A stretch of 64,000 nucleotides of DNA from Branchiostoma floridae (Eukaryota; Chordata; Leptocardii; Amphioxiformes; Branchiostomatidae): NCBI RefSeq assembly GCF_000003815.2, contig NC_049997.1:14424666-14488665 (forward strand). Direction: 5' to 3'. The notes beneath the pieces are model-generated. The model saw only the letters and a list, made by a program, of their open reading frames with translations. It did not search any database and was not told where the DNA came from. Positions 1 to 64,000 of this stretch are shown here, piece after piece; positions within the stretch are counted from its first letter, which is position 1, and each line of letters starts with the position of its first letter. The position numbers were made by a program, and so were the translations under genes.

Positions 1-41
1 TGTGTACCATAGATGCCAATACTTCACTTGTTGTTTTGCAG

Positions 42-91
42 GTCCCAAGCTGACAACTGACGCAACAACAATACCAACAAAGTTGAACGGT
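42..91 (+). CDS. possible small exon upstream in the polycystin-1-like gene
   Basis: A pyrimidine-rich acceptor ending TTTTGCAG precedes a short open stretch rich in Thr and Pro, followed by a possible donor (GTATATG). It lies upstream of, and on the same strand as, the clear exons that start at 711. The phase with the next exon cannot be confirmed because the preceding exon lies outside the window. It could equally be chance; only position and splice-like signals support it. Confidence 0.3.
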
Positions 92-710
92 ATATGTAAA
101 ATAGAAAAACTTAAAGACATGGTCACATTCAACACATCTTGTTGTTCTTGTTGTTTACAATAGTGGGATGTCAATCAAAGCCTTCTTCTATGCCAAGACC
201 CCAGTTGTCAACAACAGACGTCGTTTTGTAGTAGTTTTGATTTGTCAATCTTTTCCTTTTGTGTACGTAATGATATGGTGGGTAAAGTTAATCTGTGTGG
301 TGCCATTTTCGTCCCTTTTAGCTCCAGCCAGGGACAGAGAAGGTTTATCCACTCCTCACACGACACTCAGTTGTCTCCAAGCGGTAACAGACTTATCTTT
401 CTCGATTGTTTGTTCATATGTAGAAAGATAAACAACAATAACGTTATGGTACAGCAATTGTATGATAAATAATGCATGACAGCTGCTATGTTACATTTTC
501 TTAACATATTTTAGAATACTGAACTGCCTATACGATAGCATGTAGTATCTAAAAGATAATAATGTAGCATATAATAAGACTAGATTCAGTACAGTCTTTG
601 GTCGATATCACAGTCTGTTCCTTTGTCGTTCTTTTACGGAAAGAATTGAGCAAGCAGGTACGTCCAAACATTGATGAAAATATTGGTATGTTTTCTCTCT
701 TTTTGCGTAG

Positions 711-2248
711 CTACAAAGTTTTAAGGATCAACTGGAACAATTCAGCGGCGAAGGAGCGTCGTTAGATAACATGATTGGAATAGTTACCGGGATCAACAAT
801 GTACTCCAGCACGACACGTTACAATTATCGTCGGTCGGAGTTCCTAACGAACTGGTAGGGTAGTGAAACAAACTTGAAACAATGAAGTTGCTTTGTATTG
901 CCTTCTCCTAAAAACTTTGATATGTTTTCGGGTCCGTTTATGTGTGTGAACAGCATCACTCGTACTCAAGAGGTTGATGGTGGATCTTTAAGATATTTGG
1001 TGTATAAGTTGGCAAAACGAAGTACTAATTAGGACATGCGTTTTATAGTACCGCAATGGAATGCCCGGTATTGATATCCTTCTACATGTACATACTATTT
1101 CATACAATTTCAACTAAGATTTCCACATGTGAATTTGACTAACGGCATGGTAAACTTTGCCTGTATTTTAACAGGAGGCGTGCATAGATCTGCTGAGCAA
1201 GTCTTCGAAACTTATCAGATCCTCCCAAGGCACCAAAATATCAACGATAGAGACATTAAATAAAGGTACGAGCGGCATGCATAACGAGAAGACCTATATG
1301 TATGATGAGATTCTTGTCATATCATATGGCTTCCAACATTCAGATAATATTCCATTGTGCGTCCACATAAATACTTTGATATTTCACGACGTGTTAAGTT
1401 TATTGTTGGCAACACTTTCTTCATATTGTAGCGATCAATAAGATGCCTAAATTCTGAGTTACTGAGTCAACATTATATTATCATTTGTTGAGGATCTGCT
1501 GACTACTTTCCGATTGGTTTTCTTTGACGTGAGATCGCGTGGCGCAGCGGCAGCGTGTTTGCCTCGGGACCGAGAGGTCTCGAGATCGAATCCGGCTGCA
1601 TGTCACCGATCTTGTGCCCTTGGGAAAGGCACTTTACACGGCTTTGCTCACTTTACTCAGGTGAAAATGAGTACGGTACTTAGCTTCGGCTAGGGCCGTC
1701 CCTCGGATAGGACGTAAAATGGAGTTAATAGTTTGTTTTAATTCTCTTTGCACTTATCATTATCATGATCGACGCATGTGCTGAAATTAAGACAGGGCGT
1801 CACTGTTCTCCATTGTTTCTTAAACTTCTCAACTGATAGTCACTGTGGCCCTTCCACCATCTTTGCAAGAGTCTTTTTACCAGTAGTGTTCATGGTTCTC
1901 AACTGTTCAGCCGTAGCACAAACCTTGTATCGGCTATTCTTCGCAGTTTTAAGCCATGATTCAACTGCAATTGAAAATTTGGACGTATCAAGCTTTTAAA
2001 CTGTACAGCACGATTCTTTGTCAATGAATGACACTTATAGTAATCATGGTAAATAATTGTTTCAGTCGTGGTACACACCGTATCCAGTCTCGTTCAAGTG
2101 CTGCCCGTGGGAAACTCGACCGTTCTTGACACATCAGCACCTCTGTTTGAAATGGACTTCATAGATGTCAACTCGGTGGACGTGTCTCCTAAACAACAGC
2201 TGAAGAACATGCGAGACCAGCAATGGAAGTCTGATCGGCAGGTTGGTT

Positions 2249-2298
<50 letters not shown>

Positions 2299-5200
2299 AA
2301 CCTTATATAGTAAACCTTATATTATATCATATTGATATTACTGGGCTCAAAGAGCGGTTAAGAGAATAAAGAAGATTTATAGTCAAAAATGGAAAAACTA
2401 AACACAGAAGAAAGTTGGAAACACTTAAGACTGGTATTGGAGAAAGGGATGCAAACATTTGTCCCACTAAAACCTAGAAGACCTCCTAGGCCTAAACCAC
2501 TGTGGATGTCTCGGAATTTACTAAGAAATTGAAAATAAGAAAAAAAGGACAAACTATGGAATAAAAACACAGCAACCAAAGAATATTAGAAATACTTCGA
2601 ATACATGGATGCAGAAAAGCAGACAAAGAAGCTCAAAGAATCATTAATGGAAGTTTGAGGCAATAAACCTTATGTTAGATTCATCCTAATTTACTCCTAT
2701 ATAGGCCACCTTGAGGGATGTTAGCCTCCTTCACCGGCTTCTCTGTGGGCGTAAGTTGTTTTTTTTTTTGGGGGGGGGGGCTTTTGGGGGCGGGGACGGG
2801 GGACGGCGATTCGCGTTTTGTAACCGGGAATACGGCAGGAAAGGAATATATGCCAGGAAAGGAATTTATGCCGGGAAGCTTGTACGTGCAAGCTTCCCGG
2901 CTTATATTCCTTTCCCGGTTGTTATTGTTATTTTGTGTTATTGTTATTTTATTTGTGTTATTGTTATTCTATTTGTCTTTGTTAGTTGGAATCTCTTTTT
3001 GAGTGGGGGTGGTGTTCATATTGGCATGTTGCTAGAGTGCACCACCTCTCTGTCCTGTACTGTACATTGTTGATCAATAAAAAAGACTTACGCCAATGCC
3101 CACAGAGAAGCCAGTGAAGGAGACTATGTATAAGGTGTAATAACCTGTCAGTATTCCCTGAGGAAGGTAGCAGAAGTTAACCTCTTATAAACTTGATGCA
3201 ACTTCCCAGGAAGTCCTTTTGTGGTTGTCTTGGAACATTATATGATTTCCTTGCCATCAGTGTCGTCTGCTTGATTCTAGAAATTGCTAAATGTGATGTA
3301 GTTTTAAAATGTGTGCGTCTGTGTTTAGGGTGTGTTTTGATTGATTCACATTCCTCGATTTTGCTAAAACATGTAAATGAATCTAAACATTCGTGGACCT
3401 TGCAATTCTTTAGTAGATAGGGATTATTGTACGTGTATACATTTTCAAAGCACGGGCATCAGCAAGATTAAAACATTGTACTATGAATTGTACCAACATG
3501 GCGTGAATTTGTATTCAACATACAGCTCCGTAACGCTGGGTTATCTTTGATGGAAACTATGGAACGGGCAGCAGACAGTCTTCTGGCGATATTGCCAGAC
3601 ACCGAAGACTACGTGAGGACGTTTGAAAACGACGATGTGATCGTCACGGTTGCACGGTCCGCTAAGAAAGATGGAGTGACACTTCAGAATGGTCAAGTTA
3701 ACGTGTCAGCATCTCTCACACATTGTGCTTCAGATGGGGTTACAGATGCTAAGGTCAGTATGTTTGGTTTCCTTCTGTTTCATTTATTTTTATGGCATAC
3801 TCTTGAGTTCATAACACACTACGTTTTATTCAACCTTCATGTCTTTTTCTGTTATAGATGATTGTGATGCAGAGGAACCTATTTTCCTGGAACTCGTCTA
3901 CGTTGGGGAAAAACGTCACCACGCCCGTGACTATGTTTTCGTGGGGACCTCGACACTTTGGCCACAACTGCACTTTGCAGATTAACATCTCGAAACCTCT
4001 CGCATTTCGGTCCACTGAACAACCAAGGCGACAAAAACGTGAAGTTCAGGAACATGATTCTGACGGTACAAAGTTTGCGCTGGGTGACGTCGCCGTTGGA
4101 CAGAACAGCAACGTGACGATGGTCCATCACGCGTTTGACGTGCCAACTGATGCCGTTATCGTTGTGATGCAGCTATCGTGGTGGGATCACTCCGCTGCCT
4201 TCCGTGTCTTCTTCCGTTACGGCACGCCACCTACAAAGGAGCTTTATGACGACATGAAGGTAGTGAAAGAGGAAGACATTTTCCTAGCTTGGCATCGAGG
4301 CACAAACAGTGTGCGAACATTTACTCCGAGTATCCAGAGACAGAGAGGGAAACTTTATGTTGGGATACAGAAATCAGGTAACCTATCAAATAAGTCATCA
4401 GAATATAATTGCTCAGCCGGTACATGTGCAGCCAAAAGTTTAACACATAATATGAAATGCCGTGGCAAGAATTCGTATACGAATGGTGATTGCACATCAT
4501 ATAACCATCTGCAATCGCACGGGCCTACTATAGTGTGCAATAATCTACGGCAAAGACGGTCCAGTATAGCCGTTGTCACAGCAACAATACATTCATAATT
4601 TTCAAATGTCTACCAAACGTGTTTAATGTTTTTGTACGATGGCAAATTGCGTATTGTAATAGATACAGTGCGAAAGTTACAAACTTTTCGTTTATGACAT
4701 TTTCCCTCTACTGTACATCTAAATCTATAGAGGTAAGCTCGCTCCTGCAAAAGGCACCATCGCCCAAAGAGTACGTATTTCAGGCATCAGCATTGAGCTG
4801 TCTTAACTGGAATCACACATTGGAGAAGTGGCAAGACGCCGACTGTGGGGTAAGGTGTAAATTTCAGATCCATGTCTCGAATGCAGAATGTAGTTGCATG
4901 CGTCACAAGTTAGTTCTTCTGTAATGTTGATTAATTCAAATTAAAAAGAAAAGCAGCTAAAAGTAGCTAATAAGGCATTGTAATAATTGATTGTTGGTTA
5001 AGGATTTTTTTTTAAAGATGGTGGCTGAAACCACAGAAACTAATATTTCTCCTCCTTTCAAGCAATAAGTTAAAAACTTCCAGTAGTCTTTGTAAGTATT
5101 TTTGGACCAAATGACATGAAGACAAAAACGAATCCTGAAATCTGTTTCTAGAAATATCCTTAAGTGTCTGTTTTATGCTTTGTTGGCATCAGGTTCAGGT

Positions 5201-5680
5201 GGACCTATCTGGTAGTACCATCAGATGTAACTGCAACGTTCCCAGGCTTGAGGCTGTTATTGGTGGCTCTTTGCACGTTCTTCCAAATTCTATTGATTAT
5301 GACAGCATCTTCAAAGATCCCGACATCCTCAATGACAACAACCTCGTTTTCTACACGGTTATTGCCGAGTGGGCTCTCTACTTGGTGTTAATGATTATAC
5401 TCAACGTAGACTTTCAGCGTCTTCTAGTGAGTACATGTATTAACCGTTTTCGTAGTGTACAACCGCAACGTCACATTAGCATTTTCTTTAACTGTATAGC
5501 TTTCTTCCAGTGGTTTTATATTTCAATTCATTTTTTTTACAAGGGACGGAAGACTGATAGGTCAGCAACAACCGGCAATGAGAAGCAGTTACCGCTGCTG
5601 TCCGTCCTCCCACCGGACAGGATGCCAGCCCCATACCTCTACCAGATCACCGTTACCACTGGATCCGTGCTTGGTGCCGG
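711..5680 (+). CDS. polycystin-1-like protein, 5' half: GAIN/GPS, first TM, start of PLAT (multi-exon, cut by insertion)
   Basis: Exons, with splice phases that agree: 711-854, 1175-1265, 2066-2241, 3526-3753, 3858-4377, 4731-4849, 5193-5426 and 5544-5680. The product is the extracellular, GPS and first membrane part of a polycystin-1/PKDREJ-type protein. The first four exons encode the extracellular region before the GPS, with N-glycosylation sites such as NST. Exon 3858-4377 holds a WWDHSAAFRVFFRYG segment of the kind seen before GPS motifs. The GPS is split over 4731-4849 (SCLNWNHTLEKW...DCG) and 5193-5426 (RCNCNVPRLEAV), and the latter exon ends in a hydrophobic TM (EWALYLVLMIILNV). The PLAT domain begins at 5632 (YLYQITVTTGSVLGAG) and is interrupted after 5680. 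The GPS lacks the usual His-Leu-Thr/Ser cleavage tripeptide, so self-cleavage is doubtful. The gene starts outside the window; the exact paralogue is not certain. Confidence 0.88.
1531..1735 (+). repeat. tRNA-derived SINE in a polycystin intron
   Basis: The head looks like a tRNA with an A box (TGGCGCAGCGG) and a B box (GATCGAATCC) at the right spacing. A non-tRNA body follows, containing CTTGGGAAAGGCACTTTA and CCCTCGGATAGGACG. The same body, reverse-complemented, occurs at 62580-62970, so this is a dispersed family rather than a tRNA gene. The tRNA part has no clean cloverleaf. Confidence 0.75.
2251..2295. repeat. (AT)n microsatellite
   Basis: Uninterrupted AT dinucleotides just after the splice donor of exon 2066-2241. 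Confidence 0.95.
2370..2670 (+). repeat. degenerate LINE fragment
   Basis: Conceptual + strand translation, interrupted by stops, gives a motif series resembling the linker between endonuclease and reverse transcriptase of CR1/L2-type LINEs: a Trp-Lys-x-Leu block, FVPLKPRRPPRPKPLW, then Lys-rich segments with LWNKNT. It lies in a polycystin intron and has no intact reading frame. The family name is a guess from pattern. Confidence 0.5.
2723..3126. mobile_element. MITE-like inverted-repeat element
   Basis: The ends are inverted copies of each other: AGCCTCCTTCACCGGCTTCT on the left and its imperfect complement near 3095-3126, extending through a GTGGGC/GCCCAC block. Inside, a second hairpin (2827-2925) has arms reading CCGGGAATACGG... 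and ...CCTTTCCCGG. A related sequence lies at 55345-55545, so it is a dispersed family. No coding capacity. Confidence 0.7.
4731..5270 (+). other. GPS motif split by an intron, without canonical cleavage tripeptide
   Basis: The Cys/Trp framework of a GPS is present: Cys then Trp two residues later, WQDADCG, and the paired Cys-x-Cys of RCNCN. Directly after Cys-x-Cys the sequence is NVPRLEAV, whereas cleavable GPS motifs carry His-Leu-Ser/Thr. Polycystin-family members with altered tripeptides are known to be uncleaved; here that is inference from sequence only. Confidence 0.7.
5677..5680. repeat. target-site duplication, left copy (CCGG)
   Basis: CCGG immediately before the element; the matching copy is at 43208-43211. 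A 4-bp CCGG duplication is the preferred target of Ginger1 elements. Confidence 0.88.
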
Positions 5681-5990
5681 TGTTACAGAATTCTGGGGCC
5701 CCCCAGAATTCTGCGGCCCCCCTGGTCACGTGACCCAAATTTTGCATGCGGGGGCGTGGCCTGAAAACTACGATGGCCCACAAGGACATTCCCCATATAA
5801 ACTGGCTGGCACCAGAAACAAGCCTGTCGTCACATGTGTATCTGTACTGGGGGCCAACATTGAGACATTCTGGAGTCCAAATTATGTGGAAAAATTGTCC
5901 GTGCAATCTTTTCTAAAAATGAACTGTTTTTCTTATTATTATAGGTTTGCGTAGATATCAGCCTTACTAGATAAAACGATCTGTGAACTA
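5681..5990 (+). repeat. left terminal inverted repeat
   Basis: About 310 bp matching the reverse complement of 42866-43207, at roughly 90-95% identity by eye. The outermost part contains a near-perfect short palindrome (AGAATTCTGGGG / CCCCCCAGAATTCT). A perfect 12-bp palindrome GGTCACGTGACC lies at about 5722-5733. The TIR stays open in the frame of the interrupted PLAT exon up to a stop at about 5952. Confidence 0.92.
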
Positions 5991-6312
5991 GACCTGGGTT
6001 GAGCCATGGACAATCCATATCAAACTTGGACGTCAACAAGTTCTCCACAAGTACTTTAATGTCTTACTCCAAAAAGCGGTCTGTGAACTAGCTTTGTAAT
6101 TTAAGGAGGGGGGGGGGGGCCGAAATACCGGGTTGAGCCCTGGACTTTTGGGGCTCCCCTTCCCAGGGTACGAACGCTTTGCACAATCCTTATCAAACTT
6201 GGGCGTCAACAAGTTCCCCACAAGTACTTAAATGCCTTACTCCAAAAAGCGGTTTGTGAAGTAGCTTTGGAAATTTAAGAAGGGGGGCCCCAAAATACCG
6301 GGTCGGCCTTGA
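5991..6312 (+). repeat. subterminal satellite, two monomers (left)
   Basis: Two units of the roughly 170-bp satellite found at 9500-10607, same orientation. Each contains AAAAAGCGGTCTGTGAACTA, then the CCCTGGACTTTTGGGG block, and ends near a G/C-rich GGGGGGCCCC block. The array joins the TIR to the copied promoter region at 6313. Confidence 0.9.
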
Positions 6313-6455
6313 AATATTGTGAGTCGCCCCCGCACCCAGAATGGTTCCGTCGATCTGACCACGTGACCATACTACGTCATCTCTTCAGAGTTCCTCTCTA
6401 CAGTAACTCTGTTGGCGCCAGTAGCCATTGAGTCAAATTTGCTGCCTGTGCAGCC
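6313..6455 (+). promoter_or_regulatory. copied promoter/5' UTR of the transposase gene
   Basis: Matches, inverted, 35708-35845 upstream of the intact gene. Visible sites shared by both copies are an E-box (CACGTG) inside GACCACGTGACCAT, a CRE-like TACGTCA, and TTGGCGCCA, a perfect E2F-type site about 40 bp before the ATG. There is no TATA box. Function is inferred from motif and position only. Confidence 0.5.
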
Positions 6456-7622
6456 ATGGATCCAAGAAACTATGTATCAATTAGAAACTATGTATCGGGG
6501 AACGAATATCCTGAGGACGTGAAGACAAAAGAGGGGAAGCGTGCCTTTAGGAAAACGGCCGAACCGTTCGCCCTTGATGGTAAAGTGTTCCTTCAACTTT
6601 TGGTATTTCGTTAATGGAGATCAGAGGAAATTGTGAATTTGTCTTTATCTTATCTTGGGTCGAGGTGATTACTTCGTTTATAGAAGTATGAAATGGGGTT
6701 GAATCGTTTATATTCTCAACGGGTCCCTACGTTAACATCAACTCTCATAATTCCGCCAGGTGCCATAATAATGCCACGTCAAAAAACATTGTTATAGAGG
6801 CATTCTCAAGGTTGTCCTGAACATCTAACATTACATACACTCCAGATATTTAGGTGTTCAAGACAGCCTTGAGAATGCCTCTATAACAGTGATGTGGCGG
6901 TATTTAAGGTGAATGGGAGTTTCGGATCAGGTCAGTCTGGCTAATGTTATGGCTTTTTTTTTTCAACAGGCAATGGCACGTTAGTGTACAAGAAGAAGAT
7001 TAATGATCAAAAGCAAAAAAAAGAGATTCTGGTGAAGGTGCTTAAAGCTGGCCAAACTGAGGAGGTGTTTCACCAGTTTCACACTGATGAAACTGGTGGA
7101 CACAATGGCCAGGCTAAAACATTACATGCCATTGCAGTCCGATTCTACTGGCCCAATCAGTCAGTGCACATCAAGAAATGGGTAAGCATTCAGCTATTAT
7201 ATTTTGATCTTGTCAATTTGTTGTTAACATATGAGTTGAGATACTGTGTGATTGATGAGGGTGGCAGTCAGACTATATTCTGTACATATTTTACTATCAA
7301 TGGTATGAAGAGAACATGGCTAATGAGATATGTAACATTAGTTAAACTGCCATCTTGCTAAAAATAATTTTCCCCCAAACAACAGCCTTGTGACAACTTG
7401 TTATGCAACACATTCCTTTTTTAGTGTTCCAGCAGTGTTATATCACAGTTTTCATAGAATCATAATTGGATGACTGAGGAGACCAGGTTATTGTGACTTA
7501 CATCACATCTTTACATGTGCATCAATTCTTTTTGTTTACACCAATACATTTGCAGGTCAGCGAATGTAAAGGGTGTCAACTAGAAGATGCCTAGTGGTGT
7601 GGAAAACTTGCAACCCATTAAG
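6456..7622 (+). pseudogene. broken copy of transposase exons 1-3
   Basis: Exons 6456-6579 (124 nt), 6970-7181 (212 nt) and 7556-7622 match exons 1-3 of the intact - strand gene, with identical exon lengths and splice sites for the first two. Exon 2 still encodes an intact H2C2-type zinc finger. Exon 3 is 67 instead of 72 nt: a 5-nt loss plus substitutions after the CKGC motif shifts the frame to a stop at 7592-7594. No catalytic exons follow; the sequence then joins 3' UTR-like DNA at 8008. It is therefore a terminal remnant that could at most express an integrase N-terminal fragment of about 125 residues. Confidence 0.85.
6738..6925. mobile_element. palindromic MITE, copy 1 (copied intron 1)
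   Basis: Left arm AACTCTCATAATTCCGCC... and right arm are imperfect inverses, with an internal pair of arms around TATAGAGGCATTCTCAAGG. Related copies occur at 21541-21778, 26143-26355 and (truncated) 34738-34800. No coding capacity. Confidence 0.7.
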
Positions 7623-8007
7623 GTGATTGTTCTTTTTACTTTAATGGGGATTATGACATAATATAAATGTCTTTAAGTTCATGAGGTAAATCAATGTTGT
7701 GATAAGGGGAAAATGGACTGTTGAATTATGCAAATGACCTTCTCATTTACATAATTTATACATGGTGGTGTACACCTTTAACTAAATCAACAAGTAGATA
7801 ATTCCCACCATTTACCAATATTGAATCATGAAACTTCCACATTGATTATGCAAATTAGAGTCGCATTTTCATAGTTAGTATCTGTTTATGTTTCACCTTC
7901 CATGAATTATATATGTTACGTGAATGAACACATGAATTACAGATTTTCCTCATAAATCATGCAAATTTTTCCTGATTTGCAGTTCCAGAGCAAGCTGCTA
8001 GTGTCAA
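7623..8007 (+). other. non-coding junction between copied 5' exons and copied 3' UTR
   Basis: Begins as the start of intron 3 (GTGATTG as in the intact gene) and then diverges. It contains TTATGCAAAT-type segments like those in the dispersed repeats at 25434 and 31062, so the join between the two halves may have been made by, or covered by, such a repeat. No gene seen. Confidence 0.5.
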
Positions 8008-9235
8008 AACTATCTGTGGGTTTTGCGTATGGTGACCACCTGTTGTTGCCGCCATGATACCGTGGTCCGTCCGTGCCATGTTCGCTATGCAGTGTGTCTC
8101 TTGTATGTATATGATGTGTAGCCAACCTACTTTTCTACTATATGATATCAGGAAATTCTACACAAATCTAGAGCTCTCATGTGTATTGACTGTCTTAGTT
8201 CATGTCTATGTACTTGCTACTCAGAAGTGAGTCTAGTTCAACACACTTTGATGTTAGATTCTGTCAATAACGAGGCACTTGTAACTGTTTGCTTTCTTAT
8301 CTTTTTGACAAACTAATGTTTCCTGTCAGTTGAACCATTTTTTGCAATATTGGCTGTTTTAGAATTGTATGTAAGTTGTATGAGACTTTGGGACGGAATC
8401 AAAAGAATAGTTGAATTCTAATTTCCTATCCATTTTCGATTTTGCAAATGACTGATTGTAGCTGACAATGTGAGATTCTGAGTAAGAATTGAAGGTTACG
8501 GAGGTAAACAGCTTAAAATCTTGTAATCTATTTAAACCCAGGATATGTGTAGCTTGAAATAATTTGTTAACTTTGAGAACTGTAAAAATCAGGAAATTTC
8601 CACCATTGAAAGTGTGTTTAGCCAGAAGCGTTTGCAGCTGCAAGTGGAAATGTGTCACCCAAAATTCTGAAGTGAAATTGTGTCATAAGGCAACAAATTA
8701 AAGTGTGTTACTTTGCTTTTTCTCTTACCGGTTCAAGTCTTAAAACAATTTACGGCAAGTTTTTCTGTCATACCGTAGTTGTCCCTCAGACTGACTTAAC
8801 CCTTTGTCATCTACCCCCACTTCTGACAGTGTCAGTGCGGTATAGGGACACCCATTGTGTACCAAGGGTTAAACTGTATTCTGCCAAATTTGCAGTGTTT
8901 TCAAACTGGTGCATATTTCAGGGAACGGAACAGAAACAGCCAACTTTGTTAGTTCACTTCTTCGAGTTTCAATAAAGATCATTTATGATTAAACCAAATG
9001 TTCTCTGCATGGTTTTCGTGGCTTTCATTTCTAACAAATTTTCCAGGGGAGGAGGGCCCAAAAAATATCATGGCTCAACCCGTGTCCCGTGGCCCCGGGT
9101 TCTTGAATTTCTAAGTTCACTGAGGCCTCTTTTTGTAGTAAAACATTTAAGTACTTTTGTGCCACTTACCATAATTTACATGTGTTACATTTATTGAAGT
9201 CCAGGTATTGAAATAATGGTATTATACAATTTCCT
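8008..9235 (+). repeat. inverted copy of the transposase 3' UTR (left arm)
   Basis: Near-identical reverse complement of 13558-14779, with only scattered substitutions and one small indel seen by eye near 8910. It carries a polyadenylation signal (TTTCAATAAAG) at about 8968-8978. The two arms are separated by about 4.3 kb, so transcription across both could form a 1.2-kb double-stranded stem. Short open frames in the arm occur in both copies because the arms are nearly identical, and they are not counted as genes. Confidence 0.88.
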
Positions 9236-9499
9236 AATTGCAGCCTCGTCTAAAACCTTTTTTGGTTACAAATCGAGGCGTTTGACCGGAATCGGTTTTT
9301 ACACACGTCTGAGGTTTAGTGTACATACATTTAATAAGCTTGTAAAAGTTACCCCCTATTCCCGAGTTTAATGGGGATATAACAAATCAAAAAAGGAAGA
9401 AAACTATACAGGAGGGACAAGACGTTTTATCACTGTTTTATTTTTTTTACATCAATTCAAAGAACATACAAGAGAAGAAGGAAAGAAAACCCGATATTT
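9236..9499. other. non-coding spacer
   Basis: Low-complexity T- and A-rich DNA between the copied 3' end and the satellite. No gene or known repeat recognised. Confidence 0.5.
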
Positions 9500-10607
9500 T
9501 AGGGCTCAACCTTAACGGGTAGAGCACTGGACTTTTGGGGCCCCCCTTCCCAGGGGACGAACGCTTTGCACAATCCTTATCAAACTTGGACGTCAACAAG
9601 TTCCCAACAAGAACTTTAATGTCTTACCAGAAAAAGCGGTCTGTGAACTAGCTTTGGAAATTTAAGGAGGGGGGCCCCAAAATACCGGGTTGAGCCCTGG
9701 ACTTTTGGGGCCCCCCTTCCCAGGGGACGAACGCTTTGCACAATCCTTATCGAACTTGGACGTCACCAAGTTCCCAACAAGTACTTTAATGTCTTACTAG
9801 AAAAAGCGGTCTGTGAACTAGCTTTGGAAATGTAAGGAGGGGGGGCCCCAAAATACCGGGGTGAGCCCTGGACTAGCTCTGGGTTGAGCCCTGGACTTTT
9901 GGGGCCCCCCTTCCAAGGGGACGAACGCTTTGCACAATCCTTATCAAACTTGGACGTCAACAAGTTCCCTACAAGTACTTTAATGTCTTACCAGAAAAAG
10001 CGGTCTGTGAACTAGCTTTGGAAATTTAAGGAGGGGGGCCCCAAAATACCGGGTTGAGCCCTGGACTTTTAGGCCCCCCCTTCCCAGGGGACGAACGCTT
10101 TGCACAATCCTTTTCAAACTTGGACGTCAACAAGTTCCCAAAACGTACTTTAATGTCTTACTAGAAAAAGCGGTCTGTGAACTAGCTTTGGAAATTTAAG
10201 GAGGGGGGCCCAAAATACCGGGTTGAGCCCTGGACTTTTAGGCCCCCCCCTTCCCAGGGGACGAACGCTTTGCACAATCCTTATCAAACTTGGACGTCAA
10301 CAAGTTCCCCACAAGTACTTTAATGTCTTACCAGAAAAAGCTGTCTGTGAACTAGCTTTGGAAATTTAAGGAGGGGGGCCCCAAAATACCGGGTTGAGCC
10401 CTGGACTTTTAGGTCCCCCCTTCCCAGGGGACGAACGCTTTGCACAATCCTTATCAAACTTGGACGTCAACAAGTTCCCCACAAGTACTTTAATGTCTTA
10501 CTAAAAAAAGCGGTCTGTGAACTAGCTTTGGAAATTTAAGGAGGGGGGCCCCAAAATACCGGATTGAGCCCTGGACTTTTAGGGCCCCCCTTCCCAGGGG
10601 ACGAACG
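9500..10607 (+). repeat. subterminal satellite array (left, about 6-7 monomers)
   Basis: Head-to-tail units with a 170-bp period (for example GAAATTTAAGGAGG at 10021, 10191 and 10361). Each has a block with GGACGAACGCTTTGCACAA, CTTGGACGTCAACAAG and a GGCCCC junction. It is the same satellite as 35860-42865 but inverted relative to it, so the two arrays face each other across the element. Confidence 0.93.
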
Positions 10608-12500
10608 CAATAGCCCAGGACCTAGAGTTAGCTTTTACTAGCTTTAGACTAGAGTAGACACCTTTGATATTGTTACCTGCATTTAGCCCACGGGCAAGAG
10701 GTAATAAACTTTATTATCATTAAAATCGGGTGTATGATTGCATTTGAAATGCGCAACAGAATTTTCCGTCCTGCGAATAGATGCGTATGGGGTACGTATG
10801 TTGGGCGTATTCCGGACGCACACAACGTCTACCGACCGCATGCCTGACGCACCTGGTGCTAAATGCATTCCAAACGCATTTCAGGTGTGTCAGTGGAACA
10901 GTTTCTGTTACTTATACTTTTGTTTGCGAGCATTGCCAATAGAGTAGTTTTGTTAGAGGAACACTTTGTACTACGTATACTTTTGTTTTCAGGCAGTGCA
11001 AGTAGAACAAGTAGAGGTTCGCCTACATTCAATGCTGAAATCAATTCCAAGCTTATGTTATTCACTCAAATGTTCATTGATCTTACTCAGCGTTTCTAGT
11101 CCTACTGTTACATTTCATGTGTAGAATTTACTACATTTATACATCATTGAATTGTCTACTTTGTACATGGGGTGGTAGGGGTGTTTTGGGCACACATGAC
11201 GTTAGTCGATTAGCTTGTTCAATTATTGTTTCTAATGTTGTTATATCTGTATTCATGTATTCAATCGTATGTTAAGTGGCACTGTTAAAATAAGTTTTTA
11301 AACTTGAGTGCAGTGCCACTTTGTCCTGTCAGCTTTTATGTTGAATAAAAAAAAGTCTATTGGGGACTTCTAATATTTAAGAAATCTTCGATAAAAAAAG
11401 TAGAACATTAATAAGTAGACAGTGAAGAGGGTTTTTTATTCATTTGCAAAGCAGTGAAGCAGTGACACTGTACTTTTATAGTAACGTGGGCCATCATTTA
11501 CCTTAAAAAATATATGCACTGTTAAGATTGTGTTTGTTTTCACTTTGTCCTTGATTTCCTCTAACATCTTAGTATTTCAAATACTACAAAAATCATACTC
11601 CACAAAACGTATTCAAGATCTTTATCAAACACGTAAATCAAACAATTATGAAACCTTACGCCCTCTTTCAAAGTTGTAATATGGTTCTATATTGCACCTT
11701 TACATCATGTGGTTCTACACACAAAAAGTATATTATCAGCAAATAAAGTCAAATATCTTTTACACAAAATGGCACGTGTTCATGTGTCACACAAATTGAC
11801 CCAGTGCTTCAGCAGGTTCCTCTACATCTTCCCTTCCCTGGAGGCTCTGTTTGGACCAGTTACATTCATGGTGTCCTGCAAGTTGTGACCATCTCTGCAT
11901 GCCCCCTGTACAAATTCGTCGGTCCTGGCCTGGATCTGCCGTCTTGAGATGATTTTTTTTGTCTGGACTCAGATGCACCTTCGTATTTATTCCATATCTG
12001 GAGTGTACGTCGATCACGCTATCAGTACGCGTAGTATGCGCAACCCGATCGCAGAACGCACGGTACTATATCGTGATCTATATGTGCATTCGTTATACGG
12101 TCGCTCATGGTGCGTTGTGTCTGCGCTGTAAGTACGCTATGTACTCGCAATACCGCGATATCCGCGTATTACTGCGCGTAAAGCGCAAACATGTAGCGTC
12201 TTCATAGCGCAATCGACCGACGTGGGACCACTGTATTGCGCATCCATAACGTTTTGGCCACCAAACTGCGTACGAATGATAGTTTTGTGCATGTCCAAAA
12301 CTATCAGGCGAACTTGGCGTATATTTTCGTTTGCCTGCGTTCGTGAAACTTTCTAAAAACGATTCAGATGCGTTTGAGGTGCGACTTGTGCGTGCGGCCG
12401 CGTATTGAAGAAATTAGTCAAAATGTCGAAAAATGTCAAAACGGACCTCATGCGGCATGAAAATATACGCAGGTGTGAACCCACCTTTAACTAGGCATTG
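10608..12500. other. non-coding segment, probably a nested mobile element
   Basis: No coding exon seen. 10738-10870 and 11990-12480 are unusually rich in GCGTAC/GCGCAA-type CpG words, and the right end finishes in GTGTGAACCCACC, which resembles ends of non-autonomous DNA transposons. I could not find a matching left end. The AT-rich middle (11100-11780) shows nothing recognisable. Confidence 0.35.
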
Positions 12501-12689
12501 TTGATTTGTTTATATTGGTGACACCCGCGCGCGCGCCTTTGAATTTTAAAAAAAATGTAAAACGTATCATAATGACATAGGACATCAAAAGGTCGATCAA
12601 AGAAGATGCGAAAGATCTAAAATGAATCAGCTATTGTTTGGTTACTATGTTCTTTTAGTTCAATCATTTGTTTCACCTTCCTTACCAAT

Positions 12690-12853
12690 TTCATTTCATT
12701 CTGGAGGTAATTTTCCTTTTGTCAATTTTTATCATTATTAGCACGCTTGTGGATTCCAAGAGAATGTCATCTATAAAATCAAATGAGCATGGCCTTACTG
12801 CCATGAAATATTCATGGCCATTATATTTTCTCCAGCGTTTGTGTGTGTGTGTA

Positions 12854-12921
<68 letters not shown>

Positions 12922-13510
12922 CAAGATAACTAAAGAACGGTTGGGTGGATTGTTTATTATACTTTGTGTGTTGGTGGGGTGTGATGAACGCTGGAAATGA
13001 TTGGATTGTGGACCCCCTAGCGGCTCCTCTTGGTACTTCAGCGCAACTTCCGGATTTGCTATCTCGTGTTCTGAACAAACTATGGTTACAATATTTAAGT
13101 GTTAGATAGCTCACAGGAAGAAGTGACATAAGTTTGGACCCCCTAGCGACTTGTCAAAAACTTCTGAAGAGGATAACTCAAGAAGGGAACAACGGATTTT
13201 CATGATTTTTGGTATGTAGTCACTTTAGACAATGTTGTACAAAATAAGATATTACATTTGCATAATTCATGAATATATTATATCATAGTAGTTTTTTCCG
13301 TGTATCTCTCGTCCCGGACATGGTGGCTTGCCATTTTGGTAATAGACAGCTTTCAGCGTCATGACAAAGTGGGAAAAGTTTCAGCCCCCTAACATTTAAT
13401 TTTGGAACTGCAAGTTCATTTTTGTCAAGACATTCCAAAGAGGATAACTGCAGAGAGGAACGATGGATCGCCATCATTTTAGGCAAGCAGGTAGCTTAAG
13501 CAAAGATGTT
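12690..13510 (-). repeat. dispersed repeat with (GT)n tract
   Basis: A (GT)n microsatellite spans 12841-12918. Downstream text (GACCCCCTAGCGGC, GAGGATAACTCAAGAAGG, CATTTGCATAATTCATGAAT) is the reverse-strand counterpart of the repeats at 25434-26041 and 31062-32005, which also end in (CA)n-like tracts. It probably inserted between the element's 3' end and the left satellite. Confidence 0.55.
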
Positions 13511-13557
13511 CATAATTATATACATGGTATGAAAATGAGGACTTAATTTACATAATC

Positions 13558-14779
13558 AATGAAATTGTTTAATTCCATTATTTCAATAACTGGACTTCAA
13601 TAAATGTAACACATGTAAATTATGGTAAGTGCCACAAAAGTACTTAAATATTTTACTACAAAAAGAGGCCTCAGTGAACTTAGAAATTCAAGAACCCGGG
13701 GCCACGGGACACGGGTTGAGCCATGATATTTTTTGGGCCCTCCTCCCCTGGAAAATTTGTTAGAAAAGAAAGCCACAAAAAACATACATCTGGTGTAATC
13801 ATAAATGATTTTTATTGAAACTCGAAGAAGTGAACTAACAAAGTTGGCTGTTTCTGTTCCGTTCCCTGTTTGCACCAGTTTGAAAACACTGCAAATTTGG
13901 CAGAATACAGTTTAACCCTTGGTACACAATAGGTGTCCCTATACCGCACTGACACTGTCAGAAGTGGGGGTAGATGACAAAGGGTTAAGTCAGTCTGAGG
14001 GACAACTACGATATGACAGAAAAACTTGCCGTAAATTGTTTTAAGACTTGAACCGGTAAGAGAAAAAGCAAAGTAACACACTTTAATTTGTTGCCTTATG
14101 ACACAATTTCACTTCAGAATTTTGGGTGACACATTTCCACTTGCAGCTGCAAACGCTTCTGGCTAAACACACTTTCAATGGTGGAAATTTCCTGATTTTT
14201 ACAGTTCTCAAAGTTAACAAATTATTTCAAGCTACACATATCCTGGGTTTAAATAGATTACAAGATTTTAAGCTGTTTACCTCCGTAACCTTCAATTCTT
14301 ACTCAGAATCTCACATTGTCAGCTACAATCAGTCATTTGCAAAATCAAAAATGGATAGGAAATTAGAATTCAACAATTCTTTTGATTCCGTCCCAAAGTT
14401 TCATACAACTTACATACAACTCTAAAACAGCCAATATTGCAAAAAAATGGTTCAACTGACAGGAAACATTAGTTTGTCAAAAAGATAAGAAAGCAAACAG
14501 TTACAAGTGCCTCGTTATTGACAGAATCTAACATCAAAGTGTGTTGAACTAGACTCACTTCTGAGTAGCAAGTACATAGACATGAACTAAGACAGTCAAT
14601 ACACATGAGAGCTCTAGATTTGTGTAGAATTTCCTGATATCATATAGTAGAAAAGTAGGTTGGCTACACATCATATACATACAAGAGACACACTGCATAG
14701 CGAACATGGCACGGACGGACCACGGTATCATGGCGGCAACAACAGGTGGTCACCATACGCAAAACCCACAGATAGTCGG
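13558..14779 (-). repeat. transposase 3' UTR segment (right arm of inverted repeat)
   Basis: Inverse of 8008-9235. It lies downstream of the transposase stop at 15607 and contains the AATAAA signal on the - strand near 13810-13816, so it reads as the 3' untranslated end of the gene. Confidence 0.8.
13805..13820 (-). terminator. candidate polyadenylation signal of the transposase gene
   Basis: The - strand reads TTTCAATAAAAATC, about 1.8 kb after the stop codon. The same signal is kept in the inverted copy at about 8971. Assignment is by motif and position only. Confidence 0.5.
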
Positions 14780-15606
14780 GTACGGACCACAGTATCGCAC
14801 AGGTTTCACAAGCTCGGCAATCTCCTGTGCTCCCTGGGGGATATCATTAGACAGAAACCTAGCTTTGCATTCAAACTCATCAGAACAAGAAAACTGAGAA
14901 CATTTAGCTGTTTCCACAACAGCACTATAAAGGCAAGGTTGGCACTAACATCACATGGAAAATAAGTTTCTAGGCAAAATTTGTTGATGTTATTCAGGTT
15001 TCTACAGTCTGTTTAGAGGATGCATGTTTCAGAAAACAAACTTACATGTAGTATCCTGCCTGAAGATTAGACATGACAGGTTCATTCAGCCTTAATGGCA
15101 GGAAAAAACTTTGGACTACATGGGCTACAGGAAAAAATAAACGACAAATTTGTTGAACCTAGATAGATAGTGCCAAACTGGTATTCCAGCATAAAAACAC
15201 TATAGAGCCCAAGAGAAAGTCTGTACCCCAGTACACACAGTCCCAGGGTGTGAATCAAGTGTGATTCACATTTTCCTCCCAACCCTGTTCTCATGATGCC
15301 CCTTCCTTTTTACTTTAACAGGCTGAGAACCTCAGAAATAATTTAGCACCGCCTTAGGGGAGGTTTACCATATAACACCTGAAGCCCTAAAGGGTTGACA
15401 ACCCAGTGGATAACACAGTCTGCAACATGATGATTTCTATTCCGGGATGTTAACCTCTTTGGTAAATTACTACTCACAAGGTGACATCAAAGACATAATC
15501 CTTGGTGCCATATGGTATCACAGTACTGCATTTTCACATCCATACAATTGCATACAAAAATACTTCCTTACTTCAAGCATAAGGACACTGTCAAGAATAG
15601 AGGTCA

Positions 15607-16481
15607 TTACATCTTTGAGGGCACAGTCAAATAGATTCCATGGTTCGCACAATACTGGATGTGGACTGACGTGAGTTTTTGGAGTGTAGCTGGCTGCACC
15701 ACAACCTCATTACAATCAAAGTCTTGGTACCTTGGCTGAATGCACGTGAAGTTGGCGTGGAAATAGCCATTTCGAAAGTTAGACACCACTGATCCTTGTT
15801 GTTTGTTATAATATGGATAATCATCAAAGTGCTGTACAATCACAGGAACATTCCCCAACTGCTCCTTGCACCCCTGACACACGGTCATGCGACTTTTTAC
15901 ACCTTTTATGAGCAGTTTAAAAGGATGTTGTCTTCTGACCACCGTGCTGCTTGTCCATTGTTGAACCTGGCTCCCCTTGCTGCAGCTTGGTCCTGGGTTT
16001 ATCTTGCTGCTTTTTGCCTGTTGCCGACGCTTTTTTGGTCTTGATTCTGTCAAATAAGAGACATGGTAGGTGACATCAATGTGATGGATTATATAAGGTT
16101 ACCATTATGCTGGGCAATCATAAGACCTAAAACGCTGTAGTATTCTTCTGTTGGGTATTTTAGAATCTACATACTAATTCCATAAACCATTCATACTAAT
16201 TAGACATCAGGTTCATGAGACGTGAAAAACTGTATGGGTTACTTGCAAAAAAGTATATACCTTATGTATACATAATATAATTTCACAGTATAGTAATTAC
16301 ATTTTCCAAAACTTGATAAAATGGCATTAATAGCCTGCTATATATATATATACGTTAACAAGAAATTATGATATCAAAGTCAATGTTTATAATGTTGTAC
16401 ACAAATGTAGATTACCATGCATACCTGAAGAAGATGTCTTGAGTCGTCTTTTCTTCTGTTGAGTTTCTCTGCTCATGTTGA
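15607..16481 (-). other. C-terminal basic region and Cys module
   Basis: Exon 16425-16481 and the start of exon 15607-16046 encode basic stretches (QQKKRRLK, RPKKRRQQ) that look like nuclear localisation signals. The last 100 residues hold VCQGCKEQL, a YFHANFTCIQPRYQDF block and LTSVHIQYC. From memory this layout recurs at the C termini of proteins from invertebrate transposons, but I cannot name the family. Confidence 0.6.
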
Positions 16482-19400
16482 CTGCTGACATGTAAAAGAT
16501 AAAAAAAGGATTAACTCTTATCTCCATGAAAATGGAGAATAGTTTTGGGAGTGTCTGTCTGTCTGTGTCTGTTTCCAGATTTTTGTAGTCATCAAAAACC
16601 ACTGGATGGATTATAATCGCTATGATATTTGGTGGGTAGGTGTTGCAGGGAAGACAAAGGTCGAGGTTGGCTGTGAGACCCCTACTATGTGACCTTGGTA
16701 CTGCAGCAGAACTTACATTTTTTGTTATGGTCTACATTGTTATGGTCTAGATATTTTGTTTGGGCTCCCTAGCAGCTTGCTCTGAAACTGATACTTACTC
16801 TGATACTTCCTCAGGTTTTCAGAAGAGATAAAATAGCAGAAAAAATACTGTTATTGACTGGTATATAAGTCTGTACATTTAAATTCATGTAGTGGGGGAA
16901 ATTCTTATTGACAGGCTAGCTTGTCAATATCCTCAGTCTACTAGACGATAAGTATTTATGACTTGATACCTCTGTTCAAATGGCTTACTGTTCCAATTAT
17001 GCCATGAACGGTGTCATATTTCTGCTTCATTTCAACCTTCTGTTAAGTGGTAAACCTCAGAAGGATAAATAGTGTTATACCCTCGCCTTACACTAGGTTT
17101 TTCTGAGAAGTCTTGGCCAAGACCGTCTCAAGACCGTCTCAGCCAAGACGTCTCAGCCACAGTGTAAAGAGCGATTTAGGGGTCTCAAGACCAGATTCCT
17201 GCTGTGCGTCTTGAGACCACATTAGATGTGGTCTCAAGACGCTCAGCGGGAGTGCCAAGACGCCACAAACTGATCAGTCCAACTGCTCCGGACCATTGGG
17301 TTTGTGAGCTGGCTGGCCCAGGTTCAAATCCTGGTGTGGGAACCACTGAAACAACTGTAAGGGGCGAGCAGAAACAGTCTCCTGACTCCCAGGATTCGAA
17401 CCTAGGTCCATCAGTTCACAAACCCAACGTCACAACCGCTAAGCCAAAAGGTCAGGACCAAAAAGCTGCTAACTTTCCAGTCTTTTGATTGTCATAGCAG
17501 ATTAACAGAGCACCAAAAAATCAGTGGATGCTAATTTCTTACAAAATCATTCTTAACCATTACCGCAATTGCAAGAAGATGACAATAAAATGCCACACTA
17601 ATCACTAATACACCTATTCCTTATGGAAAGGGGCACCCTAACCCTAAATCGAAGTTAAGTGGTGAATGGCTTTGTGGCACGAGGATACCACCTCACCTCT
17701 ATAATCTCTTGTATCATCATCATCGTCACTGGCGATGTCGCAATCTCTGGCAGTCTTGAGAGATGTCGCAATCTCTGGCAGGTCACTCTCGTCTGAATCC
17801 GATTGATCTGAAATATATTGCAATATCAAAAATTAATAACACAGTACTAATGTCAAAGTACTAAAACCTTTTATGAGCCTTCTTGAAAGTACTTGTTGCT
17901 TAATTTTTTAACTTCGGTAAATACCGTACACTCCCTTAGTACATTTTGTACCTACCGTTAAGTTTTGTACCGCTATCAGAGTTTTCAGGCCACGCCCAGG
18001 ACCAAAAAAGAGCAGAACTAAGGCACACACAACAGGACACCCATGATCACAAATGGATCTCTAAACATAAATTGATATTATAATTGAGATAGCATAAAGT
18101 ACCAGAATCACTCTCTGAGTGCTCCAGCACCCAATCTACTGCAGACTCAAGGTCAGCTGTGTGCTTTGCTGCCTGCTTTGCTGCCTTCAGTTCGAAACCC
18201 ATCTCCACTAAACTGGAAGCAATGCTGTTTGCTCCTGTATGTGGAATAGGAATAGGATTATTTTCTTTCTAACACTTTTCGACGGTTATTTTGAATTTAT
18301 ATGAAAGGATTTACATGAAAGGCAAACTACATAGTCCTGATATGGTATTAACAAGTTGATATCTCCCTCTTATATTATGGGAAATGAACACTGTCACAAT
18401 AATAAAGGAATTTATATCAATTGATATTGTTAAATACTTAACCAAGTTCCTCAAACATGACAGAACTTCACATATCCCAACTATTTCACAAGGTTTTATA
18501 TATAGATTCCTCATCATTCAAGATTAGGTTTGTAGGAAAACATATTAAGCTAACAGCAAGTTAAGAGCGCTGCCACTCTAAGCAAACATACCCTTTCGTC
18601 TGGGTCTTGATGGGCGCTGGGTAGATGGTGTTTTGTCTGATTGGAATAGATACAGGAAAAACTCATTAATTGGAACTGACAACTTACATCAAAATGATAA
18701 TTTCTTGTAATGTTTCACAGAAAGGAAACATTGCTTTTTGACAGGACAGTCCATTATTATTATTCTTCTTTGCCAAACAAAGTAAGGTTAGTGACAGGTG
18801 GATCAGATGGCTGTCACCATGCATATGGCTTCTGTTCATGTAACAAACACACTGTGGTTTGATTACAATACTATCAAATGGCTTAAGACAGAGCTGAAGG
18901 GGCTGGTCACCATATAATATGATGATTATGGTCACAGGGAAACAATAAAATTACAAGAAAACGGATGTAATCAGTAGTTTCTTAGGCAAACTGAGACTAT
19001 GTGAATAATATTTTGTATTTGATTGCAAATGTTTCCTTTCTAGTGATAATTAAGGCCCAGGAAAAAAATGTTGTGTTTCCTGTTTCAGTCCTGAAAAAAT
19101 TAGGGTTGGTAGGTAGGGATTATCTTTTTTTTTCTTGTATTTTTTTTTAGGTTGGCCAAAACTCTACTGATACATACAATACAGTTGAACAAAGTAAACT
19201 GAAATACATGATGACACTTGTCTTTCAATGTCAAACTTTAATTTTGTGCATGATAGATACATTTATCCTTCATTAGATGGGACAAAGTTTTTTTTTCTTC
19301 AATAGGAAGCAGGCTGAATAAAAATTCTAACTGGAAGCTATGTGACTCCACTGTCCACCCAAAAAAAAGTCTAGGGTCGGCAGTTTTTTTTAGGGTATAG

Positions 19401-22400
19401 GTAGGGAAACAGGAAACACAACTGTTTTTTTCCTAGGCCTAAGGTAAACAAGACTGTCTTTTCTCACTATCACACCAATTACTGTAATTTGCTTTGTCTT
19501 CTTGGTACCAAACTTTAACGGTCTGAGTAAATTTAACTTCTTCTTGGAACTAAATGTTCACGATGGCAGCATGTGCACATAAAAAAAGTCTGTGAATTAT
19601 TTGTTATCTGTAATGATAAGTTCATGTTACATTCGTCACAGTGAAAACCGTGAACATAAAAGTACAGTGTCTGCCAACGTTTTATATTCAACATTTTATG
19701 TTTTTTCATGAATGACAGAAATTTCAATAATCATCAACAGGTGCATCAGGTGCATGGGAGTACCAGAATGACTTGGTTGTCACTCAGGCTTTTCAGTCAC
19801 AATAGTGAATTGTTCAAGCAATTAGAGCGTTTTGAACATGTTTGTAAAGGACACATTGTGAAAGTCACTATACAAATATCTCAAAATCTAGTTTGTGATT
19901 TGGTCAATGTTGGAACATGATCCAATAATTTGCATCCTTTTTCCTCCATAAACACTATTATTGACCCCATAACCAAACTTTGAGGAAGTCAGCTTGCTTC
20001 AATGCTCAGTTCTTGTATTATCTAAGATTTTCTGCAGCTAGACATTCAGAACATAAGATATCAAACTACTTTCACAAAATATAACCTTCTTGGCAAAGGT
20101 AAAAATTGAAGAAAGCATGCATAATAACTTCTGCTACACTACTGTACATACAAGATGAATTTTGCTGAATATCCAATCCACTATCATTATTTCTTTTATA
20201 CAGTTCAAGTCTTTGAAATTCCATACCTGAAAATGTCACGTGTTGTCTTTTCTTAGTCAGCATAGAATCTGATGTTAATAAATCCTGTAAAGCCATGCTC
20301 TTGTCTGCTGTCATGTAAAAGAAAAATATCCAATTACCTTTGTATGTCCATGCATAATATTGAATACATTAGGCTGAGGTGGTGACACAAGAAGAATAAG
20401 ATTGTTTAATTTTGCTGCCTTTGTTCGGTTTTCTAAACAATACAAGGTGAGTACATGTAACAATTATGCATGTTTATGGTTTAACTATCCCAAAATACTT
20501 CTGAATAACCTGACTCAATGCAAGTTGGGACTCCCTTGTGGTTAATTCATAGCAGAGTAATAAATGGTAAATCATTCGAGGCTACATTGCCAGAACCAAT
20601 ATAGCATGCTAAAACTAATCTGCCATCACTTAAACTAATCTGCTATCCCTTATGTATTAAGGGGGCACTCCAACCCTTGTTACCTTATGTCTTGAGTGGC
20701 AATTACAACACCTACCAGCTAGTATGTTGTCTCCCTGACTGTACATGACATCGCCAAAGATACCTGGCCTCCCATGGATTTCTGGCAAGCTGTCACAATC
20801 TGACAGATCTGAAATTAGATCATTATTTTACGAAGGGCAGATGCAGTACTTAAACAGTCAATTATGCCACTTATAAGTCCACATCAATTGAATTAGATCT
20901 TCTCTGAATAAGACAAAAATCAAAAACTGAAATAACGTCAACTTAAAGATATAAACAAAGCCTGAGGACTACATTTCATGCCTTGGTTCACTCATTCATG
21001 AACTTAAGATGCAATCATATTCGAGTTTTCCTCCATGCCCTCTGCTTTTGCGATGTCCGCTTGTTATTTTTTCACTTTGAAAATTAAAAAATCCTAGAAC
21101 TAAGAAATTACATTGAGGTGACCTTAGTTCAGTAAATGGACTAAGGGCCCTAAATGCCATGGCCTTTATAACAGTTTGATTCAATTAAAGGCATAACCTG
21201 ATTATAGTTTAGTGACATCACATTGCATATAGAAGGAACCTTGTGGCAGCTCTAAAATAATTAGTTAGCATAATATGCATCTATTTTGTGTCACACAGAA
21301 TTATGACAGTTGGTCAATACAGTCTTTTGAGATTTGTTTGTGATATATTACATGTAAATGAAAATGTTAACATTGTTTTTGTGACACATGGTCGGCTGTC
21401 AGACACTGTACATATAAATGGGCAAACCTACCGTAGCCTGTTGCTGCTATGGTTGGAATGTTCAATGGCTGGAACTGGAGAGTTGATGTTTTGTCTATAT
21501 ATAGATAAAAATATCAGATCTTACAAATAATGCCATAGATATGTAACATCAACTCTCATAATTCCCCTGGATGCCATACCACCTGTGACGAAAAATATAT
21601 GACATTGTAATGTAAAGAGATGTACATGTATCCATGTAGCATCAGTAATCCAGAGCTATATAGTTATTACACTTTAGATATTAACAAAGTGTTCAAGACA
21701 ACCTTGAGAAGGCCAGTGTACATTTTTTGATGTGGTGGTACTATGGTACCCAGTGGAATTATGAGAGTTGATGGTATACATGGCCTGGCTGTGTTGCTGT
21801 CATTGTCTGCACTCTATATCATAAAAAAATCCCTGAATGACTTAAAAAGTCAGAGTGAATGGTGAAGAGATAAATGCATGTCTGAAATTGCAATTATAGA
21901 GTAAAGAAAATGAAACAATTTATTCCGGTAAAAAGTAACATGTTCAGAAAAACTTAGATGTAGAAATCAAAAGAACATAAAATTGATACTGACTGGCCAC
22001 ATGCTTGCAGGAAGAAAATGTATTTTATGACATTTAAAACATTGTGGGTCAAAATAGTTATGCAAAGACATAAGAAAAGGCAACATTTGCCATATCATTA
22101 TATTATGCAAAATATCTTATTACTGTTTACCTCTGAGTCCAGTGTTTCCCATGACTAAGGGGAGCAAGTCAGACACCAAGGGAGGATGTCTGATTTTCTT
22201 CCCACTTTTACTGTTTGCTATGACCAGCACAGTGTGGAGATCAAATTTGATTTGGAGTCATATGACAGCAAATTTACAGCAAATTATTGCTGATATCCAT
22301 TATGTACAATCTTAAATAATTCCCTAATGCCTAGGTTACACATAGCCGAATTTGGCTCCCGACTCTCTCCCCGGACTATGGTTTAGGAGTGATTTGGGAG

Positions 22401-25400
22401 CTAGTCGGCTGTAGTCGGCTGGCGTTCGGTTGAGTCGGCTGGCGTTTGGCTGAGTCGGCTGGTGTTCGGCTGCCTCAGCTGAATGTTTTGAAATGTTCAA
22501 AACATTCGGCTCTGAACGGCGGGTCTGGAATGGGTCGGTTGGTGGTCGGCTGGTGTTCGGCATGGTCGGCTAGTGTTCGGCTGGTGTTCGGGAGTAACTC
22601 AGCAGTCAAATTTTAACTGCTTAACCAAGCCAGAAACACTGATAAATACTCCCAGCTTGTTTCCAACCTACCAACGATTCACCCCAAAACCGTAGAAAAA
22701 TCTCTGCTAACTCAATCCCAAGCAAAATGACTATTACCAGGGCGTAGGCGAATCACCCCCGAACTTCACACGACCGACATCAAGACAAAAACAAAAAGAA
22801 TCATAAATAGCGTTTTAGAGCTATCTGTGATCCAAATTTGATCTCTTGGTGATGTTTACATAATAGAAGAAAGGATCATTTTGATTAAAAATGGAAATGG
22901 CTAATTTTTCTAAAATTGCTAATTATGTCCATTTCAAGTCGTAAGAGGGTTAGCAATCCGTTGGGAATTAGTCTGGAGTGATTCCGCAGTCTGCGGCTTG
23001 AGGTCGGGATGGTTGGTAATAGGTTAGTTAGCATTTGGGACACAGTCGGGAGTAAGTCATTTACTGGTCGGGAGATGGTTGGGACATGTTCGGCGCTAAA
23101 AGATAGGCGTGGTCAGACTGCTCCCGAACACCAGCCGACCTGAGTCAGCTAAGGGTCGGCTGGTGTTCAGGAGCTAAATTCGGCTATGTGTAACCTAGGC
23201 ATTAAGCTTCCATACTGAGTGAACCTTGCCTATAATGTGAGAGGCTTTTTGACGCCGTTTTATTGGCTTTAATTTGGGGGGTAACCACGGTTTGTCGGTG
23301 TAAATAGTTCAACAGAAAAGTTCATTAACAGCCCAATTTATAGAATTATGATTTACCATGATAGTAAACCATAAGTTTACAACAATGCACAAAAATTCAA
23401 TATAAATTTAGCAAATTGTCAATACCTTGTACCTCTTCATCTGTCCACCTGCAGAAGTCGCAGAATGGACCGGCCATCTTCTTCAGGCATTCAGCATGAA
23501 ATGAAAATGGGTACTGGCAGTTGCAGTTGATCTAACAAGAAGCAATTGAAAGTATGTTAATCATTTTAGTGTGAATATGACAGAATATCATAATATTTGA
23601 AACACTTGGACTTTGCTTTGACACGTTGGACTCATTTTTGGATGTACACCTTTTGTCCCTAATTGCCAAGTCCTTGTAACAGTATAAATTGTGGCAAAGT
23701 GGTTCTGAACGTCAGAAGAATTACATTGTATTTTTCAGATCTATAAGCAGGGCTCAGCTCTAATACATAGAACACAATGCTCAAATATTGTGCAGTCTGA
23801 TGATAATCAGATAGGCACTGGAGAATGGTGATGATTGTTTAATGTGAGCACTTATTGCCCAATTTAGTCAAACTCAGTAAGAGTTTAAACCTTCAATCAC
23901 CACTGACACTTCAGATTGAACATTGGAAAGGTGTGACATCAGCTACTTTAAAAAGATATGCTACTGACTTTGAGTCAGGAAACATCAGATGAAACACACG
24001 GTGTCTACTACGATACCTGGTAGTGCTTGTAACGTTACAAATATTGTGTCAGCAACAATGTATTGAAAAACTTACAGTAACAGTAACTTTTTATTATTGT
24101 TCTCAAAGCCAATCAATATAAGGCCAATTTCTCATGATCAATTAAGACCATTTGTATACAGTAGATGCTACTGCCTATTTCCGGCATTACAGTAAAGAGT
24201 TGTACAAAACCAAAATACAACATTTTCTAATAATGTTCATTACAACAATAACAGTATTTCAATTACACACGTGTCACAAGGTAATCCTATTGTGACTGCC
24301 AATGACGATCATTCCTAGTGAACATGGCTAACAGTTCACTGAGCCTGAGGCACAGTCACCCTGGAGAAAACAAACTTTTGGAAAATCAGGATAAAAACCA
24401 TGTCATATGTTGCAACAGTCGCTGAGTATTTTGTGAACCACACTCACTTACTTCTGGATTGGTCACTTTTGTACATTACTCCTATATCATTGGCAGCAAT
24501 TAAAAGGATTACCAAGGACCCAAAAACTTGAGTTGAAAAAAGATTTTTTGTGAGTGCAATGTTCCTAAAACCTTGCAAAGGTTGTAATATGGCTTTTCAT
24601 TTTTTTCATACAATAATTTTCCAGGAGCACAATGTTGAGTGACTAAATGGCAACTGCTAAGAACCTAAAATATCATTGCCTTTAAGCAAATATTTAACAC
24701 ATTTACACTTTTTTCAAAGAATAGTATGAAACAATGACACTAAATGACACATTCTGATGAAGACTTTTGAATGAAAGGTCGAAACTGGTAAACCGTTGTG
24801 TCTCAGCCTTCATCCTTCTGACGACTTATCGACCAAAAATGACACTTAAGTTTGACATAAAATGATATTTTTACCTAAATGCTGATTATAGCCACATAAC
24901 GAGAGAATATTCTTACTTTCTCATGATCACACATTTCTCCACACATGGAGCAGCGGTAGCTGAGATCCTCTGAAAAATAATCATTAATTTTAGAGCTAGA
25001 AAGATTATCTAACAATAAGTATGGAGGAAACAATGGCATAACAAATGCTAATGTCAAAAATGTCAATGGGTTTGACTTTTAGTATGATATACATTACTGT
25101 TCATTTAAAATTACTGTATAAAAGGCTATTATGTATAAAAGTACATGTCATTGGTATATTCAATGAACAAGCAGCATTAATTGAATACATATCAATTCAA
25201 CATGAGACTTACATTTAATTTATTTAGTCTAGGAGAGGGCGTGATTGTCAAAATACAATTTTTTTCTTTACTCTTTCCTTTACCTGTGCTGGCAAGAAGG
25301 GACCTGGCTATTGTCATTCTTGTCATGTCCACATCTTCAATGTCGATGGGGGTTCCCATCAAAAGGTGTTGTGCAAACTAAAGAGAGCCAGTAAGACAGC

Positions 25401-28400
25401 TGGTTAAATAAGGAAGAATACTAGACAAACAAGAGTTCGGAGACCTCATATCTCCATGAGATATTCTGATTATGCAAATGAATTTCACATTTGCATAACT
25501 TGTGCTTGCTTATGTGCACATTTCACTAACGTACACAGGCCACAGTGTTGACAGCCCAATCCTTTACGTACTAAGAAGAATTAGGACACTTTCAAATTGA
25601 TTATGTAAATTAGGGACTTATTTACATAATTAGTATCTGCTTAACTTCCGCCTGCCACAAACTACATATGTAACATATAGTTGAGTCCTATATTGGAAAA
25701 CACTGTAAATATAGATTTTCCTCATCAAGTATGCAAATTAAGTCCAAATTTGCATAATTTATTATGTACATCTCTGCTACAGGTACTTGCATACCAAATA
25801 TCATGGAAATCCATCATTTCTATGTTCTGTTATGCTTCTTGGAAGATTTTGACAAAAATGCTTGACCTTCGTCTTCCCAACCCCTACCCACACACCAAAT
25901 ATCATTGTTGTGCATCAAGAGGTTCTCAAGTTATGATGTCCACAAATATCCGGAAACACAAACACACACACAGACACACAGACAGACAGGCAGACAGACA
26001 GACACGCTCAAAACTATACCTCCATTTTTTCATGGAGGTAATAACAGAAACCGATTTGGAGGTGCGTAATAACAATATTGTACCATGTTTTGCATTTGTT
26101 GCCTTTGATTCATTGGTGATCAAATCATAATATATTAACCTTGACTCTCATAATTCCACTAGGTGACATAATACCGCCACCCCCGAAAAGTGTTTATAGA
26201 CTGAGGCTTTCTCAAGATTGTGTTTAACACTGAAATGACTGAATTGTATTACATTTCAGATATTTATGGCTAGGGATCTTCATAAGGTGTCTATGACAAT
26301 GTTTGTCTGGGGTGGGGGTATTATGGCACCCTGTCGATTTATGATAGTCTATAATATATATGTACCTTGATATATGTATAGGACAAAATGGACTTCAAAA
26401 GGCTGAGTTGTGATTGAAAGATATTACACAATCAATAATTATTCAGATAACATTTAATAGATACTCCAGATTAAAGAGGAATGACAATGCTGGAATGATT
26501 GCCTTTGGCAATAGTGAAAATGGTGGTTACTGAATGGAAATAAGTTTTTAAGTGAAAATGTACCTGGATCACATAAAGTCCACAGGAGTGGCTGTCCTTC
26601 TGATGCGGATGGCTTGCTGTTGGGGTTGTTGTCCACAACGCTTTGTCCCCTGCAGCCACCATAAATTTACTGCAGAAAAAGACATTGCTGCTAGAATCAC
26701 TGTGAAATGTAATGAGTACCAATGCACTCAATGACAATATTGAGACCAGAATCCACATTAAAAGAAATATTTTCATGTAATAGTCTGCACTCTTATTGTG
26801 CAGACAGTACATAGATCACAGTTAATTCTCGAAGTTAATTTTAGACTAGTGTGACAGTTGTAAAAAATGCTTAATCCACATGAGACATTTATGGTTTAGT
26901 TTATTGGAAAAGCTTAATGACATGCCAGTGCATTATTGTCAGATTTGAAGTCACTTAGTGCATAATGATAAATAATTCCTTTACCTCCATCCATCTATCA
27001 CCTTCTTCATACTGCATCTCTTCTCCCCAAAACTGTTGAAGTACAGTATTTTGTGTGTTTCTGGATACACTGCCTATAAATAAATAAATTATAAAGAATA
27101 AATGATTATTTGAAATTGTAAAGGACATTGTAATAGCGCCAAGCTCTCGATTTGGTAACTTACAAATAACGTACCTAAGTCCATATCAATTAGGTCACTC
27201 AATCATAAGTGATAATAGAAACTTACCACAAGCGTCCAGTGAGATGATTCGTTAATGGCTCCAATGATCAGCGAGTGCTTGTGCACTGCTCTTCCTATCT
27301 AAAATGCAAGGCAGGGTAGGACAGTATTAGCTCAAACTGCTTTTAAATGTAGTAACCCCTGCTATATAATACGGACCCCTGAATCCACTAAGATATGAGT
27401 CTGTCTAACCAATAATAGTAAATCATCATCATCATCCTAATTACTTTGGTGGAGAAACCACCCCTTTCGGGGCAACTGTTGAACCATAGGCTTTCTTTTG
27501 GCTGAATACGAGAGGGGGATGCGCTGAGGGCTCCTGCCTGGTGAATGATGTAAATCACCATATGATCAATTCAACACTATCAATTACCTGGAAAGAAACA
27601 TCAAATCTACTACACATTCAATAACTATTGAAAGCAGAACAGATCATAATAATGGTGTCTATCATTTCTTTAGTTTAGTTTACCTTGTTAAGTATCCCTT
27701 CCGTGAATCTGTTACGAAGTATAATCCTTGTCAAAATGATGGAATCAATGAGGAGGATGTTGTCTCCCACCTGCAGGAATAAAAAGAGTACAATAAAGGA
27801 TCACAAACACACAACGGATAATGGATTTCCTTCAAATTAGCCTTCTAATGCTATTGTCAATATGCAACATGATCAATAAAATATTAATAAACTGAGTCTT
27901 TCCACACATTCCACACATGAAGTGAATCTTAAATGGCCATCCCTTACATGTAAGAGATGACTCATAATGACTGAAAGTGAAGTAGCTCTGACCAGGAAAA
28001 GCAAGATTGTGACCATGTTACAGGCTGCCTTCACTATATATATTCTTACTTATGTTTAACCATACAATAGTAACAACTAACTTAAGTTACACGCTTGCAG
28101 CTACATGTATGATAATTACAATGAATAATGTACCTTTGACTTGGCTGTCTGCACCAAACTGTAAAGGACGGCATTAATCACCTGCAATGCAGTAATGTTT
28201 CAGTAAGTAGAGAACACTGATCATGTGTTTAAACAAGGTACAAGGTAAAGCAAATTTTTTAGTGCTCAAACAGATACTAAAAACATTTCAAAGATAGATC
28301 TAACAATGCCTCATTATTATGATTCAAACATTTTCTTAAATTTCACTTACGTGAAGGGGCATGCGATGACCCCCAAATCAGGGGTGCGCGTTTTATTTTG

Positions 28401-31400
28401 GGGGCGCGGTTTAGTAAAAGAAATACGGTATCAATATTTAACAGACGTGCACTGAACTTAAGTCTATTACTGTTCATCCATCAAATCACATAAATCTATA
28501 TGGCCAGTTTGGAACTGTTACATATAATAATCTTATAAAGAGTCACTTTATATGATACATTTTCCAATCTGGCCATATAGAATTATGTGATTTGACGGAT
28601 CTCCACATCCCCGGGGTATTACCAGGTATGCACATCTGCAAATCTAAAAGTTTGTATATCTAGGCATAGGGATGTTGCATTTAAGACATATCTTGAAAGT
28701 TTAAATTGTGTTGTCTTTTATTGAAAATTAACAGCGAATCCTTACCGCATCATTTAGCCATGCCTTGGGCTTTATCAGCGTCTGCAGATCCATTACTAAA
28801 AGCGGATATGACCCCACTTTTCCCAGGTACAGCCCATTATTCTCGACTTTGTCCAGCCTTCTTATATTGTTTACTAAGGCAGCAGCCTGCTCGTCACTCT
28901 TCGTCACTCTTCTGAGTTGAGCTTCAGCCTCATGAGCCTCCGTGGAATCTGACGTCACAGAAGAACCGGGCAGATTTCTGGTGTGAGGTGTCTCTGAACT
29001 AAATGTTCCACCTGTACTCTCACTAGGAGTATGTTCAGCTTCAGCCTCATGAGCCTCCGTGGAATCTGACATCACAGAAGAACCGGGCAGATTTCTGGTG
29101 TGAGGTGTCTCTGAACTAAATGTTCCACCTGTACTCTCACTAGGAGTATGTTCAGCTTCAGCCTCATGAGCCTCCGTGGAATCTGACGTCACAGAAGAAC
29201 CGGGCAGATTTCTGGTGTGAGGTGTCTCTGAACTAAATGTTCCACCTGTACTCTCACTAGGAGTATGTTCAGCTTCAGCCTTATGGGCCTCCGTGGAATC
29301 TGACGTCACAGAAGAACCGGGCAGATTTCTGGTGTGAGGTGTCTCTGAACTAAATGTTCCACCTGTACTCTCACTAGGAGTATGTTCAGCTTCAGCCTCA
29401 TGAGCCTCCGTGGAATCTGACATCACAGAAGAACCGGGCAGATTTCTGGTGTGAGGTGTCTCTGAACTAAATGTTCCACCTGTACTCTCACTAGGAGTAT
29501 GTTCAGCTTCAGCCTCATGGGCCTCCGTGGAATCTGACGTCACAAAAGAACCGGGCAGATTTCTGGTGTGAGGTGTCTCTGAACTAAATGTTCCACCTGT
29601 ACTCTCACTAGGAGTATGTTCAGCTTCAGCCTCATGAGCCTCCGTGGAATCTGACGTCACAGAAGAACCGGGCAGATTTCTGGTGTGAGGTGTCTCTGAA
29701 CTAAATGTTCCACCTGTACTCTCACTAGGAGTATGGTCAGCTTCAGCCTCATGGGCCTCCGTGGAATCTGACGTCACAGAAGAACCGGGCAGATTTCTGG
29801 TGTGAGGTGTCTCTGAACTAAATGGTCCACCTGTACTCTCACTAGGAGTATGTTCAGCTTCAGCCTCATGGGCCTCCGTGGAATCTGACGTCACAGAAGA
29901 ACCGGGCAGATTTCTGGTGTGAGGTGTCTCTGAACTAAATGTTCCACCTGTACTCTCACTAGGAGTATGTTCAGCTTCAGCCTTATGGGCCTCCGTGGAA
30001 TCTGACGTTACAGAAGAACCGGGCAGATTTCTGGTATGAGGTGTCTCTGAACTAAATGTTCCACCTGTACTCTCACTAGGAGTATGGTCAGCTTCAGCCT
30101 TATGGGCCTCCGTGGAATCTGACGTTACAGAAGAACCGGGCAGATTTCTGGCTGGAGAGGATCCTGCACAGCAGCTCTCTGTGCTTACAGCTGTGTCAAG
30201 GGACCCGGTGTATTTCTGGACATGATCAATGTTTGTTTTTTTTGTTTTTGATGTCTCAATGTCCTTTAACATTACAGTCTTCCCTTTCATTCCTTCAATA
30301 ACATAAGGTCCAAGCCAGTTAGGTTCAAGTGACGATCCTTCCCTGGTTTTCTTGCGGGAGTTTTTGAGGCTCACGAACATGCCAGGCTTCAATTCTTCCT
30401 GTTTTGCCCTTTTTCTGCCCTTACTTCTGCCCTTGTATTTTGCCTGTACGGCTTCAATGTTTTCCATAACATGTCCTCTTGTTTTCTCTCTTTCTCCTGC
30501 GATTTGTCGGACTCTGTCGTCATAGGGGATGTCCAGGGAAGGCAGTAAGTTCTGAGATGAAAAGTACAGTCAAACATGATATTCAGTTTACATTGGACTT
30601 TAGACAACACAAATTCTAACCAATTAACACAACAACTTTGAGCGTCTTTGGTTCATATCCTCCTTATTACTCCAGTTTATCTTGTGATTGTATGAATAGA
30701 TGTAAATAAATGTATTGATTTATTACTCACTGACAGATAGTGTGGAATATTGTGTTGTACAGTAACTTATGATCTCTACTAAATATACGTAGTAACTTAC
30801 GTTTACAGATAATGGTATCTCTGGCATCTCTGCCGGAAACACCGCCTCCCTTCCATACAATAGATGGAATGGACTGTACTTTGTGGTAGTTTGCTTCTTT
30901 GTTCTCAACGAATACAACACTCCGTCCAGCTTAGTGTCCCAGTCATTGGAGGATCCTAGCTTTGTGAGGGCCCTGTATTTGGAAAAACATGAACAAATTA
31001 CTAGTACATTTTTATTTATCTCACTAAAGGAACAAATATGAGGCAATCTCTATAATAACTAGAGTTCCACGACCTCATACCTTCGCCAAATGATTTTACC
31101 TGGTACAACTTAATGAGATGTATTATGTGTGTTATATGTCTTTATTTATTCAACTAAGGCTCCCATTCCCAAAAATAATATTAGTTGATCATCTCCACCA
31201 CTCAAGTAACAGAAGTAGATAATCTTGTCTAAACAATGAAGGCTAAACTGGCATTTTTTACATTTATGCAAATGGAATGCTAATATGCATGATTTATGTG
31301 CAACAATGTTCAACTGTCAGTAACTTCCAAATGCCACAAATATTAAATTTCTGTCATTTACCACTATGGAGTTATAGGTATTCATTTGCATAATTTATAT

Positions 31401-34400
31401 TTATCAATGTACTTCTCTTTCTCAGTTACAAAAGTCACATGTTGGAATAGTCCCATAATGGAACAGAGTGGGTTTATACAATTTCCTCGTAAATTATGCA
31501 AATTAGATTCCAATTTGCAAAATTAACATTGAACTTTATGAAACATCACTAAAGGTATCTACATACAAAATATCATGATGATCCATCAACCCCATCTTGA
31601 GTTATTCCCTTTCAACCTCTGACACTAAACTGGCCCCTGCAGCTAAAAAAAGCCGGCAGGGTGCCTAAACCTATATATATATATATGTATACCACTTACT
31701 CTCAGCTACAAGAGCTATCTACCACTTAAAAATCATGAGCATAGCATGTCCAGAACTGGAGATATAAAAAAAAGGAAGTTCCACTGCAGTAACGCAACAA
31801 GCCGCTAGGGGGCCCAAAATCTAATCGTTTCCAGGTGTTATCAAGACCTACCCACATACCGAATATCAAAACAATCTGTCCAGGCATTCTCGAGTTATGC
31901 TAGTCTTTTACATAAATACATACATACATACATACATACAAACATACATACATACATACAAGCACACAAACGCTACCAAAAATACCTTGTTGGCGAAGGT
32001 ACATACATGTAGATTAGTCAAAGTACAGATTAGTGAAAACGCAGATTGAGTTTATATTGAGAATTACATGGTAAATAATAATATGCTTTTATTGCACTTT
32101 ATCTAAAAAAAAAGGAATAAGGATATCATTACACATTTAACACATGCTGTAAACGTAGGGAAAAACTGTCCAAACTAATGCAAATCCACTGATATGCTAG
32201 CTATTGTTTCCAAGCCATCTTTGAATTGAAAGTTACTGCTAACCTTTTGATGTTTCCATTTGTCCTTTCATCTAACCCATTGGTTTGCGGGTGGTAGGCA
32301 GCTGTCACTTTATGTTTTGTCTTGAATGCATTGCAGATCAAATCATTCACCTGTCAAACAATATGGAGCACAGTCGCTTATAATTATCGGGTTATATCTG
32401 GGCCACATTGTGTGTGGCCATGCACATAAGAGAGATGCACTTCACAGCCTGAAAAAAACAGACTCTGAGGCAAGTAGCTCCAAACCCAACATCATAACCA
32501 CTAGGCCAAAAGGTCTGGACCTGCTTGACTAGTCATTTGGTGGCACTTGAACTCCATTGTTACATTGCCAACAATCTTCTTTCTTATATGAATGTATTAA
32601 GTTAGTGTAATTAGCTAGAAGTTAGAACATCTTCGATACTGTGGTCCACAATGATGAAATTAATGGCAGGCTTTAATACATTCAAAAATGCTGGTCAAAA
32701 TGTAGCAAAATCTGAATCAGATGTTTCAAGCATATCTTTATCTATAAACAGCTAAAATCAGAAAGACGAATGATATAATTCAGTAATTGAAAGTTGAGTT
32801 ATGATATGGGGTACTTACCTTGTTATTGAACTCTTTACCCTGATCTGTCAAGATTGCTTTGGCTGCACCATGTCTGGTATACATTTTCATGATGCATGCA
32901 GCCACAGAAACTGCTGACTTGTCTGCGATGGGGTATGCCTCGACCCATTTCGTAAAGTAATCAGTGGCACTGAAAATATATCTATTCCCTCTTGATGTTT
33001 CTGGCAATGGACCGATGAGGTCCATGCCAACAAGGTCCCATGGGCCTGTCACCTGTGTAAAAGTGAATGCGATGATAGACTTAAGGTACATATCGTCATT
33101 TTCAATAATTAAAATAAGGTACATATCAAAATTGATTTCTATTTATTCACAATACAAAAGGGACTCAAAGTTAAGCAAATAAGTCCCTTACATCATGCTA
33201 GTTCATGTTTTTCTCGTGGGGTATATATCCATTGTTTTGTATATCAATCATGTCAATTCATTGATTTGATATCCCTAAATACTTTAAATATTTTTGAAAA
33301 CAATAAATATAGGTAGGTTACCTCAATAAAGGGGAGCTAGCGTTGATCAAAAGTTAATGTTTCAGCTATAAGATAGAGATCATCCAAGTTGACAAATACA
33401 GTTCAGGGTTGGACAAGTCCACTCATTGTCCAGGGCAAGTGAAAGTGCTGTTCGGACGAGTGCATGACCTACCCCACTTGCCCGATCGGGCAAGATTTTT
33501 TCATTGATTGTTTGCAATTTTGAAACTACTTGTTACTTTTTACAGCCATGAGATCAAGCAATGGTCAACAGAGCTGGAATTGCTGGAAATGAAAATGCAT
33601 ATACTACAAATGTAGTAATCGTGACATTTACAAAATTGGTTTGGGCAAGTAAATTTTTTGTGTGCTTGCCCGATAGGACAAGTAAATTTAAAAAAAACTT
33701 GTCCAACCCTGCAGTTGTTAAGTTTCTGGAGTGATTCCCGTAGAAGTCTAATTTTCACCAAGAATGATTATAGAATTAATTATAGAATTAGAGTTGTACT
33801 AGAATCAAGCATTCAGTGTCTTGTAATGTCATCTGTTGACATCTTTGGCTATCTAGCATATCTAACCCTAACAAAAGACTGATTAAGTAAAAATCAATCC
33901 TTTTTGAACAATACACAAGACATTTATGTTATATCATAATCATATCATAAATATAATATCATATCATAAATATAAAGTAAAAAGAACAATCACCTTAATG
34001 GGCTGCAATGTCCTCACACCACTAGGCATATTTTTCATAGCTTGACATCCTTTACATTCCCTGACCTGCAATGTATTGGCGTAATAAAAATAATTGATGC
34101 ACACGTAAAGCTGTGATGTAAGTCACAATAACCTGGTCTCCTCAGTCATCCCAAGGACGTTATATCACATGTGATATAACATCCTTGATCATCCAATTAT
34201 GATTCTATGAAAACTGTGATATAACACTGCTGGAACACTAAAAAAGGAATGTGTTGCATAACAAGTTGTCACAAGGCTGTTGTTTGGGGGAAAATTATTT
34301 TTAGCAAGATGGCAGTTTAACTAATGTTACATATCTCATTAGCCATGTTCTCTTCATACCATTGATAGTAAAATATGTACAGAATATAGTCTGACTGCCA

Positions 34401-35707
34401 CCCTCATCAATCACACAGTATCTCAACTCATATGTTAACAACAAATTGACAAGATCAAAATATAATAGCTGAATGCTTACCCATTTGTTGATGTGCACTG
34501 ACTGATCAGGCCAGTAGAATCGGACTGCAATGGCATGTATTGTTTTCTCCCGGCCACTGTGTCCACCAGTTTCATCAGTGTGAAACTGGTGAAACACCTC
34601 CTCAGTTTGGCCAGCTTTAAGCACCTTCACCAGAATCTCTTTTTTTTGCTTTTGATCATTAATCTTCTTCTTGTACACTAACGTGCCATTGCCTGTTGAA
34701 AAAAAAAAGCCATAACATTAGCCAGACTGACCTGATCCGAAACTCCCATTCACCTTAAATACCGCCACATCAAAAACACTGTTATGGAGGCTTTGAAAGT
34801 TTGACTACACTGCCAGTCATTCCTACAATATAGTGGCTATCAGAAATGGTCCTGCATAAGAGAAACGAACAACACAAACAACACTTCATACAACCCCCTC
34901 ACATACAAGTTGACACATATAAACACATAGGATAACGTACATCCATTCCTACATCCATGCGCACTGAGACTTTATGTTTGAGACATTTGTTTCAAATTTG
35001 ATGTTTTGGCAAACTTCTCTCTTCCTATGGTCCCAACTGTTGTCTTGGGTGTCCACTTTCCACAAGGAAATTTCATAGGAGGCCCAAACATTCTTTCTTT
35101 AGGCCTGACTGGAATTTTGGCCGAAGGGAATATACAATATACCATGTTTACATGTCAAAGAACTGTGGATGCTGGTTGTTCATTGCTGCACAATACCCCC
35201 CAACCAAATGTGAAAAACGGTTGCCTTCTGTCCAATGCTCCCAGCAGCAGCAGCAGTTGTCGTCACCCAGTTTTAGCTTTGACAAATCCATTAGGCACCA
35301 ACCCCCCATTCATAGCCTTGGGGCTCAAAAAGGGTCTCAGAAAAGCCTGCAGGCTAGCCTGCTGGGCCCAGGGTTTTCCGTAAACCCTTAACGTTAACGT
35401 TATAGTACAAGCAGACTTAAATTGCATGTGATCTAGGGAACCGTTGAGAATATAAACGATTCAACCCCATTTCATACTTCTATAAACGAAGTAATCACCT
35501 CGACCAAAGACAAGATCAAGACAAATTCACAATTTCCTCTGATCTCCATTAACGAAATACCAAAAGTTGAAGGAACACTTTACCATCAAGGGCGAACGGT
35601 TTGGCCTTTTTCCTAAAGGCACGCTTCGCCTCTTTTGTCTTCACGTCCTCAGGATATCCGTTCCCCGACACATAGTTTCTAATTGATACATAGTTTCTTG
35701 GATCCAT
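15607..35707 (-). CDS. Ginger1-type transposase: gypsy-like integrase-Ulp1 protease-PHD-UBA fusion, 24 exons
   Basis: Exons (- strand order): 35584-35707, 34481-34692, 33994-34065, 32819-33052, 32244-32350, 30801-30972, 28746-30551, 28134-28181, 27684-27770, 27227-27298, 26985-27073, 26564-26669, 25284-25377, 24917-24969, 23426-23531, 22131-22217, 21432-21494, 20716-20808, 20227-20307, 18592-18636, 18103-18234, 17697-17807, 16425-16481 and 15607-16046. They sum to 4,491 nt (1,496 residues plus stop); every junction keeps phase and no internal stop is seen. Domains: YPYY-like N terminus, H2C2 finger (about 75-130), DDE core (D147, D206, E242), GPY/F (about 388), 39-residue repeats (443-855), Ulp1 protease (about 900-1043), PHD-like finger (1075-1127), UBA (1250-1294), C-terminal Cys module (1351-1496). 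It should cut and join element ends. Exons 16-20 and the start of exon 19 are less certain. Confidence 0.88.
17080..17465. repeat. short-motif tandem cluster and inverted tRNA-like SINE pieces in an intron
   Basis: 17100-17260 repeats GTCTTGAGACC/GGTCTCAAGAC words. 17290-17345 contains GGCCCAGGTTCAAATCCTGG and 17380-17460 its inverse type (CCCAGGATTCGAACCTAGG with AAGCCAAAAGGTC). These are tRNA B-box-like pieces in opposite orientation, with a related fragment at 32460-32525. No cloverleaf is intact. Confidence 0.5.
18103..18234 (-). other. UBA domain exon
   Basis: The exon encodes SLVEMGFELKAAKQAAKH ... LESAVDWVLEH, the three-helix pattern of a UBA domain with its Met-Gly-Phe loop and the final Ala-Val-x-Trp-Leu/Val helix. 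UBA domains bind ubiquitin. Phase 1 at both ends fits the neighbouring small phase-1 exons, a pattern that favours exon shuffling. Confidence 0.85.
19048..19443. mobile_element. MITE with about 36-bp TIRs in an intron
   Basis: The ends read AGGCCCAGGAAAAAAATG on the left and its inverse on the right (...TTTTTTTCCTAGGCCT), extending through GTTGTGTTTCCTGTTT / AAACAGGAAACACAAC. No coding capacity. Confidence 0.75.
21541..21778. mobile_element. palindromic MITE, copy 2
   Basis: Starts ACATCAACTCTCATAATTCC and ends with the inverse ...GGAATTATGAGAGTTGAT, with internal arms around CAACCTTGAGAAGGCC. Same family as 6738-6925. Confidence 0.8.
22327..23206. mobile_element. MITE with about 35-bp TIRs filled with GGCTG-type tandem words
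   Basis: Left end ATGCCTAGGTTACACATAGC and right end ...GCTATGTGTAACCTAGGCAT are inverse copies that continue into GAATTTGGCTCC/GGAGCTAAATTC. TA flanks both ends, a possible 2-bp duplication. Both subterminal regions are arrays of short TCGGCTGGTGTTCGG-like words, perhaps transposase-binding sites. No gene inside. Confidence 0.85.
23426..24969 (-). other. PHD-like zinc finger (two exons)
   Basis: The Cys/His series over 24917-24969 and 23426-23531 is YRCSMCGEMCDHEK then CNCQYPFSFHAECLKK ... FCDFCRW. It has C-x2-C, paired Cys, His-x2-Cys and a final C-x2-C, the layout of a PHD or RING-like finger. It may read histone tails or act with the ubiquitin-type domains; only the metal-binding framework is visible. 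Confidence 0.7.
25434..26041. repeat. dispersed repeat ending in (CA)n/(CAGA)n, in an intron
   Basis: Starts near AGACCTCATATCTCCATGAG, carries several TTATGCAAAT/ATTTGCATAA words, and ends with CA/CAGA microsatellite and TACCTCCATTTTTTCATGGA. The CTCCATGAG / CATGGAGG ends are imperfect inverses. Related to 31062-32005 and 12690-13510. Confidence 0.7.
26143..26355. mobile_element. palindromic MITE, copy 3 (degenerate)
   Basis: Begins TTGACTCTCATAATTCC and ends near ATTTATGATAGTC. Shares ATACCGCCAC and TTCTCAAG words with copies 1 and 2. Confidence 0.6.
26564..28770 (-). other. Ulp1/C48-like cysteine protease domain
   Basis: Built over six exons. The entry motif KAWLNDA-VINAVLYSL matches the Ulp1 hallmark Trp-Leu-Asn-Asp. 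Catalytic positions are His974 in SSHWTLV, Asn991 in ILYFNSFG (usually Asp; an Asp-to-Asn change occurs in some cysteine proteases), Gln1031 and Cys1037 in HQKDSHSCGLYV. Ulp1 enzymes process SUMO or related modifiers. In Ginger1 a protease at this place is known; its substrate is not. Confidence 0.85.
28330..28640. other. non-coding intron with a short inverted repeat
   Basis: ATCACATAAATCTATATGGCC at 28485 and its inverse at about 28570-28595 form a hairpin around an AT-rich core. No known element recognised. Confidence 0.4.
28908..30146 (-). repeat. in-frame minisatellite encoding 39-residue repeats
   Basis: Ten full and one partial 117-bp units, almost identical, inside exon 28746-30551. 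Each unit encodes a Ser/Thr/Glu-rich segment containing NLPGSSVTSDSTEAH and HTPSESTGGTFSS. Differences are few (Val-Thr/Val-Met, Lys/Glu, Asp/Glu), so the array expanded recently. It links the GPY/F segment to the protease and is likely disordered. Confidence 0.95.
31062..32005. repeat. dispersed repeat ending in (CATA)n, in an intron
   Basis: Starts GAGTTCCACGACCTCATACC with TTCGCCAAATG and ends ATACCTTGTTGGCGAAGGTA after a CATA microsatellite (31915-31975). The TTCGCCAA / TTGGCGAA ends are inverse. The 5' end alone recurs at 54308-54345. Confidence 0.7.
33403..33712. mobile_element. hAT-like MITE in an intron
   Basis: Starts CAGGGTTGGACAAGT and ends with the inverse, ACTTGTCCAACCCTG. CAGGG...CCCTG ends are typical of hAT elements. 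Internal GGGCAAGT/ACTTGCCC words repeat. I could not see a convincing 8-bp duplication. Confidence 0.8.
34152..34187. mobile_element. 36-bp near-perfect palindrome inserted relative to the sister copy
   Basis: Two 18-bp arms (CAAGGACGTTATATCACA and its complement with one mismatch). The copied intron at about 7460-7480 lacks it and has one TCATCC/GGATGA word, whereas here TCATCC occurs on both sides (34146-34151 and 34189-34194), as expected for a 6-bp target duplication. Confidence 0.65.
34738..34800. mobile_element. palindromic MITE, truncated copy 4
   Basis: Holds the AACTCCCATTCACCTTAAAT end seen at the right of copy 1 and breaks off after GTTATGGAGGC. It sits at the same intron 1 position as copy 1 in the left pseudogene; the rest has been replaced by unrelated DNA up to about 35430. 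Confidence 0.65.
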
Positions 35708-35859
35708 GGCTGCACAGGCAGCAAATTTGACTCAATGGCTACTGGCGCCAACAGAGTTACTGTAGAGAAGAACTCTGAAGAGATGACGTAGTATAGTCAC
35801 GTGGTCAGATCGACGGAACCATTGTGGGTGCGGGGGCGACTCACAATATTTCAGGGCCG
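35708..35859 (-). promoter_or_regulatory. probable promoter/5' UTR of the transposase gene
   Basis: Conserved with the copy at 6313-6455: TTGGCGCCA (E2F-type), a TACGTCA (CRE-like) element and CACGTG. It lies between the ATG at 35707 and the first satellite monomer. No TATA box is visible. Regulation by these factors is inference. Confidence 0.5.
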
Positions 35860-36345
35860 ACCCGGTATTTTGGGGCCCCCCTTCTTAAATTTCCAAAGCT
35901 ACTTCACAAACCGCTTTTTGGAGTAAGACATTAAAGTACTTGTAGGGAACTTGTTGACGTCCAAATTTGATAAGGTTTGTGCAAAGCGTTCGTCCCCTTG
36001 GAAGGGGGGCCCCAAAAGTCCAGGGCTCAACCCAGGGCTAGTCCAGGGCTCACCCCGGTATTTTGAGGCCCCCCTCCTTAAATTTCCAAAGCTAGTTCAC
36101 AGACCGCTTTTTTTAGTAAGACATTAAAGTACTTGTTGGGAACTTGTTGACGTCCAAGTTTGATAAGGATTGTGCAAAGCGTTCGTCCCCTGGGAAGGGG
36201 GGCCCTAAAAGTCCAAGTCCAGGTATCAACCCCCGTATTTTGGGGGCCCCCTCCTTAAATTTCCAAAGCTAATTCACAGACCGCTTTTTTTTAGTAAGAC
36301 ATTAAAGTACTTGTGGGGAACTTGTTGACGTCCAAGTTTGATAAG

Positions 36346-36769
36346 NNNNNNNNNNNNNNNNNNNNNNNNNNNNNNNNNNNNNNNNNNNNNNNNNNNNNNN
36401 NNNNNNNNNNNNNNNNNNNNNNNNNNNNNNNNNNNNNNNNNNNNNNNNNNNNNNNNNNNNNNNNNNNNNNNNNNNNNNNNNNNNNNNNNNNNNNNNNNNN
36501 NNNNNNNNNNNNNNNNNNNNNNNNNNNNNNNNNNNNNNNNNNNNNNNNNNNNNNNNNNNNNNNNNNNNNNNNNNNNNNNNNNNNNNNNNNNNNNNNNNNN
36601 NNNNNNNNNNNNNNNNNNNNNNNNNNNNNNNNNNNNNNNNNNNNNNNNNNNNNNNNNNNNNNNNNNNNNNNNNNNNNNNNNNNNNNNNNNNNNNNNNNNN
36701 NNNNNNNNNNNNNNNNNNNNNNNNNNNNNNNNNNNNNNNNNNNNNNNNNNNNNNNNNNNNNNNNNNNNN
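36346..36769. other. assembly gap (N) in the satellite
   Basis: Run of N; true satellite length unknown. Confidence 0.99.
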
Positions 36770-38197
36770 ATTTTGGGGGGCCCCCCTCTCTAAATTTCCA
36801 AAAGTTAATTTCCCAGAACGTTTTTTTTTTAATAAGACATTAAAGGTTTTTGTGGGGAACTTGTTGACGTCCAAGTTTGATAAGGGATGGGGCAAAGCGT
36901 TCGTCCCCTCGGAAGGGGGGCCTCAAAAGTCCAGGGCTCAACCCAGAGTTAGTCCAGGGCTCAACCCGGTATTATGAGGCCCCCCCTCCTTAAATTTCCA
37001 AAGCTAATTCACAGACCGCTTTTTTTAGTAAGACATTAAAGTACTTGTGGGGAACTTGTTGACGTCCAAGTTTGATAAGGATGTGCAAAGCGTGCGTCCC
37101 CTGGGAAGGGGGGACCCAAAAGGCCAGGTATCAACCCGGTATTTTGGGGCCCCCCTCCTTAAATTTCCTAAGCTAGTTCACAGACCGCTTTTTTTAGTAA
37201 GACATTAAAGTACTTGTGGGGAACTTGTTGACGTCCAAATTTGATAAGGTTTGTGAAAAGCGTTTGTCCCCTTGGAAGGGGGGCCCCAAAAGTCCAGGGC
37301 TCAACCCGGTATTTTGGGGCCCCCCTCCTTAAATTTCCTAAGCTAGTTCACAGACCGCTTTTTTTAGTAAGACATTAAAGTACTTGTGGGGAACTTGTTG
37401 ACGTCCAAATTTGATAAGGTTTGTGAAAAGCGTTTGTCCCCTTGGAAGGGGGGCCCCAAAAGTCCAGGGCTCAACCCGGTATTTTGGGGACCCCTCCTTA
37501 AATTTCCTAAGCTAGTTCAAAGACCGCTTTTTTTAGTAAGACATTAAAGTACTTGTGGGGAACTTGTTGACGTCCAAATTTGATTAGGTTTGTGAAAAGC
37601 GTTTGTCCCCTTGGAAGGGGGGCCCCAAAAGTCCAGGGCTCAACCTAGGGCTAGTCCAGAGCTCACCCCGGTAATTTGGGGCCCCCCTCCTTAAATTTCC
37701 TAAGCTAGTTCACAGACCGCTTTTTTTAGTAAGACATTAAAGTACTTGTGGGGAACTTGTTGACGTCCAAATTTGATAAGGTTTGTGCAAAGCGTTCGTC
37801 CCCTTGGAAGGGGGGGCCCAAAAGTCCAGGGCTCAACCCAGGGCTAGTCCAGGGCTCAACCCGGTATTTTGAGGCCCCCTTCCTTAAATTTCCAAAGCTA
37901 GTTCACAGACCGCTTTTTTTAGTAAGACATTAAAGTACTTGTGGGGAACTTGTTGACGTCCAAATTTGATAAGGTTTGTGAAAAGCTTTTGTCCCCTTGG
38001 AAGGGGGGCCCCAAAAGTCCAGGGCTCAACCCGGTATTTAGGGGCCCCCCTCCTTAAATTTCCTAAGCCAGCTCACAGACCGCTTTTTTTAGTAAGACAT
38101 TAAAGTACTTGTGGGGAACTTGTTGACGTCCAAATTTGATAAGGTTTGTGAAAAGCGTTTGTCCCCTTGGAAGGGGGGCCCCAAAAGTCCAGGGCTC

Positions 38198-38584
38198 NNN
38201 NNNNNNNNNNNNNNNNNNNNNNNNNNNNNNNNNNNNNNNNNNNNNNNNNNNNNNNNNNNNNNNNNNNNNNNNNNNNNNNNNNNNNNNNNNNNNNNNNNNN
38301 NNNNNNNNNNNNNNNNNNNNNNNNNNNNNNNNNNNNNNNNNNNNNNNNNNNNNNNNNNNNNNNNNNNNNNNNNNNNNNNNNNNNNNNNNNNNNNNNNNNN
38401 NNNNNNNNNNNNNNNNNNNNNNNNNNNNNNNNNNNNNNNNNNNNNNNNNNNNNNNNNNNNNNNNNNNNNNNNNNNNNNNNNNNNNNNNNNNNNNNNNNNN
38501 NNNNNNNNNNNNNNNNNNNNNNNNNNNNNNNNNNNNNNNNNNNNNNNNNNNNNNNNNNNNNNNNNNNNNNNNNNNNNNNNNNNN
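38198..38584. other. assembly gap (N) in the satellite
   Basis: Run of N inside near-identical higher-order repeats. Confidence 0.99.
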
Positions 38585-39501
38585 ACCCCGTATATTGGGG
38601 CCCCCCTCCTTAAATTTCCAAAGCTAATTCACAGACCGGTTTAGTCAGTAAGACATTAAAGTACTTGTGGGGAACTTGTTGACGTCCAAATTTGATAAGG
38701 TTTGTGAAAAGCGTTTGTCCCCTTGGAAGGGGGGCCCCAAAAGTCCAGGGCTCAACCCGGTATTTTGGGGCCCCCCTCCTTAAATTTCCTAAGCTAGTTC
38801 ACAGACCGCTTTTTTTAGTAAGACATTAAAGTACTTGTGGGGAACTTGTTGACGTCCAAATTTGATAAGGTTTGTGAAAAGCGTTTGTCCCCTTGGAAGG
38901 GGGGCCCCAAAAGTCCAGGGCTCAACCCGGTATTTTGGGGACCCCTCCTTAAATTTCCTAAGCTAGTTCAAAGACCGCTTTTTTTAGTAAGACATTAAAG
39001 TACTTGTGGGGAACTTGTTGACGTCCAAATTTGATTAGGTTTGTGAAAAGCGTTTGTCCCCTTGGAAGGGGGGCCCCAAAAGTCCAGGGCTCAACCTAGG
39101 GCTAGTCCAGAGCTCACCCCGGTAATTTGGGGCCCCCCTCCTTAAATTTCCTAAGCTAGTTCACAGACCGCTTTTTTTAGTAAGACATTAAAGTACTTGT
39201 GGGGAACTTGTTGACGTCCAAATTTGATAAGGTTTGTGCAAAGCGTTCGTCCCCTTGGAAGGGGGGGCCCAAAAGTCCAGGGCTCAACCCAGGGCTAGTC
39301 CAGGGCTCAACCCGGTATTTTGAGGCCCCCTTCCTTAAATTTCCTTAGCTAGTTCAAAGACCGCTTTTTTTAGTAAGACATTAAAGTACTTGTGGGGAAC
39401 TTGTTGACGTCCAAATTTGATAAGGTTTGTGAAAAGCGTTTGTCCCCTTGGAAGGGGGGCCCCAAAAGTCCAGGGCTCAACCCAGGGCTAGTCCAGAGCT
39501 C

Positions 39502-39698
39502 NNNNNNNNNNNNNNNNNNNNNNNNNNNNNNNNNNNNNNNNNNNNNNNNNNNNNNNNNNNNNNNNNNNNNNNNNNNNNNNNNNNNNNNNNNNNNNNNNNN
39601 NNNNNNNNNNNNNNNNNNNNNNNNNNNNNNNNNNNNNNNNNNNNNNNNNNNNNNNNNNNNNNNNNNNNNNNNNNNNNNNNNNNNNNNNNNNNNNNNNN
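39502..39698. other. assembly gap (N) in the satellite
   Basis: Run of N inside the satellite. Confidence 0.99.
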
Positions 39699-42600
39699 GG
39701 TATTTTGGGGCCCCCCTCGTTAAATTTCCAAAGCTAATTCACAGACCGCTTTTTTTAGTAAGACATTAAAGTACTTGTGGGGAACTTGTTGACGTCCAAA
39801 TTTGATAAGGTTTGTGCAAAGCGTTCGTCCCCTGGGAAGGGGGGCCCCCAAAAGTCCAGGTATCAACCCCGTATTTTGGGGCCCCCCTCCTTAAATTTCC
39901 AAAGCTAATTCACAGACCGCTTTTTTTAGTAAGACATTAAAGTACTTGTGGGGAACTTGTTGACGTCCAAATTTGATAAGGTTTGTGAAAAGCGTTCGTC
40001 CCTTGGAAGGGGGCCCCCAAAAGTCCAGGGCTCAACCCAGGGCTAGTCCAGGGCTCACCCCGGTATTTTGAGGCCCTCCTCCTTAAATTTCCTAAGCTAG
40101 TTCACAGACCACTTTTTTTTAGTAAGACATTAAAGTACTTGTGGGGAACTTGTTGACGTCCAAGTTTGATAAGGATTGTGCAAAGCGTTCGTCCCCTGGG
40201 AAGGGGGGCCCCAAAAGTCCAGGGCTCAACCCGGTATTTTGGGGCCCCCCTCCTTAAATTTCCAAAGCTAATTAACAGACCGCTTTTTTTAGTAAGACAT
40301 TAAAGTACTTGTGGGGAACTTGTTGACGTCCAAATTTAATAAGGTTTGTGCAAAGCGTTCGTCCCCTTGGAAGGGGGGCCCCAAAAGTCCAGGGCTCACC
40401 CAGGGCTGTCCGGGCTCACCCCGGTATTTTGAGGCCCCCCTCCTTAAATTTCCAAAGCTAGTTCACAGACCGTCTTTTTTTAGTAAGACATTAAAGTACT
40501 TGTTGGGAACTTGTTGACGTCCAAGTTTGATAAGGATTGTGCAAAGCGTTCGTCCCCTGGGAAGGGGGGCCCCAAAAGTCCAGGTATCAACCCCCGTATT
40601 CTGGTGCCCCCCTCCTTAAATTTCCAAAGCTAATTCACAGACCGCTTTTTTTAGTAAGACATTAAAGTACTTGTGGGGAACTTGTTGACGTCCAAGTTTG
40701 ATAAGGATTGTGCAAAGCGTTCGTCCCCTTGGAAGGGGGGCCCCAAAAGTCCAGGGCTCAACCCAGAGCTAGTCCAGGGCTCAACCCGGTATTTTGAGGC
40801 CCCCCTCCTTAAATTTCCAAAGCTAATTCACAGACCGCTTTTTTTTAGTAAGACATTGAAGTACTTGTGGGGAACTTGTTGACGTCCAAGTTTGATAAGG
40901 TTTGTGAAAAGCGTGCGTCCCCTGGGAAGGGGGAGCCCAAAAGGCCAGGTATCAACCCGGTATTTTGGGGCCCCCTCCTTAAATTTCTTAAGCTAGTTCA
41001 CAGACCGCTTTTTAGTAAGACATTAAAGTACTTGTGGGGAACTTGTTGACGTCCAAGTTTGATAAGGATTGTGCAAAGCGTGCGTCCCCTGGGAAGGGGG
41101 GCCCCAAAAGTCCAGGGCTCAACCCGGTATTTTGAGGCCCCCCTCCTTAAATTTCCTAAGCTAGTTCACAGACCGCTTTTTTTAGTAAGACATTAAAGTA
41201 CTTGTGGGGAACTTGTTGACGTCCAAATTTGATAAGGTTTGTGCAAAGCGTTCGTCCCCTTGGAAGGGGGCCCCAATAGTCCAGGGCTCAACCCAGGGCT
41301 AGTCCAGAGCTCACCCCGGTATTTTGAGGCCCCCCTCCTTAAATTTCCTAAGCTAGTTCACAGACCGCTTTTTTTAGTAAGACATTAAAGTACTTGTGGG
41401 GAACTTGTTGACGTCCAAGTTTGATAAGGATTGTGCAAAGCGTGCGTCCCCTGGGAAGGGGGGGGGGCCCAAAAGTCCAGGCATCAACCCGGTATTTTGG
41501 GGCCCCCCTCCTTAAATTTCCTAAGCTAATTCACAGACCGCTTTTTTTTGTAAGACATTAGAGTACTTGTGGGGAACTTGCTGACGTCCAAATTTGATAA
41601 GGTTTGTGAAAAGCGTTCGTCCCTTGGAAGGGGGCCCCAAAAGTCCAGGGCTCAACCCAGGGCTAGTCCAGGGCTCACCCCGGTATTTTGAGGCCCCCCT
41701 CCTTAAATTTCCTAAGCTAGTTCACAGACCACTTTTTTTTAGTAAGACATTTAAGTACTTGTGGGGAACTTGTTGACGTTCAAATTTGATAAGGATTGTG
41801 CAAAGCGTTCGTCCCCTGGGAAGGGGGGCCCCAAAAGTCCAGGGCTCAACCCGGCATTTTGGGGCCCCCCTCCTTAAATTTCCAAAGCTAATTCACAGAC
41901 CGCTTTTTTTAATAAGACATTAAAGTACTTGTGGGGAACTTGTTGACGTCCAAGTTTGATAAGGTTTGTGCAAAGCGTTCGTCCCCTTGGAAGGGGGGCC
42001 CCAAAAGTCCAGGGCTCAACCCAGGGCTAGTCCAGGGCTCACCCCGGTATTTGGGGCCGCCCTCCTTAAATTTCCAAAGCGAGTTTAAAGACCGCTTTAT
42101 CTAGTAAGACATTAAAGTACTTGTGGGGAACTTGTTGACGTCCAAGTTTGATAAGGTTTGTGCAAAGCGTTCGTCCCCTGGGAAGGGGGGCCCCAAAAGT
42201 CCAGTGCTCAACCCAGAGCTAGTCCAGGGCTCAACCCGGTATTTTGAGGCCCCCCTCCTTAAATTTCCAAAGCTAGTTCACAGACCGCTTTTTTTAGTAA
42301 GACATTAAAGTACTTGTTGGGAACTTGTTGACGTCCAAGTTTGATAAGGATTGTGCAAAGCGTTCGTCCCCTGGGAAGGGGGGACCCAAATGTCCACGGC
42401 TGAAACCGGTATTTTGGGGCCCCCCCTCCTTAAATTTCCAATGCTAGTTCACATACCCCTTTTTGGAGTAAGACATTAAAGCACTTGTTGGGAATTTGTT
42501 GACGTCCAAGTTTGATAAGGCTTGTGCAAAGCGTTCGTCCCCTGGGAAGGGGGGACCCAAAAGTCCAGGGCTCAACCCGGTATTTTGGGGTCCCCCTTCT

Positions 42601-42865
42601 TGGCTAGTTCACAGAGCTTAACCCGGTATTTTGGCCCCCCCCTCCTTAAATTTCCAAAGCTAGTTCACAGACCGCTTTTTCTAGTAAGACATTGAAGTTC
42701 TTATTGGGAACTTGTTGACGTCCAAGTTTGATAAGGATTGTGCAAAGCGTTCGTCGTCTGGGGAGGGGGGCCTCAAAATTTCAGGGCTCAACCCGATATT
42801 TTGGGGCCCCCCTTCTTGGCTAGTTTACAGTGCTCAACCCGGTATTTTGGGGCCCCCTTCTTGGC

Positions 42866-43207
42866 TAGTTCACAGAACGTTTTATCTAGCAAGGCTGATA
42901 TCTACGCAAACCTATAATAATAAAAAACAAAGTTTATTTTTAGAAACGATTGCACGGACCATTTTCCCACATAATTAAGACTCCACAGTGTCATAATGTT
43001 GGCCCTCAATACAGATACACATGTGACGACAAGCTTGTTTCTGATGCCAGCCAGTGTATATGGGGAATGTCCTTGTGGGCCTTCGTAGTTTTCAGGCCAC
43101 GCCCCCGCATGCAAAATTTGGGTCACGTGACCAGGGGGGCCGCAGAAATTTGGGTCACGTGACCAGGGGGGCCGCAGAATTCTGGGGGGCCCCAGAATTC
43201 TGTAACA
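42866..43207 (-). repeat. right terminal inverted repeat
   Basis: Inverse of 5681-5990, ending GAATTCTGTAACA. It is 32 bp longer because the block with GGGTCACGTGACC and GGGGGGCCGCAGAA is present twice in tandem (starts 43120 and 43152) against once on the left. From an ATG at 43060 it is open in the frame of the downstream PLAT half-exon. Confidence 0.92.
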
Positions 43208-43211
43208 CCGG
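43208..43211. repeat. target-site duplication, right copy (CCGG)
   Basis: CCGG directly after the element, matching 5677-5680; the host exon resumes at 43212. Confidence 0.88.
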
Positions 43212-46200
43212 TACCTCGGCACGAATCGGGTTCCAAGTGTTCGGATCAAAGAGCAAAACCAAAGTCAAAATGATGAATCCGGATGGAGAAGTAAGTCTGA
43301 GCCACTCAAGTTTAATACAAGTCACTTTAATGGTTGCTCCTTTTCTCGGATTCCACTTTTAAACACCCAGTTTGTCATTCGTCATGTGGTGGGCATGCAA
43401 AGCTTAAACAATGATGACCAAACCTATTTCATTCATGAATTCATTTCTAAAACGTTTTAAATGGCACTTCCGTGTCTTTTGCAGTCTTTGTTACGGGGTG
43501 GTTCTTATGACATCATCATGCCTCTGAAGACGTCACTGGGACATCTGGAACTGCTGAATATCTGGCACGACAACACCGGTGGTGTTGAAGCTTCGTGGTT
43601 TCTGAAGGACATCATTGTGAAGGATCTGCAAACAGAGGAAGTGTAAGAGTCGTGCAATTAATAGCTTAATTTCGAAGTATATTAGGTGTTGATTAACGCC
43701 TTAAATTCGAAGTAAGGTAGTTCTCTCATACTTACCTACCTAATCACTTCACCTTCAGGCCTTTGGGGGTCAGGGGTACCGGTGGGCGTAATGAAAAGAT
43801 AGTCTTGAGCTTAAAAGTTTGTGCCTGGTTTAGGAACCAAGTCAACCTCCTCCTGTCACAAAAGAACATTTTCTTCCTGCTACCGTTAAGCTATGGAACT
43901 GCCTCCCAAAGGACATTGTAGATACTAGAGATTTACAGAACTTCAAACGAAAAGTAAATGCCCACCTCACCGCTACTCGCCAGCGTGCTGTATTGTAATA
44001 ATGTTATTAAGTTCAGCACAGCTGCTAATGATGGGGTGTTGGGCACAGCATAGATAAAAAGATATATATATATACTTTGTTATTGTGTAAAACACTTTTT
44101 TGTGAAGATTTTGAAATTCTTCCGGTAGCATATGGTGTCTTTGTGTGTATAATTTCAGGAATATGCTTAAACAAATCACATGTCCTTGTTCCCCGTATCA
44201 ATTGTTCGGTCTTCATTGATTTATGGCCAAACAATCACCAGAGATCCGTTATGATGTTTTTTTTTTATAGTTATCAGTTTATTTGCCATGACTGGCTGTC
44301 TGAAGACCGAGGCGACTTCCAGGTTCAGAAAGTTCTATATGTGGCGACCCGGGAACAACTGGGAAGCTTCAGTAACCTGTTCCGAGAGAACACAGACGGA
44401 ATGTTCTACGATCAACACTTGTGGACATCTTCCTTAGTGTCACCGGAAGGTATTTTTTTTGCAATTGTTGAACATGTTTTTTTTTTCTTTATCTGGTATG
44501 CAGCTACCTTCTAAGTCCCATAACGTTGCCATAACTGGCAATAAACTATCTTCACAAGAGACGATGGTGTGATAACCTTTAGCTGAACTTGTTTTAAATC
44601 TTTTTTCAGGATCCAGTTTCACCAAGTCAGAACGCCTGTCTTGTTGTTGTGCTGTCTTCAACAGTATGATGCTGGCCAACGCCATGTGGTACCAGAGTGA
44701 CGAGGGCTTTCTGACCAAGAACTTCGTGTATGACCTGGGATTTGTACAGATAACCCTACAAGTAAGGAAACTTCAAAATGTGTCAAGTTGCATTTTTTGG
44801 TTCATGCCTTGTGTAACCCCCATACCACATGATGCTTACATTACTTGCTGATTTTCAGTCTTCTATAAACCATCGAACCACCCAATGCTCTGTTGTGGGC
44901 ACTGCAGTACGAATATCTTTAATGTAGTACGCGAGGGACGGCTATACATTTTAATCTGTATAAATCAACATATTTTGTCTCATGTGTCTTTTAACCAAGG
45001 AGCTGTACGTCAGTCTCATGACCGTTGTTATGGTGCTACCTGTTGTCCTGGTACCGGCTAGACTGTTCCGGGTGGCGGTACCAACTTCAATCACGCCTCC
45101 CGGAATACGACGTAACTCCAAATATGGTATGTTCATCTGCATTGGTCATTAGAACAGGAGACAAAACTTTGTGTTCCATTGTTAATCGTCGAAAATTTGA
45201 TGCACAAACTTTGGAGCAAAGTTGTAGTTCTGGTTTAGGGAATGTGATCTTCAGCCTTCATCGATGTTTTGCATAAGTCGTATACATGTATTTGCTCCAA
45301 ACATATACATGAAGCTAACTTCATAATGGTATTTCGCGGAACATCAAAGAACGTGTCGTCCATTTTATATTTCATTGCGACTGTATGTCACGTGCCCAGA
45401 AAAGTCCTGTCTCAGTCTAGCAACTGATCGTATGTTTTTGTTTCTGTCGCAGTATAGGATATTCTGTGACTATCAAATGATATGGACATGGACGTAATAA
45501 ATGTCAAAATTACACCTTGTTCTTTTGTTTTTCAACTCTTAGGGTTATTTAGAGGTCTATTGTCCCGTTGGTCAAAGTACGTGGCGTGGTTTCTCGTGGT
45601 GGTAGTCTCCGTCGTCTCGTCGTTCTTTGTGATCCTGTACAGTCTGGACTGGGGTAGAGACAAGAGTGAATCCTGGCTTAAGGCCTTCTTATTTTCATTC
45701 GGTTTATCAAGTCTCCTAACCGAAACTGGCCAGGTAACTTGTGTGCATCAGCGTTGGTCAATTTCCGTCTCTCACCCATATTCCAGCGTCTAGAATAATG
45801 GCTAATTACTTTTAATGATACCCCAACAGATTTTGGTGCTGGCGACTCTTTTTGCCTTGATCTGTAACCAAAGGTCCTTCGACAAGCAGAAGACGTACAA
45901 TATCAAGAAAGAAGAGCTCCACCTGCACCTTTTGGATCATAAAGGCAAGCCGCAATACCTGCAATAAAGGATTCTCCTGATACATTTGCGATTATTCCTT
46001 AGGCGTGGTTTAAAAAGTAACAATGACTTAAGTGAGTAGAATCTTAGTGACCGAAAGTAGAATAACAATGCTGTGTTTGTTCTGATAAATGTCCTGTTTG
46101 CGATGTATACACTTTCAGCTCCTCCGAAGGTGTATCCGCCCGGTGCTGCATCTGCAGAGAAGATGAAAGTCAAACATGAACAACGACGAAAGTTCTTCTT

Positions 46201-49200
46201 CGTCATGAAGGAATATTTGTTCCTGTTTCTGTTTGTCGTGGTTCTGTTCTTCATCAGTCATCACGAAAAGGACTCGTTTGCTTTCCATGCATCGCAGACG
46301 TTGTCTAACACACTTTTAGAAGATCACGATTCGGTAGGCTTTAGACATCTTCTGAGACACCGTTTTCACTTTGCAATGTCGAGTATAGTTTGGATTCGTT
46401 ACACAAATTTTCCATGATGATTTCTGTTCGTAATGTAACAATCACGGTAATGACTAATGTATGATACACTGCACGAATGTAAAAATGGTCTATTTGTAAA
46501 ATTGTTTTCATTATTCTGTGTCAGTTACGTAGTGCTGCTGTGATAAACGGGACCGTGCTGAAAGTTACTGTTATTTGTTCACATTCTCAAGTCGTTCTCC
46601 AATAAATACATCTAACTATGCGTCTGGCATTGTCACAGGTCACAACTCCTGACGAATTCTGGACATGGACTGAGGAGATCCTCCTGCCTGTTTTGTACCC
46701 GTCGCTCTGGTACAATGGGTGGAAGATGAAGTATCTGGACCGGCAGTTTCCTCTTTATACAGAAGCTTTCAGAATCGGACCACCGCTTCTGACCCAAGTG
46801 AGGGACGCACCAGGTGGGAATCATGACTTCTTGCCAATTGTCCTGCATGTGCTTTAGGTTTATTGTTGTTGCAATGGTTACATATTTGATTTATTTATCT
46901 ATTTATTTATGATGGCAAACATAATCCCCAGAGTGAGATTGCATTAAATATCAGCTGTAAAGTCTGTCTATTTATTTATATATATACGTTTTGGAACACG
47001 TGTTATCTGATATCTTTCTTGATATAAATATTGTACATAGATTTTTTTTTAATCTGCAAATTTAATTTGCTCGTTATATATGCTTAAAACTCCATGAAAT
47101 AATATAGTGTTCCAGGCTTTAAAATATGTTGTACACGATACAGATGACATGGCAACAGACGTCTCTAAAAATGGATGGATGGTTGCAACTGGAGATGGTA
47201 CATCTGCATGTTGGCAATTCAATGTCACCGGCATGATGTCACACAACTCATCAGGCTGTGCCACACAACACTCCATGGACCTCCCAACTCTCCTAAGTTT
47301 GGCGACAACAATATTCTCCGACCTCCGGGATAACGAGTGGATCGACAAATACACAGACTATCTGGTTCTGGACCTGTCGCTATACTTCCCGGCACAAAAA
47401 GTATTCAGCAGTTTGAGATTGACTGTAAAGCAGGAAGATGTCGGCCATCTTTCAACATCTGCAGCTGTTGAATTACATAGGCTGTTCCAGTACGAAAATG
47501 CCTCTGATTTCGTCATGCTGGTTTCCTATATCATCTTCTTGTCGTTGTTCGTGGTCCATCTCATCAAACAAGTGATCACCATAAAGAAGGAGGGGAAGAA
47601 GTTCTTCAGTTCTATGTGGAACATCTTTGCTCTTGCGAGCATGGTTGGATCTGCAGCCGCCATATGTATCTTCGGGATAAGGTACCACTCTGCATCTGAA
47701 GCACTGGCAAAGTTGACGGAGGCAAAAGGTGAATTTTAAAGTTCAATTTGTAAACAGCATTGATGTAAATTTGGGTGTTGGATGTGTGGATTGCTAATCC
47801 GACTTGAGTTACATATCCTTATTTTACAGTTACACCATTTATCATTATACCAAATCAATTATCTTTGTCTTTCTCTTGTTTTGTAGGAGAACTTGGAATA
47901 GACCATTTTGTCGATTTAAGCTCAACCTTCTGGTGGGATGAAGTTTTCAAGACCGTGCTGGCCATTGTACTGTTCATTACTACACTGACGTTACTGCGAG
48001 TTTTCCGCTTCAGCAAGACCATCGCCAGTTTCATCGCCCTGCCAGGCGCCATGAAGAATGACTTGGTCGGCTTATCAATCATATGTGCCATAGCCTTCAT
48101 GGCTTTCAGCTGCTCAGGTAAGAGGTGCTTCCCCTCATTTTAATGCCTGTGATAGGGTTATAACGTTACTGTATATTCCTTGCCTAAATGGACTGGACCT
48201 TCTTGGTCCTTAGAGAAGGTAGACTGACGTAGGTCAATGGTACTTTTCAACATAGATTAAAACATTGACGTCTTATTTTACTTAGAACTTTGTAATTGAT
48301 GACGTAAGACATTTCATATATTTATTACAGGGATGCTGGTGTTTGGAACTCATATGAAGGCATACACTAATGTGTTGCACACCAACTTTGCCTTATTTGA
48401 GATGTTATTGGGAAGGTATGTACTGTCGTCATTGCCTCATTTTCACATCTTTTTTTTTACATTGCACATAAAGCTATTACCCGTGAAGATAAATGGCAGG
48501 GGAATGGTACTCCTTAATAACTTTTCCTATCAGCAACTTTAAAAAAAAATCAGCAATATGTTTTTATATCACACATAAAGCTATTGTATGTGAAAATAAG
48601 ATCCGGGGGAGGGGGTAGATAACTTTTTCTAGCTCCTATCAGCAACCTTTTGACTTGAGGATCATGTTCTACAGGTTCTTTGCCGAGGAAATCTTAGAAT
48701 CGAACCGATATATCGGCCCGATCTTCTTCACTTTCTTCATGATACTCATCTTCATACTACTCGTCAACTTCCTGGTGACCATCATCTGTGATGCCATTGC
48801 CTCTGGTGTCTACGTTGCGGATGAACATGACCAAGAACTGGCTGACTACATCTGGAGAAGTTTCCAGGGAGTCTTTGGGATTCATGTCCCTCCACCGAAG
48901 GATGTAATATCAGGTAACTAATCTCTACAGGACAGTTTATCTGTGTTGGTAGAAGTGAATGTGAAGCACATTCGAAATCTTGACTCTAAACACGACGAAA
49001 ATGGCACATGCTCAAAATTTCAACTGTGAAACTCTAGTCTTTTACCAAGGAACGAGTGACTCAATTGCGGTCTCTTTTGATGTCGCTTTTGACAGTTAGA
49101 CACCAAATAATGAAATATTTAATAGTGTAAGCCACTGTACAAAGGGAGTACAAGCTTATTTGGAATTTAAAAGAGGATACAAAAAGATTGATTGTTGACA

Positions 49201-49818
49201 GAAAATAGTAACCTTGAGCAAATAACCTTTCAGTAAAGATTATATTCATTTATCTATTGTAACTTCGACTCGACTTATTGTATTTTCTATTAATCATTTA
49301 CAGATGAAATGAAAGAAACAGAGCTCAATACAACATTCGAAATGATTGCAGAATCCTTGAATGAAACCCTGGATGTTACAAGCACCCTTTTGGAACACAA
49401 CAGAATCGACGAGCCTTCTTTAACCATACACGATAATGCTATTGCCCAACGTCAGATCACGAAGCAGTCACACGAAGTAAAATGTGAGTTCGACGCTATG
49501 CTGCCGTCAACTTCGACTGCTATCGGACAGCAGGTAGAAGATCTCTTGAAAGCTCATGAAGAAGACACGGCGAGATATGAAGAAGTGCAGAACAAGAGCA
49601 GACGACGTGCTGAAGCCATGCTGAAGAAAAAACTGACCGAGAGAAGGGCGAAAGCACAGACCATGGTACATCACGCGCAAGAGATGATGGAACAACATGC
49701 TGCCTACGAGGAACGGCTGGATCAGCAACAAAGGATGAACAGACGCCTGTTCCAGAGCAAACTTCGTCAGAAGATGGCGCTTCGTGGTTTTCAAAAAAGA
49801 GATGATCAAAAGCAATAA
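43212..49818 (+). CDS. polycystin-1-like protein, 3' half: rest of PLAT, TM bundle, polycystin domain, channel-like region, coiled-coil tail
   Basis: Exons: 43212-43290, 43485-43642, 44271-44449, 44610-44761, 45000-45126, 45543-45733, 45830-45944, 46119-46333, 46639-46813, 47108-47728, 47887-48117, 48331-48415, 48675-48913 and 49304-49818 (stop TAA). PLAT resumes at TSARIGFQVFG and ends near YQFICHDWLS. Hydrophobic segments follow (for example SLMTVVMVLPVVLVPARLF and YLFLFLFVVVLFFIS). The extracellular polycystin domain spans 46639-47500, then six channel-type TMs. In the pore-like segment (FALFEMLLGRFFAEEIL) the position of the PKD2 filter Leu-Gly-Asp reads Leu-Gly-Arg, so it is unlikely to conduct alone like PKD2; PKD1-type subunits pair with PKD2-type partners. 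The last exon encodes a Glu/Lys/Gln-rich coiled coil. Phases are consistent if 45944 is a GC donor and 47108 the acceptor. Confidence 0.88.
43800..44010 (+). repeat. LINE 3' fragment (RT C-terminus) in a polycystin intron
   Basis: Translates, same strand, to TVKLWNCLPKDIVDTRDLQ followed by FKRKVNAHL and a stop. The Trp-Asn-x-Leu-Pro ... Phe-Lys pattern is typical of the very C-terminus of non-LTR retrotransposon reverse transcriptase proteins. 5'-truncated. Confidence 0.75.
45945..46118 (+). other. GC-AG intron
   Basis: The donor reads AAAG|GCAAGC instead of GT. Phase 1 at 45944 and the two-base start at 46119 keep the polycystin frame, and no suitable GT donor keeps it nearby. GC-AG introns are a known minor class. 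Confidence 0.7.
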
Positions 49819-49989
49819 GCTTTCCTGTAATTTTCATCATATGTCGCCCTCCTCGGCCACATTATAGGTGATAAGAAGAACGCAATTTTCTTTCTATGTA
49901 CATTGCTGTAAATTATTATGTTAATTTATTTGATCACCTACCCGTTTACTTTGGACGTCTTGCAAAAGCGGCTGAGACCGATAGGGACA

Positions 49990-50145
49990 TCTAGACAAGA
50001 TAATGGTGATGTATGACATTGTATATATGTATGTATGAATGACTATAATAGTATCTCTTGTATGTATGTATGTAATGTGTATGACTATAATAGTATCTCT
50101 TATATGTATGTATGTATGACTATAATAGCATCTCTTAGGCGTAGG
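49990..50145. repeat. tandem repeat of TATG tracts and GACTATAATAGTATCTCTT
   Basis: Three units of about 50 bp, each with a TGTATGTATG tract and an ACTATAATAG(T/C)ATCTCTT block. Confidence 0.8.
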
Positions 50146-50560
50146 TCCTAATCGAAAAAGGGGCCCTGCCGGGTAGTTCACTGGCTGTATTTTTTGCACT
50201 TTCGGACGTGATCCTTACGTGGCCCCGTGGGACACTTTGCGGCTTCCGGGGTATTGTTGGGCCCGGCCGGACCCCGGGTTGAATTTAACTCAGACTTAAA
50301 ATGAACCGTGACCCTCCCGTGGGGTACACCGAGTGGTATCTCCCGGGGATCCAGCTGTCCACATGGGCAAAAATATGTGGCTTCGGAGCCCGGTCGGGGC
50401 TACATCCCTGACGGGCACCGGCACAACTGGTACCTACGCCTTATCAAGGCATTTGTGACACATATTTTGGGACACGTTAGGAGAAGACTACTCCCGTTGC
50501 ATAGTTTTTACTTCGTCTGGTTTGTGATGTAAAACATGGACACTACTAGGGTACTTTTAC
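50146..50560. repeat. GC-rich non-coding segment, probably repeat-derived
   Basis: Abrupt rise in GC relative to its flanks (GGCCCGGCCGGACCCCGGG). No conserved coding motif seen in any frame; perhaps the body of a LINE/SINE. Identity unknown. Confidence 0.35.
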
Positions 50561-50639
50561 AACATGCAACTCCATAAGTTAAAATATATCATAGAATACA
50601 TACAACAAGACTGATTGTTAGAGGCTGATAAATTTTTCT

Positions 50640-51085
50640 TGTTGGTATGAATTTCACTTTGTCATGATGTGCAGTAGGTACAATGTTTCACGTAATGAAT
50701 TATTCACATTCCTCGAATCAAATACAACAGATTTTAAGAGACTCAATGATACAGACAGATTTGATTATATATTCAGATGTAACAACTCCCACAATGCTAA
50801 AATAGGTAAATATATAAAAGACTGCTTTGTCATAAGAAAAAATGCCGAAACTCATAATTAGCCCCACTCGATTGTAATACAATATCAATGATTTAAGCTA
50901 GCTCTTATTGTTCTAGAAATTAGGTTGCCAATTTCATTCTATATTCATAATCTGCATATGTACTAAGTTTGATACTTGTTTTAGTAATTAGGATGATAAG
51001 TTTGTTTCTTCTCCTTTTTTTTGCCATACATTGTACCGTGTACGATCGTTGCGCAATAAAGTTCTTCATTAATATCAATTGTCAA
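50640..51085 (+). repeat. LINE 3' end with C-terminal ORF remnant
   Basis: 50664-50861 encodes CSRYNVSRNELFTFLES ... KIGKYIKDCFVIRKN, the Cys-rich tail typical of some LINE ORF2 proteins. It is followed by a 3' UTR ending TACGATCGTTGCGCAATAAAG. The same 3' end, inverted, is at 55262-55312. Confidence 0.75.
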
Positions 51086-52900
51086 TTCAATGTAAGGAAT
51101 CGGCTCAGTCCCAGCGTTTTATATAAATTTTGCCACGACTAATAAGCTCTTATAGCAGAACACTTTTCTAACAATTCGTCTCTTTTTTTCTTATCCTGTC
51201 ATAGAATTGAAATACCAAACAAATGTACTAAATGTTATTTTGAAAAAGCACTGAGACTGACCCACATATTCTTATATTTGGCTGTTGGTTAGGTTTCTAT
51301 GTGGGCACAGTGTATTTAGTACTTATTTATGTTTGCATTGTAGTATATATAAGTTGATTGATTGTAAATAGCCTTCGATAGCAAATGCTACATATTTGCA
51401 ATGATATATATACCTTTTGGATCTACAATTAGTACTAATTTATTGATTGAACTGGTTATTGTTACTTGCAAGTCGTGGTAGCTTTAATTAAACTGTTCCA
51501 ATGTTATACTGCAATTTATTACATGAGTATTTCGATGAGTCTGTCGAAAAATTGTAAAACATACTGAGTAAGGTGTAAATAGTCTTATGGAACCATTATC
51601 GAAATATGTCTTTGTTGGATTTAACTTCTTGATTAGGAAAATAGTGGTAAAGATTATCCAGCTAACTTTTTGTATTATAGTTATGTAATTAATTACGCAA
51701 AGCACGGTTAAATTCTGTTGCTATTGTTATTGTTACTTCAAGCATGTAAAAATAAATCTGTCAGAAAAATGACTCATTGACCCTTTGGCCCAGAAATATA
51801 GTCCACTATAATAGTACAAACTACACAATCCTTGGTACTGACTACACATTACATAGTTCTAACTAAACTGTCAATGGTACTTAGCTTAGTAATCCCAAAT
51901 CATATATGTTTTATGTGTTATACCGAAGACTTCTACATTTTCACAATAAATTCGTGAAGCCACCCTTTTAACTAACATACACAAGTCGCAAGTATAAATA
52001 TAAATATAAGATATGATATAATTTATAATTGTCCTAGTCATGCGAACTAGGCCTTTATTTGCATTATTGGCACGGGTTAATTTCCAGCTGTCATAGATTG
52101 AATATATCCTGAGTTGCATGGGTTGTAGTGTTGAAAACACTGGAATTGAGTATTTTGTTGCTTTATGTATGCCAATTGAGTCTTGATGAGCAGAATTTCT
52201 ATATAGGGCACAGCAAGTTAGTTCTATTGATGACATCCTCTAAAATTTAATGTGAGAGGGCGATGAGAAAACAGAATGGGTAAAACATGCTAAATTTTCA
52301 CCATAAACGTTGTATCAACATTTTCAGTGACAAGACATGGTACCGAGAAGTCCTGTATTTAGTACATAAAGTGACAATTTTTGTGGTTGACTAGTATATC
52401 ACTGTTTCTCCGCTTCCAGTCGCTAGATGGCGTCTCTTGTTACACCACGTTATGACACTGCCAGTAAATGGTAGAAGTTAGGGACCATCTCGGTCATTGT
52501 CCAGCTGAGTCTCACTCAGCTTTTCCAGGCATCCATCACCATCAATATATTGATCGGTATCTGGAAAGAAATTTTATTCTAAAACAACATATCCATTGAC
52601 GTAATTCTACTGAATAATACATCTTTAAAATGTTCCTAAAAAAGGAAGCCCGTCTGTTAGGACCTCCCCTAGCCTGTTAATTCCCTTTTATGAAATTCTA
52701 CAGCCATTGCTGCAGTAAAAGAACACCACTGTTACTCAGCGGAATGAAGTAGAACTGCAATTAAAACATGTCAATATGGCAAACGTCAACGGTAAAAATC
52801 ACGCGCATTGATACATTGACTGGGCAGATTTCACAATCTTATTCATACAATCTATACTCCGAGTCGCTTACCTATCCTACCAACACAGTAAAGTTCAAGC
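51086..52900. other. AT-rich intergenic region
   Basis: No coding exon, RNA gene or clear repeat seen. Contains scattered short palindromes only. Confidence 0.5.
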
Positions 52901-52917
52901 CTCGGTGGCTTTTACAT

Positions 52918-53830
52918 TTAAGTGTTTACAAATGGTGTACCAATAGCGACAACGTTACAACAACAAGGTGAAAAGATTGAAGATTTTGTTCCGCACTCAT
53001 TTCTATCGCGAATATGTACTGCGTTGTGCGGTCAAAATGTGATGTGGACGCTTATTTGCCATGCTGATGTACATACGAGTAGTAGTCACACAATAAGAAA
53101 GATTTTGGAATTTCAGGCAAAATAAATGAACATTTTGTAGAGTAGATGAACTAGAGAAGGTTCGGGGAAGTATGCCACGGGCTAAATCAGTTAACCGATG
53201 GGATGGCAAAGAATACAGTGTATAACTTGAATCTCGTCCGCCATGAATTTCGTGTTTGTGCCCTTAGATTTCCCTTTACTTTTGATACTTGTTTTGAATG
53301 TCGGATCAGGCAACACATTCTCCAACACCCATGTTATTTTGTGTTTTGTAGATGTCCCAGGTGCAATACAAATGTTGTGTATGTTGCTATGGTTCCGGGA
53401 CCATCCATTTGTCGGGTCTGAGTAAACTGGGCCGTAAGTTGCGAGCGCCAGACAATCATAATTTTATACAGTCCATTTAACCTGGAGAGCCATGGTGAAT
53501 CTATTTGTACGTATTGTAGTCCTCTAATTCATCATGACAGGAAGGGTGTTTGCTTATGCATGTGGTGGCGCACCTGTAGCAACGATCACAGTTTGATATA
53601 GGCGTGGCCTCTCCGAACTGGTCGGTGGTTAGCTTAACTGCTGGTCGGTGGTTAGCTTAACGCGAAGATGAGAAAAACCGCGAAAATGAAACGTAGCAGT
53701 GTCGACCGAGTTGTTCTCGTGTGGATTTTGCTTTATCTTGTGATTCCCTTGAGCAGGCTGTGGTCTAGGATTCTTGCATTTTTTTCTGACGGCATGTTAG
53801 TTGTATTGTAGTCATTTTCTGGCTCGTTCT
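52918..53830 (+). repeat. segmental tandem duplication, copy A
   Basis: Shares GATTTTGTTCCGCACTCAT, TATGTACTGCGTTGTGCGGT and the later first-exon region with copy B at 54125-55075. Copy A has extra DNA in the middle (53110-53640). The duplication carries the first exon of the lectin gene. Confidence 0.8.
53668..53760 (+). pseudogene. broken duplicate of the lectin signal-peptide exon
   Basis: Starts MRKTAKMKRSSVDRVVLVWI, almost the same as the exon at 54855. A deletion of about 75 bp relative to copy B removes the end of the signal peptide and the splice donor, so it cannot splice as its sister does. Confidence 0.7.
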
Positions 53831-54124
53831 CATTGAAATGTCAAAAATGCTGTCGCCTGACTTTACGACTTGATATTGAGCAGATTATAGACAGCATGAC
53901 TGGTCCCTTTCTTTTTCCACAACCCCTGTAATCTTTTACAAAAGATGCACCACAACATTTATGTTAGTTCATGGCTTTGATTGTTATTATACCCTCGGAT
54001 GGGATTTCAACCCCTTAAACAAACAAAAAAGGGTCATTGACTGCTATTTGCAGCTAGGTACCTTGCTTTCAAAATGCTGTACAGAAATGGCTGTAACAAA
54101 CGTAACCATTGTTTGATGCTTTTA

Positions 54125-55075
54125 GTGTTTACTAGTGGCGAACCAATAGCAGACAACGTTACAACAACATTGAAGATTTTGTTCCGCACTCATCTCTATC
54201 GTGAATATGTACTGCGTTGTGCGGTCTAAATGTGACGTGGACGCTTATTTGCCACGAGGGTAATAGTCACAGAATAAGAAAGATTTTGGAATTTCCGGCA
54301 AAATAAACTACAGTTCCACGAAATCATACCTTTGCCAAATGAACCAGGTTTGTTATTTAGAAAGATGTCTGTAGACATAAACATGCTACTCATTACCTGA
54401 AAACCTAAAAAAAAACATCACATATTCCGCGCCGTCTTCATTATGAATAGCATTTATCTACACGCGCTCAGTAGTAGGTGGTAGTAAAAAGAGGTCATTT
54501 AAGGCAATGTTTGACGTTTGACGTCAGTGTTGTCATAGGTACATCCCCATAAAAGCATAACAAAGGAGTGCATCGCGTCTTGCTAGTAAAACTTGCCTTT
54601 CTTATGAATAATTTAGAATGCCAGAGACGTGTTGGTTGTTATCAAAATCATAGTTTTATAGTCCATAAAAACCGGAGGTACGATGGAGCATCGTATGTAT
54701 TGTATTCCTCCAATTCACCATGACAGGAACGGGTGTTTGTTTATGCATGTTGTCGGGCACCTGTAGCAACCATCACAGTTGCGGGGGATTATCTCTCCGA
54801 ACTGGTCGCGGGTTTTCTCAACTGCTGGTTCGAAACTCACTTTACGCCGCAAAGATGAGAAAAACAGCGAAATTGAAAAGCAGCATTGTCGACCGAGTCG
54901 TTCTCGTGTGGACTTTGCTTCAGCTAGTGACTCAAGCGGCAGCTGGTAAGGTTGTTTTAGTATTTTTACTGCAGGAGATTCTTCCTTTTGTACCTCGCCT
55001 CCTTAGCATGATGTGGTCTAGGATTCTTGTATTTTCTTCTGACGGCATATCATTTCCGTTGTAGTCGGTTTCTAT
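54125..55075 (+). repeat. segmental tandem duplication, copy B
   Basis: See copy A at 52918. This copy holds the intact first exon of the lectin gene and the shared GTGGTCTAGGATTCTTG segment after it. Confidence 0.8.
54395..54625. repeat. inverted repeat, left arm, around the lectin first exon
   Basis: About 225 bp matching the inverse of 55750-55975 with few differences (shared CATATTCCGCGCCGTCTTCA and GAGTGCATCGCGTCTTGCTA). The arms enclose 54626-55749. They may be TIRs of an element that captured the exon, or two MITE copies in opposite orientation. Confidence 0.8.
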
Positions 55076-58000
55076 TGCACTGACTTATATAGTAGGCTCT
55101 ACGAGGCCAGGCGACAAGAAACAGACTGTAGTAGAAATCGCATGCAATAGAAGTGGTATGCCATCAGTATACCATCGTAGTATAAAAACTTCACGTACTA
55201 CACGTACATGTTGTTCTATATGAATTTATACGTCGAAAATATAGAAGAACTTTCATAGACGAACTTTATTGCGCAACGATCGTACACGGTACAATGTATG
55301 GCAAACAAAAAAAGAATATATGGAGAATGTATTGTAGAATCTAAGATGTAGATTCGCGATTTTTATCCGGGAATACGACGGGAAGGGAAAATATGCCGGG
55401 AAATGAAAAATGCCGGGAGAAGAATATTAATATATACGGGGGGGGGGGGGTGTACCGGCCCGGATAAAATTCGCGAATCGACAAAATAACAACTTTCGCC
55501 AAGGACATAGAGACGCCGGTGAAGGAGGCTAGATGACGACCTTGTGATTTTCAAATTCACAAAAATAAGGCAGACCAACATCAGAATCGATCTAGTGCCC
55601 TACCTTTTGCCCTCGTAAGACTTACACTTGGACCAACTCGCCCAATATTATCACAATATGTAACACATTCTTGTTTTTGTCTGTTGCTGTATTTGTAGCG
55701 CTTTCGATGCCGCGCTTACATATTTACAATCCCGTCAACACCAACACCTCTTTGGCATCTAAATTATTCATAAGAAAGGCAAGTTTTACTAGCAAGACGC
55801 GATGCACTCCTTTGTTATGATTTTATGGGGATGTACCTATGACAACACTCCCGTCAAACGTCAAACATTGCCTTAAATGACCTCTTTTTACTACCGCCTA
55901 CTACTGAGCGCGTGTAGATAAATGCTATTCACAATGAAGACGGCGCGGAATATGTGATGTTTTTTCAGGTTTTCACTGAAAGTATGGACATGGGAAGAAT
56001 ATATAGAAATGTGTAGTTTGCTTTAGATATTAGAAATGAAATGACTATGTGGAAAAAGCTGTAACATTTTGCAAAGGTACAGCCCATCCCTCTGATTAGA
56101 TTTGTTTCTTTAAAGGTCACTAACGTAGCGCTACTATATTTTGTGCATTGCCCAATATCATCTACTTTGTGTATTATAAAAATTGCATCGCAACTACTCG
56201 GGTTGACAGGATTGACAGGACGATCCTGTCTATATACCCCCCCCCCCCCCAAGAATGGCTACAAAGATCGTGCTATTGAAGTATCGAAAACTGGACAAAC
56301 TGTCGTGATGCTGCTACGTATACTCTACAGAAATATCGTAAGTTGGGCAAACTGTCGTGATTCTGCTTAGGTATGACTGAGTCTATTGACAGAATCATAA
56401 CCATATGTTGAAAAATAGACGAAAAATCTTTGTTTATTGTAAGTTGTTGCCATTTTAGAGTCTTTGTAAAGTGGGCAAGTAATTACATGGATCTGGTGAA
56501 GTAACAATCTTTCAGGACAGGGACAAAGTTTGCATAGTCTTTAATGTCACCTGTATATTCCTGTCTTTTTAAGAAGCCTGCAGTAAGATTGAATTTCACA
56601 AAAAAGTAATGCCAGGTCTGAATTTTTCAGTGCATGAGATCTTTTCTTACTGTGTTATACAGTTACTGTAACATTTCTACAAGATAGCAAACTATGCATC
56701 TATCAAACTGACAAATACGAGTCTTGTGAACGGTTTATACGAGTGTTGTATTTTCTGTACTGGTTCCTCCCCCTACCAACAATAGATTTTTTTTCTTTCT
56801 GTCCTTTCACATCTTATTCTGTGACCTAAGATTTATTTTGGCATTCTATGGCAGGAGTTATCTGTTTTCTAATACTTTTTACAATCTACGGAATATTTGT
56901 GCTCGTTTTACAGCTGCATTGCACAATTTATTGTGTGGTCGAAAACTTTTTTTGGGGAGGGGGGCGAAAATTGGTGCGATCGCGGATGTCATCCATATAA
57001 TCAAATCAACATGGCCTAACTGAAGGAAATTGAGGGATCGTTTGGATCATGGACATATAGATGTGGAGAGACAAAATCGTGTAGTTTTCCTAGCTGACAA
57101 ACGGACTATGTTTTGAATAAATTTATTACTCTGTGACTGGAGGGTAACCTCCAGCAACAGAGTCTTGTGATCATTTTGTGTGTTGAGTGTTCGCACCTAT
57201 ATCTTTATCTTCCGTATGCCGCAATCGCATGTGGATTGGCATGTCGTCTGTACTCCGTTGCGAAATGATGCACTTTTTTCGCCGTAGCTGAAAAGTTTGA
57301 GGTTGGTTTGACATAGCATACTGTTTACATTTTGCGCGGTTGAAAGTCATATGCATTTTATGGTTAGAACGTGTTTGATCCTTGGGATCTTTTTTTTTTT
57401 TCGCAACAGCTGTTTTCATTATTATTCATTTGAGAAATCACCCCTATTTCCCTGGTATTGTGGAATAGCTGGCCTATAGACGATGGGGTTTGGCAATTTC
57501 TTATCTCCAAGCAGATATGGGGTTATGTTATGTCCACAGCTGTCACTGACCCACTTTTTAATGGTGTGCGTCTCAGGTATCCATTTCATTTCATTTCATT
57601 TGATTTCATTTATTGGGGATGCAATAGTGCATGACAAGTGGCAGCCAGGCATCGGCAGGGCTGGTAGCGGCTGCCACTTATACAAACAACACAACATCCA
57701 TTGTGAAGCTGTGTTGTTGTTATGTGGGCGAAGCCAACATTTTGTTTTTCCTCAGATATTTGCATATTCCAACCGGAAATCAGAAAGAATGGAAGCTGTA
57801 AACATGTACTCCACGTTTCAAGCTTTTTGATTGGCTTAAAGTCGCACTTTCTCGGTTTTACGTCAGAGGTGAACCTATCAACGCACATAACACAATCAGC
57901 ATTGAGTTTGATAATAGCCAATCAGAACTCAGAAAAAAATGGACGCTGTAAACATATACTCCGCGTTTCCAGCTTTTTGATTGGAATAAAGTCGCGGACT

Positions 58001-59344
58001 GTCTCGGTTGTACGCAGAGGTGAACCAATCAACGTACAGAACACAAAATGGCATTTGGCATGCAGTTTGATAATAGCAGCTGAGACGGCAGTACATCGGC
58101 CATGCGTTTGACCAAACAAGCGCTCAAGGAAGAAGTTGCCCGCCATTGAATGAACGAGATTGATAAATTTTCACACAAAAACATGTTCAGATGATTGGAC
58201 ATTGGAATCTTGCAAATTCAACGGTGAACGGTCGTGTTCAAGCTATGCAATACATTTGTATACCTGTTAAAACCAGCGCTGACAACATGTTGTAGAACTA
58301 GCTCAGTGGAATTATTCGCGCGTTGTAACCCAACGCTCCGGGATCAACTCCGTCCGTGGACGAAAATTTCTTGCGATTTTTGCTTTCTTTTCCCTTCGCC
58401 CACATCCTGCATTTTTCCAAAAATGTTGCCTTTCTAGTTTTCATTTGGTGTCCTGATTTCGCTATTATTGCGTACAGGACAGTGTTTTAAATTTGGCAGT
58501 GATAGGTATGTTAGCTTTTAAGTAAGTTTTTGGTATAAGCTGATGTGATGTGTTCTGTATGCGATATAAACACCGAGTCATACACCACAGAAACCATCAC
58601 TACCGACATAAACCATAATTAGGTCACAGAGTATGTTACCTACGGTCACTTGTTTGAATTGAAATTGATACTTAATAGGGGTTCATTTGCGCTTGCTTCG
58701 AAAAAGCGATTCTTTATATTCACACCTATTATATTCACATAGTCTGCTCTGCCGATTTCGACTCCACGAAACATTAGTGACGTTGTGCGTGTCCATACTT
58801 CATTCTCGTCATATTTTACCTCAGATCACCTGCGCGAGATACATTGTGAATGACAAATATGATCTAGAAACCATTATACTCTCTTTCTTTATGCTCAACC
58901 ACAGTTAGTTGAGTAATGAAGGTCAGTATTTACCCTCCATTTTTTTTCTCTAAGCAGGGTGTCCAAAGGCAGACTACATTAATGTGAACGGTGTTTGCTA
59001 CAAGTACTTTCCTGAGCCGAAGAAGACGTACAGTCAGGCTAAAGAGACGTGTGTCACAGATGGGGGACTGTTGGCCATGCCAAAAGACGATCAGACCAAC
59101 AATCTTATCAACGGCCTTGGATCTGGAAACCGCTGGATCGGGCTGACGGACGTCGCCAACGAAGGCCAGTGGGTGTTTGAGGACGGACAGGCCCTGGAGT
59201 TAAATGGTTATTCTAACTGGAACCCAACGGAACCAAATGGTGGCAGTGGAGAAAACTACGCTGCCTTCGGCTCGTGGACGGGGTCAGGGTGGGAGGATTG
59301 GCCAGGGAACACTCACATGTCATTCACCTGTCAGATAGGTGAAG
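54855..59344 (+). CDS. secreted C-type lectin domain protein (two exons seen)
   Basis: Exon 54855-54945 encodes a signal peptide (MRKTAKLKSSIVDRV then LVWTLLQLVTQAAAG); exon 58958-59344 encodes a C-type lectin fold beginning GCPKADYINVNGVCYKYF. Both junctions are phase 1, so they splice cleanly. Lectin marks are ETCVTDGGLLAMP, NRWIGLTD, WVFEDG, an EPN motif (WNPTEPNGG, the mannose-type Ca2+ site) and GWEDWPG in place of the usual WND. The third conserved Cys, normally between WND and the last Cys, is absent (GNTHMSFTCQI). The lectin exon ends GAAG|GTAAGT in phase 1, so at least one more exon is expected; none is recognised before 64000. It probably binds sugars in immunity or the gut; this is family knowledge. 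Confidence 0.85.
55262..55312 (-). repeat. LINE 3' end, inverted
   Basis: Inverse of the 3' terminus at about 51020-51070 (CTTTATTGCGCAACGATCGT ...). 5'-truncated to about 50 bp. Confidence 0.75.
55345..55545. mobile_element. MITE related to the 2.7-kb element
   Basis: GATTCGCGATTTTTATCCGG and the inverse CCGGATAAAATTCGCGAATC enclose GGGAATACGACGGGAAGG words and a G-run. The right side ends GCCGGTGAAGGAGGCT, as in 2723-3126. Confidence 0.7.
55750..55975. repeat. inverted repeat, right arm
   Basis: Inverse partner of 54395-54625. Confidence 0.8.
56187..56400. repeat. inverted repeat pair, left member (partner 63775-64000)
   Basis: CGGGTTGACAGGATTGACAG, a C-run and AAGAATGGCTACAAAGATCG appear inverted at the right window edge. 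It includes the AAATATCGTAAGTTGGGC and CAAACTGTCGTGAT words that form the array at 63340-63860. Confidence 0.85.
56401..57760. other. lectin intron, no gene seen
   Basis: AT-rich non-coding DNA, with a G-rich tract near 56945 and short CATTT repeats at 57580-57612. No further exon recognised. Confidence 0.45.
57762..58090 (+). repeat. direct tandem duplication, about 155 bp, two copies
   Basis: TTTGATTGG, AAAGTCGC, TCTCGGTT and AGAGGTGAACC words recur in order at 57830 and 57975, with about 80% identity by eye. Confidence 0.7.
58230..58680 (+). repeat. tRNA-derived SINE-like element, copy 1
   Basis: Contains GTAGAACTAGCTCAGTGG (A-box-like) and CCGGGATCAACTCC (B-box-like), then a body of about 350 bp almost identical to 61545-61920. 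It lies in the lectin intron. The anticodon region does not fold as a tRNA. Confidence 0.7.
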
Positions 59345-59869
59345 GTAAGTGTTATATGACCAATATTACTATCATAACAACATGTCACTGCAATAATATA
59401 ATTATTTCCTGGTTCAGCCTATATTATGGTTCAGCCTATATAAAGTTTTCTTTGTTATCTTTATGGAAAATGGAGATATTGTTTTTTGTGTGAGTCTGGA
59501 TGGAATACGATGATATTTGGTAGTAGGTGTTGTGAAAAGGAAGGCGAAGGTCAATTTCGTGTCCTCTGGTATGTGACCTTGGTGCTGCAGTAGACACCGT
59601 CGCCATGGTAATGTATTTTTCTCATAGCCAATCTTGTTATATTTCAGCCATACCATAGGTATGGTGAAATATGTTGTATTCGTAATGTTTCTTTCTTTCT
59701 TCTTTCTCCTGTCAAATCTTCAAATCGAATCAACTCCGTCGTTCCTGGACCGAATTACTTGAAATTTGGTACAAGGGTAGAATGGACCAATACCCTTATG
59801 TAATTTTTTTTTCAATTTTTTCATATCTACCTTTAAAATGATTGTATTCATGTTTTTCATATATATATT

Positions 59870-60260
59870 GCCCCCCCCCCCCCGTACCCTGGTATTACAG
59901 CCGAATGACCTGAAATTTGGTACAGAGGTGCCTTGATCATATGCCTACAAAGATTCAATAACAGTTTTGGCATACGGTACAGCAAAATGCTTAATTTTGA
60001 CATTTTTGCCAAAAAAATGACATTTTTGGCTCCTATACCCCCACTTTGCAACCAAATGACCTGAAATTTGGTATAGGAGTGCAATCTACATATGCGCACA
60101 TGGATTCAATAACATTTTTGGCAAACAGTACAACTAAATGCTTCATTGTGGATTTTTTGGGCCATTGTTTGACCAAAAAACGTACGCTTTTGGCTCCTGT
60201 TCCCTGGTCTTATAACCAAATGACCTACATTTTGGTAAATAGGTACACTAGATATTCATT
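59870..60260 (+). repeat. degenerate tandem repeat, about 157-bp period
   Basis: Three units with AATGACCTGAAATTTGGTA, GATTCAATAACA and TTTTGGCTCCT, starting near 59889, 60041 and 60203. Confidence 0.75.
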
Positions 60261-60489
60261 CAAATGACCCATGTATAATTTCTGGCATAAACCACTTCAT
60301 AATGATATATTTGGGGACTTTTTTGGTAATTTTCCACTCGCCAGAGTCGTTGACCTCTCCCACCTGAAGACAGCATGTACACATGTCTATGTATACTAGT
60401 AACTTGATCAAAGAGGCAACCAATCACGTAGCCTGAGTCAACATCCCGAATTCGAAGGGGATTGGCAGCCAATCGTGAGCCTGGTGTTA

Positions 60490-61245
60490 TCTGCATGAGT
60501 CCATTCTGGCACGGAGGGGGTACATTTTTTCTAATTCATCTTTGGACTGTTGATTATATAATGTCTCTCAGTGGGAGTATTTTTGAACTGGACTATTTTG
60601 CAATTTTACATGGGTTGTACTGGAAGAGTCCATTCTTGCATGGAGGGGGGCATTTTTTTTTAAATTCGTTTATGGACTTTGGTGATTTGATATGTCAAAG
60701 TGTTTCAGTGTGGTTATTTTTTGACTGGTCTACTTTGCAATTTTACATAGGTTGTGCTGGACGAGTCCATCCTTACATGGGGGGATTTTTAAAATCCATT
60801 TTTGGGACTTTGGTGATTACGTCCAAGTCCAATTTTAGCGGATCTATTTTTGGACTGCACCACATTACATAGGGGCATCGCAAGAAGAGTCCATTCTTCA
60901 CGGAGGGGGATGTTTTCAAATTTAGTTTTAGACAGGTGATGATTCAATATTCCATTTTTAGCGGAAGTGTTTTTGGACTGGTCTATTTTACCTTTTCATG
61001 CCTTTTTTGCTTAGTTCAACTTTGGTCTGGGTTGCTTAAAAAGCCATGTTTTCAGTGGGAGTATTTCTGGACTGGTCTATTGTGCAAATTCACATGGGGT
61101 GCACTGGAAGAGTCCATTCTTGCACTGAGAATTTTGTAAGATTCATTTCTGGGCTAAAGTGTCATTAGTAGAAGTGACTTTTAAACAAAAGTGTTCCATT
61201 TTTGCACATGTGTGATTTTGGAATAGTCTATTGTTGCATGGGGAG
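60490..61245 (+). repeat. degenerate tandem repeat, about 125-137-bp period
   Basis: AAGAGTCCATTCTTGCATGG-like starts at 60497, 60626, 60763, 60887 and about 61111, each followed by a T-run, a TTTGGACT block and TGGTCTA(C/T)TTTGCAATTT. Confidence 0.75.
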
Positions 61246-61309
61246 AGAGATGGCTGAAATATGCTGTATTTGCTCTCAAGCAAATGTCGGCCTTTCTAGT
61301 TATAATGGT

Positions 61310-61545
61310 GTGCGTCTCTGGTATCCATTGTGAAGCTGTGTGGCTGTTTCCATTTGGTACGATTGAGACGTTGATTTTTCTGTTGATGTGTACAGGGCTG
61401 TATTTTAAATTTGGAAGTGATAGGTATGTTAGCTTTTATTAAGGTTTTGGTATACGTCGATGTGCTACGGTGTTCTGTATGCGATATGAACACCGAGTGA
61501 TACACCACAGAAAACATCAAAATCAACATAAACCAATTACTAGTA
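61310..61545 (+). repeat. SINE-like element, partial copy 2
   Basis: Only the tail is shared: GTGATAGGTATGTTAGCTTT, then GTATGCGATATGAACACCGA. It abuts the fuller copy at 61545. Confidence 0.65.
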
Positions 61546-61920
61546 GGTCAACATGTTGTAGAACTAGCTCGGTGGAATTATTCACGCGTTGTAACCCAAC
61601 GCTCCGGGATCAACTCCGTCCGTGGACGAAAATTTCTTGCGATTTTTGCTTTCTTTTCCCTTCGCCCACATCCTGCATTTTTCCAAAAATGTTGCCTTTC
61701 TAGTTTTCATTTGGTGTCCTGATTTCGCTATTAATGCGTACAGGACTGTGTTTTAAATTTGGCAGTGATAGGTATGTTAGCTTTTAAGTAAGTTTTTGGT
61801 ATAAGCTGATGTGATGTGTTCTGTATGCGATATAAACACCGAGTCATACACCACAGAAACCATCACTACCGACATAAACCATAATTAGGTCACAGGGTAT
61901 GTTACCTACGGTCACTTTTT
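61545..61920 (+). repeat. SINE-like element, copy 3
   Basis: Nearly identical to 58284-58672 from the A-box-like region to the GTTACCTACGGTCACT end. The near identity indicates recent movement or duplication. Confidence 0.75.
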
Positions 61921-62165
61921 TTTTTGCATTTTGCGACTTGCAGTCGCAAAATGCCTTCTATCCATAGTAGTCGCCGTTGTGATGGGGTGATGGAGTGATG
62001 TTGAGATGAACGGACCTGTTCAATCCATGCCAAACATTTCTATACCTGTTAAAACAGGCATTTCTTCAACATGTTCGCACTGGCGCAGTGGTTAAAGTTC
62101 ACGCATTCTAAACCAATGCACCCGGTTCGAATCCGGGGAGATAGATTTTTTTTTCTTTTTTACAT
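61921..62165 (+). repeat. SQ-palindrome plus tRNA-derived SINE head
   Basis: GCATTTTGCGACTTGCAGTCGCAAAATGCC forms a hairpin at 61926-61956. 62074-62137 is tRNA-like: ACTGGCGCAGTGGTTAA (A box) and CCGGTTCGAATCCGGGG (B box), followed by a T-run. It may be a SINE head or a tRNA pseudogene. Confidence 0.55.
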
Positions 62166-62579
62166 GCATTAAAATACTAATTTTGACATCCATTTGGCCA
62201 CACCAATTTATTTCTTTGGTAACGGATTCGCCGCTTTGTTTTTTTGCCGAATAGAAATAAAAATTTAAAAAAAAAAATTAAAAATGCCCCGCAACAGAGC
62301 TCACTCAAAAACAGGCAGTGTAGTGAAATTTGCTGCAGTTCACGCAAATTTTAACAGGTGGCGTCTAGATCTAGATTCAGGCACATATGTGAATCTCTCC
62401 ATGCGCCAATATCAGGTTTAGTTACTCTGTTCTATTTATGTGACATTCTAATAACTAGAAAAAAACGTTCACACACGCAAACATTGGCAAAATGCCAGCT
62501 TTTTTAAAAGCACTTGTTTACTCAATGGTCACCACGTAACAAGGCCTGAATGCCACTCAAGGTTACGGGTTACATGATT

Positions 62580-62970
62580 GGAACTGTAACAGCAACTCTT
62601 CGCCCTAGGTCAGAAACATCATGATTGAAACCAGCCCACTCACAATGAGTGAGGACTAACTGACCCAATAGGCGAAGCAGGGGTTACGAGGGCTGCTCGG
62701 GAGATTCCCTACCCCTATTTTGGCCGGAATGGTTTGATCCGCTCGGGTGGATGTTCGCACATGTGGCGGGTTCTTTAACGTGCATAGGGTATTGCTCTCC
62801 CCACACACGGGACCTCCATTTCACGTCCTATCCGAGGGACGACTCATTTTTCACTTGAGTACTGTACATCCGAGGAATAGGCAGGGATTTGAACACCAAA
62901 CCGCCCAATTCAGGATTGCCAAAAGATTAGACCAATGGTTAAATCATTCCCTCACCTGAGATTAAAGTTC
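62580..62970 (-). repeat. tRNA-derived SINE, inverted
   Basis: Read on the - strand it starts with a tRNA-like head (B-box-like GTGTTCAAATCCC) and contains GTCCCTCGGATAGGACG, shared with 1531-1735. Same or related family. Confidence 0.7.
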
Positions 62971-63169
62971 ACAGATGTGACTACCTGCCACAGGTAAATG
63001 TAAGGGTGGAGTCAGTATAAACATAATATCTATGTATGTATCAGTATAAACATAATATCTATTAATGTATTTCAAAATTCTGGTTATACTCTGTAACATC
63101 TCTACAGGACATCAAAATCATCTTTATGATAGATCCTATAGAAAGTTTGAAATGTAATATTCATGGTCC

Positions 63170-63312
63170 TGTGAACAGTGCCAGTTATTCCACCGTTGAC
63201 AGGACAAACTCCTGTCAACAGTGCCGATTTTTCTACTGTTGGCAGGATCGTCTTGTCAACAGTGCCGATTTTTCTACTGTTGACAGGATCGTCCCGTCAA
63301 CAGTGCAATGTT
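63170..63312 (+). repeat. tandem repeat, about 45-bp period
   Basis: Three to four units of GTCAACAGTGCCGATTTTTC plus TACTGTTGACAGGATCGTC, each itself palindromic at GTTGACAGG/CCTGTCAAC. Confidence 0.85.
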
Positions 63313-63339
63313 ATCCTGTCAATAACCACAACCCTTAGG

Positions 63340-63860
63340 ACTACGCTACTGAAATATCGTAAGTTGGGCGAACTGTCGTGATACTGCCACTACGCTACCG
63401 AAATATCGTAACTAGGGCGATCTGTCGTGATGCAGACAAGAAACACGCTAACTAAATATCGTAATTAGGAATAACTGTCGCGATATTGCCGCTAAATCGC
63501 CTAAATAGCCCTTTTGCATTTTAGACTTATCCCTTTAGAGTATTCGCTTTCTATAGCTGCTTGCCATTGTCGAGTTTTGTCACCACCAAGAATTTGTGAT
63601 AAATTAAACTATATAAACTTTAAACTGGACCTAACCGACAAGAAACAAATACATTAATGATTTCATTACCGAAATCAGCGCATATATACGATATTTTGTT
63701 AGCGTGTTTCTTTGCAGCATCACGACAGTTCGCCTAGTTTACGATATTTCGGTAGCGTAGTGGCAGTATCACGTCAGTTCGCCAAACTTACGATATTTCA
63801 GTAGCGTATACCTAAGCAGAATCACGACAGTTTGCCCGACTTACGATATTTCTGTAGAGT
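63340..63860. repeat. large imperfect palindrome built of GAAATATCGTAA / GTCGTGAT words
   Basis: Left arm 63340-63480 and right arm 63690-63860 are inverses (CTACGCTACCGAAATATCGT ... CGAACTGTCGTGATACTGCC). Each arm holds about three units of roughly 45-75 bp, around an AT-rich core. Confidence 0.8.
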
Positions 63861-64000
63861 ACAGTATACGTAGCAGCATCACGACAGTTTGTCCAGTTTT
63901 CGATACTTCAATAGCATGATCTTTGTAGCCATTCTTGGGGGGAGGGGGGGTGTATATTATAGGCAGGATCGTCTTGTCAATCCTGTCAACCCAAGTAGCA
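63775..64000. repeat. inverted repeat pair, right member (partner 56187-56400)
   Basis: Ends ...CAATCCTGTCAACCCAAGTA at the window edge and mirrors the start of 56187. The element may continue beyond the window. Confidence 0.85.

Follow-up and report, generated by a model that had tools for sequence, protein, structure and literature searches.

The window analysed here, a 64,000-nucleotide stretch of amphioxus DNA (C19:14424666-14488665), contains what is best explained as a giant autonomous Ginger1-type DNA transposon with foldback-like ends, carrying a 15-exon gene predicted to encode a 1,270-aa integrase-type transposase; the probability of this reading is put at roughly 0.83. The element occupies positions 5681-43207 (37,527 bp, of which 1,008 are N), and its features are collected in Table 1. 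The genome searched for relatives comprises 513 Mb in 431 contigs.

Table 1. Features of the element and of the exon that it interrupts, in window positions
Feature	Positions	Strand	Remarks
Interrupted host exon, 5' part	5544-5680	+	includes left CCGG
Left target site duplication copy	5677-5680	.	4 bp, CCGG
Left terminal inverted repeat	5681-5991	+	311 bp; opens TGTTACAG at 5681
31-bp subterminal motif common to both families, left end	5752-5782	+	C19:14430417-14430447
Inverted copy, right-arm satellite and exon 1 region	6010-6741	+	matches 36173-35422, 92.8%
Inverted copy, exon 2-3 region	6890-7643	+	6890-7473 matches 34772-34189, 98.6%; 7436-7643 matches 34181-33973, 86%
Inverted copy, 3' region 13561-14776	8009-9233	+	97.6%
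Left satellite arm	9516-10608	+	1,093 bp; 170/193-bp units, orientation opposite to that of right arm
Nested high-copy dispersed repeat	10732-12490	.	blocks 10732-11009 and 11398-12490
Predicted transposase gene	15607-35707	-	15 predicted exons, 1,270 aa
Exon 15	15607-16046	-	C-terminal CQGC (zinc-like) domain and stop
Exon 14	17697-17807	-	acidic stretch
Exon 13	18103-18234	-	UBA domain
Nested dispersed repeat, ~394 bp	19051-19444	.	intron 12
Nested dispersed repeat, ~880 bp	22324-23204	.	intron 12; own short inverted ends
Exon 12	25284-25377	-	
Exon 11	26564-26669	-	Ulp1 Cys (QKDSHSCG)
Exon 10	26985-27073	-	Ulp1 Asp position is Asn
Exon 9	27227-27298	-	Ulp1 His (HW)
Exon 8	28134-28181	-	Ulp1 domain
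Exon 7	28746-30551	-	GPY/F motif, tandem 39-aa units, beginning of Ulp1 domain
Exon 6	30807-30972	-	
Exon 5	32244-32350	-	integrase core, Glu
Exon 4	32819-33052	-	integrase core, two Asp
Exon 3	33994-34065	-	zinc finger, CxxC half
Exon 2	34481-34692	-	H2C2 zinc finger, first half
Exon 1	35584-35707	-	start codon, YPYY-like motif
Right satellite arm	35852-42817	-	6,966 bp including gaps; 170/193-bp units, three N gaps
Right terminal inverted repeat	42865-43207	-	343 bp; closes CTGTAACA at 43207
31-bp subterminal motif common to both families, right end	43074-43104	-	C19:14467739-14467769
Right target site duplication copy	43208-43211	.	CCGG
Interrupted host exon, 3' part	43212-43290	+	

Ends, host exon and continuity of the insertion

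A preliminary description of the window had reported TGTT-type ends, terminal repeats and CCGG on both sides, and each was recovered at the same position, with the repeats measured at 311 and 343 bp. The two repeats are ~92-93% identical to each other (92% for 5702-5991 against 42865-43154), and the right repeat is the longer because of a 32-bp unit arrayed in tandem at 43114-43186.

The insertion interrupts an exon bordered by an AG that ends at 5543 and a GT at 43291. Removal of the element together with one CCGG restores an exon of 216 bp, or 72 codons, open in one of the three frames, and this continuity, along with paralogous exons that are uninterrupted, upholds the earlier claim of a split exon. 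The rejoined 72-aa peptide has 48 matches in the same genome, the window's own halves accounting for two. Seven of the 48 reach from residue 1 or 2 to residue 72, with identities of 79-82%; a near-identical empty allele was not found among them, the next best match being 82%. The label of PLAT-domain exon is weakly backed by Pfam, where PLAT scores 19.2 bits (E 0.002), under the curated cut-off of 23 bits. Downstream, Pfam matches to a polycystin domain and a channel domain lie at 47098-47739, and by these predicted domains the host gene is polycystin-like and ion-channel-like.

The right satellite arm holds three runs of N (36346-36769, 38198-38584 and 39502-39698) and is therefore scaffolded, whereas 5681-36345 is without an N run, so that the left junction is connected gap-free through the transposase gene. 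This bears on the possibility of an assembly join, in which a short non-autonomous copy sits in the exon and a gene-bearing interior was pulled in through shared satellite. The three gaps would permit such a join, and similar ends and satellite do occur at nine other loci; against it are the continuity of the left junction and the failure to find a second full match to the interior in searches with the integrase and the C-terminal domain and in DNA searches with 14777-20500, 20501-26500 and 10609-14776, each of these DNA searches scoring 40 of thousands of candidates. An assembly join is thus judged quite improbable. That the segment is one mobile unit, as had been proposed, is the best reading of the locus, while movement of the 37.5 kb as a whole is something that we infer.

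The predicted transposase gene and the rest of the interior

The gene spans 20,101 of the 37,527 bp (54%), and introns make up 16,288 bp of that span. Its exon blocks were located through open frames, Pfam and similarity to relatives on C6, and the splice model was predicted from genomic sequence. In this model all 14 introns are GT-AG with phase kept, although, because the exon borders were picked by eye, the fit of phase is partly a matter of choice; the joined frame runs for 1,270 codons with no internal stop.

Four Pfam domains score above their curated cut-offs: H2C2 (PF17921, 1.1e-15), rve (PF00665, 2e-11), Peptidase_C48 (1.2e-10) and UBA_7 (5.5e-9). Among solved structures, the matches to the first part of the transposase include the PFV and Ty3 integrases, and the relatives of the second part include SENP5 and UBA-bearing hydrolases. 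The D, D and E of exons 4 and 5, assigned by motif, are presumably the integrase catalytic triad. The GPY/F motif, read by eye, is WLGPYVIEG, and at the putative YPYY position of exon 1 a Y-P is followed by F and F at plausible places. A 39-aa unit, repeated 10.6 times, comes after the GPY/F motif and before the Ulp1 domain; a C6 relative has another short repeat at this place. Alignment to SENP5 places an Asn at the Asp of the Ulp1 triad in the window copy, whereas the C6 relative has Asp; the two also differ, as judged from weak matches, in how the UBA and acidic blocks are ordered. Taken together, H2C2, DDE, GPY/F, Ulp1, UBA and a zinc-like C-terminus predict a Ginger1-type transposase, and the assignment of the locus to a Ginger1-type element with CCGG target duplication is supported by ends, flanks and transposase domains.

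An integrase domain resembling those of PFV and Ty3 could also be carried by a gypsy-type LTR retrotransposon or the remnant of a Polinton. Here, however, the terminal repeats are inverted and not direct, the target duplication is the 4-bp CCGG, and the gene has predicted introns and an Ulp1 domain, like published Ginger1. Pfam scans of a subset of open reading frames and of the gene halves returned neither reverse transcriptase nor RNase H, and such an origin is scarcely credible.

The integrase search of the genome gave an exact match only in the window, the best others being three matches on C6 at 70-72%, with stop codons; exon by exon, relatives of the gene match at 65-74% on C6. The idea that the element exists in many gene-bearing copies was accordingly set aside.

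The bulk of the element had been attributed to satellite, nested elements and a rearranged second copy. Satellite, nested repeats and a rearranged left block do make up much of the remainder, but the largest part is the predicted 20.1-kb gene, which was absent from that account; an interior made mostly of nested debris was likewise rejected, since a continuous gene model fits. Besides the two facing arms, a further ~1.7 satellite units (170/193 bp) occupy 6010-6303. Most of the 3,224-bp block that separates left end from left arm repeats, in inverted orientation, sequence of the right end and the 3' region. It was considered as a complete second element and rejected, being without a second pair of ends. 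Most likely it is an inverted, internally deleted piece of the element that arose through gap repair with template switch, with recombination between the inverted arms as the alternative. Low-copy repeats in 10609-26500 may have been missed among the nested repeats, because only 40 of thousands of candidates were scored in each search. Growth of the satellite and arrival of the nested repeats may both be later than the insertion.

Short copies and a second giant element

Matching ends elsewhere in the genome, to which the preliminary description had looked for a check, were found at nine other loci. Queried with the left end, the genome yielded 33 matches: three in the window, 16 at these loci and 14 that are only 60 bp long. 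Six of the loci are two-ended (C3 8.13 Mb, C1 35.3 Mb, C9 25.34 Mb, C2 9.25 Mb, C2 18.49 Mb and C6 19.24 Mb), and single ends are found on C17, C12 and C3 at 15.59 Mb. Readable junctions, the window included, show CCGG in 13 of 15, with one CCGT and one CAGC. Duplications match in three of the five copies of this family readable at both ends (the window, C3 and C1), the mismatched flanks being CCGG/CCGT on C9 and CCGG/CAGC at C2 9.25 Mb. One end lacks its outer part in the C2 18.49 Mb and C6 copies, and the C9 copy has an insertion in one end.

All six two-ended copies carry satellite inside their ends, its orientation in one arm opposite to that in the other, and in five of them ends and satellite make up at least 96% of the sequence. 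Counted over non-N bases, the coverage is 3,755/3,755 on C3, 4,368/4,369 on C1, 3,609/3,609 on C9 (up to the insertion), 5,406/5,473 at C2 18.49 Mb and 5,076/5,250 on C6. At C2 9.25 Mb it is 4,652/6,470, and 1,779 bp, in stretches of 840 and 939 bp between N gaps, match neither ends nor satellite. None of the 80 integrase matches in the genome falls in the short copies. Among 11 ends compared, identity within the short copies is 96.9-99.7%, the C6 copy aside (94.0-95.9%), whereas between them and the window's ends it is 91-95%. These identities point to a recent burst of short copies, of which the window copy is probably not the direct parent.

A second family is represented by a giant of 52,011 bp on C6, with its left end at 19529178, its right end at 19581188 and CCGG at both. 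The right end, TGTTCCAG, adjoins the CCGG at 19581188. Integrase exons lie at ~19.550-19.552 Mb, Ulp1 exons at ~19.559 Mb and a UBA-like block at ~19.566 Mb; the C-terminal domain, at 19573936, is followed by satellite whose 58-bp units are arrayed as multiples of 112 and 170 bp. The satellite has opposite orientation at the two ends. Assembly gaps lie inside this element, whose structure is drawn from the parts sampled, and a single stop interrupts the integrase exon. When the C6 flanks were compared directly a terminal repeat was not found, and the ends of this family were traced through similarity to a 31-bp subterminal motif and through the CCGG-flanked end. The motif is common to both families; genome-wide, at two mismatches or fewer, it has 34 matches, against none for a reversed control pattern.

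Ends were fetched from ten copies of the second family, a set that leaves out those at C4, C156 and C6 25.94 Mb. One of the ten, C147, has N at one end; in the other nine, readable on both sides, 4-bp duplications match in eight (the giant and seven of eight short copies), and only C6 22.90 Mb, with GCCT/CCTG, departs from this. The targets are CCGG for the giant and TCAC, CATG, CAGG, CCAT, CCGA, CAGG and CCTG for the short copies, and so are looser than the CCGG/CCGT known from published Ginger1. Sequence comparison of the two families' satellites brought no similarity to light. A second element of ~52 kb with the same build suggests that giants of this kind are a type and not an accident.

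These copies also bear on an alternative history, in which a short Ginger1-type insertion reached 37.5 kb in place as its satellite expanded, other elements nested in it and it recombined with another copy. The nested dispersed repeats, the variation in arm length among copies and the degraded gene relatives on C6 (at 21.57 and 19.73 Mb, with 85-92% DNA identity over stretches of ~200-600 bp) are all consistent with such growth. A continuous 20.1-kb gene model, however, would not arise from a copy made of ends and satellite, and no second intact gene copy that might have served as donor was found, the best other matches standing at 71-72, 74 and 55%, many of them with stops. The C6 giant, moreover, is independent and has its own matching CCGG pair. 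Growth in place is accordingly considered unlikely.

Relationship to known transposons and implications

Ginger1, as described in the portions of Bao, Kapitonov and Jurka (2010, PMC2836005) drawn on here, comprises elements of ~2.6-7 kb with ends of ~40-270 bp, proteins of ~500-800 aa and 0-4 introns. The element in the window shares with it the 4-bp CCGG duplication, TGTNR ends (TGTTA here), H2C2, DDE, GPY/F, a C-terminal Ulp1 domain and introns. It differs in its 311- and 343-bp ends, its 1,270-aa product, its 14 predicted introns and its satellite arms, and in having UBA and CQGC domains, which are absent from that paper's list of C-terminal domains. It differs too in size: 37.5 kb, and ~52 kb for the C6 giant, against the published range, a length several times greater that supports the earlier remark on unusual size. 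The sole amphioxus Ginger1 family in the paper's table, Ginger1-1_BF, has 4,068 bp, 77-bp repeats and no protease domain. The published repeat lengths are taken as descriptive, not defining, for Ginger1.

In the architecture of its ends the element resembles foldback-type transposons. Galileo (PMC3573991), of the P superfamily, has foldback-type ends with internal tandem repeats, and Tetris (PMC4079207), apparently non-autonomous, is described as having supplied satellite units; in the parts of these papers relied upon, both share with the present element long, internally repetitive inverted ends, copies with two ends only or a single end, and satellite-like tandem units. Unlike Galileo, whose enzyme is a P-type transposase, the enzyme here is predicted to be of gypsy-integrase type, and the element is foldback in build but not a member of the Galileo/P family. 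Its size class of tens of kb is that of the giant eukaryotic transposons reviewed in PMC6431247, where, in the sections used, Ginger is represented by Hydra Ginger1-4 in a figure that compares elements and is otherwise named as a possible origin of Polinton enzymes and among the references. In the titles and abstract openings of the literature searched, a scope with subscription journals and Repbase outside it, neither a foldback nor a giant Ginger1 was encountered. In an oyster paper with both words, as far as the matched portions go, Ginger1 is one satellite's label in a table and foldback occurs only in a reference; the word UBA had no occurrence in the single paper searched for it.

A mechanism can be proposed from these features. 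The transposase would bind the terminal repeats, with the conserved 31-bp motif as a putative site, cut at TGTT/AACA and join the ends to a 4-bp staggered cut, as gypsy-like integrases do, the target in the first family being mostly CCGG. Tandem repeats just inside the ends would have expanded into satellite arms that face each other, and internally deleted copies, with little beyond ends and arms, would be the non-autonomous form that spread. Several observations speak against this reading: the gaps in the right arm, the unusual Asn in the Ulp1 triad, the matching duplications in only three of five first-family copies, the unmatched 1,779 bp at C2 9.25 Mb and the loose targets of the second family. 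Splicing as modelled, present activity, binding to the motif and whatever roles the Ulp1 and UBA domains may play are all inferred from the DNA sequence.

The broader proposition is that these elements represent an undescribed class of giant, satellite-armed integrase transposons in amphioxus-type genomes, with at least two families (37.5 and ~52 kb), movement as whole units, satellites that arose independently in each family, short foldback copies seeded in trans, and a working enzyme in the window; the chances of this being right as a whole appear evenly balanced. The locus is also a record of a large insertion that splits an exon and is flanked by an exact target duplication. If the broader proposition is true, the size range of cut-and-paste transposition by gypsy-like integrases would be widened several-fold, foldback architecture would be placed on a DDE-integrase chassis, and amphioxus would offer two independent cases of satellite DNA growth inside transposon arms. 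With a gene that seems intact and short copies that look young, one could then test whether an enzyme of this sort can move tens of kb of DNA.

Repeats and exons of the transposase genes

Exon 7 of the predicted transposase gene in the window's Ginger1-type transposon contains a 117-bp minisatellite, 98% matching and in frame, which encodes 39-aa repeats. In the relative of this gene carried by the 52-kb element, the second-family giant on contig C6, a different repeat occupies the same spot. An additional H2C2-like exon, with 49% identity, is present within the 52-kb element; the main H2C2 exon lies ~14 kb downstream of it, so a duplicated 5' gene part may be a feature of both giants.

Additional DNA in two short relatives and an open frame in the window

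Among the short two-ended relatives of the window element, the C9 copy is interrupted within its right end by ~8.6 kb of other DNA with termini GTAGGCATAGCGAACC and the reverse complement of GTAGGCATAGCGAACC, accompanied by a CAAAT duplication. Between the arms of the C2 9.25 Mb copy lie two stretches without match to the ends or satellite of the window element. The window itself contains an open frame, presumably resembling a C-type lectin domain.

Coordinates of the features described (L011, L012 and L014 are sequences of the C9 and C2 copies)
Feature	Position	Length
Exon 7 minisatellite	window 28916-30151	
Second H2C2-like exon	C6:19536644-19536874	
C9 copy, insertion	L011:4253 to L012:3150 (C9:25345053-25353649)	~8.6 kb
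C2 copy, unmatched	L014:3819-4658	840 bp
C2 copy, unmatched	L014:4759-5697	939 bp
Open frame	window 58954-59493	
Inverted motif pair	C1:9870096-9871491	
Inverted motif pair	C10:3048869-3051244	

Distribution of relatives in the genome

Ginger1 integrase relatives are grouped on a single chromosome, C6, between 19.5 and 27.9 Mb. This contig makes up 5.5% of the genome, and genome searches placed on it all five zinc-finger matches outside the window and 8 of the 10 integrase-core matches (outside the window, identity at least 55%), counts that are non-independent, with several exons per element and one duplicated pair, so simple binomial values exaggerate the clustering. In a genome pattern search, the 31-bp subterminal motif common to both giant families was also found as inverted pairs spaced 1.4 kb (C1) and 2.4 kb (C10) apart, an arrangement that suggests a third, short family.
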